DNA from: Hericium rajendrae
Taxonomy: Eukaryota > Basidiomycota > Agaricomycetes > Russulales > Hericiaceae
Length of the DNA stretch: 64,000 nt
Direction: 5' to 3'
NCBI GenBank assembly: GCA_033439255.1
Contig: CM065878.1
Location: 4,278,001-4,342,000, forward strand
Both the position numbers and the translations under genes were made by a program. Positions 1-64,000 of the stretch are shown here, piece by piece; within the stretch, counting starts at the first letter, position 1; each line of letters opens with the position of its first letter. The notes under the pieces are model-generated. The model made no database searches. It was given only the letters and a program-made list of their open reading frames with translations, and was not told the DNA's origin.

Positions 1-324
1 AATATCTGAAAATTATCTGCAACTGTCTGAGAGCATCTGATGGTGTCTGACACTGTCTGATCCATCTGACTGATATTTGACCTCCAGATTTGAAATCAGA
101 CACTCTCAGATTTTCAAAAATTTCAGATATCAAAGATTTTGATATATCTATTAGTTAGAGATTAAAAACTTATATATCTGACAATAAATGTCTTTTCTTG
201 AATGTAAAAGTCTGATCAGATATTTGCTTCTCAAGATTGCTTTCAGGTGGATCAGGTCAATCAGAAGCTGTCAGTAGGGTTAGAAATTGTCAGGTCAATC
301 AGAAAGTTGTCAACCTTCCTGATG
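1..324. mobile_element. TCTGA-family MITE, cut by the window start
   Basis: This is the right-hand part of a MITE whose full copies lie at 12461-13032, 51599-52179 and 54573-55153. It is rich in TCTGA/TCAGA words and ends in the inverted-repeat terminus TTGTCAACCTTCCTGATG at 324, followed by TA. The left terminus lies outside the window. It has no coding capacity. Confidence 0.85.
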
Positions 325-994
325 TACGTTATCGATCGTCGGATGAAGTCTTCGGAGGAATCTGTCAACCAGCTCGCTGATGATATGTTCTCACTCTGTT
401 CGAAGACCCGGAGGCAACATATCGATCAGCGAAACCGCGTCGAAAGGCTGTCTCCGTTGCTGGACTGGAAAAATCTCGGAATCGAGTACTCGAAGGCGCG
501 CCAGCTGGCCCTGCGCCGGGCATATCCGGGCCTTGAGGTTCTCTAGAAATGCGTGAATGTCTGAAAACGAAGTGATCAGATGACAGTGTTGGCCAGAACA
601 GGACTCGCAAAGGCGGTCAACAAAGTCCTCTCATACACTCATCAAGGACATAAATTTCCAGCACCGTGTCATTGATCCACAGCACCATGAGGTGTATTAT
701 ACATCAATATTGGGATATGTCCAACAGGTGAAAGCCACCGTGTACACGTGTATGTACAAGCTGCACGATTGGGATAAAATATAGATACAGACAATCCATG
801 CAAGTCAGAGCGAAAGGTTCAGAGACAGGGAAAGAGACGTAGCGACTGGGATATTAAGAGTAGATATTGCGATGCGAAAGAGTCCGTAGCAGACCAGAGA
901 CCTAGAGCAAGAAGTAGGTCAGTCAAGGGAAGGCGGAAACAACAGGGGCAGCAAGAACTATACTCAGTGTGAACACCGATCGTCCAATTTTATC
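325..994. other. No recognisable gene
   Basis: This stretch lies between the MITE and the F-box gene. It contains a short open frame on the plus strand (to about 546) that I do not recognise, and otherwise sequence without a clear signal. The last 100 bases or so would be the 3' flank of the minus-strand F-box gene. Confidence 0.4.
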
Positions 995-2677
995 TCAATG
1001 AAAGCGTAGCCGCTCGCCCAGTGTCACACCCAGCTCTGCGCCATGCTCGGCCGTGAAGCGCGAACACTGCACGATTGCCACATCCTCCAATGATGCAAAC
1101 TCCACAATGCCATGCCGTGCCAGCCTGTCCATCACGACCACACGCTGCGCGAGGGCCTGCACGATTGCCACACCGCTGAACCGATGACAGTTGAACAGCT
1201 GGACACTTTTGAGGCGTGGTAATGACACGTGGTGCACGAGGCGAGTGCTGTCGGGCTCACGTGTGTTGGGCTCCATAGGCATGAGGCATGGTGCAAGCAT
1301 CGTGATGACGTGGTCCGTCATGTCCGAAGCAACGATGCGGAAGTCCTCCAGGTAACGTGCATGCGCGAAGAGCCAGGCAAAGTCCTTCGTGCGCATGTCG
1401 GCGTGGTCCATTTCGAGCACGCGCAGTGGCGGGTTCGAGCGTAGCAGGAGACTACGGACGCCCATGCCTGTCGCATGGTCACTGAACGGTGACTGGGAGA
1501 AATCGGGCCATTCATCGTCCGAGTCACCGTCTTCGAGTTCGTATGTGCGCTCCGAGGGCCCGGACGGAAGAAACATGGATGGGAAGCTGGGGGCGAGGGG
1601 ACGTGGAGGCGACTCTGGGAGTGGGACGAGTGTCATGGGTGTGTTCGAGCATGCAGGAGGCGGAATGGAGGCGTGTGACGATGCAGAGATGGAGATGGGT
1701 GTAGTGGGATGCGAGTGATGAGTGAGATATGGGTTATGGACGAGAAAAGCGAAATCGACATTGAGGTGCTCGAGGTAGAGCTCTTTAAGGGCGGGGGTGT
1801 CAAGATGGGAAAGGATCACACGTGTGCAAAGTGTACTGTGAAGGACGAGCGAGCGGAGATATGGGAGACGAGCGACTGGAGGCGGAACTTGAAGATCTGC
1901 TTCAGTCAACGTTGGTTCCATCATAATCCCGTTAAAGGAAAAATATTCGAGCATCGGACAGGCAGTAAGGAAATGAAGCAGGTCAGAGGGATGTATGTTG
2001 AGTGAGTGAGAGCCTTCCGTGATGAATAGTGAAACAAAATGCAGAGGAACGAGGACAGCCGGCGAAGGCAGTTTCGTAAGCACGACATCCATGCAGAGGA
2101 GGTTGGAGGTCAACGAAATGGTATATGGTCGGAAAGTACCTGCATGTGCACCGGATAACGAGTCATCCATGTCTGTCTGGGTGTGGACCTGCTCGAGGAC
2201 ACTGATTTCGAGCTGCTCGAGATTTGGCTTAGCGGCGTCGGAACACCAGAAGCGGTGAAAGCAGATGTGCTCGTGCCAGATGCCTTGCAGTGTGAACGAG
2301 CGCCATCGATGTAGCGACGACAAGAAAGGGGATAGGATGGGAAGAAGGGAGTCACGGGAGGAGAGTTGAACGTCGACGTCAAACTCCAGGTCTTTGGAGC
2401 GTTGCAGGAATGTGTGCGATGCCTTGTTCGAGCTTACCAGCGACAGCTTCGAGTCGTCGAGCACGATGAGCTGGAACATACGCATGTTGTTCTCTGTGAT
2501 AACCTTCCACTGCTTACAGACCTGGGCAAGGGTGAGCGGGGTAATCGCGGCGCTGTGCGCACAATATAAGAAGATGTCGATGAGGACCTCGACCGGAAGC
2601 ATGTTCATCGGGGTGACGGTGGATGGCTCGAATTCAGCTGTATGAAGATGGCGAATTTGAGAGCTAAGGGTGTCCAT
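995..2677 (-). CDS. F-box protein, single exon
   Basis: F-box proteins bind Skp1 and present substrates to an SCF ubiquitin ligase. The N-terminus has a typical fungal F-box at about residues 20-65 (NMLPVEVLIDIFLYC, then LTLAQVCKQWK). The rest resembles the leucine-rich, LRR-like tail of basidiomycete F-box proteins (patches such as LRSLVLHS, LKELYLEHLNV, LRVLEMDHADM). A Pro/Ser and Asp-rich linker sits near the middle. I chose the start at the Met of MDTLSSQIRHLH (2677), which gives about 560 residues. An upstream in-frame Met at 2758 would add 27 residues that look non-conserved. The frame is uninterrupted. The substrate cannot be deduced; such genes are highly expanded in Agaricomycetes. 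Confidence 0.8.
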   Translation of the reverse strand: MDTLSSQIRHLHTAEFEPSTVTPMNMLPVEVLIDIFLYCAHSAAITPLTLAQVCKQWKVITENNMRMFQLIVLDDSKLSLVSSNKASHTFLQRSKDLEFDVDVQLSSRDSLLPILSPFLSSLHRWRSFTLQGIWHEHICFHRFWCSDAAKPNLEQLEISVLEQVHTQTDMDDSLSGAHAGTFRPYTISLTSNLLCMDVVLTKLPSPAVLVPLHFVSLFITEGSHSLNIHPSDLLHFLTACPMLEYFSFNGIMMEPTLTEADLQVPPPVARLPYLRSLVLHSTLCTRVILSHLDTPALKELYLEHLNVDFAFLVHNPYLTHHSHPTTPISISASSHASIPPPACSNTPMTLVPLPESPPRPLAPSFPSMFLPSGPSERTYELEDGDSDDEWPDFSQSPFSDHATGMGVRSLLLRSNPPLRVLEMDHADMRTKDFAWLFAHARYLEDFRIVASDMTDHVITMLAPCLMPMEPNTREPDSTRLVHHVSLPRLKSVQLFNCHRFSGVAIVQALAQRVVVMDRLARHGIVEFASLEDVAIVQCSRFTAEHGAELGVTLGERLRFH

Positions 2678-3370
2678 GGTGAGAGAGAAAGATAAAGGAC
2701 CACGTTTGTGCAGAAGGCAACCAGGGTCGGTCGCTTGCTGAGATGCTCCGTGGTCCACTGCACGTGCAAATTTAGGAAAGGCGTAGTCGCTGTCATGAAT
2801 TGGTGACTAGCCGTGCTCAACAATGAGGAAAAGGGTTTTCTGGACGGGAAGTAAGCTTAACTGCATAGATATAGAAGATTATAACACACGCACCTTTGGT
2901 TCTCCACGCTGTAGCTGTCGATTGCCGCCTGCTCCTCTCACTATATGGGGTTGCCGGTACTCGAGTATTTCAACCCTGTTCAAGCCATCCGCGTACTCGC
3001 CCAGCGGCTAAGTTGAACAATTTTACTGTAAGTTAGTGATCAGTACTTCAGTCACTGACATATGTCGTATTGACTTACGGTTGTGTGTTGAATTTGGTCG
3101 ATTGAGCAAGTGATGAAGCTCAAAGACGGAGCAGCACTCAACCAGTCGTCAGGATTAAACGCTACTTACTAGTCTCATGTGTGTCATCCGTGATGGCAGA
3201 ACACGAACATCCATAAACGGTAGTCGTTTTCTGGAGGGCAGAATTTTAATTACCATATTTGGAAGTAAAGGTTCTGCACCGGTCCCGGACGTCAGACCGG
3301 GCCGGAACTCTGAAGCGCTGCACAACAGTGAAGTCACACACCTTGTCTTGCATCCTGCAACGGCATAACA
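2678..3370. promoter_or_regulatory. Divergent intergenic region
   Basis: The region lies between the minus-strand F-box gene and the plus-strand Ulp1-type gene, so it should hold both promoters. I see no strong TATA box, repeat or RNA gene. Small open frames on both strands look like chance. Confidence 0.35.
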
Positions 3371-5495
3371 ATGGGTAAGCTTAAAGATTTCTTTTTCGTT
3401 GCTGGTGACTTGCTGTTAACTATAAACAGGTCGTAAGGCGACAACACACGACAAGCAGGGCAAAAAACGTACCCAGGAGGACAGGGCAAAACTCGATAAG
3501 AAGAGCGAGTTAGAGAAGAGGTACGTGGTTATCTTGTGCTTTATGTTTCACTAACGAAGTCTTTCTTTAGGCGTTATTACCGCAAGAAGCAGTTAACTGA
3601 ACGATCCACGAAGTTTGTGATCGTTCAGTTGACTGCAGGCGATTTGCGCCAGAGAGCTGAACAGGATGCTCAGTGTGTTGCGTCTGCAGCATCTCGCAAG
3701 GCGGCGTGATACATTCCCTCATGTTTGGTCCTGCCACTTGTGCAACACGTCCCGCCGCCACTCGCGCAGCACGTCCTACACCCCGTCCCCCTTCCCCCTG
3801 CGCAGCACGTCTCGACACCACTTGCATCCCTCGTCCCGCAGCACGTCGAGCAGCATGTCCCGTCACCACTCGCGGAAGATCTGCCACCGCACATCTCACT
3901 GCCCACACAAATCGTCACGCATCATCTCCTCAAGTTCGCTGCTCTCTCGGTTCCCTCCGCTTTTGCATTACCATTCACGCTTTGGCTCGGTCAAGTCGAA
4001 AGCTGGCTGATGCAATCTCAACTTCTCTGGGTCTGGGACGCAGTGGACATGGACGGCGCTGTTCTTACTCTGCAGCGTCAATTACTGCCCACGATAAAAG
4101 ATCAGCTGGTCAGGAGTAAGGCTGATGTGGGATACAACAGTGTCGTCAAGCGGCGTAGGGAGTTTGAGCAAGCACTTGCTGGTGGTCGATATCTGCTTGA
4201 ACAAGCGACAATGATATGGAATAGAAATCCGTGGTCTCCGGAGCTGCAGGGTGAACCGGGATACGTGCTTTCTCGTGTTCAGGCTCTTGTTTTCGGAATT
4301 CTGGCCACTGTGCAAGGCATTCGTTCAGAAATCCTATCATGGAGGGATAAGGGCTATGTATCCGTCAAGTCGACTCTAAAAGAGGTGATTGAGCTTCTTC
4401 CTTTGACAACTGTCATTTCTGATACGTGTTCCAGCTCCTCAAGAAGAAGGTCAAACGAAATATCAAGATTGGATCGTGCGAGCAGTCTGACTTGGATCGT
4501 CTGCGCCCAGGTCAGATGTTGAGCGGTACGTTGATAACGTACTTCGCAATCAAGTGGAGCACCCAGTTCCCCAATTCTCTCATTCTGCGCACAAGTTTCA
4601 TGAATACTCGTCTACCCTCCGCGCCGCCACCCTCAAGTTTCAAAGACGTTTTCTCGTATCCTGGTCTGCAAGTACGTTTATTCCCTCTGGCATCTCTGAC
4701 GTCTGGACTCAGATGTCCTTGACAGAACATGTTCGAGTGTGGCCATGGTCTCCCTTGGAAGCAAATACTTATTCCAGTCCATCTTCCATCTGAAATCCAC
4801 TGGGTGTTAGCTGTTGTCGACTTTGTCGACCAGCGTATTGCAGTTTACGACAGTCTGAAAAAGACTTTCGAGCGCAATGTCAGCAAGGACCCGGACCAGT
4901 CTAAACACTGGAATATCATACAGGTGCGTGATAATGAGGTTGCTTGCAATTCAAGTTGATAATGTTTATGTGCTCCCTTCAGCGCCTGAAATGGTTCGTT
5001 GAACGCTGCTTTAGAGAGCTGAAGGAGCGGTTCAACCTTCCTTTACTTCTGGACTGGAGCGTCTGGGAGCTCCAGCCTCATGTGCTAGTCAGTGCTTGGC
5101 AGTTGAAGTTCCACTGATGGTTAACATGTTTTGTTTAGTGCCCCTTTCAATCCAACTCAACAGATTGTGGGGTATTTGTTCTTGTCTTCATATATCACTT
5201 CCTTCACGGTGGGCTGAATTCAAAGCTCGTCCCGCCTGAGTTCCTGTTGACCTTTGGAGATCCTCGCGATCTTAACGGCATGCGCCTTCTGTTCATGGAA
5301 GCATTGATCCAAGATCACGAGACCCTTCAACACCGAAGCTGGGCTGAAAAGCCTACGGACTTCCCGATTGAAGAGACACAGGGCCCTTCCGACTTCCCAG
5401 ATAATAACACGGACAGCGACGATGAGTCGCAGTCTCAAAGTGTGATCAGAATCACGGATAGCGAGGATGACTTGCCCTCGCGCTTGTCTGTTTGA
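3371..5495 (+). CDS. Ulp1/SENP-type (C48) cysteine protease, multi-exon
   Basis: The start ATGG at 3371 is followed at once by a GTAAGC intron to 3429. Exon 2 (3430-3520) and exon 3 (from 3571) encode a Lys/Arg-rich N-terminus (GRKATTHDKQGKK, RRYYRKKQLTE). A Pro/His-rich linker and a helical middle domain follow (about 3900-4400). The C-terminal half is a Ulp1 fold: an SDLDRLRPGQML entry motif near 4480, catalytic His in EIHWVLAVVDF (codon 4798-4800), Asp in AVYDSL (4849-4851) and Cys in STDCGVFVL (5166-5168). Introns near 4925-4980 and 5088-5140 separate these blocks. An acidic tail ends at 5495. The family cleaves SUMO-like modifiers, but in Agaricomycetes many such genes are repeat-associated orphans. 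An in-frame stop at 3707 may be removed by an unrecognised intron or may be real, so the model is provisional. Confidence 0.7.
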
Positions 5496-5752
5496 CGCAG
5501 CATAGTCGCTGGGCCTGCCGACGACTACTCCTCCTTGCACTCGGACAGCAGCATAGATGTATAAACAGCTACGTCGGTGTCATGACATGAATATGTATCC
5601 TGGTCATCTTATATCTGAGTTGGGTAGCAGGCAGCTGCTTGGCCATACCATGAGCCCATCATCCCGAGCAAGGGATAACCCGTACAAAGATTGGCTTGGT
5701 TCAAAGATTCTGGAGACTTTCGATTGAGCTATTTTGTGAATCACGTGTGACT
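5496..5752. other. Short intergenic stretch
   Basis: This lies downstream of the Ulp1-type gene and before the palindrome at 5753. No gene or repeat is recognised. Confidence 0.3.
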
Positions 5753-5780
5753 GAAGACCTTGTGCGGTCGCACAAGCCTT
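5753..5780. repeat. GACCTTGTGCGG palindrome, copy 1
   Basis: An imperfect palindrome with half-site AAGACCTTGTGCGG and its inverse, next to TCACGTGT. The same palindrome recurs at 7928, 7988, 9758, 28382, 29135, 47127 and 47885. Here it cuts off the coding sequence of the minus-strand orphan gene. Confidence 0.75.
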
Positions 5781-6921
5781 GCGTATGTAATCTTGCGATG
5801 CGACGTACCATCCCCGCTTGCCGTGAATCCTACATGAGGTGAGTGATAGTTTTTCAATGAGATATTTGAACCATACCTTGAGATTTCGAGATCTCATATC
5901 CAAGTTGCATCTTTGCAGCAATTCCACCCTCGATAGATGCTCTCTGAGCAGTACGACGACTCATCGTTCGATTGACAGATACTCCGAAGATTCCCGCGAG
6001 TGCTTTGATGGTTGGTCCCACAGCTGCTTGCGAACATCCAGCTCGCTGTAACAAGCACGCAGCATTTCTTGCCTCAGGAGAATATGTACGTCCACGGGTG
6101 AGTCTCCATGTTGCCATCTGTCTTCGATGCGCAAGAGCAGCGCGTGCACGCTCATTAGCCTTGTCGCAAGCATGCTTTGCACAAAGACAACACATCTGAC
6201 TTGCTCTCAGCTTCTTTCGACAGCCCTCCAGAGTCTTCTCCGAGATAGCGGCCTGCCTTCGAGTAATATTCAGAGCCTTGGTGAGCACTTCAGTCCTCTC
6301 GGATAGCACAAGCATCGATGCTGATGTCGTCTTAGTCAGTTCTGTTGCCGCAAGAAGCTGAGCCTCAGCAAGAGCAGCCCTTTCGAAGGCCAGGAAAGCA
6401 TCAGCCCGAGTGCGAGTGACATTAGCGTGAGCAGAATCAATGTCAGCACGCATGACAAGTATTGTGTTCTGGGCGCGACGGAAATCATCCCGAAGAGTAG
6501 CCTTGTGAGAAAGTAGCAGGGCTTCTCGTTTTCTTGCTCGAAGGAGACACTTGCGCTGAGTCTCGATGCGCTTCTGAGCTTGCTTGATGCGATGCATTGT
6601 TGCATCTCCTAGACCCAGTGAGTCCTTCAGTTTCCCTTCACTGACATCGAGAGCTGCCTGCAGATCTCCGATAACCACGGTCGCTTCGCGAGAACACAAG
6701 GTGGCCTTCTCGAGAGAAGTCCGGAGCATCAGGAGTTCAGCCTCAAGACTCTCGATATGCTGTTCTGCAGCAATTAAGGCATCAGTGCGACGAGTATTTC
6801 GAGAGCGAGATTTGGGAACCGAGACTCCGGCTGGAGGTGAGTTCTCTTTGTTCTCTGCTTTGAGCGCGTTGAGCCTCCGAGTTTGGCTGACCTGGAGCGA
6901 GGAGCGGCTAGAAGGAGGCAT
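5781..6921 (-). CDS. Coiled-coil orphan protein, 5' part only
   Basis: The start is the Met of MPPSSRSSLQVSQTRR at 6921. Residues 1-55 are basic and Pro/Ser-rich. Residues 60-240 form a long coiled coil (heptads in HIESLEAELLMLRTSLEKA and onward). A Cys pair (MCCLCAKHAC) follows, then a helical block containing TYSPEARNAACLLQRAGCS and AGIFGVSVNRTMSRRT. After exon 1 a GTATGG...TGTAG intron (about 5886-5835) joins to GFTASGDGTSHRKITY. There coding runs into the palindrome at 5753-5780, so the 3' part is missing or displaced. I recall similar proteins with a GDGTSHR-like motif as an expanded, unnamed class in Agaricomycete repeats, and a transposase-like role is possible. No named domain can be assigned. 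Confidence 0.6.
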
Positions 6922-7362
6922 AATGGTGAGTTCCTAGTCATCTCGAGCAGCACACAAGTGCTAACGTCGTAGGAGGATCTTGATGATGATGTGCACACGA
7001 CACGTCTGACGCGTCCGACACGATTTATCTCGCGGGTTTGCCGCTTTCACCTCATCCCTTGCCTTGTTCATCTTTCTCCTCACCAAGCACACTGTCCTTC
7101 AACAAACTCCACTAATGAACTCTATAGATTCGATCCCGGGCTACAGATTGATGGGTCCATTTGAAGCAATCTTTTTTTCTCGTAGAGATGTCCTTATTTC
7201 TCTCGAAATTTCCGCATTTCTTTGTCATTTTCCAACATCTGTTGATTTTGACCCACCAAAATGTAGCTACATATGTCTAGAATACAATTGCCTACTTCGA
7301 TTTTCAAAATACTAGCTATTGAGTGAGAAGATAGAAATTTCGCGAGGGGACTCCAGCGCAGA
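6922..7362. promoter_or_regulatory. Upstream region of the coiled-coil gene
   Basis: This holds the presumed minus-strand promoter for the gene starting at 6921 and then AT-rich sequence up to the solo LTR. No gene is recognised. Confidence 0.3.
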
Positions 7363-7785
7363 TGTCAAGACTCGGTCGTAGACAGCAGAGAACCACCCAA
7401 GTCACCAGCGATGATGGGAGCGAGAGAGCAGAGAGCGACTAGCAGCGCAGTGACCTGTATTGGAGGTACAGTACGGTACAGATGAAATGGACAATCTAGG
7501 GAAATAGGCGAGCGACAGGGAGCCTATAAGTACTGGGACGACAATGGGAAAAGAACAATGGACACCATAACGGGTCGAACAATAGAGTGAGAACAATGGT
7601 GGCCAAAAGGAGAACAATGGGAGGGAGAACAATAGGATGTCCCAAAGGGGAACAAGGGCATGGGTGAAGGATAGCCCCAGGTCATGTGAGGAAGTGAACA
7701 TGTGATGGGGCTGCTGGAGCACATGACCGATGCGATGCCTTGATGGCAGAGAAGAAGACGGAGAGAAATGGAGCGATCCGTGACA
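7363..7785 (-). mobile_element. Solo LTR of a Ty3 (chromovirus-type) element
   Basis: A 423-bp LTR with TGTCAC...TTGACA ends (minus orientation) is flanked by GCAGA at 7358-7362 and GCGGA at 7786-7790, a 5-bp target duplication with one mismatch. It matches, in inverse orientation, the LTR that follows the chromodomain Ty3 pol at 53813, for example in the repeated ATTGTTCTCC and TATTGTTC words. No internal region is present, so it is a solo LTR left by recombination. The mismatch suggests it is not brand new. Confidence 0.8.
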
Positions 7786-7881
7786 GCGGACACAACGAGC
7801 AAGCCGCGTCAATGGAGAGAACCGGAATCGCCTTCGGAAGGGAAATTCTCACGTTTGACGTGCTATCCGCTATGCCCATCC

Positions 7882-8075
7882 CCACACAAGGTCTTGTGTA
7901 CATGTATTTGTGTATCACGTGCAGTTGAAGACCTTGTGCGGCTGCACAAGGTCTTGTGTACATGTATTTGTGTATCACGTGCAGTTGAAGACCTTGTGCA
8001 GCCGCACAAGGTCTTGTGTACATGTATTTGTGTATCACGTGCAGCTGAAGACCTTGTGTGACCACACAAGATCCT
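7882..8075. repeat. 60-bp tandem repeat built on the GACCTTGTGCGG palindrome
   Basis: Three units of exactly 60 bp plus a partial fourth. Each unit has the palindromic half-site AAGACCTTGTGCGGC, its inverse, then GTGTACATGTATTTGTG and ATCACGTGCAG. The last unit is diverged (GTGTGACCACACAAG). Open frames across it in both directions arise only because 60 is divisible by 3. Confidence 0.9.
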
Positions 8076-8265
8076 TCAGTATGATCTACCTCCTCTGCTG
8101 GCCGCAACAATATCTGGATGATGGATGCATTCGTTGTGCCTCGCGACTCGTATGCCCCATTCGGGCGCAAGGTTGAAGAAACATTTCTGTGCGTATCGAT
8201 TAGTCACATCTCGCATCCTTTGACAGTGACATCCTGTACCATTATATAGGCTCATCAATCCCATA
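8076..8265. other. Unassigned stretch
   Basis: Between the 60-bp repeats and the cef1 fragment. No gene or repeat is recognised. Confidence 0.3.
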
Positions 8266-8875
<610 letters not shown>

Positions 8876-9127
8876 GTCGCAGCCTCATGCTGCCCTTCAC
8901 GCTGCGTGGCGTCGCGGATGCACTCGCGTTCTCCGCGAAGCTGAAGGTGAAGATTTTCGAATGCGAGCGCCGACTCCGAGACAGTGGGTTTCGCCACGGA
9001 GGATTAAATCACGTATGTCTCACCGTATTCTGTTTATCTTTGTGCTTCTGATCGAGATAGAGTGCGATCACGCACATTCTTGACGCAGAGTAGTGCACCC
9101 CCAATGACAATTGCTTATTTTTAATAG

Positions 9128-9552
9128 TATCTGTCGGACAGTCTCGATTTCAACATGGCATGTCTCTCCCTGGGCAACCTCACCAAGAACACGAAGGTCG
9201 TCATCAACGAGCTTGGTCAGCGAGTCATCGTCGTTCAACTAATTCGAGGCACGCACCTACAACAGATCGACAGTATCGTCTTACCTCGCATCGACTTCAC
9301 CCACTATTTCCCTGACAAGGGTTGGACTATCAAGCGCCGTCAATTTCCTCTTCGACTAGCCTATGCGACGACGATAAATAGCGCACAGGGGATGACTTTA
9401 CAAAAGCTGGCTGTCGATGTCACGCACCCGGTCTTCAGCCATGGACAGCTCTATACGGCATTCTCTAGGGTTCCCTTCGGTCGAGATTGTATTGTACGAG
9501 TTGCGCCAGGGCAGACGACGATGGACAATGTGGTATATACAGAACTGTTATA
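9128..9552 (+). mobile_element. Helitron remnant: C-terminal end of the Pif1-like helicase
   Basis: The frame from 9155 encodes the last helicase motifs of a Helitron Rep/helicase: NLTKNTKVVINELGQRV, then a PLRLAYATTINSAQGMTL block (motif V region) and HGQLYTAFSRV (motif VI). About 130 residues remain of a protein normally well over 1,000 residues long. No Rep domain and no CTRR terminus was found. The piece is probably the 3' end of an old Helitron and gives a source for the adjacent cef1 capture. Confidence 0.85.
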
Positions 9553-9623
9553 AATGCAAATGACTCTACTGTACTTTGTAAATCTAAAACTCTCCATGCC
9601 CCGTGACCTACTGTCACAAAAAG

Positions 9624-9656
9624 AAACCGGGCGAGGCGAAGCCGAGCCCCGTTTCT
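9624..9656. other. GC-rich hairpin downstream of the Helitron remnant
   Basis: A 15-bp stem with three mismatches (GAAACCGGGCGAGGC against its inverse) closes on a GAA loop. Helitrons end in a GC-rich hairpin about 10 bases before CTRR. Here the following bases (TTGTCAATCTTT) lack a CTRR, so terminal identity is only possible. Confidence 0.45.
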
Positions 9657-9757
9657 TGTCAATCTTTAACAAGACCAGCGGAGTGCCAGCTGCGTCATGT
9701 CTTGTGTTTTGCAATTGGCAGGCGTTGAGAGGTACGGTTGATCACATGACTTGCAAG

Positions 9758-9783
9758 AGACCTTGTGCGGCCGAACAAGGTCT
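9758..9783. repeat. GACCTTGTGCGG palindrome, copy in the JmjC-gene upstream region
   Basis: A near-perfect palindrome (AGACCTTGTGCGG and inverse, one mismatch) flanked by TCACATGA on the left and TCACGTGA on the right. It lies about 185 bases upstream of the ATG at 9969, where it could act as a binding site. Confidence 0.7.
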
Positions 9784-12077
9784 GAACGTGTCACGTGACC
9801 TAAAACACGGAGACAAGGATCATATCACACTCTCCATCTATGCTGTCTCTCCTCTGCCGTTCCAGTTTCTTTACGTCTACCGTGTCTTGAAGGTAATCTT
9901 ATTATGCTATGAATACCATCTATCATCTGATAAGCACTAATTAGCCCAAAAGAATCTTTTGCTGAGCCATGGCAACGTCTTCGAAGGCAAAATCTGCAAA
10001 ATCTACAACGACTACAAAGTGTGTTCCTTATTGTTCTGAGAAAGATTGTCTGTCTTCTCTGATGTACTGGCTCATTCAACTAGTACCATATCCGAAAAAC
10101 AACTGAAGAAAACTCATCCTCACCTTGTGGAAAAAATCAAAGAGCACAAGGCTCAAAAATCTGATTTTCGGCTATGTGCAGCAGCTCTGCGTGTCCTCCC
10201 TTGGTTCAATCCAACTATCTTCACTGCCCCCAGCATCAGATCAATTTTTTCTCATGCCTTTGATAATCGTGTGTCCAATGAAAGTGACATGGCAATAATT
10301 GATCCTTCCCAATCAAAGACCCGAGCTGTGTTTGAGGTGCTATTCTGTTACTCATTTGTCCATCATCACAATCTTGCTCATATGATTCTTCTCAGCACTT
10401 CTTCAGCTCCTTGGATGAGTGGGGCACCAAAGGCTTTTATGAGCTAGACCCTCGAAGTCTGGTGCTGCTACTCTGGTATGCATACGTGGAATCTGGTGAA
10501 GAGCAGCTAAATGTGCACAGCCTGTGGAGCCGCATGAACAATGAATTGATGGCAGCAGCTAGCAAGGTAGTCCTTCAGTACCACGTTGTAGACGTGATTG
10601 CACGGCTTTGTAATGTGCAAGCAGAGGACACTGCCTTGTGTCTGCCTAGATTGGCAGTATACAAGCAGATTGTGTCTGATGATACTAATTTGGCTGCGGT
10701 GAGTAGTCTGCTTTTGCTTTTATAAATATTTATATTGTCTTATACTTTTACCATTCACTTCAGATTGTGTGCTTGATAGAAAACTGGCCACAGTGCCTAG
10801 ATAAGTCATGGGCTGCATGGACTAAAGCCAAATTACCGAGGACTACACAAGCCCATGCTAATACTTCTGAAACAACTGGAATGGAACTGGAGATCAGACA
10901 TCCAGGAGCAAACCATGATGCTAAGGACTTGATTTCATCGGAGGAAATTGAAGCCCAGCTGCGAACGGAATGGAAAAATAGTGACTGGTCTGTTAAATCT
11001 TCTGCTAAAGTTATTTGTGCTCTCTGGTGCCGTACGTCAATGCGGACAGCTACTATGGATCAGCAAGCAATGGTCCAAAACTTTGAGCATGCTGCCATGG
11101 GTTTGCAGTCCATAGTTGAAGTAAGTTTTATATTGTTTGTGCATCGTAATTTTATTCTAAGCATGTGAATCTATCTCTAGGGAAATATCTTTTTCTCTAA
11201 CATCAAATACTGGCAAACCATCAAAAAGTATGCTATAGCTTTATTTATCAGTTGTTCTAATGTATAACTTTAAAACAGAAATGCAGAGATGGAAAATTTG
11301 CCAGAATCTAAAATGACACAGCGAAAGTGGCTCAATGCCATCATCACTGCCCTTGGGCTGTCTCCTGTGGCGTTGCTTGTTCCTCGTACACTGTCCAATC
11401 ATGTATTGAAAAGAGAAACCTATTCGCAAGTATGTGGCTATATTTTTCTGATTTGTATAGATTTAGACTGCTTATATGCTCTATTTAAAAGTTGTTATAT
11501 GCTTTAGGAAATAAAGGAAAACCTGATATACTCTTACAATTTGAAAAGCAGATCTGGTTCAGCATCTTTGCAATTTCTCAAGGTGCATCTGCTGAGGAAC
11601 AGATTGTGGAGCTTCTGAACTATTGGCAGAAAGAGCTCAGCAACCATGAAGATGTGAAGAATCCTCTGACTTCACAGTGGTTCTCACATCCAGGCAAAGC
11701 TTGTGAGTTTCTATATGCTAAGCGAAAAAAATGGTTGCTTATCATGCTTATCATGCTTATCATGCTTATCATCATCTTAGCACTTGAGACAGATGTTGAT
11801 TGGTCACCTCCTGATCATTTAATAGAACATTTTACGAATTTACCACACGAAGATCAAGTGACCTTCCTCTGTGCTGCAAAAGGGATAGAATCGAAGGATG
11901 TAGAACCTCTTTTGCTGCACTTCGTCAATGAGTCTCGTAAGTTTTTTCTATTACTTATTATAATTAGAAAATTGTCAACTAAAATAAATGCAGGGATCAA
12001 AAAAGAAAATGACGATGACATTCCGGTTGAAGCACCAGAAAATGAAATGCAAGATGAGCCTGAACCTGAGGTGCAAG

Positions 12078-12350
12078 GTGAGCTAAAAGCTGGGGCCTCA
12101 GCTTGCATATAATCTAAACTGCAAGTAGAGCCAGAAACTTCAGTGAATGCTGAGATGCAAGCAGAACCAACACCTGCTGTCCAAGCTGACGCACAAGCAG
12201 TTGAGGTAGAAATGCAAGCTGAGCCAGCGCACATTGAGGAGGAACGTAGGATGATGGATGTGGATATAGTTTTGGATGGACAGAAGGAGCAGATGCAAGG
12301 TGAGCTAAAAGCTGAGGCCTCAGTTTGCATATAATCTGAACTTCAAGCAG
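12078..12350 (+). repeat. Tandemly duplicated exon-intron unit inside the JmjC-like gene
   Basis: A 222-bp unit is repeated. It comprises a 51-base intron (12078-12128 and again 12300-12350, GTGAGC donor, CTRAAC branch point, TAG or CAG acceptor) and a 171-base exon of 57 codons (AEMQAEP- and VDIVLD-like repeats). The exon length is a multiple of three, so duplication keeps the frame. Apparent TAA stops in both copies lie inside the introns. Confidence 0.75.
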
Positions 12351-12460
12351 AGCCAGAAGCTTCAGTGAATGCTGAGATGCAAGCAGAACCAACAGCTCTT
12401 GTGCAAACTGATGCACAAGCAGCTGAGGGACAAGTGCAAGCTGAGCCACCACTCTTTATG

Positions 12461-13032
12461 CATCAGGAAGGTTGACAACTTTCTGATTGACCTGACAATT
12501 CTCAACCCTACTGACAGCTCCTGATTGACCTGATCCACCTGAAAGCAATCTTAACAGGCAAATATCTGATCAAACTTTTACATTTAAGTAAAGACATTTA
12601 TTGTCAGATATATAAGTTTGTAATCTCTAACTAATAGATATAACAAAATCTCTGATATCTAAAATTTTCTAAATCTGAGAGTGCTGATCTGAGATTTTTT
12701 TCAAATCTGGAGGTCAAATATCTGAAAATTATCTGCAACTGTCTGAGAGCATCTGATGATGTCTGACACTGTCTGATCCATCTGACTGATATTTGCTCCA
12801 GATTTGAAATCAGACACTCTCAGATTTTCAAAAATTTCAGATATCAAAGATTTTGATATATCTATTAGTTAGAGATTAAAAACTTGATCTGACAATAAAT
12901 GTCTTTTCTTGAAAAAAGTCTGATCAGATATTTGCTTTCCAAGATTGCTTTTAGGTGGATCAGGTCAATCAGAAGCTGTCAGTAGGGTTAGAAATTGTCA
13001 GGTCAATCAGAAAGTTGTCAACCTTCCTGATG
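12461..13032. mobile_element. TCTGA-family MITE (572 bp) in the JmjC-like gene
   Basis: Ends are CATCAGGAAGGTTGACAAC and its inverse, with TG at 12459-12460 and again at 13033-13034. The inverted arms extend for more than 100 bases. It interrupts the exon between ...EPPLF and MDVDIIL. The near-identical copies at 51599 and 54573 indicate recent activity of the family. Confidence 0.9.
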
Positions 13033-15994
13033 TGATGGATGTGGATATAATTCTGGATGAGGAGACAGAGACAGTTGTGTGAAAGGACATGGTTGACGGA
13101 GAAGATGCAGAGGAGAGGGAAATGGATGTTGATAAAGCTGTAGCAGGGCTAGAGAAGGAGGCAGGGCAAAAGGATGTGGAAGAGGATATGGAGGATGAGG
13201 AAGAGAAGAGAAAGCAGGGTGGAAAGAAGGATGAGGATGAGGATGAAGTTGAGGAGAGTGAGGAGAAAGAGAGTGAGAAGAAAGGTGAGGAGGATGAGGA
13301 GGATGAGCTGGAGGAAGAGGAGGGAGAGAAGAGTCAGAAGAAAGCTGTGGACGAGGAGGAGGAGGAAATTTACTCTAAGGTGGGTGGTGATGAGGATGGA
13401 GAGGAGGAGTTGGTCGATGAGGAGGAGGACGAGGAGGAGGACGAGGAGGAGAAGGAGGAGGACAAGGAGGAGGAGGACAAGGAGGAGGACAAGGACAAGG
13501 AGGAGGACAAGGAGGAGGAGGACAAGGACAAGGAGGAGGAGGATGAGTATAAGGAGGTAAGACCAAACACATCTACTAGAGAAATAAAACTGATACAGAT
13601 ACATATCTAGAAGAGCAGCAAGAAGAGTAGCAAGAAGAGCATCAAGATCCAAACATCAGTGGATCAAGAACTTGATCCCAATGCTAGGGTCAAAGTGACT
13701 GTAAAATCAACTGAGACCTTCAAAAAGATAGTGGCAAACTGGGAAAAAGAGAATGAAAAATTCAAGCAGAAAGTATGTGCTTTAAATTTTTATATTTGTT
13801 TTATGCTAAATATTGGTTTATGTTTTTGTATTAGGACGATGTTCCTCCTTTGGATCAGATTCCAGCAAGGGTAATATTGAACATATGTTCTATAACACAA
13901 GACATGCTAATATGTTACGTTTTATAGCTGCTCAAACCAAAAGCTATAACAATGCTTGCCTATGATGCAACTAAAAATGCGGCTGTGAAAGTCAGTTTTG
14001 TACCTCCAATGATGGAAGACAATGTAAGTTGCTATTATTCAGATATGTGATACACTATTTATATTTGTGCATATAGGATGAATTCCAGGTGGAATTTGGA
14101 AAAAAGTTGCAAGTAGCGTTGGAAGACAGTATGGTTGATGATGAACTTCGCATGATGCTGCCCTCTGCCCATCGTCTACAACTCAATCTTGAACAGGCTG
14201 ACCAGTGATCTGGAACATTTGTCTGTACTGAAGACAAGTTATGCAAGATGACTCAAGAACAGATCCAAGATGTGTTCAAAGACAGAAACATTCTAGTTTC
14301 TGGGGGCAAGACTGATCCAACTTGGGAGTGGAACAAAATGTCCATGAATAGAGTTGGAGATTTGCACAAAAAGGTGCAAGGCCAGGGTAAAATTCCATTG
14401 TTGATGTCATTTTCAAAAAAATAATTTGGCTCTCTGTTTTTAGACATGGCATATCGATCAGCTGCCACACCAGATGGTCATCTGAGAACAGTCACTCGTC
14501 TCCAAATATACAAGGCTGGTCTGGAAGCTAAGGATCTGCCAAAGGATGAGAAATGGCTTGCTTATAAGGTGATAAATGGCCTCAGCAATGGGTGCCCAGA
14601 ACCTCTAGTACAGCTGCCTTATTGGAGGTATTTTTCTGTTTTCTATTGGGATGTGTAGTTACTAAGAATTTATTTTGTTGTTAGTGCTTTTGCCTCACAC
14701 GAACATGTTCTTCAAACACTGGAGACATTATTTAGTGTGCCTGCATCAGAGCATCCTGCAGAAGACCTGTCATGGGCAACTGTGGCTACCAAGCACTCCT
14801 TGTCTGACATTCACTTCGACACAGATGGACTAGGCACTGTGTCTCACCCTCTAGTTGGGAAAAAGCTTTGGCTTTTGCTCACTCCAAAGGATCCAAATGA
14901 TGATAAGATTTATCGTGTTGACCTTTACATGGACGTCAATGTTTGTGAGATGGATCTGTCCCGCTATTGGGTTGAGGCTATTCTGTTGCAGCCTGGTCAG
15001 ACATTGTAAGTTATAATTTTATTTGATTCAAGTTGTGAATTAACCGTAGTATTTTAGATATCAACGACCAAACACTCCTCACTGGGTTTATGGTGCCACT
15101 AATACAATTGTATTTGGATGGCACCTTTATGCAGAAAAGTGTTTGGCAAGGAGTTTCTACGGACAAGTTCACTGCTTCCTTGCAGGAACTCAACTCACTA
15201 ATACCTCACACCCTGCCGTCATCCCTCTCTTATCTAATATTGTCCTTTGGTGGGCAACACTTCTCCAGCATGCAGAAGATGACTTGCCAGAAGATTGTGA
15301 GTCTTACATAACTTATTGAAGAGAATCAGATTTTTATAATGTGATTGTACAGTAACCTTACCTTGTTTGAATACAAGGGAAGGGATGGAGAATTTTCTTG
15401 CAGTCTCCAATGCTGTGGTGTTTGCCTGGACATTTGCATATGTTGATGGCATTCATCCAAAAAAGAATGTTCGGATGGAGCACATCAGGATTGCAGCCAG
15501 CATTGCTCTGACCAGTATCCTGGATCATTATCTATCTTCTGGTTATCCGTCTGTAGGCAGCTCTGACTGGGAATCAAGACCAGTTGATTTCTTCAAGGAG
15601 CAACACCTTCTGTTTGCCAAGGCCTTTATCACTTACAGCAGAAGTCTTCTGGAGAGTCCTGACAATGTGGATCCTCCGATTGGACCTAAAGAGCTTTTGT
15701 AGACTTCTCAAGACGGATCTTGGGCAGTTCTGGGGGATGAATGATGCAGTCCTGGATGAACTGGATGAATGGTGGGTTGATGCTAACCAGGAGCCATGCC
15801 AAGCTATGGTCAATTTGCAGTTGAAGGATGAAGGAAATTGGATATTTCCAGAGGAGTGGGAAGAGGTGAAGGTCGTTAATGCATATGCAGCAGTAAGAGA
15901 TAGCAAGAGAATGGCTGATGATGACAGTGATGATGAAGAAGGTATGGAGCAGGAAGGAGTAGAAGGTACAAGGAGGACAAGAAGTAGGAAATGA

Positions 15995-16248
15995 TAAGAA
16001 GTAATATAGATCAAAGCACTATGTACTTTTTTAATTTTTCTTTTGCTCTTCACCTCACATCATATTGATACTTGCTCATTGTTTGTTAAAGTGGCACCTT
16101 TACATGAACAATGAAGTGAAAAATAAATCTCATAACACAGCCACAACCACAGCCACATGGCAGCAGTCTACGCCACTTTGCCACGTCACTGCTGTCATTG
16201 AGCTACAGTCGTTGAGCAACTGCCACACATATTGATATCTTCATTGTT
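15995..16248. promoter_or_regulatory. Intergenic, upstream of the F-box/NTase-like gene
   Basis: This is the presumed 3' flank of the JmjC-like gene and promoter of the next gene, which lies on the same strand. A CA-rich stretch (CACAGCCACAACCACAGCCAC) is present. No TATA box is evident. Confidence 0.3.
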
Positions 16249-17262
16249 ATGTCGCTGCAAACTCTTTCTAAAGACCTTCATTATAGCATCCTCCAGTACT
16301 CTTGTTTCAAAACCTTATCTATGTTGAGAGCCACATCACAGTACTGGGAAGCTATGGCCAACATCTTCCTTCTGCACTTATGGCGATTCACCCTTTCCAC
16401 CTATCTATCCAGTCCAGATGCCTTCAGAACCATACTGAGAAAGACTAGCAGTGTGGTTTCTGGATCTCTCATTCTATTTCTCATTCTCCATGCCACCAAC
16501 CTCCCATACTGGACACCAGGCGATATGGATCTATACTGCACCCTAGCAGCAGTTGAAAATATGCTGGACTATTTGCAGATCCAAGAAGGATACAAAATCC
16601 TACATTACATTTATCCACATGGCTACATCCAACATATCATTGGAGTCCACAAACTCTACCATCCTCAACGCAAAACCTTTATTGATTTGGTGGTCTGTGA
16701 ATCTGTCCTACATCCTTTCCTTCCCATCCACAATTTCTGGAGCACCATTGTCATGAACTACTTTGGTGCCGATGAGTTTTCAATCTCCTATCCCAACTGG
16801 ACACTTAGTGGGTTTGGATGCATGAGGACAGAGTTTTTGAGAAATACGTGGCATGCAGATACAGTCAAGAAGTGTGGAGAGAAGTACAATGACAGAGGGT
16901 TCAAGATTTGTTCTTTCGAGGCAGATGAATTGCAGGTTATGCATCCTCATTCTGGAGAACTTCAAGACAAGCCCTGGTATTGTGGATATAGCCGACGAAG
17001 CTTTGCAGACTCTGCTTGTCTGAGCTTTTGTTTTGACAAAGCCAACAAGACAGAGAACAAGATTTACAAAGATGCAAAGACTCTTACTTGGGAATTTTCT
17101 GGAGGCTGCTATTGCAGAAGTGAGTGATATTTTGCATGAAGTAGATCATCATTCAAACTGACTGGATTACTGCAAGCAGAAGTAATTGATGATGAACATG
17201 TTAAAAAGCATGGCTACGGTCTCCCCCCTTATCTTGCAAAAGCTCTAGGACAAGATGAATAA
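16249..17262 (+). CDS. F-box-like / nucleotidyltransferase-like orphan protein
   Basis: Exon 1 is 16249-17119. A GTGAGT...AAGCAG intron spans 17120-17179 and exon 2 is 17180-17262, giving 317 residues. Using the intron adds a sensible tail (KVIDDEHVKKHGYGLPPYL) in place of the stop read at 17127. Residues 5-35 look like a degenerate F-box (LSKDLHYSILQYSCFKTLSMLR). About residues 70-95 read SGSLILFLILHATN...WTPGDMDLYC, with a G-S and D-x-D pattern reminiscent of nucleotidyltransferase folds and shared by a large orphan family in Agaricomycetes. The frame is open and undisturbed, so the gene looks intact. Function is unknown and catalytic activity is not implied. Confidence 0.65.
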
Positions 17263-17603
17263 TGAGTAATCTTGGTAAGATATAAGCATAATAATTTATT
17301 TGTACAAGATCTCTAATACCCGATATGGCAGGCATGTCACAATAGCCTATTGTATGCACAATACAATATCATGCATGATTGGCCTGTTGATAAGTATATA
17401 ATCATCCAGGCCAGGTGTTCTAGATCTAGACTGGGAGCATGATCCCTGCCTTTCTGAGCAAGTATAGAAGTTAGTTACTTAGTAAATACCACATGTGTTT
17501 AGAATTTCCAATACATCTATACCTTTACTCAAAAACATCTGTGTGGTAGGTAACTCAAAGGTTACCTGCAGGTCAATGAATTTGAGCAACACCTTGATCT
17601 GGT
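17263..17603. other. AT-rich intergenic region between convergent genes
   Basis: It separates the plus-strand gene ending at 17262 from the minus-strand gene ending at 17604. No gene is seen. It should hold the two 3' ends. Confidence 0.4.
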
Positions 17604-18694
17604 CTAGAAGACAATTTTCATAACAAAGAGTAAAACAAAATTGGTATAGAGATAGAAGTTGTAATCATTAGTAGTGATCAAGGTGCTCATAAAATTATCA
17701 AACTCTGCATAAGACCAGCAGTCAGTTTTGTCCCACTCGCCATTATCTTTTGGTTTCCATGTGGTATGAGATCCTGTAGACAGCTTACGTGGATGACCAT
17801 CACTATACTCGTATCCAAATCCACCTCCTTGCCTAAGCTGAAAATATTGTACTGTTGGAAGACTGAGTGCCATAGAAGATACCATGTTTGCCTCCATAGC
17901 TTTTGTATGCACTTCTAGTTCTTCGTCATCCCATTCTTGATCTCCAAAAGGCAGAGGCATGCCTTCAGGCCAATCAGAAAAAAGCCAGAAAGTGGAAAGG
18001 ACTAGTGTTTTGATGTTGCCAAATAGCAACATGACAGATGTCCAATCCTCATCGTTCCAGGGGTTGTCTTGATGAAATCCAACCTAACATACAATTAGGA
18101 TTCCAAAATATCAACATCAGAATGAATAAGACTTACATCAGGATCCTCATCCTGCACATTAATGATACAGACAGTGATAGGCCTTCTATTCAATTCTCTA
18201 CACATCTCTCCAACTATCTGAATGTTCTCACAGCCCAGCTCATCCTGACGAATGGCAAAATAGGATAGAGTGGACAGCAAGGCAAATGTGGCTTGAGCTA
18301 ATGGCAACAGCTGCATCTTGATCTCCTGGTACTCATCGGAAAAAAAACCACCATGAAAAACAATGGTCTGTATGTTGCCATATGTATATCTGGGTTGGCC
18401 TTGGATAAAAGTGATGCGAGGTGAGAGAATAGTGTAATGAGTTTGGACCTAGATAGAGAAAATGAATTTGTAAGTTCCAAGAGAGCACAATGAACTGACC
18501 TGATCAAGAAATTGAACCAAATCCTGAGGCTCATCAATGTGAAGATGACTTGGCATCAGACAGATGGTCCTCCAGGCCTGGCTATGGACAAGGCGCATGG
18601 TAGGTGCATGAAGATCAGGATCTGCACAGATTCTTGTCCAGACTTCTGTTGGAAGAGATGGCATAGGGATGTGAATATCAATGCTGGTGTTCAT
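17604..18694 (-). CDS. F-box-like protein, three exons
   Basis: Exons on the minus strand are 18694-18500, 18448-18137 and 18083-17604, all in phase, giving 328 residues. Introns are 51 and 53 bases (GTCAGT...CTATCTAG and GTAAGT...ATGTTAG). The N-terminus (PSLPTEVWTRICADPDL, then LRLVHSQAWR-like residues) matches the F-box pattern. Two hydrophobic strand-rich blocks (IQTIVFHGGFF, IKTLVLSTFWLF) are typical of the LRR-like tail of fungal F-box orphans. I chose MNTSIDIHIP as the start; an in-frame Met 15 codons upstream is possible. The role as an SCF adaptor is inferred only from the F-box-like start. Confidence 0.65.
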
Positions 18695-18924
18695 AGTGAG
18701 ATTGTTTAGAGGTGTAGAAGGTGAGAGAGTGAAGAGCAAGAGAGGAAGAGCAGAGAGATGATAAGGACTGATAAGGATCTGTGCATCTGAAAACCGAGTT
18801 TTGCTTATGTAATCATTAACCGTTTAAATTTTGCAGCATAAAAACGTGTTCCATACCAAAGATGTGCTTTACCTACAAGCCAGTCATCATCATGCCACTG
18901 CCACTGTAGGGTTTGACACAAGTG

Positions 18925-19132
18925 CAGCTTCAAAACTTTCTGATTTACCTTGCAGGCATCTGATCAGTCTGCAAGCATTCTGCATTGATACTTTTTTGAT
19001 TCTGCAACTAGCTGAGAGTAGCTGATGTTGTCTAAGAGTATCTAATGTGTCTGACGCAATTGCTACAGATCATGCAGATACAGTCAGACACTATCAGATG
19101 TATGCAGGATAAATCAGAAAGTTTTGAAGGTT
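18925..19132. mobile_element. Old TCTGA-family element remnant
   Basis: Inverted ends TTCAAAACTTTCTGATTTA and its inverse bound a TCTGA/TCAGA-rich core. The right end finishes GGTTCCTGATG as in the other copies. The left terminal bases are diverged. Confidence 0.6.
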
Positions 19133-19139
19133 CCTGATG

Positions 19140-19345
19140 CTGCAAGTATTCAAGATGACGCAAGGACTGACCTGGATCTGTGCGGGTTTCAGCCATGGGT
19201 GTTGTGCTCAAACTCGGTTTGGACAATGATATGATGTACTTAGCATCAACCAATCTCAGATATTGTACAAGCTTTTACGTTAGGTCGAGAGTGAGTATAG
19301 ACCAAGTACAGGTCTCGGCACCAGTCTGAGAATCTGATTGTCGTT
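19140..19345. repeat. CAGGTC-rich repeat block
   Basis: It contains GACCTGGATCTGTGCGGG and GGTTTCAGCCA words shared with blocks at 22685, 24400, 29503, 31080, 33335 and 46605. Confidence 0.55.
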
Positions 19346-19453
19346 AACCTACCATTGGCGCCCAATCTGAGATTCAGGGAAAACACTCACAAAAACCAGA
19401 AGCGAGAGCAATATTAGAAGGGCACTCGCCAAAGTAGCACCTTCGCCGCAACC

Positions 19454-19609
19454 ATGTTCAGCTGCCTTCGTGCAGTTCCAGTGGATAGTGAGCCAAGCAG
19501 TTCTGAGGAACCTGGTATGAGTTCTGAAGATGAAGAGAACAAAGAAGTTGAAGAGGAGGATGAAGTAGCATCTGGGAGAACTAGATCTAGCAAAAGGCAA
19601 AAAGTTTGA
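19454..19609 (+). CDS. Small acidic open frame, perhaps a detached nuclear-protein tail
   Basis: 51 codons from an ACCATG context: a Ser/Glu/Asp-rich body (PSSSEEPGMSSEDEENKE) and a basic end (GRTRSSKRQKV). The acidic-then-basic layout and the G-R/T-RTRS pattern resemble the last residues of the JmjC-like gene (GTRRTRSRK), so it may be a stray final exon of a relative. It could be chance. Confidence 0.3.
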   Translation: MFSCLRAVPVDSEPSSSEEPGMSSEDEENKEVEEEDEVASGRTRSSKRQKV

Positions 19610-20138
19610 TGTAGAATTGAATAATAGCTGTGTTTTTATATATACAATGTTGAAAACCATTGTCTCATCACTAGGTAAATAGTAAAGTCACAAGTAGGCT
19701 ACATAGACTGCTGTAGAACAGTGAGAACAACACACTATGTTCAATTAGGGTTCGACAGAGTACACTCCCAGCTGACAGTAAGTGCAACCAATGAGTGCTG
19801 ATCGAAGGCCCTTTGATGAGTCTGCCACCCTTGCTCCTCATTCTAACGAAGCAACATTCTCAAAACAAACGGTATCCCAAAATGTCCCATGAATTTAGCA
19901 CAGCATGGTGAGATACATATACATTGGATGGTGCCAACACACAGAGAGGGGGGGGGAGGAAAATTCAGAGCGGGCCAAGCATCCAGCCCCTCGCTTTCAG
20001 CCAGAAGACTGGCTGGATGGGAAGGGATTGAATTCATTTTGTATGAGCACGCGGCAGTCAGGGCATTCAGTGTAGGCACTGTTTTATTCACCAAAAGAAT
20101 CAGCCACAGCTTCACACAGTTCCGCCACCACATGCCAC
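19610..20138. other. No clear gene
   Basis: Near 19742 there is a weak match (TTAGGGTTCGACAGAG) to the outer end of the CAGGTC-type repeats. The remainder has no recognisable gene or RNA. Confidence 0.35.
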
Positions 20139-20588
20139 TCACGCTTGGTCAGTCCAGCCAGCCCCGGCCTCGTTAGCGACAATAACGCTCCCTAGTCCTT
20201 CTGCATCTTGGACATATGTATCCACAACCGTCAGGGCCTCAGGCTGGAGGAAGCCGTGTTTAACGAGGTACCGCACTAGCATCCGGGCCCAAGTCCCGCA
20301 GCCTACTGCTTGCTTTTGTGCACAGCTCCAGTAAAATGTGTCCAAACGATGCATATTGATGACGTTCTCTATGTCATGAAGGGTTATGGGGGCATTTGTG
20401 CGTGGAAGGGGTTTGTAGATATTACACGGCTTCAGCATTTCAGTTCGCAGCTTGTTGAAGCCCTTATTAATGGCCATGATGCTGCAAGTTCTCATGATCA
20501 GTGGCCCAGCCTGCAATGATGGAGTGGATGGCCTGCTGACCTGACTTCTGATGTTGGTTGTCCTGATCTGAGGCTTGCGCCGCTGCAC
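20139..20588 (-). CDS. Hypothetical protein (149 aa), weak DUF7770-like pattern
   Basis: An uninterrupted minus-strand frame. The C-terminal half has a pattern (FYWSCAQKQAVGCGTWARML, then a hydrophobic helix and VVDTYVQDAEG) similar to what I recall of basidiomycete DUF7770 orphans. The N-terminal 60 residues are basic and unlike a domain. There is no intron evidence, so it could be a truncated gene or a chance frame. Confidence 0.35.
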   Translation of the reverse strand: MQRRKPQIRTTNIRSQVSRPSTPSLQAGPLIMRTCSIMAINKGFNKLRTEMLKPCNIYKPLPRTNAPITLHDIENVINMHRLDTFYWSCAQKQAVGCGTWARMLVRYLVKHGFLQPEALTVVDTYVQDAEGLGSVIVANEAGAGWTDQA

Positions 20589-21311
20589 ACATCGATGGAG
20601 ACACCCGGGAATGGCTTTAATTTTGGTTCAAAGTCACCTGTTACCGACCTGTTTTCTTGTCAGCTTAATCTAAGGCCAGGATACACTAACACAAATGCAC
20701 CAGTGTACAGGATGGTTGACCTCCTTCGTGCTCGAGAACCCGCCCCAGAACAGTGTTCTAAAGGGCACGTGGCCGTAATTCACAGCTTTATTATCAACGC
20801 TGCCTACGGCGATCTAAGCTCTGGGTGAGTACCAGTATCATTAGATCAACATAGCGTGTGTGCTCAAACCTTGGTCTCGATCTGGGTAGGTTGTTTCCAA
20901 GGCTGGGCCCAATGAGGGCTTGCCCATGGTTTGAGTGGGAGGACACCTGGTGCAGATACACTGTCGGTGGGTATGGACATGGGGGAGTGATAAGTACCAG
21001 GCTGCGTCGAGCAGCGGGCCCTATCGACAACTGGACGCATGCGACTTTCTGCCCTATTCTAAGCTGGCCCAGCTCAATCTGGCTCAGGCTTCTAAGTCGC
21101 TCTCCATCCACTCAGCCTTCTCATGATTCTAGCTCCGGATGTTTCAGACATTCCGTGATCACATGGTCTGCCTTGCGCCCTTTGAAGGGCTGTCTTCACC
21201 GGGCCGATCTCCGGACGCATGGTTGATTGATTCTCTGGATGCATGGCACCGAACTCTGTGTGTGTATATCTCCATTAATCAGTCCACAAGGCTATCATCT
21301 GATCCTCCTCC
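20589..21311. other. No clear gene
   Basis: Short open frames on both strands overlap one another without any recognised motif. The right part may include the promoter or an upstream exon of the APH-type gene. Confidence 0.3.
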
Positions 21312-22355
21312 ATGCTTCAACCACTCTGGACACATGTGTGGACACCGAGACATTATGCCTCTTGGATCACCTTTAGCCTTCTCGGCCTCCTCGCAGATGG
21401 TGTCGCCGACCTCCTCCGACTCTTTCGCATCTCTTCCATTTCCAGTGGCCCCGTGTTGCGAGTGAGGTTTAGCACTCCTTGTCTGACGGCACCTGCTCAC
21501 CAGCTGATGCAGCCCAGCCCGCTTGACAGCTTGGAGTTCAGCGACCTGCTTCAGGAGTACCACAAGGCCTCCTTGGTCGACGAAGACCACACAGCCTGCT
21601 TTGTCGGCCCTGACCGCATTTTGAAGCTCACCACTGCCACGTCTCCAGACGGCGGAAATGGTGGCGAGTCAGGGGAGGCCAACACGTCAGAGTTTGTCAG
21701 GAAACTAGGCACCATTCCGGTACCCAGGCTTCGCCGGATGGACCGAGTGGAGGACACCGCATTCCTGCTCTTCGATCGCATCCCTGGCCACACGTTGTCC
21801 GAAGCCTGGGGCGACCTCCACTGGTGGTCGAAGATTCGCATCATGTGTGTCCTCCGCCAGTATGTTCGCATGTTGCGACATACCAACCCCTCCCCCAACT
21901 CACCACCGGGACCCGTCACCAATGGCCCACCTCTCCCTGGTTCTGGGCCCATATTTGGGCCCAACTTCGCTGGACGGGGCCCTTGGACCACCTATGATGA
22001 CCTTGCCAATTGGTTCGACAGACAGGCTGACGTAGGGATGCATTTGTTTTCTGTCCAACCAGACGACATCCGGCAGCGCCTCCGCTTTGACAAGTCCCAA
22101 CCTCTTGTGTTGACCCATGGCGATATAAACCCAGCAAATGTCCTCCTTGGAGAAGATGGCGTAGTATGGCTGATCGATTGGGGGGCGTCCGGCTTTTACC
22201 CTCCCTGGTTTGAGTATGTTGCTGCCACCAAGAGCTATTACGACAATAGGGTCCCATTTTGGGAATGGTGGATTCCATTCGTCACCTGTGGGCCCTATTT
22301 TGAGCAGCTGGTGTGGTACGCCATACCCGGAACCGTACTGAAGCTGAGGCATTGA
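21312..22355 (+). CDS. APH-family (aminoglycoside phosphotransferase-like) kinase
   Basis: The 347-residue frame contains the family core: a glycine-poor N-lobe with LFDRIPGHTLSEAW, the catalytic Brenner-type loop LTHGDINPANVLL (about residue 264) with its HGD and Asn, and the metal-binding DWG in VWLIDWGASGFYPPWFEY (about residue 286). FYPPWFEY and the following Trp-rich helix are typical of fungal APH-like kinases. These proteins phosphorylate small molecules; the fungal substrates are mostly unknown. The first 50 residues (hydrophobic ASWITFSLLGLLADGVADLL) are not part of the fold, so the true start could be internal (for example at MQPSPLDSLEF) or upstream via an intron. No breaks are seen. 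Confidence 0.75.
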   Translation: MLQPLWTHVWTPRHYASWITFSLLGLLADGVADLLRLFRISSISSGPVLRVRFSTPCLTAPAHQLMQPSPLDSLEFSDLLQEYHKASLVDEDHTACFVGPDRILKLTTATSPDGGNGGESGEANTSEFVRKLGTIPVPRLRRMDRVEDTAFLLFDRIPGHTLSEAWGDLHWWSKIRIMCVLRQYVRMLRHTNPSPNSPPGPVTNGPPLPGSGPIFGPNFAGRGPWTTYDDLANWFDRQADVGMHLFSVQPDDIRQRLRFDKSQPLVLTHGDINPANVLLGEDGVVWLIDWGASGFYPPWFEYVAATKSYYDNRVPFWEWWIPFVTCGPYFEQLVWYAIPGTVLKLRH

Positions 22356-22684
22356 AACAAACCATCCTCCTGCTTTCCGCTATCCATACTCCCCCCTCCT
22401 TTCTAGGTGTTTTTGTGCTGAAAGCAAGGAAACCATGATCTTCCCCTGCTGTCCCCTTGTCCTCCCTTGCCCCTTAGCTGTTCCGTGTATAGGCATTGTT
22501 GTATTGTGGATTGCTCTGTTGATGCCAGTGTACTTGTCAGATCTCAACTACTTTTTGTGGTTCGTTCCCTCTTGTATGCTTGCCCCTCATCCCTTTCCAC
22601 AGTACATCACCAAGGTGTCAAAATGTGAGATGCACAGAAACAACTGATCTCATATAGCAATCATGTGAGATGATTCTGAGTCCT
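22356..22684. other. 3' flank of the APH-type gene
   Basis: Pyrimidine-rich sequence with a short open frame (22435-22647) that I do not consider a gene. Confidence 0.35.
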
Positions 22685-22857
22685 AGGGTTCGACATGAGT
22701 GCACTCGCAGGTGACCTGGATCCGAACCCACAGGTATTCAACATGGCACGAGGGCTGACCTGGATCTGCGTGGGTTTCAGCCACCAGGTGATCCGGAGCT
22801 GCAGGTAGGGCCCATGACATCACAGGTCACTTGCAGATCAGTTGGCCTCACTACTTA
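22685..22857. repeat. CAGGTC-rich repeat block
   Basis: It begins AGGGTTCGACATGAGTGC and repeats GACCTGGATC and CAGGT words. It abuts the Z-family repeat that starts about 22858, the same neighbour relation as at 31059-31250. Confidence 0.65.
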
Positions 22858-24200
22858 CTACATCCTCTCATCTTCTCTTTTCGTCTTTCTCTTCAACTCA
22901 ATGGCAGGGAGGGTTTTGTAGGGGCTAGAGGGGCCTTAGATGAGTCTACACGATCTTTATCTTACTTGCTGTACTAATCTTCGAAGTTTTGCTTGTTATC
23001 GAGCGAGTGAGACTCGTTTTCCGCCGATCGACAGTTCCCAACTGGCAACAAGCCATCTTACTTTTCGCACACCATCTGCGCTCATTACCATTCTCACTTT
23101 CGATGATAGCTCTCGTGCTCACATTCTCCTTGTCGACATGTCAATCCCGCACCTCAGCCCCATTCTTTACCTCCCGCACACACCCTCGAGAGCGCTCATG
23201 GCTCTGGTATTACACGTGGGAGGCCAGCAACAACAAACCGTCAAGCCCCATTGCTGTAGCAACGCGGCTTGACTACTTCTCATTGATTACTCGCATGGAG
23301 TTACATGCAGAGACTTTCATGCTCTCGCTCATATCCTCATTGCCCGACTGCATGCAGTTGCTTATGCACGATCACATGCCTGGAACAGTATGCATTTCCA
23401 CTCATGTTCCACCAGTGCACGTATGTGCCTCTGACTGGATACCCCATCCCCACGACTACGACTCTGTGTGCAGATGCCCGCGCCGGCCTCAATGCCATGC
23501 TCGGGCCTGCACCACTCAATCTCTGCATGCCCCAAGTTCAAACGTTGGCCGCGCATGCCCTTGCATGCCCGGGACAGTCTCACTCATACTCAAAAGAGCA
23601 CGCACGGTTTTGGCATGGTGCACGTCTTTTCATATAGCTCTATTGTCACCTGCGCTGACCTGAAGCACAATCGTAACACACTCTCTCACCTCGATGTCTC
23701 AATCCCGATGCACCACCCCCTTCTATTACACTTCATAGATATGGCACCGGCCTTGGACTCTATTTTCTCAACCTCCCGGCCCTTGCAACGTGCGCCAGTC
23801 CGCGCGGCTCCCTTGTCTTCGCCCTCGACTGGCTAGACATGGACTGTACGGTGTTGCTGTCATTCAGCATCAAGCTTCCAAGGCAAAGCACAATGACATT
23901 GCTGGGTGCATGTATGAATCGGAATTGTTTTTTGTCAACTCGCTCGAGCAGTTATACGTGCGCACAAGGATCGATAAGGTGAGTTCGCTGCGCAATCGCT
24001 TGGCAGATATTTCAGCGGGATGTATGCGGTATGCTACCCAAAGCACATGAACAAGCTCATGCTGCTCTCACTCGTGGGCATATCGTGCAATGCGAGCAAC
24101 TTCATGCAGCCGTCGTGCGAGGCCATCAACGAGCAGTCCAAGGGTGCAGAGACAGCATCTCACCTGTTCGTATTTTGGCTCTGGTGGTAGTTTGAAGGGG
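22858..24200 (+). repeat. Z-family repeat, copy Z5
   Basis: It shares the order seen in other Z copies: a CAACTCAATGGCAGGG start, a TTAGATGAGTC donor-like site (here mutated from GT), TACTAATC branch-like site at 22972, a weak wobble-rich hairpin (TTTGCTTG, loop TTAT, CGAGCGAG) at 22986-23005 and an ATCGACAG acceptor near 23033. An X-box-like palindrome ATTGCTGTAGCAAC sits at 23250-23263. The downstream part is C-rich and has overlapping open frames in several phases, so none is credible as a gene. Confidence 0.6.
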
Positions 24201-24399
24201 TCGGTGTGATTCAATAGATATATAGACTAGAAAATATATGTACACGCCGTGCACGCACCATCCGCAAAGACATTGAGGTCATGCATGTGCATGTTGATTT
24301 GAAGGGAGCAGCACCATTTAATATAGATCAAACTATGGATGTAGTGTACATAGTATAGTACTAATATACTATTGATAAATAATTACTGGACTGCGAGTT

Positions 24400-24562
24400 G
24401 CTTGTGGGTTACTCACAGGTTGATGGAGTTCAGTAAAAGCTTGATCTGGTTCTGGACGGGTGTCAGCCACCGGGTGATCCAGATCTGCAGGTCAGGAACC
24501 TGCATGTAAATGATAGGTATACCTGTATTGATAGACGGGTGACTCTGACTTGTGTTGAACCC
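24400..24562. repeat. CAGGTC-rich repeat block, inverted
   Basis: It ends ACTTGTGTTGAACCCTAG, the inverse of the AGGGTTCGACACAAGT end of other blocks. It contains GATCCAGATCTGCAGGTCAGG. Confidence 0.6.
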
Positions 24563-24599
24563 TAGAAAGAGCACTGGCTTTGCATGTGTGATATTAAAT

Positions 24600-24762
24600 A
24601 AAGTGTAAAAAAAGTCAGGCTTGAACTGGAATTGAACCTGCAAACTCGTCAGATCGAAGATGTGTGATTATATAAGCCAACTGCCTAATGGGCATCGTCA
24701 TCGTTTTGGTGTCGTTTTCACTATGAAAAGGCGGTATAGAGTAAACGATTCTAAGGAATCGT
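24600..24762 (-). mobile_element. SINE-like repeat with tRNA-like head (X-family end)
   Basis: Read on the minus strand it starts ACGATTCCTTAGAATCGT, then a tRNA-like segment: an A-box-like TTAGGCAGTTGG, and the B-box GGTTCAATTCC (plus-strand 24636-24646 region). The same head occurs at 27541 (plus), 39692 (minus) and 48765 (minus). The anticodon stem is degenerate, so it is not a working tRNA. Confidence 0.6.
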
Positions 24763-24789
24763 AAATATATAAATATTATAGATTCAATA

Positions 24790-27540
24790 ATCTTATATCT
24801 TAAAGCCATAGAAATCAGAAATTAAAAAATATTATATTTTTCATATAATTTTATTACAAAACATTACACAGACTACAAAGACTACTAGATAACTACAAAA
24901 GATAATGAACTTACAATAACTATAAAAAGCAAAAATATAAATAAGAAAAGAAGACATTAGTATAGAAAGATAATATATAAACTTACCAAACTCACAAAAA
25001 AAAAGTGAAACCCTACAAAACAATTCAAGACATCAGTGTAAGAAGATATAACAAAAACTTACCTAGTAAGTATACAAGAATACTATATCAAGTAACAAAG
25101 GTATTAGCATAAGACATAATAGACAAAGAATAAAAGCTTACCTTAATAAATATAGCAACAAGCAAGCAAGTGACAACAATGACGAGCAAAGGAATGACGA
25201 CAACGAGCAAAGGAACGATGACAACGAGCGAGGATCAATGACGATGAAGTGTCGACGTGGCAGGGGATGGTGGGAGTTAGAGAGCAAGAGGTAATGCACA
25301 TCGTACATGCCTTATATACGAATCCTGGCCGGAGCTGGGATTTGTGGTTGCCGGGCGTTTGCCGAGTGCTTCCGAGCATCGCATCAGAGACTGGGCGCCA
25401 GACTCAACTAACTGGATTTTGCTACCCAGGGATGCAACATATAGTAAATAGTTAGAAGTCTCATTAGTTTCGGTTGTATGTACAATAGATAGCTTCCTTT
25501 TTTTTCATCTAATTTATATGATTTTATTAGATTTGCAGGGGCTCGAAAGCCAGAGCTTCGCTCGTTCGGTGACTGAAGCACTGAACTCACATCGAGAATT
25601 CTTACTTCACCTCCTCCCTCACTCTCTCTGTCCCTCTCCGCCTTTCCTCGCTCGCCTCGCTTCATTTCCTCTCTCTATCGATAGTCAAGATGGATTGGGC
25701 GGGAATTTAGGAAGCTGAGGGAGGCTGTAGGTGAGTTAAAAAACCTGTTTTTTGGTGTTCATTCGTACTTATGCAGAGTGTCGCTCATTTTCGAGCGACA
25801 CTCGTTCTTTCGACATCCGGATGCCCCCATCCTCATCGCGTGCCATCGTCCCCACCTACACTTTCCCATCGCCCTTTCGCCGTTCCACTGCCACTGCCGC
25901 CGCCCTCTGATACCCGCGCGCGCAACCTCAACACCCTGCACTCAAATCACCACGTCACCAGCACTCCGATCCCATCCTTTTGCGCGCACGGCCACGGATG
26001 ATGCATGGACGACGTTCCGCACTGTCTGTGCCATCGACGATGTGCGCGCACTCGCCACGTCACTGTCCACCACGTGTTGTAGAGTCCCGTTGCCATGGCA
26101 ATGGGACTCGGGACGTCCTCCTTTTGCTCTCGCCATGCCTCAACATCCCCGCCATGTCACCAGCATGTCGAACGGCTGCAGTGCCAAGACCTCATGTTCT
26201 GTGTGCTCATCGCACTCGCACAATGCCCCCTCACCTCGGACGCACTCATGCACAACACCCTGGCACGATGCCCGCCTGCGCATGCAATGTCCCACGCTCA
26301 GATGCCTCACACGCGGGCCTTGCACCTCGCGCCCCATGCCGCTCACTTGCTTGCGGCCAATGTGCTTCGCGCACAGGCTTGCCGCATCGTGCACGAGCCC
26401 ATGGCAGTGCAACGACGTTCTCCGCACCCCCACGCCTCCGGCACAGGTCTGCTGCATTGCGCATGGGTCTGCCATATTGCGCACGGCCTCCGCATCACGC
26501 ACGGCCTGTTATGTTGCATATGGCCCTGCATCTCGTGCATGGAGCATGCTGCAGCCTGAATTCATGCATGCACGGGCCTGCTGCACCCACCGCATCCCTT
26601 GTGCTGCCCCACGAGTCTCGCGCGGGCTTCGCACGGCCTATCGACGCCTCACACACGCCGGCGCCCTGCCGCTCGTCTTCAGCGCCATTGCCTCCGGCGC
26701 GTGGGCCTGTCACATCATGCACAGGCCCTCTCACACCGCGTGCTCTGCACGCCTGTCTCCCATACGCCCATCTCCTGCACATCCGTCTCTCGCGCCTCGC
26801 GCCTTGCGTACAAGCCCGTCACTAGCCCCCACCTTTGCCGCTCCACACCTGGTCTCCGTGCCTCGCACGTGTACACCATTGCCCCAAGCGTGGTGCCTCG
26901 TCTTGCCGCGCTTTGTCCCCTCCCCCATGTGCGAGGTGCACGGGCCTGCCCAGCTTGGAGCATGACTGTTGCACCATCGTGGTCGCATTGCGCCTCGTGC
27001 ACATGGTGCCTTTGTTGCATTGCACTAGTGCATTTGTGTTTGCACGCAGCCCCACCTATGCATGCCGTGTGGGCATGTGGTACTCATATTTGTAGTATAC
27101 TTATCTGTAGTAGTAATTATGTCGAATATAATAAATTTTGACTTTGAATATTTTGCACTGAAGTACCTAGTTGACTTGACATAGTACTAATAGTAATAAT
27201 AGTACCTATAGCTCACCTTATAAGTATGATAGTGCTATGTATTTCAAACTGCTGGCTATGGAAGCTATGGTAACACTATATAACTGACACTAGTAGCTAT
27301 GGAAGCTATGGAAGCTCTCATAGCTCTATATAGCTAGATAAGCAAACTTTATAGCCTTGATAGCTCAGTGATAGCATCCATAATATAACCTGCAGCTATA
27401 TATAATTCAGTTTTCTCAGATGCTATAGGCATCACAGCAAACTTATGTATGCTTCTACTACCTTATACATTTCCTGTTAGCCTGTGCACCTTCTATTGAT
27501 TCGTATCCCTTGCTGCTAGCACCAAAGGCAGAATTTAATT
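24790..27540. repeat. Z-family repeat, copy Z1
   Basis: The left part (24790-25320) is A-rich and on the minus strand has TATATAAGG (25311-25320) followed by leftward GTAAG donor-like sites. The middle has GTAGGTGAGTT (about 25730), GTACTTATGC, and a perfect 11-bp hairpin (GAGTGTCGCTC, loop ATTTTC) at 25776-25803. An RFX X-box-like palindrome GTTGCCATGGCAAT is at 26089-26102. From 25800 to 27070 the sequence is GC-rich and made of loosely repeated units like GCACGGGCCTGC. A long open frame there (25778-26965) overlaps long frames in other phases and is best seen as a composition effect. 27070-27540 is AT-rich with TAGCTA tracts. Confidence 0.65.
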
Positions 27541-29912
27541 ACGATTCCTTAGAATCGTTTACTCTATACCGCCTTTTCATAGTGAAAACGACACCAAAAC
27601 GATGACTATGCCCATTAGGCAGTTGGCTTATATAATCACATATCTTCAATCTAACGAGTTTGCAGGTTCAACTCCAGCTCTAGCCAAACTTTGTTGATTT
27701 AATGTAACTTGATCAGTTCACCTGTTCTCAAATGCATCTGGATCTGCTCATTTATTGCCTTCTGACAGTATTTTTTGCATCCTGATCTGTGCAGAACTCA
27801 TAGAATACAATGAATTTCTACATTTTCCCTCTATGACACTTGAACTTGAGCTAACTCAGTCCATTCTTCACCGATTTACTCGTTCTCAAATGCGTCTAAA
27901 TCTACTCACTTATAGCTTTGCTACCATACTTCATGCATCCAAATCGGTTAAGAACTCACAGAATGCAAAGTGTTTCTTTTTTTCCTCTTCTAAAATGCTT
28001 GAACCCTAGCTAACTAGGCCAATTCTCAACCAATGTACTCGTTCTAAAATGCATCAGAATCTACTTATTGATAGCTTTCTGACGGTACCTTAGGCGTTAG
28101 GATCGGTGCAAAACTCACAGAATGCGAATTGTTTCTGCATTTTCCCCCTAGAATGCTTGAACTCCAGCTAACTTAATCAGTACTCAGCCGATTCACTTGT
28201 TCTCAAATGCATCCTAATATATCAGAAAGCCGGTCTCCAACACAATTTACTGCTCACAGAAAGATACAGCCACTAAAATGATACACAGCAAACAAATGTA
28301 CATACTGTTTATTGATAAAATGAGCAAAAAATGCAATTTATCGGTAGCAGTGGGTCCTGAGACTCGGTCATGTGATCTTACAAGACCTTGTGCGGCCGAA
28401 CAAGGTCTTAGCGCCTGCTTACATAAGCATAAGTCGGTTAGAGAGCCAATACACTGTATACAGTGATTGCTTTATAGCTCTGCAACAAAGCAATCAATCG
28501 ACAAACGGTAAATTGTGTTCATATATCTTGGATTACATCTTTCCAACCCAATTTAAAATACAAAAATCGGATCACTGTAAGCAGAGATATTCTTCGATTT
28601 ATATGCTATATTAGCAAAACAGTATTGTCTCCTATCTCAACAACCAATGGTGCTATGATGTTGTACACTGTATTGTTAGAAAGCTATTGTAAATCTGAGT
28701 TCAACAAGCCCTCATACATCATGATTGATGCAGTATCAGCAGAGCTATAAAGCAAACAGTCTGCCACATCATCATAGACATATAGTCCAATAGGTCAGCA
28801 TTTTGTCATGCTATTTTGTTGTTTGTGGCACTATTCTAGAGCTATTGTAAATCTGATTCTAACAAGCTTTAACTCATTCTGATTGATGTGGTATTGAGAG
28901 CTCTATGGCCTGATCTCTATGCCACATCATCAGCAGAAAGTTGGTGATGGCCCCACACCATCATTGGACACCTCAGCCGCAACTCGCTGCAGATGGGAAC
29001 TGGGCGTGTCCAAGCCTTGTAGTTAGTGTGCACTACTGGTAGTGTCACACTGACTTCAAAGCTATCTGAAGAAAAGAAGAGAGAGCAGAGAGCGCAACAT
29101 CAACTACTGCTGACATAAGCTAAGCACAGCCACCAGACCTTGTGCGGCCGAACAAGGTCTGCTATTGATCATGTGATTGGCCATTAGCTTTGTTCAACAA
29201 TACAATGTTTGACATTGATCATATATTCAATCTTGAATCTTGTTTGATTAGACATACAACTAGACTACTATTATAATTGTAGATATTACAAGTATTTATA
29301 ATATAAGCATATATAATAGTGTATATCATATATTGGGCTGAGTATAATAAGATATGACAAGTGTGTACTGTATTACATACCAGATTATATATATAATAAG
29401 GTACTAAGATATATAACATAGCAAAAAATATAGAGTTATCAGAGGTAGGAGCTGAACTACTCATGATTAGATTAGATTAAATAGTGTTTTTTTATATGCT
29501 TTAGGGTTCGACACAAGTCAAAGTCACCTGTAGGTCAACACGGGTATACCCATAAAATTGACCTGCAGGTATCTAACTTGTAGATCTAGATCACCTGGTG
29601 GCTGAGACCTGTACAAATCCAGATCAAGGTTGTGCTCAAACCCATTGACCTGTGAGTGACCTGTGGGTAACCTGCTATCCAAACTTTATTTTGGTTAACA
29701 TATTATATTGCAAAGTTCAAATCTATATGTCATGATCCCTAACTAACTACATACTATATGTCATCTGCCAACACTAACTTACAGCTCCAATCACATATGC
29801 ACATTATCACTATATCTTGTCATACCCATGAAGTGTATAAAGTCTACAAGCAAGGCATGGATTCAAAAGGCTGCATGCAACATACTTGTAGCATCGACAT
29901 GGGCATGTGCAT
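27541..29912 (+). repeat. X-family repeat, left arm of the giant inverted repeat
   Basis: It starts ACGATTCCTTAGAATCGT, then a tRNA-like segment (27617-27690; B-box GGTTCAACTCC), then three 158-bp tandem units (27724, 27882, 28041, ending 28199), two GACCTTGTGCGG palindromes (28382-28409, 29135-29160) and a CAGGTC block (29503-29690). It is inversely repeated at 46195-48765 with roughly 96% identity where I compared it by eye (28278-28560). A 62-codon frame at 28278 occurs in both copies but shows no sign of selection. Confidence 0.8.
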
Positions 29913-30106
29913 CATCAGGAAACTCTTCACTTTCCTGGCTTTACTGTTGTAGGTCTGATGTCACTGTTTGAGGCCTGATGTTACTGTTTTCAGACTGTTT
30001 TCAGACACAAGTCAGATCCAGATGTCTGAAAACAGTAATATCAGGTCCAAAACAGTAACATCAGACCTACAACAGTAAAGCCAGGAAAGTGAGAAGTTTC
30101 CTGATG
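29913..30106. mobile_element. Short TCTGA-family MITE (194 bp)
   Basis: Ends CATCAGGAAACTCTTCAC and the near-inverse, flanked by AT on both sides (29911-29912, 30107-30108). It is almost a full palindrome. The matching point in the right arm (near 42100) has no MITE. Confidence 0.85.
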
Positions 30107-30108
30107 AT

Positions 30109-31056
30109 GTCGGTGGGGCAGCTTTAAGTATGTGTGTGCACATGGGCTGGCACATGTGCAAGGGGAGCATATGTGGGTGCTGGTGTACTGGCATAGCTGT
30201 GGGCATGCACACACAAATGACATCACCAGCTTGGATGGAAATTGGGAATGAGACCGGGGAGGGTGCATTTTGATTGTTGAATAGCACTGATGGCATATAA
30301 AACTTGCCTCACATTGGGCTTCTGTCAGACGAATGATATGACAGCATGCATAGTGGCATGTGTGATGTCCATGGGCATGAATGCACACATGTAGTTTGAG
30401 CAATGGACTATGAGATGGTGGGGGCATGTAGTCAAAAATGTGTATGCTGGTAGGGCATGTATTGGTAGATGCACACTGTCTCAGACATGCAAGGATATGC
30501 AAAGCTGTTTGTAGACAACTGCGCATTGTTGAGGCATGCTAGGCACTGCTCGGATGATCAGCAAAAAGATGTCAAGCCTTGCTGTTGTAGCAACAATGCT
30601 GTAGCAACAAGACCTGACAGGCATTGTGGGCCTTGCAGTTGCAGCGCTAGACTAGCACTGTGCATGCTCTTACTGTTGTGAGTGGAAATTAAATCTCTGG
30701 TACACATGAGTGCTGGTTGTCGAAGATGGGTAAGGGCTGGTTGGCTGGTTGACCTGTTGATGAGGACGATGGAAGAAGCACAGATAGTACACGAAATATG
30801 GTGGATGATGTCAAAAAATGGTGGGATGTCATGAAACCCATCAAACATCATGAAACCTGTGGAAGAACAGTGAAAAATGAGAGCCTTGCCTGTTATCGAG
30901 TGAGACTCCTGAGATCAGTACAGTACAATGAAATAAAAGGCTTTTGGACTCACTTAGAAGCCTCTTGAATCTCCATAACACCCATCCTGCCATTGAATTG
31001 AGGAGATATGGTAAAAAGGGGAGGATTAAGATGAAGAAACAAAGAGAAGGGCATCG
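30109..31056 (-). repeat. Z-family repeat, copy Z4 left (inverted)
   Basis: The inverse of 39815-42127. On the minus strand it has ATGGCAGGATGGG (about 30993), CTAAGTGAGTCC donor, TGTACTGATC branch-like site and a partly decayed hairpin at 30881-30908 (plus-strand arms GAGCCTTGCCTG and CGAGTGAGACTC). It ends next to TA at 31057-31058. Confidence 0.75.
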
Positions 31057-31058
31057 TA

Positions 31059-33517
31059 AAAGTGAGACACAACTTTCAGACCAACTGACTTGCAAGTGAC
31101 CTGTGATGTCACAGATACCTGACCTGCAGCTCCAGATCACCCAGTGGTGCAAATCTGCATGGATCCAGGTCAGCACCTTGGACAGATAGAATACCTGCGA
31201 GTTCAAATCTAGGTCACCCACGAGTGCACTTGTGTTGAACCCTAATATACTTAAAGTGATGTTTGCACAATTGATGCTCTCAGGCATTTGTATAAGTTTT
31301 TTGTTACTCTAAACCTTCATGCTAATCGACAGGCAATTTTACCAGAAAGTAGTTGCCATATTTGGTCACTAATTTCTGCCAGTATACAAAATATAGTTTG
31401 AAGGTAAGAATTCAATTTTTATAGTATTTTATGCATGTAAAATAGAAAAATACTGACTAGATTATACATTGAAGAGATATAAGCTCTATTTAAAAAAAAA
31501 AACTGGTATGATTTATGTTATTTTTTGTAAAAGTCAGAAAAAAAAATCCAAATATAGAAATTAAATTCTGTCTTTGGTGCTAGCAGCAATGTATACAAAT
31601 CAATAGAAGGTGCACAGACTAACAGGAAATGTATGAGGTAGTAGAAGCATACATAAGTTTGTTGTGATGCTCATAGGTTGATACATGTGTAAGCTAATCA
31701 ACAAAAGTATGCATAGGTCAAAAAATGTGAGCCAAGAGTGCATATATGAGTTGGTGTAGTGTGTATCATCTGAAAAATTGAAATTTCATATAGCCCAGTA
31801 TTGATCTATATGTTTTATCATAGCACTATAAGGTCTATCACTATTTATGCCACCACAGTTCTCAACTATGTAAGACTATGAGGCCTATCATAGCTATCAT
31901 AACAGTAGTTGGACACTATATAGTGCTACATGTTTCTGAAAGATAGCTGTAGTTGTTGTACAAATCATATAAATTCAAAGGCTTGCTCTGATCTATATGA
32001 TCTCTACTATGATCCTTGCTATTAGTACTGTCTCAGATCAATCAGATACAAGAGATATAAAGCTAAAATCAATTATATTTCATACAGCTACTAGTACAAT
32101 CAAGTATATTACAAGTTCAAACAGTGCACACATGCACAATGGTACACATCATGTACAGGTAGAGCTATGTGCAGGCATGTGTGTACTGGTAAGGCACAAC
32201 AAAAGTACATATGTGCATAAGGCACTAGGTTCATGCACAAGGCATGATAAGTGTCATAGCTGTGCAGGAGGTCCAGTGGCCATGCTCACCAATGTTAAGC
32301 TGTAGTGGGCCTATATATAAGATGCAATGTGCAGTGAGGATGTGTGAGATATTGAGAGCCATGCATGAGGCATAGAGGGTGAGCATAAGGCATACAGGCC
32401 CATATGTAAGGCTGCTACTAGCTTGTACAGGAGATCAACAGGGTGTGGTGGCCATGCACAGGGTGCTGCAAGCATGTGCAGAGTGTCAAGATGCTGTGGG
32501 CCTGTACATGAAGTACAGTAAGCATCTATAGGATGGTGGCTTGTATGCAAGATGTAGTGTAGCATGATAAGCATGCATAAGGCACTAAGCCTATGCATGG
32601 CTTGGTATGTCTGTGTATGAGGCATGAGGCACAAGGTACAGGCAGGTGACACACCTGCACATAGCAACACACAATGCATGTATATAGTTGTGCTGGCTGA
32701 CATGCTCACATTCAGCTGTAGTCATCTCTAAGCTGTCACTGGCCCATCCACAAGGTACATCGAGATGTGGTAGACCAGCATAGGGTGTGACCAGTGAACA
32801 TGAGGCATAGTGAGCTGGCATGAGGTGTAGCAGGCATGCATGAGGCACTGGCCCCAGCACAATGCTACATGCCAAGTATAAGACATGAGGTACAGGCCTG
32901 CATGCAAGATGTCAGTATACCTGTACATGACCATATATGACGGTAATTTATATACCTTCATTGATGATAAAAAAAAGGAATCGTTTTGCCATGCACAGCA
33001 TTGGCCCTCTTCCACCAAGTTTCTATATTTGGATTTTGTTTCTGACTTTTACAAAAAATAACATAAATCATACCAGTTTTTTTTTAATAGAGCTTATATC
33101 TCTTCAATGTATGATCTAATCAGTATTTTTCTATTTTACATGCATAAAATACTATTAAAATTGAATTCTCACCTTCAAACCATATTTTGTATACTGGCAG
33201 AAATTAGTGACCAAATATGGCAACTACTTTCTGGTAAAATTGCCTGTCAATTAGCATGAAGGTCCAGAGTAACAAAAAACTTATACAAATGCATGAGAGC
33301 ATCAATTGTGCAAACATCACTTTAAGTATATTAGAGTTCAACACAAGTGCACTCGTGGGTGACCTGGATCTGAACTCACAGGTATTCTATCTGTCCAAGG
33401 TGCTGACCTGGATCTATGCAGGTTTGCACCACTGGGTGATCTGGAGCTGAAGGTCAGGTATCTGTGACATCACAGGTCACCTGCAGGTCAGTTAGTCTTG
33501 AAGTTGTGTCTCACTTT
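31059..33517. mobile_element. Foldback-type repeat with arms of about 500 bp (centre of the giant inverted repeat)
   Basis: The left arm 31059-31557 (starting AAAGTGAGACACAACTT) is the inverse of 33022-33517, with TA on both outer sides. Each arm holds a CAGGTC block and an AT-rich piece. The 1.46-kb centre (31558-33021) resembles, in inverse orientation, the AT-rich tail and the GC-rich minisatellite of Z1 and Z2, but with CG mostly replaced by TG or CA. Confidence 0.75.
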
Positions 33518-34125
33518 TACATCAGGAACCTTGACAACTTTCTGATTGACCTGCAGTGTCTGACAAAATCTGATGCAAGTTAAATCAGATGCATCAGACA
33601 GTCTCAGAGAGCTATTAGTTGGTATCAGACAGATCAGATCACTCTCAGACACTATCAGATTATTGGACCTCAAGCTGCTGTCAGAGATAAATCAGAATGC
33701 TCTCAGATTTGTAAAAATTTTAGATATCAGAAATTCTATTATGATATACAATTAGAGATGAATGACTGCTATATCTAACAATAGGTGTTGACTCTCAAAT
33801 ATACTTGGGGAAAGTGGGCCGATGCTTCACACGGCAAGACGATTCCTTTTTTTTATTAGTTACATTTAACTTGGAAGAAGAGGGGTGATGCTTCACATAA
33901 CAAGATGATTTTTTTCAATTGTTAGTTATATTTAGAATAGTGCATAAATGAGTAAAGTCTTACTGGTCAGATTGATTATAAATTGTGGCTCAACTACATA
34001 GCAGCTAGTATAGCACTATGAAACTAGGCATAGCATTGGCTAGCAGCTATGTAGATTTTACATTTTTGAGATGGCTGCACATCTATGCTCATATATGCTG
34101 CTACACTGTTAAGTTATATATACTA

Positions 34126-34535
34126 CATCAGGAACCTTGACAATTTTCTGATGGGTCTGACAGTGTCTGACAGTACTTGTGCAAGTCAAATCAAATGCAT
34201 CAGACAGTATTAGATAGCTGTTAGTTAAATCAGACAGCATCAGACTCTATCAGACACTATCAGCTAAATGGACATGCAGATGCTATAGAGATTGCTCAGA
34301 ATGTTCTTAGATTTGTAAAAATATCAAATATTAGAAATATTATTATGATATATAATTAGAGATGGATAACTCCTATAGTGAACAATAGGTGTCCACTCTT
34401 GAATGTATAAGCTAAATCAGATGTGATCATTTGAAAAGTGGCTACAGACAGATCAGACTCTATGAGCTCTATTAGATACTGTCAGACACTGTTAGACACT
34501 GCAGGTCAATCAGAAAATTGTCAAGATTCCTGATG
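34126..34535. mobile_element. TCTGA-family MITE (410 bp) nested in the 6.29-kb element
   Basis: Ends CATCAGGAACCTTGACAAT and inverse, with TA at 34124-34125 and 34536-34537. The core is rich in CAGACA/TCAGA. Confidence 0.85.
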
Positions 34536-35159
34536 TATATAACACTATTATCAGAGTCATAGCATCATTGGTTGAAAGTTTAGTACAAAGAAAACTCATT
34601 TTTTGGACATACAAAATTGACTTTTTTAAACATTTAATTCAATGTTTTTGAGTGTAAAAGTTGATTCTACATGTGATATATCCATCTGAGAAATTTAACA
34701 GTGGTATATAGCATTATGTAACCTATATAGCTCTGATAGGGCCATAGCAGTCTCCTTTTCTACATAGCACTCTATAGCAGTAAGACAATTTATATAGAGC
34801 TATCATAGCACTCTATAGCAGTAAGACAATCTATACAGGGCTATCATAGCTATCATGGGGTAAGGTAGTAACTATCATAGTCATCATAGTTATCTGTTAT
34901 AAGATGATAACTATTATAACTGCCATAACATATGATGATTATTATAGCTATATTAGCTAAGTGGTATATCCTTAGTATCATATTATATGCAGCTAGTTAG
35001 ACTATCATTGATTCTATATCATCTTTACCAACAATGTTACTCAAAAGATGCTAATTATAAGACATCTCAGATATTCAAAACATCGAAAATTTGAAAGCAT
35101 TATATTTCAAGTAATATTTGATTATAATACATCTACAAATATTACTAGCAAATCTATGA

Positions 35160-37180
35160 TACACTATAAGATATGGTAAGACTGTAAGATAAAGACAAGA
35201 TAAGATAAAAGATAAGATAAAGATAAAACTTACTGTCAAAATAAGAAAAAGCGAAAATGATCTACAAAAGAAGTCAACAAATCAGTATCACAAAATAAAA
35301 TAAAAACATAAGGCTTACCTAAGGAAATAAAAGCGAAAATAAAGTCTATGAAGAACATTAGGGTTAAAAACAATCAAACAAAATAACAACATACCAAAGA
35401 AAACAAAAATGCGAAAATGCAAAGGCTATAGAAAAAAACATAAGGTTAGATACAATAAAACAAGAATACAACATATCAAACATAAGAAGATTAAAGCAAA
35501 AGGGAAGAGAGTGACGAGAGATGAGAGATGGTGGTGGTAGGGAAGAGAGAGAGCAAGCATGTCGTGCACGCCTTATATAGACGTGGTGAGCACCAAATGT
35601 GAGTGACGCAACTCGGCCTGGGTGCTGCCGGAATGCTGCATCAGAGGCTAAGGCGGCAGACATCATTAAGTTTGTGTTGCTGCCCAGTAGCCTGTAGTAC
35701 AGTAGCTAGGTAGTTAGCTCATGGAATCAAATTATATTGGTAAATTGTACACAACGTCTTTTTCTTGGATTTGTGGCTATTTTATTTTATTTGCTAAGCT
35801 CGAGACATTCGAACTCGCGTGTGTTTGGTGGCTGAACGTGTGTCGAAGTTCGAATGTTCAACTCGAGCTTCAACCACCACTACTTACCTCTCCCTCTCCT
35901 CCTCCTTTCTGTCTGTCCTCTCTCATCAAACTGAACACCGAAGGAGGGTAGCGGGATGCTGAGGGCCCCGCAGGTGAGTAAAAAAAACCTCTATACATTT
36001 TTTTTCATACTAACTCAGAGATTATTGCTCATTTGAGCGATACTCTCGCCACCTTTCGCCCTTGCAGGCCTCCCTTGCCACCATTCCTCGCTGCCACCCC
36101 TCCCTTGTCGACTCCCCGTCTCCCGACATCACCCCCACAAACCACCAGATGATGCACGCCCCTTCGCGCATGGGCCAGGCATGCCAGTGCACGCATGGCT
36201 GGCGGATGGCCACAGCCATGCGTGGGCATGTCAGCCAGCACACGCACACATGCATGTCGTGCGTGGCCATGCGAGGTGTGCTCGCACGCAGGCCCCGAGG
36301 CCTCTACGCAGGCCTCTGTGTCGCACACGAGCCTGATGCCTCGCACATGCCTGCCATGCCCTGCCGCACCCGCTGCACCCCGCATACGAGCCAGCACCTG
36401 GAGGATGCCTGCCGTACCTCATGTATAGGCCCACAGCAGTCCAGCACCCCGCGCACACTTCCTGCGCCTCGTCCACACTCCCGTGCCTTGCCCACACCCT
36501 CTACACTCTCACCTATGCCCCCCGTGCCCTGCTCATGCCCCCCGGGCCTCGCTCATGTCCCCCATGCCTTGCTCACATCCCCCACATCTCGCTCACATCC
36601 TCCACGCCTCGCTCACGCCTCCCACAGCATCCCCAGGGCCCACGACGCCTGTCGTATCCTGCAGATGCCCACCATATCCCACGGATGCCTGCCACACCTC
36701 GCGGACAATGCCACACCACGTACAATGCTGCCGCGCCCGCAATATCTCACGCACGAGCTGCCAGCGGAAGCCCTGTGCCCCATGCAACGTCTGGTGCACC
36801 TTGTGCATGGCCACCGGACCCTGACGCGTCGCCCATGCCTGCCGCACTTTGTGCACAGGCCTACCACACCCCGGTGACTCGAGCACGCCTGCCGCCGTGC
36901 CCTGCCGTGCCTCGCGCATACCCCGCGTCTTGCATATGAGCCCGCTGCAGCCCGACGCCAGTGCGCATGGCCCCGGCGCTTCCCGTGCCTCGCGCACAGA
37001 CCTAGCACCTCACGGATAAGCCAACGCCTCGTGCACGGGCCCAGCGCCTCGTGGATAGGCCTGCTGTGCCACACGCACGACTCCTGTGCCCTGCATGCCC
37101 GCTACGCCCCGTGCGCTTGAGCGCGCTTGTCTGTGTGGCATGCATTGTTCATATTAATAGTGTAATTGATTGTACTACTA
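35160..37180. repeat. Z-family repeat, copy Z2
   Basis: The left half is A-rich with minus-strand GTAAG-like donors and a TATATAAGG on the minus strand (35571-35580), as in Z1. Then come GCAGGTGAGTAA (about 35970), ATACTAACTC (36008), a 13-bp hairpin with one mismatch (arms GAGATTATTGCTC and GAGCGATACTCTC, 36018-36047) and CCTTGCAG (36067). 36068-37140 is GC-rich with degenerate repeats. The overlapping long frames in several phases are a composition effect. Confidence 0.65.
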
Positions 37181-37559
37181 GCCACATTAAATATAATTGA
37201 TTTTTTTTGTACTTAATTGACTTCTAAGGTAGTAATAATAGTATTCATATCTCACTTACTGTAGGGATCATAAGGACCATAGGGATCATAGCAAGCCAGT
37301 GAATTTATATAGCAGCTATAGCTGCCTCTTAGAAATATATAGCACTATATAGTGTCTAACTACTGCTATATAAGCTATGATAGGCCTCATAGCCTTATAT
37401 AGTTGAGAAAGATAGCTACATAGATGATGACAGACCTAATAGCATTATGATAGGACATATAAATGAACACTAGACTATATAAAATTTTAATTTCTCAGAT
37501 GTCAATACACATAAGTTTTACTTGTCAAGCATTAAACACATTTATTATAAATTAAAACA

Positions 37560-39692
37560 CAAGAAAAAACAAAATGGTCAGAGGTGGAATTGAACCTGAG
37601 CAAACACCTTAACAGCCGTTAAGGCATTGCTTACATAAGCAAAACTCGGTTTTGAAGTGCAACATCTCCCTGCTAGCCTTTTCTTCAGACAGTTGTTGAA
37701 GCCAGTGGTCCCTCTACCAGTGGCTGTAACACTTTCAGACTACTTCTCCTCCCCTCGATGTGGGTGGGTGGAGAGGATGTCTACCCGATGGCTGTAGTGG
37801 TCATCCTGTATGTATCTCACTTGCTGATGTGACAGACTAATTTCATTTTAGCTCTATCAATACTGCACCAATGAAGGTGAATAAGGGCTCATTGAAAGCA
37901 GATTTGTAGCTGCTTTTAGATAATATCTTGTGAGTCATAATAGCACCACTGGTAACCAAGATATAGGGGTATGACTGATTGATGATGTGGCAGATATACT
38001 GGATCATATCTTCACTTCCTGTGATCTGATTTTTGCATTCTAAATTGTTTTGCAACACTGCTATATAGTATGTTCCAACCTAGATTACTGCTTGTTGATT
38101 GATTCATTTGTTGCAGAGCTATGAGACAGTCATTGTTTACAGTAGGCTAACTCTTGGATGCATGTTTTGCTTATGTAAGCAGATGCTAATACTTCATTCA
38201 TCTACATAAGGTCCTGTGGGATCACATCACTGAGAGTCTCAGAACCCAGTGCTACTGATAAATTGCATTTTTGGCTCATTTAAGTAATAAACAGTATCTA
38301 ACTTTGTTTGCTGTATATCTCTTTACTGGCTTTGTCTTTCCATAAGCAGTAAACTGTATTGAAGACGGGTTTTCTGATAGATCCAGACAAACTTGAGAAC
38401 AAGTGAATCGGCAGAGAACTGACCAGTTTAGCTAGAATTCAAACATTTTAGGGGGGAAACAAAGAAATGCTTTGCATTCTGCGAGTTCTTATCCAATCCA
38501 GATGCATGAAATATGGCTGGAAAGCTATAAATAAGTGGATCTATATGCACTTGAGAACGAGTAAATCGGAGGAGAATTGACTAAGTTGGCTCAAGTTCAA
38601 ATATTGTAGGGGGAAAATGTAGGAATTCATTTCACTCTGTGAGTTCTGCATGGATCAGGATGCAAAAAATACAATCAGAAAGCGATAAATGAGGAGATCC
38701 AGATACATTTGAGAACATGTGAATTGGTTGAGAACTGATCAAGTTACATTAAATCAAGTGTAATTAAAAGTCCGGCCAGACCTGGAGTTGAACCTGCAAC
38801 CTCTAATGAGTGTTAAGAGATAGGTCACATGGTGTGCGCCTTAACGGCCATTAAGGCGCACACCATGTGACCTACCTCTTAATGGCTGTTAACAGGTAGA
38901 TCACATAATTATCTAACTTTGTTTGCTGTATATCTTTTTACTGGCTCTATTGTTTTGTAAATAGTAACTTGTTTTGAAGACAGGCTTCCTAATAGATCCA
39001 GATGCACTTGAGAATGAGTAAATCGGTGGAGAATTGACCAAGTTAGCTAGGATTCAAACATTTTAGGGGGGAAAACAAAGAAATGCTTCGCATTCTGCGA
39101 GTTCTTGACCACTCTAGACGCATGAGGTATGGCTAGAAAGCGATAAATAAGTAGATTTAGATGCACTTGAGAACGAGTAAATCGGTGGAGAATTGGCCAA
39201 GTTAGCTAAGATTCAAACATTTTAAAGGGGAAACCAAAGAAATGCTTCGCATTCTGCGAGTTCTTAACCGATCCAGACGCACAAAGAATGGCTGGAAAGC
39301 TATAAATGAGTAGATTAGATGCACTTGAGAACGAGTAAATCGGTTGAGAATTGACCAAGGTAGCTTAAGTTCAAATATTGTAGGGGGAAATGTAGGAACT
39401 CATTGCACTCTGTGAGTTCTGCACAGATCAGGATGCAAAAAATACTACCAGAAAGCGATAAATGAGTAGATCCAGATGCATTTGAGAACAGGTGAATTGG
39501 TTGAGAACTGATCAAGTTACATTAAATCAAATGTAATTAAAAGTCTGGCCAGACCTGGAGTTGAACCTGCAAACTCATCAGATCAGTGATCTTGCAATTA
39601 GATAAGCTGACTGCCAAATGGGGGTAGTGGTCGTTTGGGTGTCGTTTTCGATAGGAAAACCCGGTATAGAGTAAACGATTCTAAGGAATCGT
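37560..39692 (-). repeat. Two X-type repeat pieces with tRNA-like heads
   Basis: The first piece (about 37560-38800) contains a tRNA-like stretch (37570-37650, minus; B-box GGTTCAATTCC) and X-like sequence. The second (about 38900-39692) has tandem units of about 158 bp and ends in the ACGATTCCTTAGAATCGT head at 39692 (minus orientation). Confidence 0.6.
38813..38882. other. 70-nt near-perfect hairpin
   Basis: Arms of 32 bases (38813-38844 and 38851-38882) pair with one mismatch around the spacer CGGCCA. The arm contains GGTCACATGGTGTGCGCC. It lies just after a B-box-like GGTTCAACTCC (minus strand). Confidence 0.85.
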
Positions 39693-39814
39693 AATAAGCT
39701 TCATCAAATATGATCATTTGAAAAGTAGCTTCAGATAAATCAGACTCTGCAGTAGCTGCAGATAGGGTTAAAAACTGTCAGACTCATCAGAAAATTGTCA
39801 AGGTTCCTGATGTA

Positions 39815-42127
39815 TGATGCCCTCCTCTTTGTTTCTTCATCTTAATCCTCCCCTTTTCACCATATCTCCTCAATTCAATGGCAGGATGGGTGTTATGGAG
39901 ATTCAAGAGGCTTCTAAGTGAGTCCAAAAGCCTTTTATTTCATTGTACTGTACTGATCTCAGGAGTCTCGCTTGATAACAAGCGAGGCTCTCATTTTTCA
40001 CTGTTCTTCGACAGGTTTCATGATGTTCGATGGGTTTCACGACGTCCCACCATTTTTCGACATCATCCACCATATCTCATGCACCATCTGCACTTCTCCC
40101 ATCATCCTCATCAACAGGTCAACTGGCCAACCGGCCTTCACCCATCTTTGACAACCAGCACTCATGTGCACCAGAGATTTAATTCCCACTCACAATGGTA
40201 AGAGCATGCACAGTGCCAGTCTAGCGCTGCAACTGCAAGGCCCACAATGCCTATCAGGTCTTGTTGCTACAGCATTGTTGCTACAACAGCAAGGCTTGAC
40301 ATCTTTTTGCTGATCATCTGAGCAGTGCCTAGCATGCCTTGACAATGTGCAGTTTGTCAACGGAATTAAACGACATGTCTATATTGGGACGACGATGACA
40401 CCGGTATGTACTGGTAAATAAGGTTTCGTGACTACGGCAAAGCCCGATGGCTACCGAGATTACCAAATCTAACACTCCTACATAATGAGGCAACCATCGG
40501 CAGAAAGTGACCGTTAAATGAGGCGAACAAAAGGTTCATCAACCTGTGCAGACTGAGCAAACTCCTCACCATTGCTCTCCACAGAATCTGCCTCTGCAAA
40601 CCTGACATGAGACTGACTGGATGGACAGACCCTTGCCATATGACCCTTCCCACCACAAGTGTAGCAGGTAACGTCCTTGCTAGAGGACCCTGTAAACCGG
40701 GTCTGCCTGGCAACCAGGGCTTGGTCGGATACTGAGCGCCTGTCCTGGGAACGGCTGAGCTGAGACTCCAGGCCGGAGATACGTGACATGACACTGCTGA
40801 GAGTGAGATCGGAAAAAGGGATTCCATCGAGGGCAGTGACAATTGACTGATACTCCTCAGGGAGACCATCGGTGATGACGAGGATGATGTCGATGTCCTG
40901 GACAGGAACAGGGGAATGGGATAGCTCAAGGGCTGTGGAGCGGACACGACTAGTCCAATCCATGGTGGACTCAGACTCGAGCTTGGACATGCTGAAGAAG
41001 CGACGTCGAAGGAAGAGGATGTGATTGACAGACCCAGAGCGATGGATATCCTCCAAAGTCTTCCACATAAGCCTTGGATCCTCCAAACCCACAATGAAAG
41101 GCATCTGAGAGGACTCAATACTCAGCGTGATCTTCGAGCGTGCTTGCTGCCTCTTCTTCTCCCTTGTCTGAACTGCCTTCACACCTCTGGGCACCAGCCC
41201 TGACACCTCTGGCCCAACAACCTCCCACAGATCTGCTGCAATGAGAAGTGCCTCCATGACCGTCCTCCACTGCACATAGTTGCCCTCCTTCAGCTTGTCA
41301 ACATGTTCGGTGGACTGCATGATGGTGATGTTGAAAAGAATGACTAGAAAGGATAGGGAATAGAGAGAAGGACTGCTGAATAACGAGTGATCAGACCGAA
41401 CACAGTTGATGCATGATTACCGGTCGTTGCAAGCAATTGGTTCGAGGATGAAGCACAAGGAATGGAGCAGGTGTCAAAACAAGCCTGATGTAGACCGCAG
41501 AATATGAGCAAGAATGACGAGAGTTAGGAACGGGCAGGGCCCATAACCTGTTGAAAACAGCGAGCGCAGCGACAACGGAATAAAATGACATGTCTATATT
41601 GGGATGACGATGACACCGGTATGTACTGGTAAATAAGGTTTCGTGACTACGGCAAAGCCCGATGGCTGCCAAGATTACCAAATCTAACACAGTTGTCTGC
41701 AAACAGCTTTGCATATCCTTGCATGTCTGAGACAGTGTGCATCTACCAATACATGCCCTGCCAGCATACATATTTTTGACTGCATGCCCCTACCATCTCA
41801 TAGTCCATTGCTCAAACTACATGTGTGCATTTGTGCCCATGGACATCACACACACCACTATGCATGCTGTCATGTCATTTGTCTGGCAGAAGCCCAATGT
41901 GAGGCAAGTTTTATATGCCATCAGTGCTATTCAACAACCAAAATGCATTCTCCCCAGTCTCATTCCCAATTCCCATCCAAGCTGGTGATGTCATTTGTGT
42001 GTGCATGCCCACAGCTATGCCAGTACATCAGCACCCACATATGCTCTCCTCGCACATGTGTCAGTCTATGTGCACACACATACTCAAAGCTGTCCCACTG
42101 ACATGTGCATGCTCATATCGATACCAC
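39815..42127 (+). repeat. Z-family repeat, copy Z4 right, split by a Copia-type element
   Basis: The inverse of 30109-31056 (plus the MITE-free junction). ATGGCAGGATGGG at 39879, CTAAGTGAGTCC donor, TGTACTGATC branch-like site (about 39951), a fully paired 12-bp hairpin (GAGTCTCGCTTG, loop ATAA) at 39963-39990 and a TTCGACAG acceptor at about 40014. The homologous sequence stops at 40354 and resumes at 41690. Confidence 0.8.
40355..41689 (-). mobile_element. Short gag-only Copia-type element with two LTRs
   Basis: LTRs 41549-41689 (5', 141 bp) and 40355-40474 (3', 120 bp) start TGTTAGATTTGG on the minus strand and are flanked by CAGTT on both sides (40350-40354 and 41690-41694). The single gene region (about 41320-40514) encodes a Copia gag with a UBN2-like N-terminus (EGNYVQWRTVMEALL) and a zinc knuckle CYTCGGKGHMARVC. 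No protease, integrase or RT is present. The gag part looks whole. It resembles the non-autonomous gag-only LTR elements known from plants. It inserted after the inverted repeat formed and looks young. Confidence 0.85.
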
Positions 42128-43381
42128 AACATCAGGAAATGAGGAATCTTCTGACTAGTCTGACTGTCTGACTTTTGTCTGAGAGTTCTGAACAGGTCCA
42201 TTTGTCTGACTCACATATGAATAAAATAATGTGTAGATCATTTTGTAAGATCAGAAGAATATCAGATATAAACAGACCTATCAGATTCTTAAAAGTCTAT
42301 CAGATAAAGGTAATTTTGTCAGACATTCAATTAAAGTCAGATTATTGCTACTTTTCAGATAGAGTCAGGTAGGTCTCTATCATCCAGATGTTCTCAGACA
42401 TATCAGATTCTTACACATCTGTCAGATGAAGGTTATTTTGTCAGGCATTAAATAAATGTCAGACCATTGCTACTTTTCAGATAGAGTCAGGTAGGTCCCT
42501 ATTGTCCAGATGTTTTCAGACATGTCAGATTGTTATGTATCTGTCAGATGAAGATTATTTTGCCAGACAGTTAATAAATATCAGACCATTGCTACTTTTT
42601 AGATGAAGTTAGGTAGGTCTCTATCGTTCAGATGTTCTCAGACATATCAGATTCTTACACATCTGTCAGATGAAGATCATCTTATCAGACATTCAATAAA
42701 TGTCAGACCATTGCTACTTTTCAGACAAAGTCAGGTAGGTCTCTATCATTCAGATTTTTTCAGACATGTCAGAATTTTAAAAATCTGTCAGATGAAGATT
42801 ATTTTGTTAGACATTCAATAAATGTCAGACAATTGTTACTTTTCAGATAGAGTCAGATAGGTCTCTATTATTCAGATACTTTTAGATATGCCAGACCTTT
42901 GAACTTTGATCAGACATTATTAAGTCTTTCAGAGATTGAATTAAAGTCAAATAGCTGCTACTTTTCAATTAAGTCAAATAAGTCCTTATCATTTAGGTTC
43001 TTTTAAACATATAAGACTTATGAACTTGTTTCAGACATTATTGATCTTGTCAGACATTAAATGAGAGTTAGACAGTAGCTATTTATCAGACAAAGTCAGA
43101 TAAGCCTTCAGACACATCAGACATCTAAAATTTCATCAGATATTTACAGTTGTCTCAGACTTAAAGGTCAGAAAGTGAACCTGAGCACCACAGAAATCAA
43201 ATCCAAGCTTAAATCTGGATCTGAATGGCTGCTATAAAATCAGAACTGGCACCGGGATCAAATGGAAAATCAGACTTTGATTTTAAATTGGACTTGAGCT
43301 CAATCTGAACTTAGGCTGAGTACTCACAACAGCTTTGCAGAGTCTAGATTTAACATGCATAAATTGACAACTTGACATGAT

Positions 43382-44165
43382 CACTGAAGGCCCACGTGCC
43401 TGTAGGACCCGAAACATTCTCGTTTCGAACCCCACAGCATGCGCGGGCAGGTAACTACGAAAACCGAAGGTCCGCGCATCTGTAGGACCCGAAACGTTAT
43501 CGTTTCGGGCCCTACAGCCTGCGCGGGTAGGTAGCTACGAAAGCCGAAGGTCTGCGCATCTGTAGGACCCGAAACGTTCTTGTTTTCGGCCCTACAGCCT
43601 GCGCGGGGAGGTAACTACGAAAATCGAAGGCCCGCACATCTGTAGGGCCCGAAACGATGATGTTTCGGGCCCCACAGCTTGCGCGGGCAGGTAGATACGA
43701 AAATAGAAGGCCCACGTATCTGTAGGGCCCGAAACGATGATGTTTCGGGCCCCACAGCTTGCGCGGGCAGGTAGACACCATAGTCGAATGTCCATGCATC
43801 TGTAGGGCCCGAAACGTGAACGTTTCGGGCCCCACAGCTTGCGTGGGCAGGTAGATACAAAAATAGAATGCCCACGCATCTATAGGGCCCGAAACGAAAA
43901 CGTTTCGGACCCCACACCTGTGCGGGCACGTAGATACGATAATTGAAGGCCCGCGCAGCTGTAGGGCCTGAAACGAAAACGTTTCGGGCACCACAGGTGC
44001 TACGGGCAGGTAGATACAAAATTCGGAGGCCCGCGCAGCTGTAGGGCCCAAAACGAAAACGTTTCGGGCACCCCAGCCTGCGCGGGCAGGGAAATACGAT
44101 AACAAAAGGCCCACGTACCTGTGGGGCCCGAAATGCACAGATTTCGGACCCAGTAGCCTGCGCGG
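43382..44165. repeat. 80-bp satellite, about 10 units, each with a hairpin
   Basis: Unit starts (TGTAGGRCCC) fall at 43401, 43481, 43561, 43641, 43721, 43801, then near 43880, 43960, 44040 and 44120. Each unit contains arms like GGGCCCGAAACG and its inverse with a 4-6 base loop. At 43801 the paired arms reach 15 of 16. Loops vary (TGAA, AAAA, ATGAT-like). Because 80 is not a multiple of three, the long minus-strand frames over it shift between units and are not protein genes. Confidence 0.9.
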
Positions 44166-44199
44166 GGAGGAGGGCGCGAGACACGCGACGGACGGGGTG

Positions 44200-45510
44200 G
44201 GGGGTTTGGTGCAAACGAGAAAACGGAGAGTACTGCTCGTTATCGAGCAGTACTCCCGAGATTAGCACGAAAGACGATGAAATACTAAATTTAGGACTCA
44301 CCTTAGAGCCATCTAGCCTCCAGTAAGCCCGTCCGGCCTTCTAACGCGTCCTTCCGGCCTTCGAATTGATGTCAGAGAGTGCGAAAATAGGGAGTACTGC
44401 TCGAAAACGAGCAGTACTCCCCGAGTTAGTACAATGAACATATACAATAATAGACCTAGCGACTTACCTAGGCCTCGACTAAGCCCCTCAGGCCTTCAGG
44501 GGATCAGAAAATGAAGAAAGAATGGAGGGGAGGAGAGACGAAAGACAGCAAGTACGACTCTAACGTTTCAACGCACGTTGAGCTTCCGGCAAGCCAACGG
44601 CCCGGTCGGCAATCCCCGACCGGCAATCCCCGGCAACGCGCGTCGACTTCAACGTTCAACAGTTCAACGTTTCAACGTTCAACTCCCTTACTGAGACTCG
44701 TAGTCTCGTAGATCTCTCGTCCCACCCGTCTTCTTCCTCTTCACACATGCCGCCTCACATCGTTCGACGTTTAGGAGGGTTGTAGCCAGGTTGAGGGGCT
44801 TAGGTAAGTAGAACAGTCCTCAATTCTTGTCGTGTTATGCTAACAAAACGAGCATCACTCGAGTGATGCTCGTTGATCCTTCCCTTTGATGCCCAGATCA
44901 CCCCCAGCACCACCCTATATTCCCCCTACGACACCCCGCAACCATGCTTATGAACCCGCTCCCATCCCACTCCTTCGACAACCTCGCCGGCAACATCGTC
45001 AAGTCTCGTTGCCGTGGCAACGAGGCTCGGCTGCACGTTATTCAATGCGCCTCGCCCCGCCTCCTGCGCATTCCCGCGTGGCTTCAACAGCCCGCGGTCA
45101 CTGTCCACGACTCGAGCGAGCTCTCAAAAGCTCGCATGCATCTGCTCCATCGCTTTCTGCCTCCGCGCATGCCCCGAGTGCGTGTGCACCACGTCCGCAA
45201 GCCTCCACCCCTCTGCTTCCCTCAACCCCACCCGCGGCGTCAGCGTCGACATCGATCCTCGTTGCTGTGGCAACGAAGCTCGATAAACATCGTGCGCTGT
45301 CCAGTCGCTGTCGAACGGATTCGTGGCAGTCTCTAGGGTAACAAACAATTGTAAGTTAATCTTGTTAATCTTGGTTGTTCTCATGTACTAACAAAGAGAG
45401 CATTGCTCGTTATCGAGTGATGCCTTCTTTCTTTGTACTTAGACTCTCGATGCCCTGTAGTCTCGTGACAGCACAGTAGGTCCTTCGCAGGTGAGTATGG
45501 TATTCTTTTC
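44200..45510. repeat. Z-type hairpin-intron modules (four) in the 4.06-kb element
   Basis: Minus-strand modules: CTAAGGTGAGTCC with GTGCTAATCTC and a 12-bp hairpin (44228-44255); CTAGGTAAGTCG with TGTACTAACTC and a perfect 14-bp hairpin (44390-44421, loop AAAA). Plus-strand modules: CTTAGGTAAGTAG, TATGCTAACAA, a 28-base palindrome (44847-44874) and GATGCCCAG (about 44895); and TGTACTAACAA, a 10-bp hairpin with two wobbles (45400-45423) and TACTTAG (about 45441). X-box-like palindromes lie at 45008-45021 and 45261-45274. Confidence 0.75.
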
Positions 45511-46194
45511 TCATTTTTTTGTACTAAATCATTTCTCTTTGGTTACACCTCATCTGACCTCCGATGCACCCCTTCCTGCACTCCAACATGATGACTCCAT
45601 TCCCATGCATCTCCTCTTGACTATGTGTACTTATCTCTAGACCCAAGTCCTAGAGATGAATATCATATAATTAGACTGATTCTGATGTCTGACCTTATAT
45701 GGCTTCTATCTGATTTTGAGTGTGAACTCAAATATGTCTGAGAAATAAGCCTGCTTTTGCACAATGTCTGAAATCTGAAGGTTTATCTAGACATCTGACT
45801 GTTAGACATTATCTTATGTCAGACTTTGATCTGATATCCAATCATAAGTCTGACCTCAGATACAACTAAGATAAATATCAGAGAACATCTGCCTCTCAGA
45901 TAAACTCTGATACTTAGATAAGATCTGACATTCCAGACAATTGTCTGATATTCAGATGGCTGTCTGACTCTCAGACAAGATCTGATATTTAGATGGCTGT
46001 CTGACTCTCAGATAAGATCTGACACTCAGATGGCTATCTGATACTCAGACTTTGTTCTGAAATCAGACACTTTTATCTGAAAGACACTGGACGATAGAGA
46101 CCTACCTGACTCATCTGACTGTCTGAATGGTCTGAATCAGATCAAATCAGATACAATCAGATATCAATCAGAAATTTCCAGGTTTACTGATGAA

Positions 46195-48765
46195 GTATGT
46201 TGCATGCAGCCTTTTGAATCCATGCCTTGCTTGTAGACTTCATACACTTCATGGGTATGGCAAGATATAGTGATAATGGGCATATGTAATTGGGGCTGTA
46301 AGTTAGTGTTGGCAGATGGCATATACATCAGGAAACTCCTCACTTTCCTGACTTTACTGTTATAGGTCTGATGTCACTGTTTTTGGTCTGATATTACTGT
46401 TTTTAGACTGCTTTCAGACATCTGGATCTGACATGTGTCTGAAAACTGTCTGAAAACAGTAACATCAGATCCAAATCAGTGATATCAGACCTACAACAGT
46501 AAAGCCAGGAAAGTGAGGAGTTTCCTGATGTAATATGTAGTTAGTTAGAGATCACGACATATAGATTTGAACTTTGCAATATAATATGCTAACCAAAATA
46601 AAGTTTGGATAGCAGGTTATCTGCAGGTCACTCACAGGTCAATGGGTTTGAGCACAATCTTGATCTGGATTTGTGCAGGTCTCAGCCACCAGGTGATCTG
46701 GATCTACGAGTTAGATACCTGCAGGTCAATTTTATGGGTATACCCGTGTTGACCTACAGGTGACTCTGACTTGTGTCGAACCCTAAAGCATATAAAAAAA
46801 CACTATTTAATCTAATCTAATCATGAGTAGTTCAGCTCCTACCTCTGATAACTCTACATTTTCTGCTATGTTATATATCTTAGCACCTTATTTTATATAT
46901 AATCTTGTATGTTATACAGTACACACTTGTCATATCTTATTATACTCAGCCCGATATATGATATACACTATTATATATGCTTATACTATAGATACTTGTA
47001 ATATCTACAATTATAGTAGTAGTCTAGTTGTATGTCTAATCAAACAAGATTCAAGATTGAATATATGATCAATGTCAAACATTGTATTGTTGAACAAAGC
47101 TAATGGCCAATCACGTGATCAATAGCAGACCTTGTTCGACCGCACAAGGTCTGGTGGCTGTGCTTAGCTTATGTCAGCAGTAGTTGATGTTGCGCTCTCT
47201 GCTCTCTCTTCTTTTCTTCAGATAGCTTTAAAGTCAGTGTGATACTATCAGTAGTGCACACTAACTACAAGGCTTGGACATGCCCAGTTCCCATCTGCAG
47301 CGAGTTGCGGCTGAGGTGTCCAATGATGGTGTGGGACCATCACCAACTTTCTGGATATCTTCTGATGATGTGGCATAGAGATCAGGCTATAGCTCTCTCA
47401 ATACCACATCAATCAGAATGAGTTAAAGCTTGTTAGAATTGGATTTACAATAGCTCTAAAATAGTGTCACAAACAACAAAATAGCATGACAAAATGCTGA
47501 CCTATTGGACTATATGTCTGTGATGATGTGGCAGACTGTTTGCTTTATAGCTCTGCTGATACTGCATCAATCATGATGTATGAGGGCTTATTGAAATCAG
47601 ATTTACAATAGCTTTCTAACAATACAGTGTACAACATCATAGCACCATTGGTTGTTGAGATAGGAGACAATATTGTTTTGCTGATATGACACATAATTGA
47701 AGAATATCTCTGCTTGCAGTGATCCAATTTTCATATTCTAAATTGGATTAGAAAGATGTAATCCAAGGTATTTGAACACAATTTACCGTTTGTCGATTGA
47801 TTGCTTTGTTGCAGAGCTATAAAGCAATCACTGTATACAGTGTATTGGCTCTCTAGGCAACTTATGCTTATGTAAGCAGGTGCTAAGACCTTGTTCGGCC
47901 GCACAAGGTCTTGTAAGATCACATGACCGAGTCTCAGGACCCACTGCTACCGATAAATTGCATTTTTTGCTCATTTTATCAATAAACAGTATGTACATTT
48001 GTTTGCTGTGTATCATTTTAGTGGCTTTATCTGTCTATAAGCAGTAAATTGTGTTGAGGACCGTCTTTCTGGTATATTTGGATGCATTTGAGAACAAGTG
48101 AATCAGTTGAGTACTGATTAAGTTAGCTAGAGTTCAAGCATTCTAGGGGGAAAATGCAGAAACAATTCGCATTCTGCGAGCTTTGCACCAATCCTGACGC
48201 CTGAGGTACCGTCAGAAAGCTATCAATAAGTAGATTCTGATGCATTTTAGAACGAGTAAATTGGTTGAGAATTGGCCTAGTTAGCTAGGGTTCAAGCATT
48301 TTAGAAGAGGAAAAAAAGAAACACTTTGCATTCTGTGAGTTCTTAACCGATTTGGATGCATGAAGTATGGTAGCAAAGCTATAAGTGAGTAGATTTAGAC
48401 GCATTTGAGAACGAGTAAATCGGTGAAGAATGGACTGAGTTAGCTCAAGTTCAAGTGTCATAAAGGGAAAATGTAGAAATTCATTGAAATTCTATGAGTT
48501 CTGCACAGATCAGGATGCAAAAAATACTGTCAGAAAGCAATAAATGAGCAGATCCAGATGCATTTGAGAACAGGTGAATTGGTTGAGAACTGATCAAGTT
48601 ACATTAAATCAACAAAGTTTGGCTAGAGCTGGAGTTGAACCTGCAAACTCGTTAGATTGAAGATATGTGATTATATAAGCCAACTGCCTAATGGGCATAG
48701 TCATCGTTTTGGTGTCATTTTCACTATGAAAAGGCGGTATAGAGTAAATGATTCTAAGGAATCGT
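46195..48765 (-). repeat. X-family repeat, right arm of the giant inverted repeat
   Basis: The inverse of 27541-29912, containing in inverse order the CAGGTC block (46605-46790), palindromes at 47127-47152 and 47885-47912, the 158-bp tandem units (about 48057-48600), the tRNA-like segment and the ACGATTCCTTAGAATCGT-type end at 48765. One extra MITE (46326-46530) is inserted. Confidence 0.8.
46326..46530. mobile_element. Short TCTGA-family MITE (205 bp)
   Basis: Ends CATCAGGAAACTCCTCAC and inverse, with TA at 46324-46325 and 46531-46532. The matching place in the left arm (about 29745-29765) is empty. Confidence 0.85.
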
Positions 48766-49563
48766 AACAAGTGGAGGAGGCCCTTTGCCCGTATTGCTAA
48801 GAAGGTTGTTGCAAAGTATCTGCTACAGCATGAGGTAGCCCTGAAGAAGTTCGAGAATGGTGAGAAGCATGAGAAGGACCGCAATCTTGCTTGTGTTCGC
48901 TTTCATCTTGGACGGGAGCCTGAGTGTCCTACAAGGTCTCAGGATGATGAGGCTGATGATGACAGTAGCACATGTCCCTTTGTTTTTGAGACCTTTGAAA
49001 AGGTTCAGGATCAAGACCCAGTATGTTGTCTGTTTTTTCTATTTCTCTTGTTGATAAGTCTTGTAGGTATATTCTGGGATGTTCAAGAATCCTATGGTTA
49101 TCAACACCCTTGCCTTTGCTCATTTGGCCCCTCTTGCCTTTCTTCCTACTGAATCTAGGACAAATTTATGGCCTAAGGCTGCTCTTTGCCTGACTGTAGT
49201 GGCTGTGAGTTGTTCTTATTTTTCTCTTGTTGTTACTAACTTTGTATAGGTGGAGCATGCTCTATTTCATCTCTTGCCTGTGGGAGAGGCTCCCAAAGGT
49301 GTTCTCGAGGATATCAGATTCAGCTCCAGCAATTGGGGAGCTGCCTCTCGTCACTACATGAAAGCCATTGATGCCCTTTCAGATTACAAGTGGGAGGTCA
49401 TCATGAAGCTTGCTTTGCAGGCCAGCTTGTCTAAGGCTAGGACTCATCCTGAGACTGAAGGTGATACTTTGGATGCTGGTGGACATCGTAGGACAGGACT
49501 TTTAGATTACATGAGTGAAGATGAAGAGTCTGTGCCTCTTTTTTTCTTTTACATTGTGATCTA
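48766..49563 (+). CDS. DUF6532-like orphan protein, 5' end missing
   Basis: It starts abruptly at the X-repeat end. The first exon encodes KWRRPFARIAKKVVAKYLL, then a charged linker ending EKVQDQDP. A GTATGTTG...TTGTAG intron (about 49020-49066) joins to a segment with MFKNPMVINTLAFAHL and AALCLTVVA. A GTGAGTTG...GTATAG intron (about 49205-49249) leads to VEHALFHLLPVG and WGAASRHYMKAIDALSDY. The order (KNPMV, then A-lalvlTaVEhAL, then Y--H/KAIdaL) matches what I recall of basidiomycete DUF6532. The final stop at 49563 may be preceded by another intron. The function of the family is unknown. The gene is truncated by the repeat and probably not expressed as a complete protein. Confidence 0.5.
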
Positions 49564-49974
49564 ACTTGAATTTTGTTTAGGGCTTAAAACTGATACCCTG
49601 CATAGTTTGTGCTTCTATCTTTATTTTTGAGTCTTTGCTGATATGCTTCTGAATAGAATCTAATCTTCTTAAGCCTATCAAAGTTTGTTCTTTTTTATTA
49701 TCTGAATTTGAACTGAGCTAACTTCTAACTTGGATCTTCTTCTTCTGAACAGGATCTGATGCCTCTGAATTTTGTCTGAGCATGTCTGATCTTGTCTGAT
49801 ATTTAGTCTGAGCTGACTTCTAAATTAGTTTCTCTCTTTTGATACATCTGACCTTTTAATAACTCTAATGCTTTACTTTTACTGTTAATTTCCTTTCATC
49901 TATGACTTAGTTTTTTGGGTTTGTGCTGCATTGGGCGTTTTAGTTGTTTTTACCTGCATAATTTTAGAATGCAG

Positions 49975-50592
49975 TGTCAAAGTGCGAATCTGAGCGATAG
50001 GGAGCGACTCAGGAGCGCAGGGAGCGAAAGGGAGACACAGGGATCGATTAGAGACTGCAGTCCAATGTGAGCAACTAAATACATGAGAAAGAAACACTAT
50101 AACACACCTGCAGTCCAATGTGAGCAACTAAGGAGCTCACAGTCGATGGGACCGCAGGTGTACGACGCTCTACGGAAGTTGCCGGGCAGTGGCTTCAAAA
50201 CTGTACAGTAGACACAACCAACAAGGGCAAGGCCCGAAAGAGCGAAAGTGAAGTAAGCCATAGAGTAAGCAGTGCAATAGACAAGGCAATGCGAGCGAGA
50301 AAAATAGACCTGTAACAATAACCAGTTGGCTAAGTGGTAAAGTGTGCTAGACCGACCTGTAAGGGTCCCGGGTTCGAATCCTGACTAGTGCATGAAAGCA
50401 TAAGGTCATAGGTTCAACTCCCGAGTAGTGCGCACTAAGCAAGTGTCTCTAAGATCAAATCTCAGAGACTACAAGCTAGTCACAAGTCCTAGGCTCGACT
50501 CCAGGTGTCCGCATGCTTGCAGAAGGACCTAGGATCGAGTTTTGACTGTGCTGTAATTTTGCACTAGGATGCTGAGTCAAAAGACTTCAACA
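49975..50592 (-). mobile_element. Solo Copia LTR (618 bp)
   Basis: TGTTGAAG...TTTGACA ends (minus orientation), flanked by TGCAG on both sides (49970-49974, 50593-50597). By eye it is nearly identical to the LTR at 55388-56005 and the same length as that at 62934-63551, which suggests recent insertion and excision by recombination. Confidence 0.9.
50320..50391 (+). other. tRNA-like sequence inside the Copia LTR
   Basis: It has a good A-box (TGGCTAAGTGG, 50327-50337) and B-box (GGTTCGAATCC, 50371-50381), an acceptor-like pair and a possible GTA anticodon, but the anticodon and T stems are imperfect. It lies antisense to the element. Further T-arm-like words follow at about 40-60 base steps (GGTTCAACTCC, GGCTCGACTCC, GGATCGAG). 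Equivalent copies are at 55733-55804 and, inverted, about 63135-63206. Confidence 0.55.
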
Positions 50593-51386
50593 TGCAGTGG
50601 TTCTAATGATTTGGTGTGATTTTGAGAATCTGAATAGTGACTGAAAGATCTGATTTTGAGCTGATAGCTTTTCTGAATATTTCTAAAGTAGAACTGAATT
50701 CTTCTGATTTAAGTCTGATTGACTGATTTGTATCTGATATAAGATACAATATGTCTGAATGGGCTCTAATAAGTCTAATATTATCTGATAATTTTCTGAT
50801 ATTGTCTGATTTTTATCTTATAAGATTCTGAGATGCCTGATTGATCTGATACACTTTAACAAAGTGAAATATTCATGTGAACTCTGATTCTGATAACTTT
50901 AAGATATTAAAACAAAGTTTGATTACTTTAAATACTTTCTGACAATATCAGAAAATGTTTGAAGTCATCAAAAAATGTCTGAAGTAATCAAACAATCTCT
51001 GACAGCATCAGAAAATGCCTGAAGTTGTCAGACAATATTTGACAGCATCAGACAATTTTTAATAGTGTCAGATAATGTCAGATCCTGTCAGACAATGCCT
51101 GATGTCATCAGACAAAGGCTGATACTGTCAGAGATTGTCTAATACTGTCAGACAATGTCTGATATTATATGACATTTTCTGATATTATCAGACAATGTCT
51201 GAAATAATCAGACTTTGTTCTGACGTCAGACTATTTATTTCTGATATGGTCTGATGTGGTCTGAAAAATGAGGACCTACATGATTGGTCTGATGGTCTGA
51301 TAATAGCAATCAAACAAAATCAGATCATTTACAGACCATATGCAGACCTTCTACAGATATGTCAGAAAATTTGAGGTTTACTGATG

Positions 51387-54127
51387 TGTCAACATGCTTT
51401 TGAGGCTCTTAAAGCTGTGTTCACCTCATTCCCAGTCCTTATCATGCCTGACCCATCCAAACCCTACCTGGTTGAGGTCGATGCCTCAGACTATGCCACA
51501 GGAGGTATCCTATCCCAGTGTGGGGAGGATGAGCAATGACACCCTGTTGCTTACATCTCCAAGGCCTTTACTGCCCCTGAACACAACTACGACATCTACA
51601 TCAGGAAGGTTGACAACTTTCTGATTGACCTAACAATTTCTAACCCTACTGACAGCTCCTGATTGACCTGATCCACCTGAAAGCAATCTTAATAGGCAAA
51701 TATCTGATCAAACTTTTACATTTAAGTAAAGACATTTATTGTCAGATATGTAAGTTTGTAATCTCTAACTAATAGATATAATAAAATCTCTGATATCTGA
51801 AATTTTCTAAATCTGAGAGTGTCTGATCTGAGAATTTTTTCAAATCTGGAGGTCAAATATCTGAAAATTATCTGCAACTGTCTAAGAGCATCTGATGGTG
51901 TCTGACACTGTCTGATCCATCTGACTGATATTTGACCTCCAGATTTGAAATCAGACACTCTCAGATTTTCAAAAATTTCAGATATCAAAGATTTTGATAT
52001 ATCTATTAGTTAGAGATTAAAAACTTATATATCTGACAATAAATGTCTTTTCTTGAATATAAAAGTCTGATCAGATATTTGCTTCTCAAGATTGCTTTCA
52101 GATGGATCAGGTCAATCAGAAGCTGTCAGTAGGGTTAGAAATTGTCAGGTCAATCAGAAAGTTGTCAACCTTCCTGATGTATAATAAGGAACTCTTGGCC
52201 ATCATCCATGCCCTCAAAGCCTGGTGCCACTACCTGGAAGGTTCTCCCTACACTGTGGAGATCTGGACCGATCATAAGAACCTGGAATACTTCAAGTCTG
52301 CCCAAAAGCTGAGTTGTCGTCAGGCTCGCTGGGCTCTCTTCCTCACTCATTTTGACTTCACTCTGATCTACAAGCCCAGTATTCATCACCAGCCAGACAC
52401 CATGTCGAGACGACCTGACCATAGAGAGGGGGTGGACGATGACAACTCAGACTGTGTCCTCCTCGACCCCAAGTACTTCCAGATCCGTACTACATGTTCA
52501 GCTGCTGTCAAGTTCATTGGCAATGCTGATCTTTGCCAATGCATTTGCAATGTGAAGACCAAGGACATTGAGGTCATTCAAGCCCTTGATGTGATCCTAA
52601 ACAATGGTCCTCACTCCCTCGTCAAGAACCTCCAAGAATGGAACTACAAGGATGGCCTCATCCTCTTTCGCAGCAAGGTCTACATCCCGCTCAAACTTCC
52701 AAAATGCCAAGGCTATGACTCCATCAATGTGGTCGTCAACCGTTTTACAAAGCACGTCTCCTTCACTCCTTGTAAAGAGACCATTACCAGTGATGACACA
52801 GTCGACATCCTTTTTGACAGGATTTATTGGAACTACAGCCTCTGGGAACGCCTCATCTCTGACCGTGGCCCACAGTATGCAGGCAAAGTCATGCATGGTG
52901 TCTTTGACAAACTTGGTATCAAGTCCTCCCTCAGCACTGCCTATCATCCACAGACTGACGGCAAGTCTGAATATGTCAATCAAGAACTCGAGCAGTTCTT
53001 TCGCACCTTCTGCAACTACCGTCAGGATGATTGGGTCCAATGGCTCCCTTATGCTGAGTTCTTGCACAACCACTGTATCCACAGCACCACTAACCAAGCA
53101 CCATTTGAAATGCTCCTCAGCTATATTCTCACTGCCATCCCCACTGTCAACCCCACATCGTCTACACCTGCTGTCGAGGATCGCTTTTGTCATCTTGAAC
53201 AACTTCATACCGAGGTCCAGGCCAGCCTCCAAACAGCTGCTGACCTCATGAAGCGCAACAACCAGGACCATATGTATGACACCATCCACTTCCAGGTTGG
53301 TGACAAGGTCTGGCTCGACGGCAAGAACATCAAAACCACACGGCCCAAAGCTAAGCTTGCTGATCAATGCCTGGGACCCTTCGAAATCACTGACATCCTG
53401 GGCCCAGTCTCTTATCAACTGAAGCTGTTGCCCACCTGGCGTATCCACCCGGTGTTCCACACATCCCTGTTGTCCCCTTACAAGGAAACCGATGCTCATG
53501 GTCCCAACTTCCCTGCACCACCACCTGATTTTGTGGAGGGTGAGGAAGAATATGAAGTTGAGTCTGTCCTCGATGCTTGTCTCACCTGGAACAAATGCGG
53601 CATTGAATATCTCATCAAATGGGCAGGCTACTCTGATTCAGAAAATTAGTGGCTTTCACGTACCTCCGTTTCCAATGCCCATGGTGCAATCACTGACTTC
53701 TACACCTGCCATCCACATGCACTCAAGGCTTCCAATCTTTGTGGACTCATCTACCTCAACCCCGTCCATGCTCATCATGCACAGGCAAAAGTGCGTCTTA
53801 GAGAGGGGGTGATGTCACAGATCACTCCATTTCTCTCTGCCTTCTTCTCTGCCATCAAGGCATCACATCAGTCATATGCTCCAGCAGCCCCATCACATGT
53901 ACACTTCCTCACATGACCTGAGGCTATCCTTCACCCATGCCCTTGTTCCCCTTTGGGACATCCTATTGTTCTCCCTTCTATTGTTCTCCTTTTGGCCACC
54001 ATTGTATTCACTCTATTGTTCGACCCGTTATGGCATCCATTGTTCTTTTCCCATTGTCATCCTAGTACTTATAGGCTCCCTGTTGCTCATCTATTTCCCT
54101 AGATTGTCCATTTTGTCTGTACCGTAC
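51387..54127 (+). mobile_element. Broken Ty3 chromovirus: RT end, RNase H, integrase, chromodomain, partial 3' LTR
   Basis: A 5'-truncated element. Domain order on the plus strand: end of reverse transcriptase ([26 protein letters not shown]), tethered RNase H (ELLAIIHALKAW, WTDHKNLEYF), integrase core (LISDRGPQYAG, TAYHPQTDGKSE) and a C-terminal chromodomain (YEVESVLDACLTW, YLIKWAGYSD). A purine tract (AGAGAGGGGG) precedes the LTR start TGTCACAG at 53813, and the LTR breaks off near 54127. A MITE is inserted in pol. The element is a fossil with at least two breaks besides the truncations and the MITE. The chromodomain marks it as a chromovirus. Confidence 0.85.
51599..52179. mobile_element. 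TCTGA-family MITE (581 bp) in the Ty3 pol
   Basis: Ends CATCAGGAAGGTTGACAAC and inverse, with TA at 51597-51598 and 52180-52181. It is near-identical to the MITE at 54573 and to that in the JmjC-like gene. Confidence 0.9.
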
Positions 54128-54572
54128 ATCAGAAAATTTAGAAATTTATATAGCTCAGCACTAAGATATGTGTTCTAGCATAGTGCTATGAGATCTATAT
54201 AGCCACCTTTGCACCTATGTAGAGCTATGCACATTATGATAGCCTTTATAGCAGCAGGTGGAAGGTATATAGATCTATGTACCTATAAGCTATTACTATC
54301 AGAGCTATGTACCATCAGAGCCTTGCTATGGACTCTATCAGCCCTATGTCAGATATGATAGACTCCATAATCACAAGTCAAATTTTTTGATTTTATTAAA
54401 TGAGGGATTTCCAACTTTCAAAAAAAAAAAAGGTTTACTAATATTAAAGAATACAGTTACAAGAACTAGTCTACAGCTACAAAAATGAATTACAATTATG
54501 AACATAACTCAGGCAGCATTGCACGCACCATGTAGCAGTCGCACGTGAGCTCATCTGAGAAATTTACTACTG
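54128..54572. repeat. TATAGC/CTATCA-rich low-complexity tract
   Basis: AT-rich sequence of TAGCTA, ATAGC and TCATAG words, like tracts near 27180-27420, 34690-34960, 37260-37480 and 55155-55380. No gene. Confidence 0.6.
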
Positions 54573-55153
54573 CATCAGGAAGGTTGACAACTTTCTGATT
54601 GACCTGACAATTTCTAACCCTACTGACAGCTTCTGATTGACCTGATCCACCTAAAAGCAATCTTAACAGGCAAATATCTGATCAAACTTTTACATTTAAG
54701 TGAAGACATTTATTGTCAGATATATAAGTTTGTAATCTCTAACTAATAGATATAACAAAATCTCTGATATCTGAAATTTTCTAAATCTGAGAGTGTCTGA
54801 TCTGAGAATTTTTTCAAATCTGGAGGTCAAATATCTGAAAATTATCTGCAACTGTCTGAGAGCATCTGATGGTGTCTGATACTGTCTGATCCATCTGACT
54901 GATATTTGACCTCCAGATTTAAAATCAAACACTCTCAGACTTTCAAAAATTTCAAATATCAAAGATTTTGATATATCTATTAGTTAGAGATTAAAAACTT
55001 ATATATCTGACAATAAATGTCTTTTCTTGAATGTAAAAGTCTGATCAGATATTTGCTTCTCAAGATTGCTTTCAGGTGGATCAGGTCAATCAGAAGCTGT
55101 CAGTAGGGTTAAAAATTGTCAGGTCAATCAGAAAGTTGTCAACCTTTCTGATG
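54573..55153. mobile_element. TCTGA-family MITE (581 bp)
   Basis: Ends CATCAGGAAGGTTGACAAC and near-inverse, with TG at 54571-54572 and 55154-55155. Arms longer than 100 bases. Confidence 0.9.
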
Positions 55154-55387
55154 TGGTATATAATACTATGTAGGCTATATAGCTTTCCTAGGTCCATAGC
55201 TGTCCTCTTTTCTACATAGCAGTCTCATAGCAGTCAAGTAATCTATGCATAGCTATTATAGCTTATCATAGCTACCATAGCATAGAGTCTAAGCTATATA
55301 GCTGCTATAGTATACAGTATAAGATATCATAGCTGCCATAGCTATTATAGTATAAAGTAGCTATAGAAGCTATATTAACTATATACT

Positions 55388-58300
55388 TGTCAAAGTGCGA
55401 ATCTGAGCGATAGGGAGCGACTCAGGAGCGCAGGGAGCGAAAGGGAGACACAGGGATCGATTAGAGACTGCAGTCCAATGTGAGCAACTAAATACATGAG
55501 AAAGAAACACTATAACACACCTGCAGTCCAATGTGAGCAACTAAGGAGCTCACAGTCGATGGGACCGCAGGTGTACGACGCTCTACGGAAGTTGCCGGGC
55601 AGTGGCTTCAAAACTGTACAGTAGACACAACCAACAAGGGCAAGGCCCGAAAGAGCGAAAGTGAAGTAAGCCATAGAGTAAGCAGTGCAATAGACAAGGC
55701 AATGCGAGCGAGAAAAATAGACCTGTAACAATAACCAGTTGGCTAAGTGGTAAAGTGTGCTAGACCGACCTGTAAGGGTCCCGGGTTCGAATCCTGACTA
55801 GTGCATGAAAGCATAAGGTCATAGGTTCAACTCCCGAGTAGTGCGCACTAAGCAAGTGTCTCTAAGATCAAATCTCAGAGACTACAAGCTAGTCACAAGT
55901 CCTAGGCTCGACTCCAGGTGTCCGCATGCTTGCAGAAGGACCTAGGATCGAGTTTTGACTGTGCTGTGATTTTGCACTAGGATGCTGAGTCAAAAGACTT
56001 CAACACTCCCCCCGGATGAGGCATGTCTGAGCAAAAGAAACAAAAGAGAGTAAGTGTAGCAAAGCAAGCAGAGACCATAAGAGAAAGAGAGAAAGAAAAC
56101 ATAACACCACTCAGCTCCCCCCGAATCTCTCGACTCTCTAACCTTCAACCAATCCAAACATCTCCCGGCACTTAACAACGCGATCCCTCGCCAGGGCCTT
56201 CGTCAGTGCATCCGCAGGCATATCCGCAGTCCCAAGAAACACAGGATGCAACACTCCAGAGTCGACCTGGTCCCTCAACCAGTAGAACCGAAGCTGCATG
56301 TGCTTCATCCGACCATGGTGCTCCGGGTGCTTCGAAGAGGCAATGGCAGACTGATTGTCCATGTGCAGAGTCGAAGGACTGGACAGGACATCATAGCCAA
56401 ACTCCGAAAGCAGGTTGCGCATCCAGCAGACCTCCTGACCAGCATCGAAGGCAGCAATGTACTCAGCCTCGGTAGTAGAGGTGGCAACAATTGTCTGAAG
56501 CCTCGAACGCCAGCTGACAGCACCAGTACCGATGCGGAGGACATAACCAGATGTGGAACGACCATTGTCCGGGTTGCCTGCATGATCAGCATCAGAATAG
56601 GCAGAGAAGAGCTCAGGCGAAGTCCCAGAAGGACTCGGATCATAAGCAAGCTTCAAGTCGACTGTGCCCTTGAGATACTTGAGCAAGTGCTGAACAGCCT
56701 TCCAATGTGCCATGCCAGGATTGGAGGTGAAGCGGCAGAGGACCCCGACATAAGCAATGTCCGGGCATGTACCACCTGCGAGATAGAGGAGAGAACCAAC
56801 TGCACTGATGTAGGGGATGCTCTCCGTCTCCTTGCGCTCCTGCGGGGTCTGCGGACTCATGGCCTTCGAAAGCTGCAGTCCAGGCTCCATCGGTGTCGAG
56901 AGAGGCTTGCAATTGTTGTGATTGTAGCGCTCGAGCATATCGAGGATGTACTGGCGCTGGGAGAGAAAGAGACGACGAGTAGAGCGATCCCGGGTCACTG
57001 CAACACCGAGAAGAAATGAAGTCGCACCCAAATCCCGAAGCTTGAAGTGAGAGGCTAACTCCTCCAAGAGCTCGTCAAGAAGCTTCTCCGAGTTGGATGC
57101 CATCGTCCCATCATCCACAAAGACAGGCACTATGACCCGCACATCACCCTTCTGGAACACGTAGATGCTGTTGTCCGAGTGAATGCAGGTGAAGCCCATC
57201 TTGTGCACGAGGATCTTCGTCAACTTCTTCTTCCACAACAGCGCGGCCTGCTTCAACCCATAGATGGACTTCATCAGCACAGACACATCACCTGGATCGC
57301 CCTCTACAAACCCCTCTGGCTGCTTCATGTAGACCTCTGCATCGAGATCACCATTGATGAAGGCATGGGAGATGTCGAAAGAGCGAAGAAAGAGGTCCTC
57401 GACGGCTGCAAGAGCAAGGACAGTGCGAATAGAGGCAAACTTGCATGTGGGAGCGAAGGTCTCGTTGAAATCCATGCCTGGACGCTGGCTAAACCCCTTG
57501 GCCACCAATCGAGCCTTGTATCGCTCAATAGAGCCGTCCGGGTTCCGCTTGATCTTGAAGACCCACCGGGACCCAATCGCAGTGCGACCAGGTGGAAGCG
57601 GACCTACAGACCAAGTGCCATTGCGCTTGTGGGCCTCCATCTCCTCCTGACATGCGAGAAGCCAGTCCTGTGCATCGGGGCGTTGCATTGCCTTGCGAAA
57701 GGACATGGGCTCGGAATCAGCAGAAGAGAGCATCGCACCTTCGGAGAGAAGATCAAGCTCATCCGGGCTGTCTCTCTCCTGTTCTTCGGGCTCTGAAGCA
57801 TCAGCTGAAGTCTGCTCGACGTCCTCAACGTCCGAGCCAGATCCAGATGAGGACACTGCAGGTGTAGGCTCCCGAGCTTCATGAATGGAGGGCGGAGGAG
57901 CTTGGACCTTTGTAGAAGACTTGGCCGCGGACTTGATCTTGGACCCAGAGGGCTTCGGATCGGTCTTGGGAGTCTTCCACCACTCGCCAGGTTGCTTGCG
58001 CTCTCGAGTTCCTCGACGCTCTGGCAAGGCAGGCGCGGTCCCTCGAGTCACAGAGCGACCCCGACGAGCAGGCTGAACAGCAGGGGCTGCAGCAGGCAGC
58101 AGAGCAGCAGGGGCTGCGGGCAGAGGAGAGAGTGCCGGTTCAACGTTGTGCTCCTGTTCTTCAGCAGCAGGCTGTCTTCTGACTGACGGCTGAGAAGAGG
58201 GTGCATCACCATCCCCCTCCAGAACCGGTACAATCATCGGAGCAGAATCCTGAGCATCAGGTGAGGAAGCAAGCAAACGCGAAGGAGAAGAAGGTGTAAA

Positions 58301-58984
58301 CGTCGATGAGGAGTTCCTAGAATGACTAAGAAAGTCACGCTCATCGAAAGTGGCACACTCACTGATTACAGACTTGCGAGTCTGCAGATTATAAAACTTC
58401 CAACCCTTGTACCCCTCCGGATAACCAATAAAGATACACTTCTCCATATGGGGATCCAGGGACCTCCTCTTGTCCTTTGGCACATGCACATAGGCTGCAC
58501 ATCCTCACACTCGCAGATGCAAGACATCAGGCTTCGTGCCATGCTAGAGTTGGTAGGGAGTGGCATTCTCGACGGCAGAGGTACCCACACAGTTCCAAAT
58601 GTGCACATAAGCCGCCAGACACTCATCCCAGAATGTCTTGGGCAGCCCAGACTCCGCCAGCATCATGGTAACCCCCTCATCCATTGTACAGTTCGCTCAC
58701 TCAGCTACTCCATTCTGTTGAGGCCTGTTCTGCATGGTATGTTGACGAGTGATGCCTGCAGCAGTGGTAAAAGCAATGAACTCGTTCAACATGTACTCAC
58801 CCCCCTTATCATCTCGCAAGCCCTTGATCTGCGAGTCAAAGTGATTCTCAGCATAAGCTTTGAATGTCTTGAAAGCAGCAAAGGCCCTATCCTTCGTGCG
58901 AAGCAGATAGATGGTGCAGAAGCGGGAGTAGTCGTCAATAAAGCTGATCCAGTACTTGTAACCTCCGATGGACTGTGGATTGAA
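55388..58984 (-). mobile_element. Copia element fragment: integrase core to RNase H plus 3' LTR
   Basis: The 3' LTR is 55388-56005 (618 bp), preceded on the minus strand by a purine tract (CCGGGGGGAG). The pol region encodes the integrase core (IGGYKYWISFIDDYSRF), a Pro/Ser-rich linker, Copia reverse transcriptase (RYKARLVAKGFSQRPG, LDAEVYMKQPEGF, VPVFVDDG) and RNase H (SAVGSLLYLAGGTCPDIAY, STTEAEYIAA). Gag, protease and the 5' LTR are missing: upstream of about 58985 the sequence becomes Ty3-like. Much of the RT-RNase H frame is open. About two or three breaks lie near its start. The LTR suggests a young copy. Confidence 0.85.
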
Positions 58985-61900
58985 AGATTCAGTGCGCGGA
59001 ATCAGAAAATTAGGTTCGCTGGCGTGGTTGACGCATAAGTCAGGGAATAAGATGTGAAGGGAGTCCAGTGAGTTCCGCCGAAGCTCGTCAAAAATGTTGC
59101 TGAGGAATGAGAGGATCTTCATACCATACGGAGGAGGTTTTTCATCTGTCGAGACCACTGCCTCGGTCTTGTTATTGGTGATTCAGGGGCCTTTGCATCG
59201 GTACGCAGGCTGGTCAGGATGAAGGGGCTTGTCGTCAATGATAATGCCTGAGCCATGAGGACCACGGGGCTCATGCACAATAATCAGGACTTCGTGCGGA
59301 GGTACTGAATCATGAAGATAATTGTCAAGGGGTTTCAGGGACTTGCTCATAGTGATGAGAGATGGCATGCTGGCTGGCGTCGATCGTCCAGAGACGTGAA
59401 TGAGAGTGGTTCCAATGTTTGAAGCACAGCTACTCATCTCCGAGGCATCAGAGTCAGAATCGTCGATGCACGTTTTATAATGAGTGGGGTCGACAATGGT
59501 GTGAGCATAGAATGTTTCCCAGGCATCACCTTCATGGAGGGAGAATGTCGATTTGTGCGGCGAGTCCATTGATAGCTTAACGTCAGCAGCAAATAGCACT
59601 GATGCAGATTGAACGTCTTCGGGCTCAGCGTGCATGGGCTCAGGGTCAGACGATATCGAAGGTGATTCCAGTGAGGACGTGGATGGTGCATTTCGGAAAC
59701 GACCTCTGAAGGCAGGGTGTGACTTCAAGAAACGAAGGACAGGGCATGTATCTTTGTCGAGCCAGACGAGATTTTGTCGATAAGTGGAAATGAAGTGGTT
59801 GGTGAGGCCTGGGGACATACCCATCAGGTCTACCTCTACTACATCGGCCTCCTGCTCCCTCAGACACTCCATCAGACCCTCCTCTGCAATCTCATCCAAT
59901 ACATCTCCAGCAGGCTCCTGGGCTTGCGATTCTCTGAGATTCATCAGCTGGGAGGATCCTTCCTCCATCTCCTGGTCTTCATCAGCCTCAGGCTCTTTTG
60001 TCTCCTCAAATTCCAGTGGATCATGGTGATGCAAGAACTCCTGGACGAGCTCAAGTTTTAGGTCCTCATCGGGGCACATTCGCTTGAAGTTCTCGATGGC
60101 GATGTTGTCTGCGACATCCCTGAGCTTATGCTTGGTGATCATATGGTCAATGTGCTGGCAAAGAACGGCAGGTGGGAGCTCGGACATGTGGAAGCATCGA
60201 TTGTCTTCCTGGATGCCATTGACAAGCAGCGCCAAAGGTCCAATGGTTTTGCAAAGTTCATTGGACGTGATCGTGGCTCCATAGTGAACCATGATGTCGA
60301 TAAAGGAAGGCTGGCAGGGAAGAGTGGGTCTTGAGAGGGTCTGGGAGGATCCTGCCTCGGGCTCAGGGGTGTTGGGCTGTATAGGCACAAGTTCATCGGT
60401 ATGCTGTTGCACGATCGCATCTGCAGGAGGATAGATCCTGCCATGCATGCGACATGCCATATCAGAAAGGTCTTCAGCAGACGGATGATGTGTGAAGACT
60501 GGAATTAAGGCTCGATGAAGCAGCTCAGGTGACATGTGAGGTGGTACGTACACTCCGGCATCTCGTGGGTAAAAACTAATCCATGCAGTACCACACTCAA
60601 TGTGAACGTCTTGATTTGGCTGAGCGAGGACTAAGGTCATTTCAAGCATAATTAAATCGGTGTAGAGCTTATCAGTCAGTCCATCTACGCAATCCTCATA
60701 AAGAAGAATGGCCTCGCTCGAGTTGAGCAGAGCCTGAGAGACTTGAGATGTGTCACACAAGTAGCCTCGATTGGCCCAAGCACACAAGATGAGTTCAAAT
60801 GGAGAGCCTCTGCGATGCGCGCTGGTCCACTGAACAGGATGGAGCTGAGCGTGATGCTCGCAAACGGGAATGAAGTTGAAGGCAAATTTATCAATGGAAA
60901 TGGGTGATGGCTGAGGGACGTACTCGGGAGGTGGAAGCAGGAGTGGCCAAGCTGACTTAGCAGAGCCGTCTTGGCTCATATTTAAATCTAAGAATTTGGT
61001 TATGTTATCCAAAGTGAGCCTAGTACTCACCGGATAACCCTTGAGGCATAATAAGTCAAGTGCGCCTTGAAAATCGATGAGAGAATACATGGCAGGAGGA
61101 GGATAGGACAAAACAGAGGAATCTAGCAGAATGAGATCAGCACCGGCCTCAGGGATGCCTCCGGTGGGGTCAATCAGAGATTGGATCTGATCCGAGGATC
61201 TGGGTGCCTTGCCCTGATCTGTCTCCAGGATCTTATCTAACTCGTTTTGATCAGGCACGTCAGTGCTGTAATCTGCAAAGTATTCAATAACACAGGTACA
61301 TTGCTATCCTCGATCGTCACAGAATACACTTGAGATGTGGGTCGTGCTTGCAGGTATTGAGCCTCCATGCTCGAGGGTACGTGGTAATCCACCATGACCT
61401 CGAAACATGACTTAGAGACATCCTAGGGGTCCTTGAATACGAGGTAAGTTCCTTCTGACCATTCATCTATCGTAACAAAATTCTGCCTTTGCTAGGGTCA
61501 TCCGAGAAGCATGGGGAATGGAACATGATCTCCACAAAAGAGGTCAGCTTCTGTGTTGAGGCTTCCAATCGACAAAGGTACGTTTTGGACTAGTCCACGT
61601 AATTCCTTACTCTGACCGTTCGTGTCTTTCATCTGCACCATCTTTGCCATGTTGCACGGGATGTCTATGGACTCCCACCATACCTGCCGGTTCACCACAT
61701 TTAATTGTGAGCCAGTATCCACGATAGCTGTAATAGGCTTGTCTCCGCATCGCATGCAGATTCGTATCAAGTTGCCCTGCAAATTGTGCCTACCAGGTGA
61801 GCTATGTCTTGCTTGTTTCATCAGGAAAAGGGAAAATGTCTGACTGTCTGACTGTCTGACAGTTGTCTGAAATGTCTAAACTTCTGACCCACATATGGAT

Positions 61901-62933
61901 GGAATTACATATAGATTATTATTATATAGAGCTCAGATAGACTCAGACTTCAGTCTGACATCAGACAAAAATGTCTGAAAGGCACTTGACGATAGGGACC
62001 CGTCTAATTGGTCTGATTGTCTGATCATCTGGACCAGACAGAACCAGACAGAATCAGATCAGATTAGACAAAGTCAGACACCATTCAGACAAATGCTGGT
62101 TTACTGATGTTAAACATTACGCGTGCTGGCGCGCTTGACCGGGACTCCCTTTGCAGTGGTCTTCTGACCTTCGGAAAGTTCTCGAGCCATGGGCTCTCAT
62201 GCCTGTCCCCTTCTCCTCCACTGACCATGGCTACCATGGTCGTGGCTGCGATGGGATTAGACTCAGGAGATTTGAACTTCAGGCTATTGGTAAGTATCTG
62301 AGATATTTTCTTTGAAATCCCAATGACCTCACCAACTTTCAGCTGGATAAGAGACTCTAAGACTCATGCGAGGACCTTGGAGGATTCCACGATGGAGGAT
62401 ATGGCTGAACGGCGGACTTGCCATTTGATCTCGGGCACTGGTACGTCATTCTTTGAAGGTGACATGTCTGATCGCTTTACTGACTTGTTCTTTGTCGGGT
62501 TCTCCTTGTCTACCTCCATTTCAACATCATCACAAATGTATTCATCCCAAGATGGATCATATACTGGCTTTCTTGTGTCAATCGGGCACATGGGGGGTGA
62601 GTCATCGGCATTCTGAGGTATGTGGCAAGTTTCGACTGTCTCGTTCCATGAGCTTCGTCTGAGCTTCTTGGCAGGATGACCAAGTCGTTCTCCAGGAATC
62701 TTTGGTGCATTCATTGGTCATGATCCCATTGGAGGATCGACTGCTATTGCTTCATCCACTGTAGGTATGACTTGTGAGCCTCGGGGATCAGTTTCCGATG
62801 CACGGACTCATGCGTGCTGTTTTGGGCTAGAGGGTACGTGGACACCATCAAATATTTCTTTTTTGGCTCGTGTTCCTGCAGACTGACATGTTTGTCTCTT
62901 AGGTTCTTCGACATTCTTTGCCGTGGGATATAC
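58985..62933 (-). mobile_element. Ty3 element fragment: gag-type region, aspartic protease and downstream region
   Basis: Minus-strand frames at 62714-62364, 61821-61498, 61258-59183 and about 59158-58985. The second has a retropepsin active-site motif (AIVDTGSQLNVV) and ends in PMLLG; the Ty3 assignment rests mainly on this. The long 691-codon frame (61258-59183) is typical of the region after the protease in some basidiomycete Ty3 elements but I cannot name its domain. The outer piece is Lys/Asp-rich and gag-like. The element is broken in several places, holds a MITE and is bounded by Copia elements at both ends. Confidence 0.65.
61819..62109. mobile_element. TCTGA-family MITE (291 bp) in the Ty3 fragment
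   Basis: Ends CATCAGGAAAAGGG and GGTTTACTGATG, with TT at 61817-61818 and 62110-62111. These are the same end types as the 4.06-kb element, so it could be its deletion derivative. Confidence 0.85.
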
Positions 62934-64000
62934 TGTTGAAGTCTTTTGACTCAGCATCCTAGTGCAAAATCACAGCACAGTCAAGGCTCGATCCTAGGTC
63001 CTTCTGCAAGCATGCGGACACCTAGAGTCGAACCTAGGACTTGTGACTAGCTTGTAGTCTCTGAGATTCGATCTTAGAGACACTTGCTTAGTGCGCACTA
63101 CTCGGGAGTTGAACCTATGACCTTATGCTTTAACGCACTAGTCAGGATTCGAACCCGGGACCCTTACAGGTCAGTCTAGCACACTTTACCACTTAGCCAA
63201 CTGGTTGTTGTTACAGCTCTATTTTTCTCGGTCGCATTGCCTTGTCTATTGCTCTGCTTACTCTATGGCTTACTTCACTTTCGCTCTTTCGGGCCTTGCC
63301 CTTGTTGGTTGTGTCTACTGTACAGTTTTGAAGCCACTGCCCGGCAACTTCCGTAGAGCGTCGTACACCTGCGGTCCTATCGACTGTGAGCTCCTTAGTT
63401 GCTCACATTGGACTGCAGGTGCGCTATAGTGTTTCTTTCTCATGTATCTAGTTGCTCACATTGGACTGCAGTCTCTAATCGATCCCTGTGTCTCCCTTTC
63501 GCTTCCTGCGCTCCTGAGTCGCTCCCTATCGCTCAGATTCGCACTTTGACAGGTTATGGGCCCTGCGCTCTAGCGAAGTTTTCACATCATCGATATCTGC
63601 CCATCCACTCGTCCGATCTCGCCGATCTTTCGCCAACGACGTCGCCTCTGCGTACCTTCGTTGCGCACAAGTTTTCGCGCCGATCCGCTGAGCCATCCGG
63701 TCTTAACATCGTTGAGTTACTCTGCATCTATCTCTTATATCTCTATCCCCTCCGCTCTCAAAAAGCGTCGACCCTTCATTTTATCGACTTCTACCTTCGA
63801 CAATCAAGCCCGCTACACTATAGTGCCTTGCTGGTCTTCTCCGGTCCGACTCAGATATGTCGAACCCATTTTCGCACCTCATGCAAATTTCGAGGCTTTC
63901 GTCCTCGAACTATGTTCAGTGGAGTGAGGAGATCACCGCGGTCTTGAGGTTGAGGGGTCTATGGGGTATTGTGAGTGGTACTGAGCCCAAGCCGGATGTG
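62934..64000 (+). mobile_element. 5' end of a Copia element (LTR, primer site, start of gag), cut by the window end
   Basis: LTR 62934-63551 (618 bp, TGTTGAAG...TTTGACA). It is followed at once by GGTTATGGGCCCTGC, a primer-binding site complementary to the anticodon region of initiator tRNA-Met with one mismatch. Downstream, the frame near 63905-64000 begins a Copia gag (YVQWSEEITAVLRLRGLWG). Whether the rest is whole cannot be judged. The LTR differs more from the other two than they do from each other. Confidence 0.85.

Follow-up and report, generated by a model that had tools for sequence, protein, structure and literature searches.

A stretch of 64,000 nucleotides from contig CM065878.1 of Hericium rajendrae (hereafter the window) carries nine copies of an intron-like module with a stem-loop behind its branch site, which raises the questions of what the module is and of what keeps the arms of its stem matched. 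The preliminary description placed hairpins at nine positions, and all nine are present there, those at 30881, 44228 and 44390 on the minus strand. The order that it gave, with a donor followed by a branch-like site and a stem-loop, is fixed in 9/9 window copies, one of which has a mutated donor. GTRAGT lies 43-49 nt 5′ of the stem in eight of the nine, the copy at 22989 having ATGAGT, and a CTNAY-type branch site lies 2-10 nt 5′ of the stem in every one. The copies are listed below.

22940..23034, plus strand: module copy 1; mutated donor ATGAGT 22940-22945, branch-like TACTAAT 22972-22978, weak stem 22989-23016, first AG 23033-23034 (held-out model match, 32.5 bits)
25731..25803, plus strand: module copy 2; donor GTGAGT 25731-25736, branch-like TACTTAT 25766-25772, stem 25776-25803
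30857..30953, minus strand: module copy 3; donor 30953-30948, branch-like TACTGAT 30920-30914, degenerate stem 30908-30881, first AG 30858-30857
35974..36067, plus strand: module copy 4; donor GTGAGT 35974-35979, branch TACTAAC 36008-36014, stem 36018-36047, first AG 36066-36067 (held-out model match, 46.6 bits)
39918..40014, plus strand: module copy 5; donor 39918-39923, branch-like TACTGAT 39951-39957, stem 39963-39990, first AG 40013-40014
44228..44301, minus strand: module copy 6; donor 44301-44296, branch TGCTAAT 44267-44261, stem 44255-44228, first AG 68 nt past the stem
44390..44467, minus strand: module copy 7, in tandem with and upstream of copy 6; donor 44467-44462, branch TACTAAC 44431-44425, stem 44421-44390, first AG (AAG) 29 nt past the stem
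44804..44896, plus strand: module copy 8; donor 44804-44809, branch TGCTAAC 44838-44844, stem 44847-44874, first AG 44895-44896
45351..45442, plus strand: module copy 9; donor 45351-45356, branch TACTAAC 45386-45392, stem 45400-45423, first AG 45441-45442

Copy 8 is oriented divergently from copies 6 and 7. The nine copies are not independent, since those at 30881 and 39963 are 93% alike as members of the same repeat family. Folding was compared with shuffled sequences for five window copies (22989, 36018, 39963, 44847 and 45400) and one copy from elsewhere in the genome (L050). The stem at 22989 is weak and folds no better than shuffles (z -0.49), and the other five gave z values from -2.7 to -4.0. 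The window also holds further near-perfect palindromes with four-base loops, at 43480-43991.

The module is spread through the genome. A covariance model of the kind that the preliminary description proposed was built from seven copies and recovers both held-out copies, with E-values of 1.2e-8 (36018) and 1.8e-5 (22989). The stem pattern occurs at 337 sites, against 1 for the reversed-pattern control, and all 20 of the sites fetched from this list gave a full-length match to the model and are the same module. Patterns anchored on TACTAAT (117 sites, control 5) and TACTGAT (76 sites, control 2) were likewise specific. For TACTAAC and GCTAA the reversed controls were high (50 against 64 sites and 328 against 437, respectively).

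In a sample of 37 modules, comprising the nine window copies and 28 from elsewhere in the genome, the canonical donor GTRAGT lies 43-49 nt 5′ of the stem in 32. The branch-like CTNAY is present in 37/37, about 40 nt from the donor; eight of these modules came from a search pattern anchored on the branch site, and the 29 taken without such selection all have it. At the one tubulin locus read, donors are GTRAGT or GTGCTT, the same donor type as in the modules. The module thus combines a canonical donor with a branch site at a usable distance, as predicted for a U2-type intron. Fifteen modules can be aligned upstream of the donor as well, where the putative first exon is, by eye, only weakly alike between families. 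A scan of L017, L062 and L064 for known RNA families gave no match near the gathering score.

The carriers that were read fall into at least two kinds, all of them non-coding mobile elements with dispersed copies. One kind, 5.3 kb long, ends in AACGATTCTAAGGAATCGTAA, which occurs at 306 genome sites against 0 for the control and at three places in the window:

24744..24764, plus strand: end AACGATTCTAAGGAATCGTAA of the 5.3 kb carrier type, downstream of module copy 1
39674-39694, plus strand: a second AACGATTCTAAGGAATCGTAA end
27539-27559, minus strand: a third AACGATTCTAAGGAATCGTAA end

The left ends of this carrier have ACTTGG in nine of the ten copies read, the tenth (L018) being incomplete, and the right ends have CGTAA in 10/10. 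A C-rich open reading frame past the stem of copy 2 (25778-26965) was considered as protein-coding and rejected, as it matches L064/L065 at 32% at the protein level against 76% identity in DNA. That comparison has 10 gaps in 347 bases, and its main match stops just past the second palindrome described below; the only Pfam match of the frame was below cut-off (E 0.18).

From these features, we consider it fairly probable that the module forms the 5′ end of a transcription unit that is non-coding, occurs in several dispersed mobile-element families and contains a stem-bearing spliceosomal intron, most likely the first intron of the carrier transcripts. Such a unit would begin with a CT-rich start region and a short first exon and continue with the intron, in which about 40 nt separate the canonical donor from a TACTAAY-like branch site, and an RNA stem of 10-13 bp usually comes 2-7 nt after that site. 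The first AGs in the path of the spliceosome would be those inside this stem, GAG in the 5′ arm and CGAG in the 3′ arm. Folding may mask these AGs and loop them out, leaving one further on as the probable acceptor.

The position of the next AG varies among copies, from 11 to about 320 nt past the stem (11-29 in some, 45 to about 320 in others). The preliminary description stated that an AG acceptor usually follows; this fits the window copies, seven of nine having an AG within 30 nt past the stem, but not the family, since only 3/28 copies elsewhere do and the first AG lies more than 30 nt away in the other 25. In 31/36 modules, window copies included, C or T precedes the first AG. In one large group, the stem is followed by about 250-340 nt that are poor in AG and end at a second palindrome (H2), found at 341 genome sites against 2 for the control. 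Copy 2 of the window shows this arrangement, with 156 nt 3′ of the stem without any AG:

25804..26079, plus strand: AG-poor tract of copy 2 between its two palindromes, with 1 AG and 10 GA
26080..26111, plus strand: H2 of copy 2, core GTTGCCATGGCAAT (assigned on grounds that include genome count and covariation)
23241-23272, 44999-45030 and 45252-45283: other H2 sites
30589-30618 and 40271-40300: weaker H2 likenesses, in repeat family D13

Between stem and H2, 13 copies of the GAGTGTCGCTC group contain 17 AG and 106 GA, with 115.9 expected from composition, and after H2 four copies contain 70 AG and 72 GA, with 123.9 expected (Fisher p 4e-10 for depletion before against after H2, among related copies). 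Depletion is weaker in the L062/L063 family, with 6 AG and 10 GA before H2 and 25 and 29-30 after it. Conservation does not extend to the AG at the base of H2, where GTAG stands in 8/12 by eye. Compared with the tubulin introns, whose acceptors lie roughly 11-15 nt past the branch-like A (by eye, at one locus), a distance of 100-300 nt between branch site and acceptor would be unusual.

As the preliminary description claimed, the arms of the stem differ among copies and mostly remain complementary, G-T wobbles included. Among 69 distinct stems, 96.4% of cells are paired after stems with fewer than 8 of 12 pairs are dropped; the unfiltered value is 90.7% across 80 distinct strings, some of them out of register or chance matches. 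Cells with a double change number 70, against 20.9 in shuffles (best of 7 registers; 12-pair stem), and the stem pairs showing a double change number 6, with no excess over shuffles (5.4). Pair 5 of this first stem varies while staying paired (AU 30, GC 20, CG 17), and the GAGT and GCTCG parts are conserved. Mismatches read on the module strand are G-T in 73 cases and A-C in 45 (p 0.006 if independent), or 29 and 17 if only distinct events are counted (p 0.05). Because the module copies are related by descent, p-values throughout are too low. The excess of G-U over A-C mildly favours RNA.

The preliminary description took compensatory change as a sign of selection on RNA or single-strand structure. 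The covariation is real and the G-U excess agrees with that view, but covariation alone is no proof of RNA selection, because loop inversions suggest template switching on DNA, and it was abandoned as sufficient proof on this evidence. Both loop orientations (AGAA/TTCT, AAAA/TTTT, ATAA/TTAT) occur in five module groups behind an identical branch-site flank and arm start, and the AGAA/TTCT loops differ at all four positions. Spacer inversion and homogenisation of arms are recorded marks of replication template switching (PMC8604942), which is also recorded to create compensatory changes (PMC8794818). The palindrome may then be kept by this process and not by selection on RNA, its covariation being a mutational footprint in a mobile intron, which we regard as possible though rather unlikely. 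Such an origin agrees with the scarcity of mismatches other than G-T and A-C (only 7 among 1008 cells) and with the other four-base-loop palindromes of the window, but leaves unexplained the constant place behind the branch site, the conserved GAGT and GCTCG, and the lean of mismatches to G-T on the module strand. A set-wise loop permutation was not significant either, 412 of 2000 random sets reaching the observed 6/20, in a set that contained some out-of-register strings; with paired stems only, the reverse complement of 6/14 non-palindromic loops is also present. Two forces together, selection on the fold and replication template switching, probably maintain the matched arms.

The 3′ end of fungal telomerase RNA is made by first-step-only splicing. 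If the stem and the missing AG blocked the second step of splicing here, a short first exon ending at the donor would be released. Conservation of donor, branch site and stem without that of the acceptor (AG beyond 30 nt in 25/28) is in line with such an outcome, but the near AG retained in 7/9 window copies and the weak likeness of the first exon across families make it very unlikely. A spliced leader RNA, considered as the origin of the short exon, was set aside because of the branch site between donor and stem.

H2 has the core of an RFX X-box, GTTGCC..GGCAAC, identical to GTTGCCATGGCAAC, a palindromic X-box given for Drosophila (PMC3414849). That both palindromes are protein-binding DNA sites, with only incidental likeness to donor and branch site, is nevertheless scarcely credible, even with H2 at hundreds of genome sites, as the first stem varies freely in its middle yet stays paired there, unlike a fixed protein site, and the donor spacing is constant.

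A stem-bearing intron of the kind preferred here has partial counterparts. In Saccharomyces cerevisiae, stems lie between branch point and acceptor in 21/88 introns, some hiding cryptic acceptors (PMC12350175). These downstream stems (e.g. RPS23B), placed past the branch point as in the module, are proposed to make the effective distance shorter and to mask cryptic acceptors (PMC12350175). The yeast stems belong to single host genes, whereas the module has hundreds of occurrences, the carriers that were read being non-coding mobile elements, and its stem lies close behind the branch site while the putative acceptor is often far or not evident.

An AG-poor stretch from the branch site to the next usable AG is also a feature of human introns that have AG exclusion zones and a distant branch point, but those introns join host exons, and the module differs in its place in mobile-element leaders, its branch-site stem and its far-end palindrome. 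Introner-like elements are many similar copies of one intron type with predicted structure, in which the module resembles them; unlike them, it moves together with an exon-like region of its own on the upstream side, as part of larger non-coding elements. We found no report of a stem of this kind in mobile-element introns in the literature outside subscription papers and bioRxiv preprints. Beside the stems between branch point and acceptor already known from single yeast genes, this genome offers hundreds of natural variants of one stem in a single context.

If transcribed, these variants would form a natural experiment on how the choice of acceptor depends on structure. The family is also a good case for weighing selection against template switching behind hairpin covariation, because footprints of both kinds occur in it. 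A structured leader-intron module with all these parts, from start region and short exon through donor, branch site and stem to an AG-free tract and the X-box palindrome, shared by unrelated mobile elements of one fungus, might even be a portable splicing device by which elements control their own RNA, the branch-site stem blocking near acceptors and so giving delayed splicing, splicing to acceptors hundreds of bases away, or first-step-only splicing; we offer this tentatively and think it unlikely.

The 5.3 kb carrier was also compared with Helitrons. Its ends do not fit, with no 5′ TC and no 3′ CTRR, and a Rep/helicase gene is absent from the one copy checked (L017), in which the longest ORF has 148 aa. 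Helitron_like_N has 67 matches listed elsewhere in the genome, and these places are not consistently upstream of the carrier ends (by eye, 100 of 306 ends). An association of the stem with autonomous Helitrons was rejected, the two near cases (C2:1397089 and C3:179118) being about what chance gives by a rough estimate. The stem as a Helitron 3′ hairpin was rejected as well: L043 has CTAG followed by T about 10 nt past the stem, and no other module has an AG so near. The carrier resembles Helitrons of Pleurotus ostreatus in its lack of consistent target duplication, judged by eye from the flanks, and in a short terminal hairpin (PMC4289320), which in the carrier is CGATTC-TAAG-GAATCG. TTATT stands on both sides of the element in L025 alone.

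An intron-like module with a covarying hairpin is carried by mobile elements, and it is real and genome-wide in H. rajendrae (46.8 Mb, 19 contigs). The order proposed in the preliminary description (donor, branch-like site, stem) was recovered in module orientation in all nine window copies, with about 40 nt between donor and branch-like site; the copies are labelled by the lower window coordinate of their stems as 22989, 25776, 30881, 36018, 39963, 44228, 44390, 44847 and 45400. GTRAGT lies 43–49 nt upstream of the stem in eight of them, and the remaining copy has ATGAGT. A covariance model of the module (R1), built on seven window copies, recovered both held-out copies, 36018 (46.6 bits, E 1.2e-8) and 22989 (32.5 bits, E 1.8e-5). 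Six modules were folded, comprising five window copies and the genomic locus L050, and five gave z scores of -2.7 to -4.0; the stem of copy 22989 is degenerate (z -0.49).

The stem pattern GAGTNNNGCTCGNNNNCGAGCNNNACTC, allowing two mismatches, occurs at 337 places per strand against one for the reversed control; being palindromic, it marks the same places on each strand. Twenty zero-mismatch places, mostly outside repeat clusters, were sampled among those listed, ignoring the branch site. R1 matched full-length at all twenty, the branch-like site held the same position in every one, and 18 had a GTRAGT donor; the donor is GTGCGT at L043 and apparently interrupted by the end of another element at L054. 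Branch-anchored patterns, which left the stem interior free, found 117 places for TACTAAT (control 5), 76 for TACTGAT (control 2), 64 for TACTAAC (control 50) and 437 for GCTAA (control 328).

Several kinds of carrier hold the module at the loci where the surrounding sequence was read. Copies 30881 and 39963 lie within one dispersed repeat: the 1.6 kb around copy 30881 has at least 40 matches over 1 kb at 93–100% identity, its own place counted, and the full element measures about 5.3 kb in 12 ten-kilobase stretches. Its left end begins ACTTGGTG in nine of ten copies read and its right end is CGTAA in all ten, with no target duplication at the ends read except a possible TTATT in L025. The end motif occurs at 306 sites (control 0), and the L017 copy has no open reading frame above 148 aa. 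The second carrier, of about 2.9 kb, is bounded by inverted ends CATCTGAGAAA/TTTCTCAGATG, one of four right ends lacking its final four bases, and holds the module in two families (L062/L063 and L064/L065) that are alike chiefly at their ends. In the third arrangement, divergent modules are separated by 325–355 bp (window 44.2–45.5 kb; L003, L004). All 16 large stretches gave R1 hits to the module, which is expected because these were fetched for it.

Other repeats were seen in the carriers and elsewhere. A 200-bp foldback insertion lies inside the 5.3 kb element at window 29910–30109; matches reach into it in 5 of the 40 long matches, the window's own counted, and the others end at its edge or earlier. 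The second 5.3 kb copy contains a 1.3 kb insertion (40358–41690) flanked by 118-bp direct repeats (96%), and resembles a small terminal-repeat retroelement. The CATCTGAG element has ends inside other modules or shortly upstream of them, at the donor of L054 and close to the putative start region in the flank of L064 (oriented 4788–4890), and also inside the 5.3 kb element at L018, hinting at preferred insertion there. Helitron_like_N has 67 matches genome-wide, several of them within open reading frames of roughly 2000 codons, and autonomous Helitrons appear to be abundant.

In one tubulin locus (L066), read by eye, the introns begin with GTRAGT or GTGCTT, their branch site is loose and the acceptor follows it by about 11–15 nt; next to these introns the module has an unremarkable donor and a strong branch site. 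Upstream of the donor are what we take to be a CT-rich start region and a short first exon, presumed from fungal promoter habits. The best-supported reading is that the module would be a leader intron in carrier transcripts, transcription, splicing and function being read from sequence anatomy; the stem would mask the first AGs and shift the acceptor onward. Such AG hiding and acceptor shift match the role described for downstream stems in yeast, found in 21 of 88 introns (PMC12350175). Further intron-like units (GTAAG...ACTAAT...TATAG) were seen by eye on the minus strand at window 24780–25160 and L064 oriented 2250–2600, in the AT-rich stretch that precedes the module, making divergent transcription a possibility.

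An AG acceptor had been described as usual after the stem. This holds for seven of nine window copies (first AG 16–29 nt on), but for only 3 of 28 others within 30 nt; in these 28 genome copies the first AG stands at a median of 96 nt, one having none in the 121 nt examined. C or T precedes the first AG in 31 of 36 cases. Over 100 nt past the stem there are 19 AG versus 62 GA in the 28 genome copies and 24 versus 36 in the nine window copies. In the GAGTGTCGCTC stem group and its relatives, 247–344 nt separate the stem from a second palindrome, H2 (for L042, where no H2 was found, 270 nt were used). The tract before H2 holds 17 AG and 106 GA, with 115.9 expected (13 copies, one near-duplicate dropped), against 70 AG and 72 GA beyond it, with 123.9 expected (four copies); the p-value of 4e-10 overstates this depletion because the copies have common descent. 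Depletion is weaker in the L062/L063 family (6 AG, 10 GA ahead of H2). The tract resembles an AG exclusion zone, with a human precedent (PMC1431707).

H2 itself, CGTTGCCNNGGCAACG with at most one mismatch, occurs at 341 places per strand (control 2). Its core TTGC..GCAA is invariant and its flanks covary (22 sequences, 89.4% paired, 23 double-change cells versus 10.9). It equals the palindromic RFX X-box as quoted for Drosophila (PMC3414849), and is a putative binding site, fold, or both.

The module stem adds a variant to an already known type of splicing structure, and its covariation faces a serious rival. TACTAAC- and TACTAAT-anchored matches gave 157 strings, 144 of them hairpin-like and 77 distinct; the analysis used the 69 distinct 28-mers in which 8 or more of the 12 positions pair. 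Paired cells reached 96.4% versus 89.6% in shuffles, and both-side changes 70 cells versus 20.9, a value attained by 0 of 500 shuffles; slid registers were all far below the true one. Pair 5, for instance, is AU in 30, GC in 20 and CG in 17. The number of pairs showing double change was not in excess (6 versus 5.4), and the three outer pairs, set by the search pattern, are uninformative on covariation. With the filter removed, 80 distinct strings were 90.7% paired, most of the 11 extra being shorter, out-of-register stems.

Selection on the fold as RNA would be expected to let G-T mismatches on the module strand persist longer than A-C ones. Pairs 4–11 of 126 distinct stems pooled gave 883 Watson-Crick, 73 G-T, 45 A-C and 7 other (one-sided p 0.006), or 29 G-T to 17 A-C when each combination of class, position and type is counted a single time (p 0.05). 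The excess leans modestly to RNA, although strand-biased mutation is an alternative source of it. The serious rival is that covariation arises from replication template switching, whose footprint is spacer inversion plus arm homogenisation (PMC8604942 and PMC8794818). Loops occur as GTTATC 13 and GATAAC 13, GTTCTC 9 and GAGAAC 5, and GTTTTC 24 and GAAAAC 2, with both orientations within each of five groups sharing branch-site flank and arm start. Four-base loops in both orientations speak against a simple RNA reading; the loop-set permutation was not significant (412/2000). The earlier step from compensatory change to selection on RNA or single-strand structure is supported in part: the G-T excess favours RNA modestly, and the loop inversions fit template switching; probably both selection on the RNA fold and template switching act.

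A nested-repeat mosaic occupies the middle of the window, which also encodes F-box, gypsy- and copia-type reverse transcriptase and APH-like proteins and has short introns. Nearby repeats are as follows:
38811–38884, near-perfect hairpin with 34-bp arms and a six-base loop
43344–44250, 80-bp tandem repeat adjoining the divergent module cluster, its unit containing an 11–17 bp palindrome around GGGCCCGAAACG with short, variable loops
45871–46120, dense short repeats built of TCTGA/TCAGA, also present elsewhere
45944–46054, an example of these, with a 37-bp tandem unit
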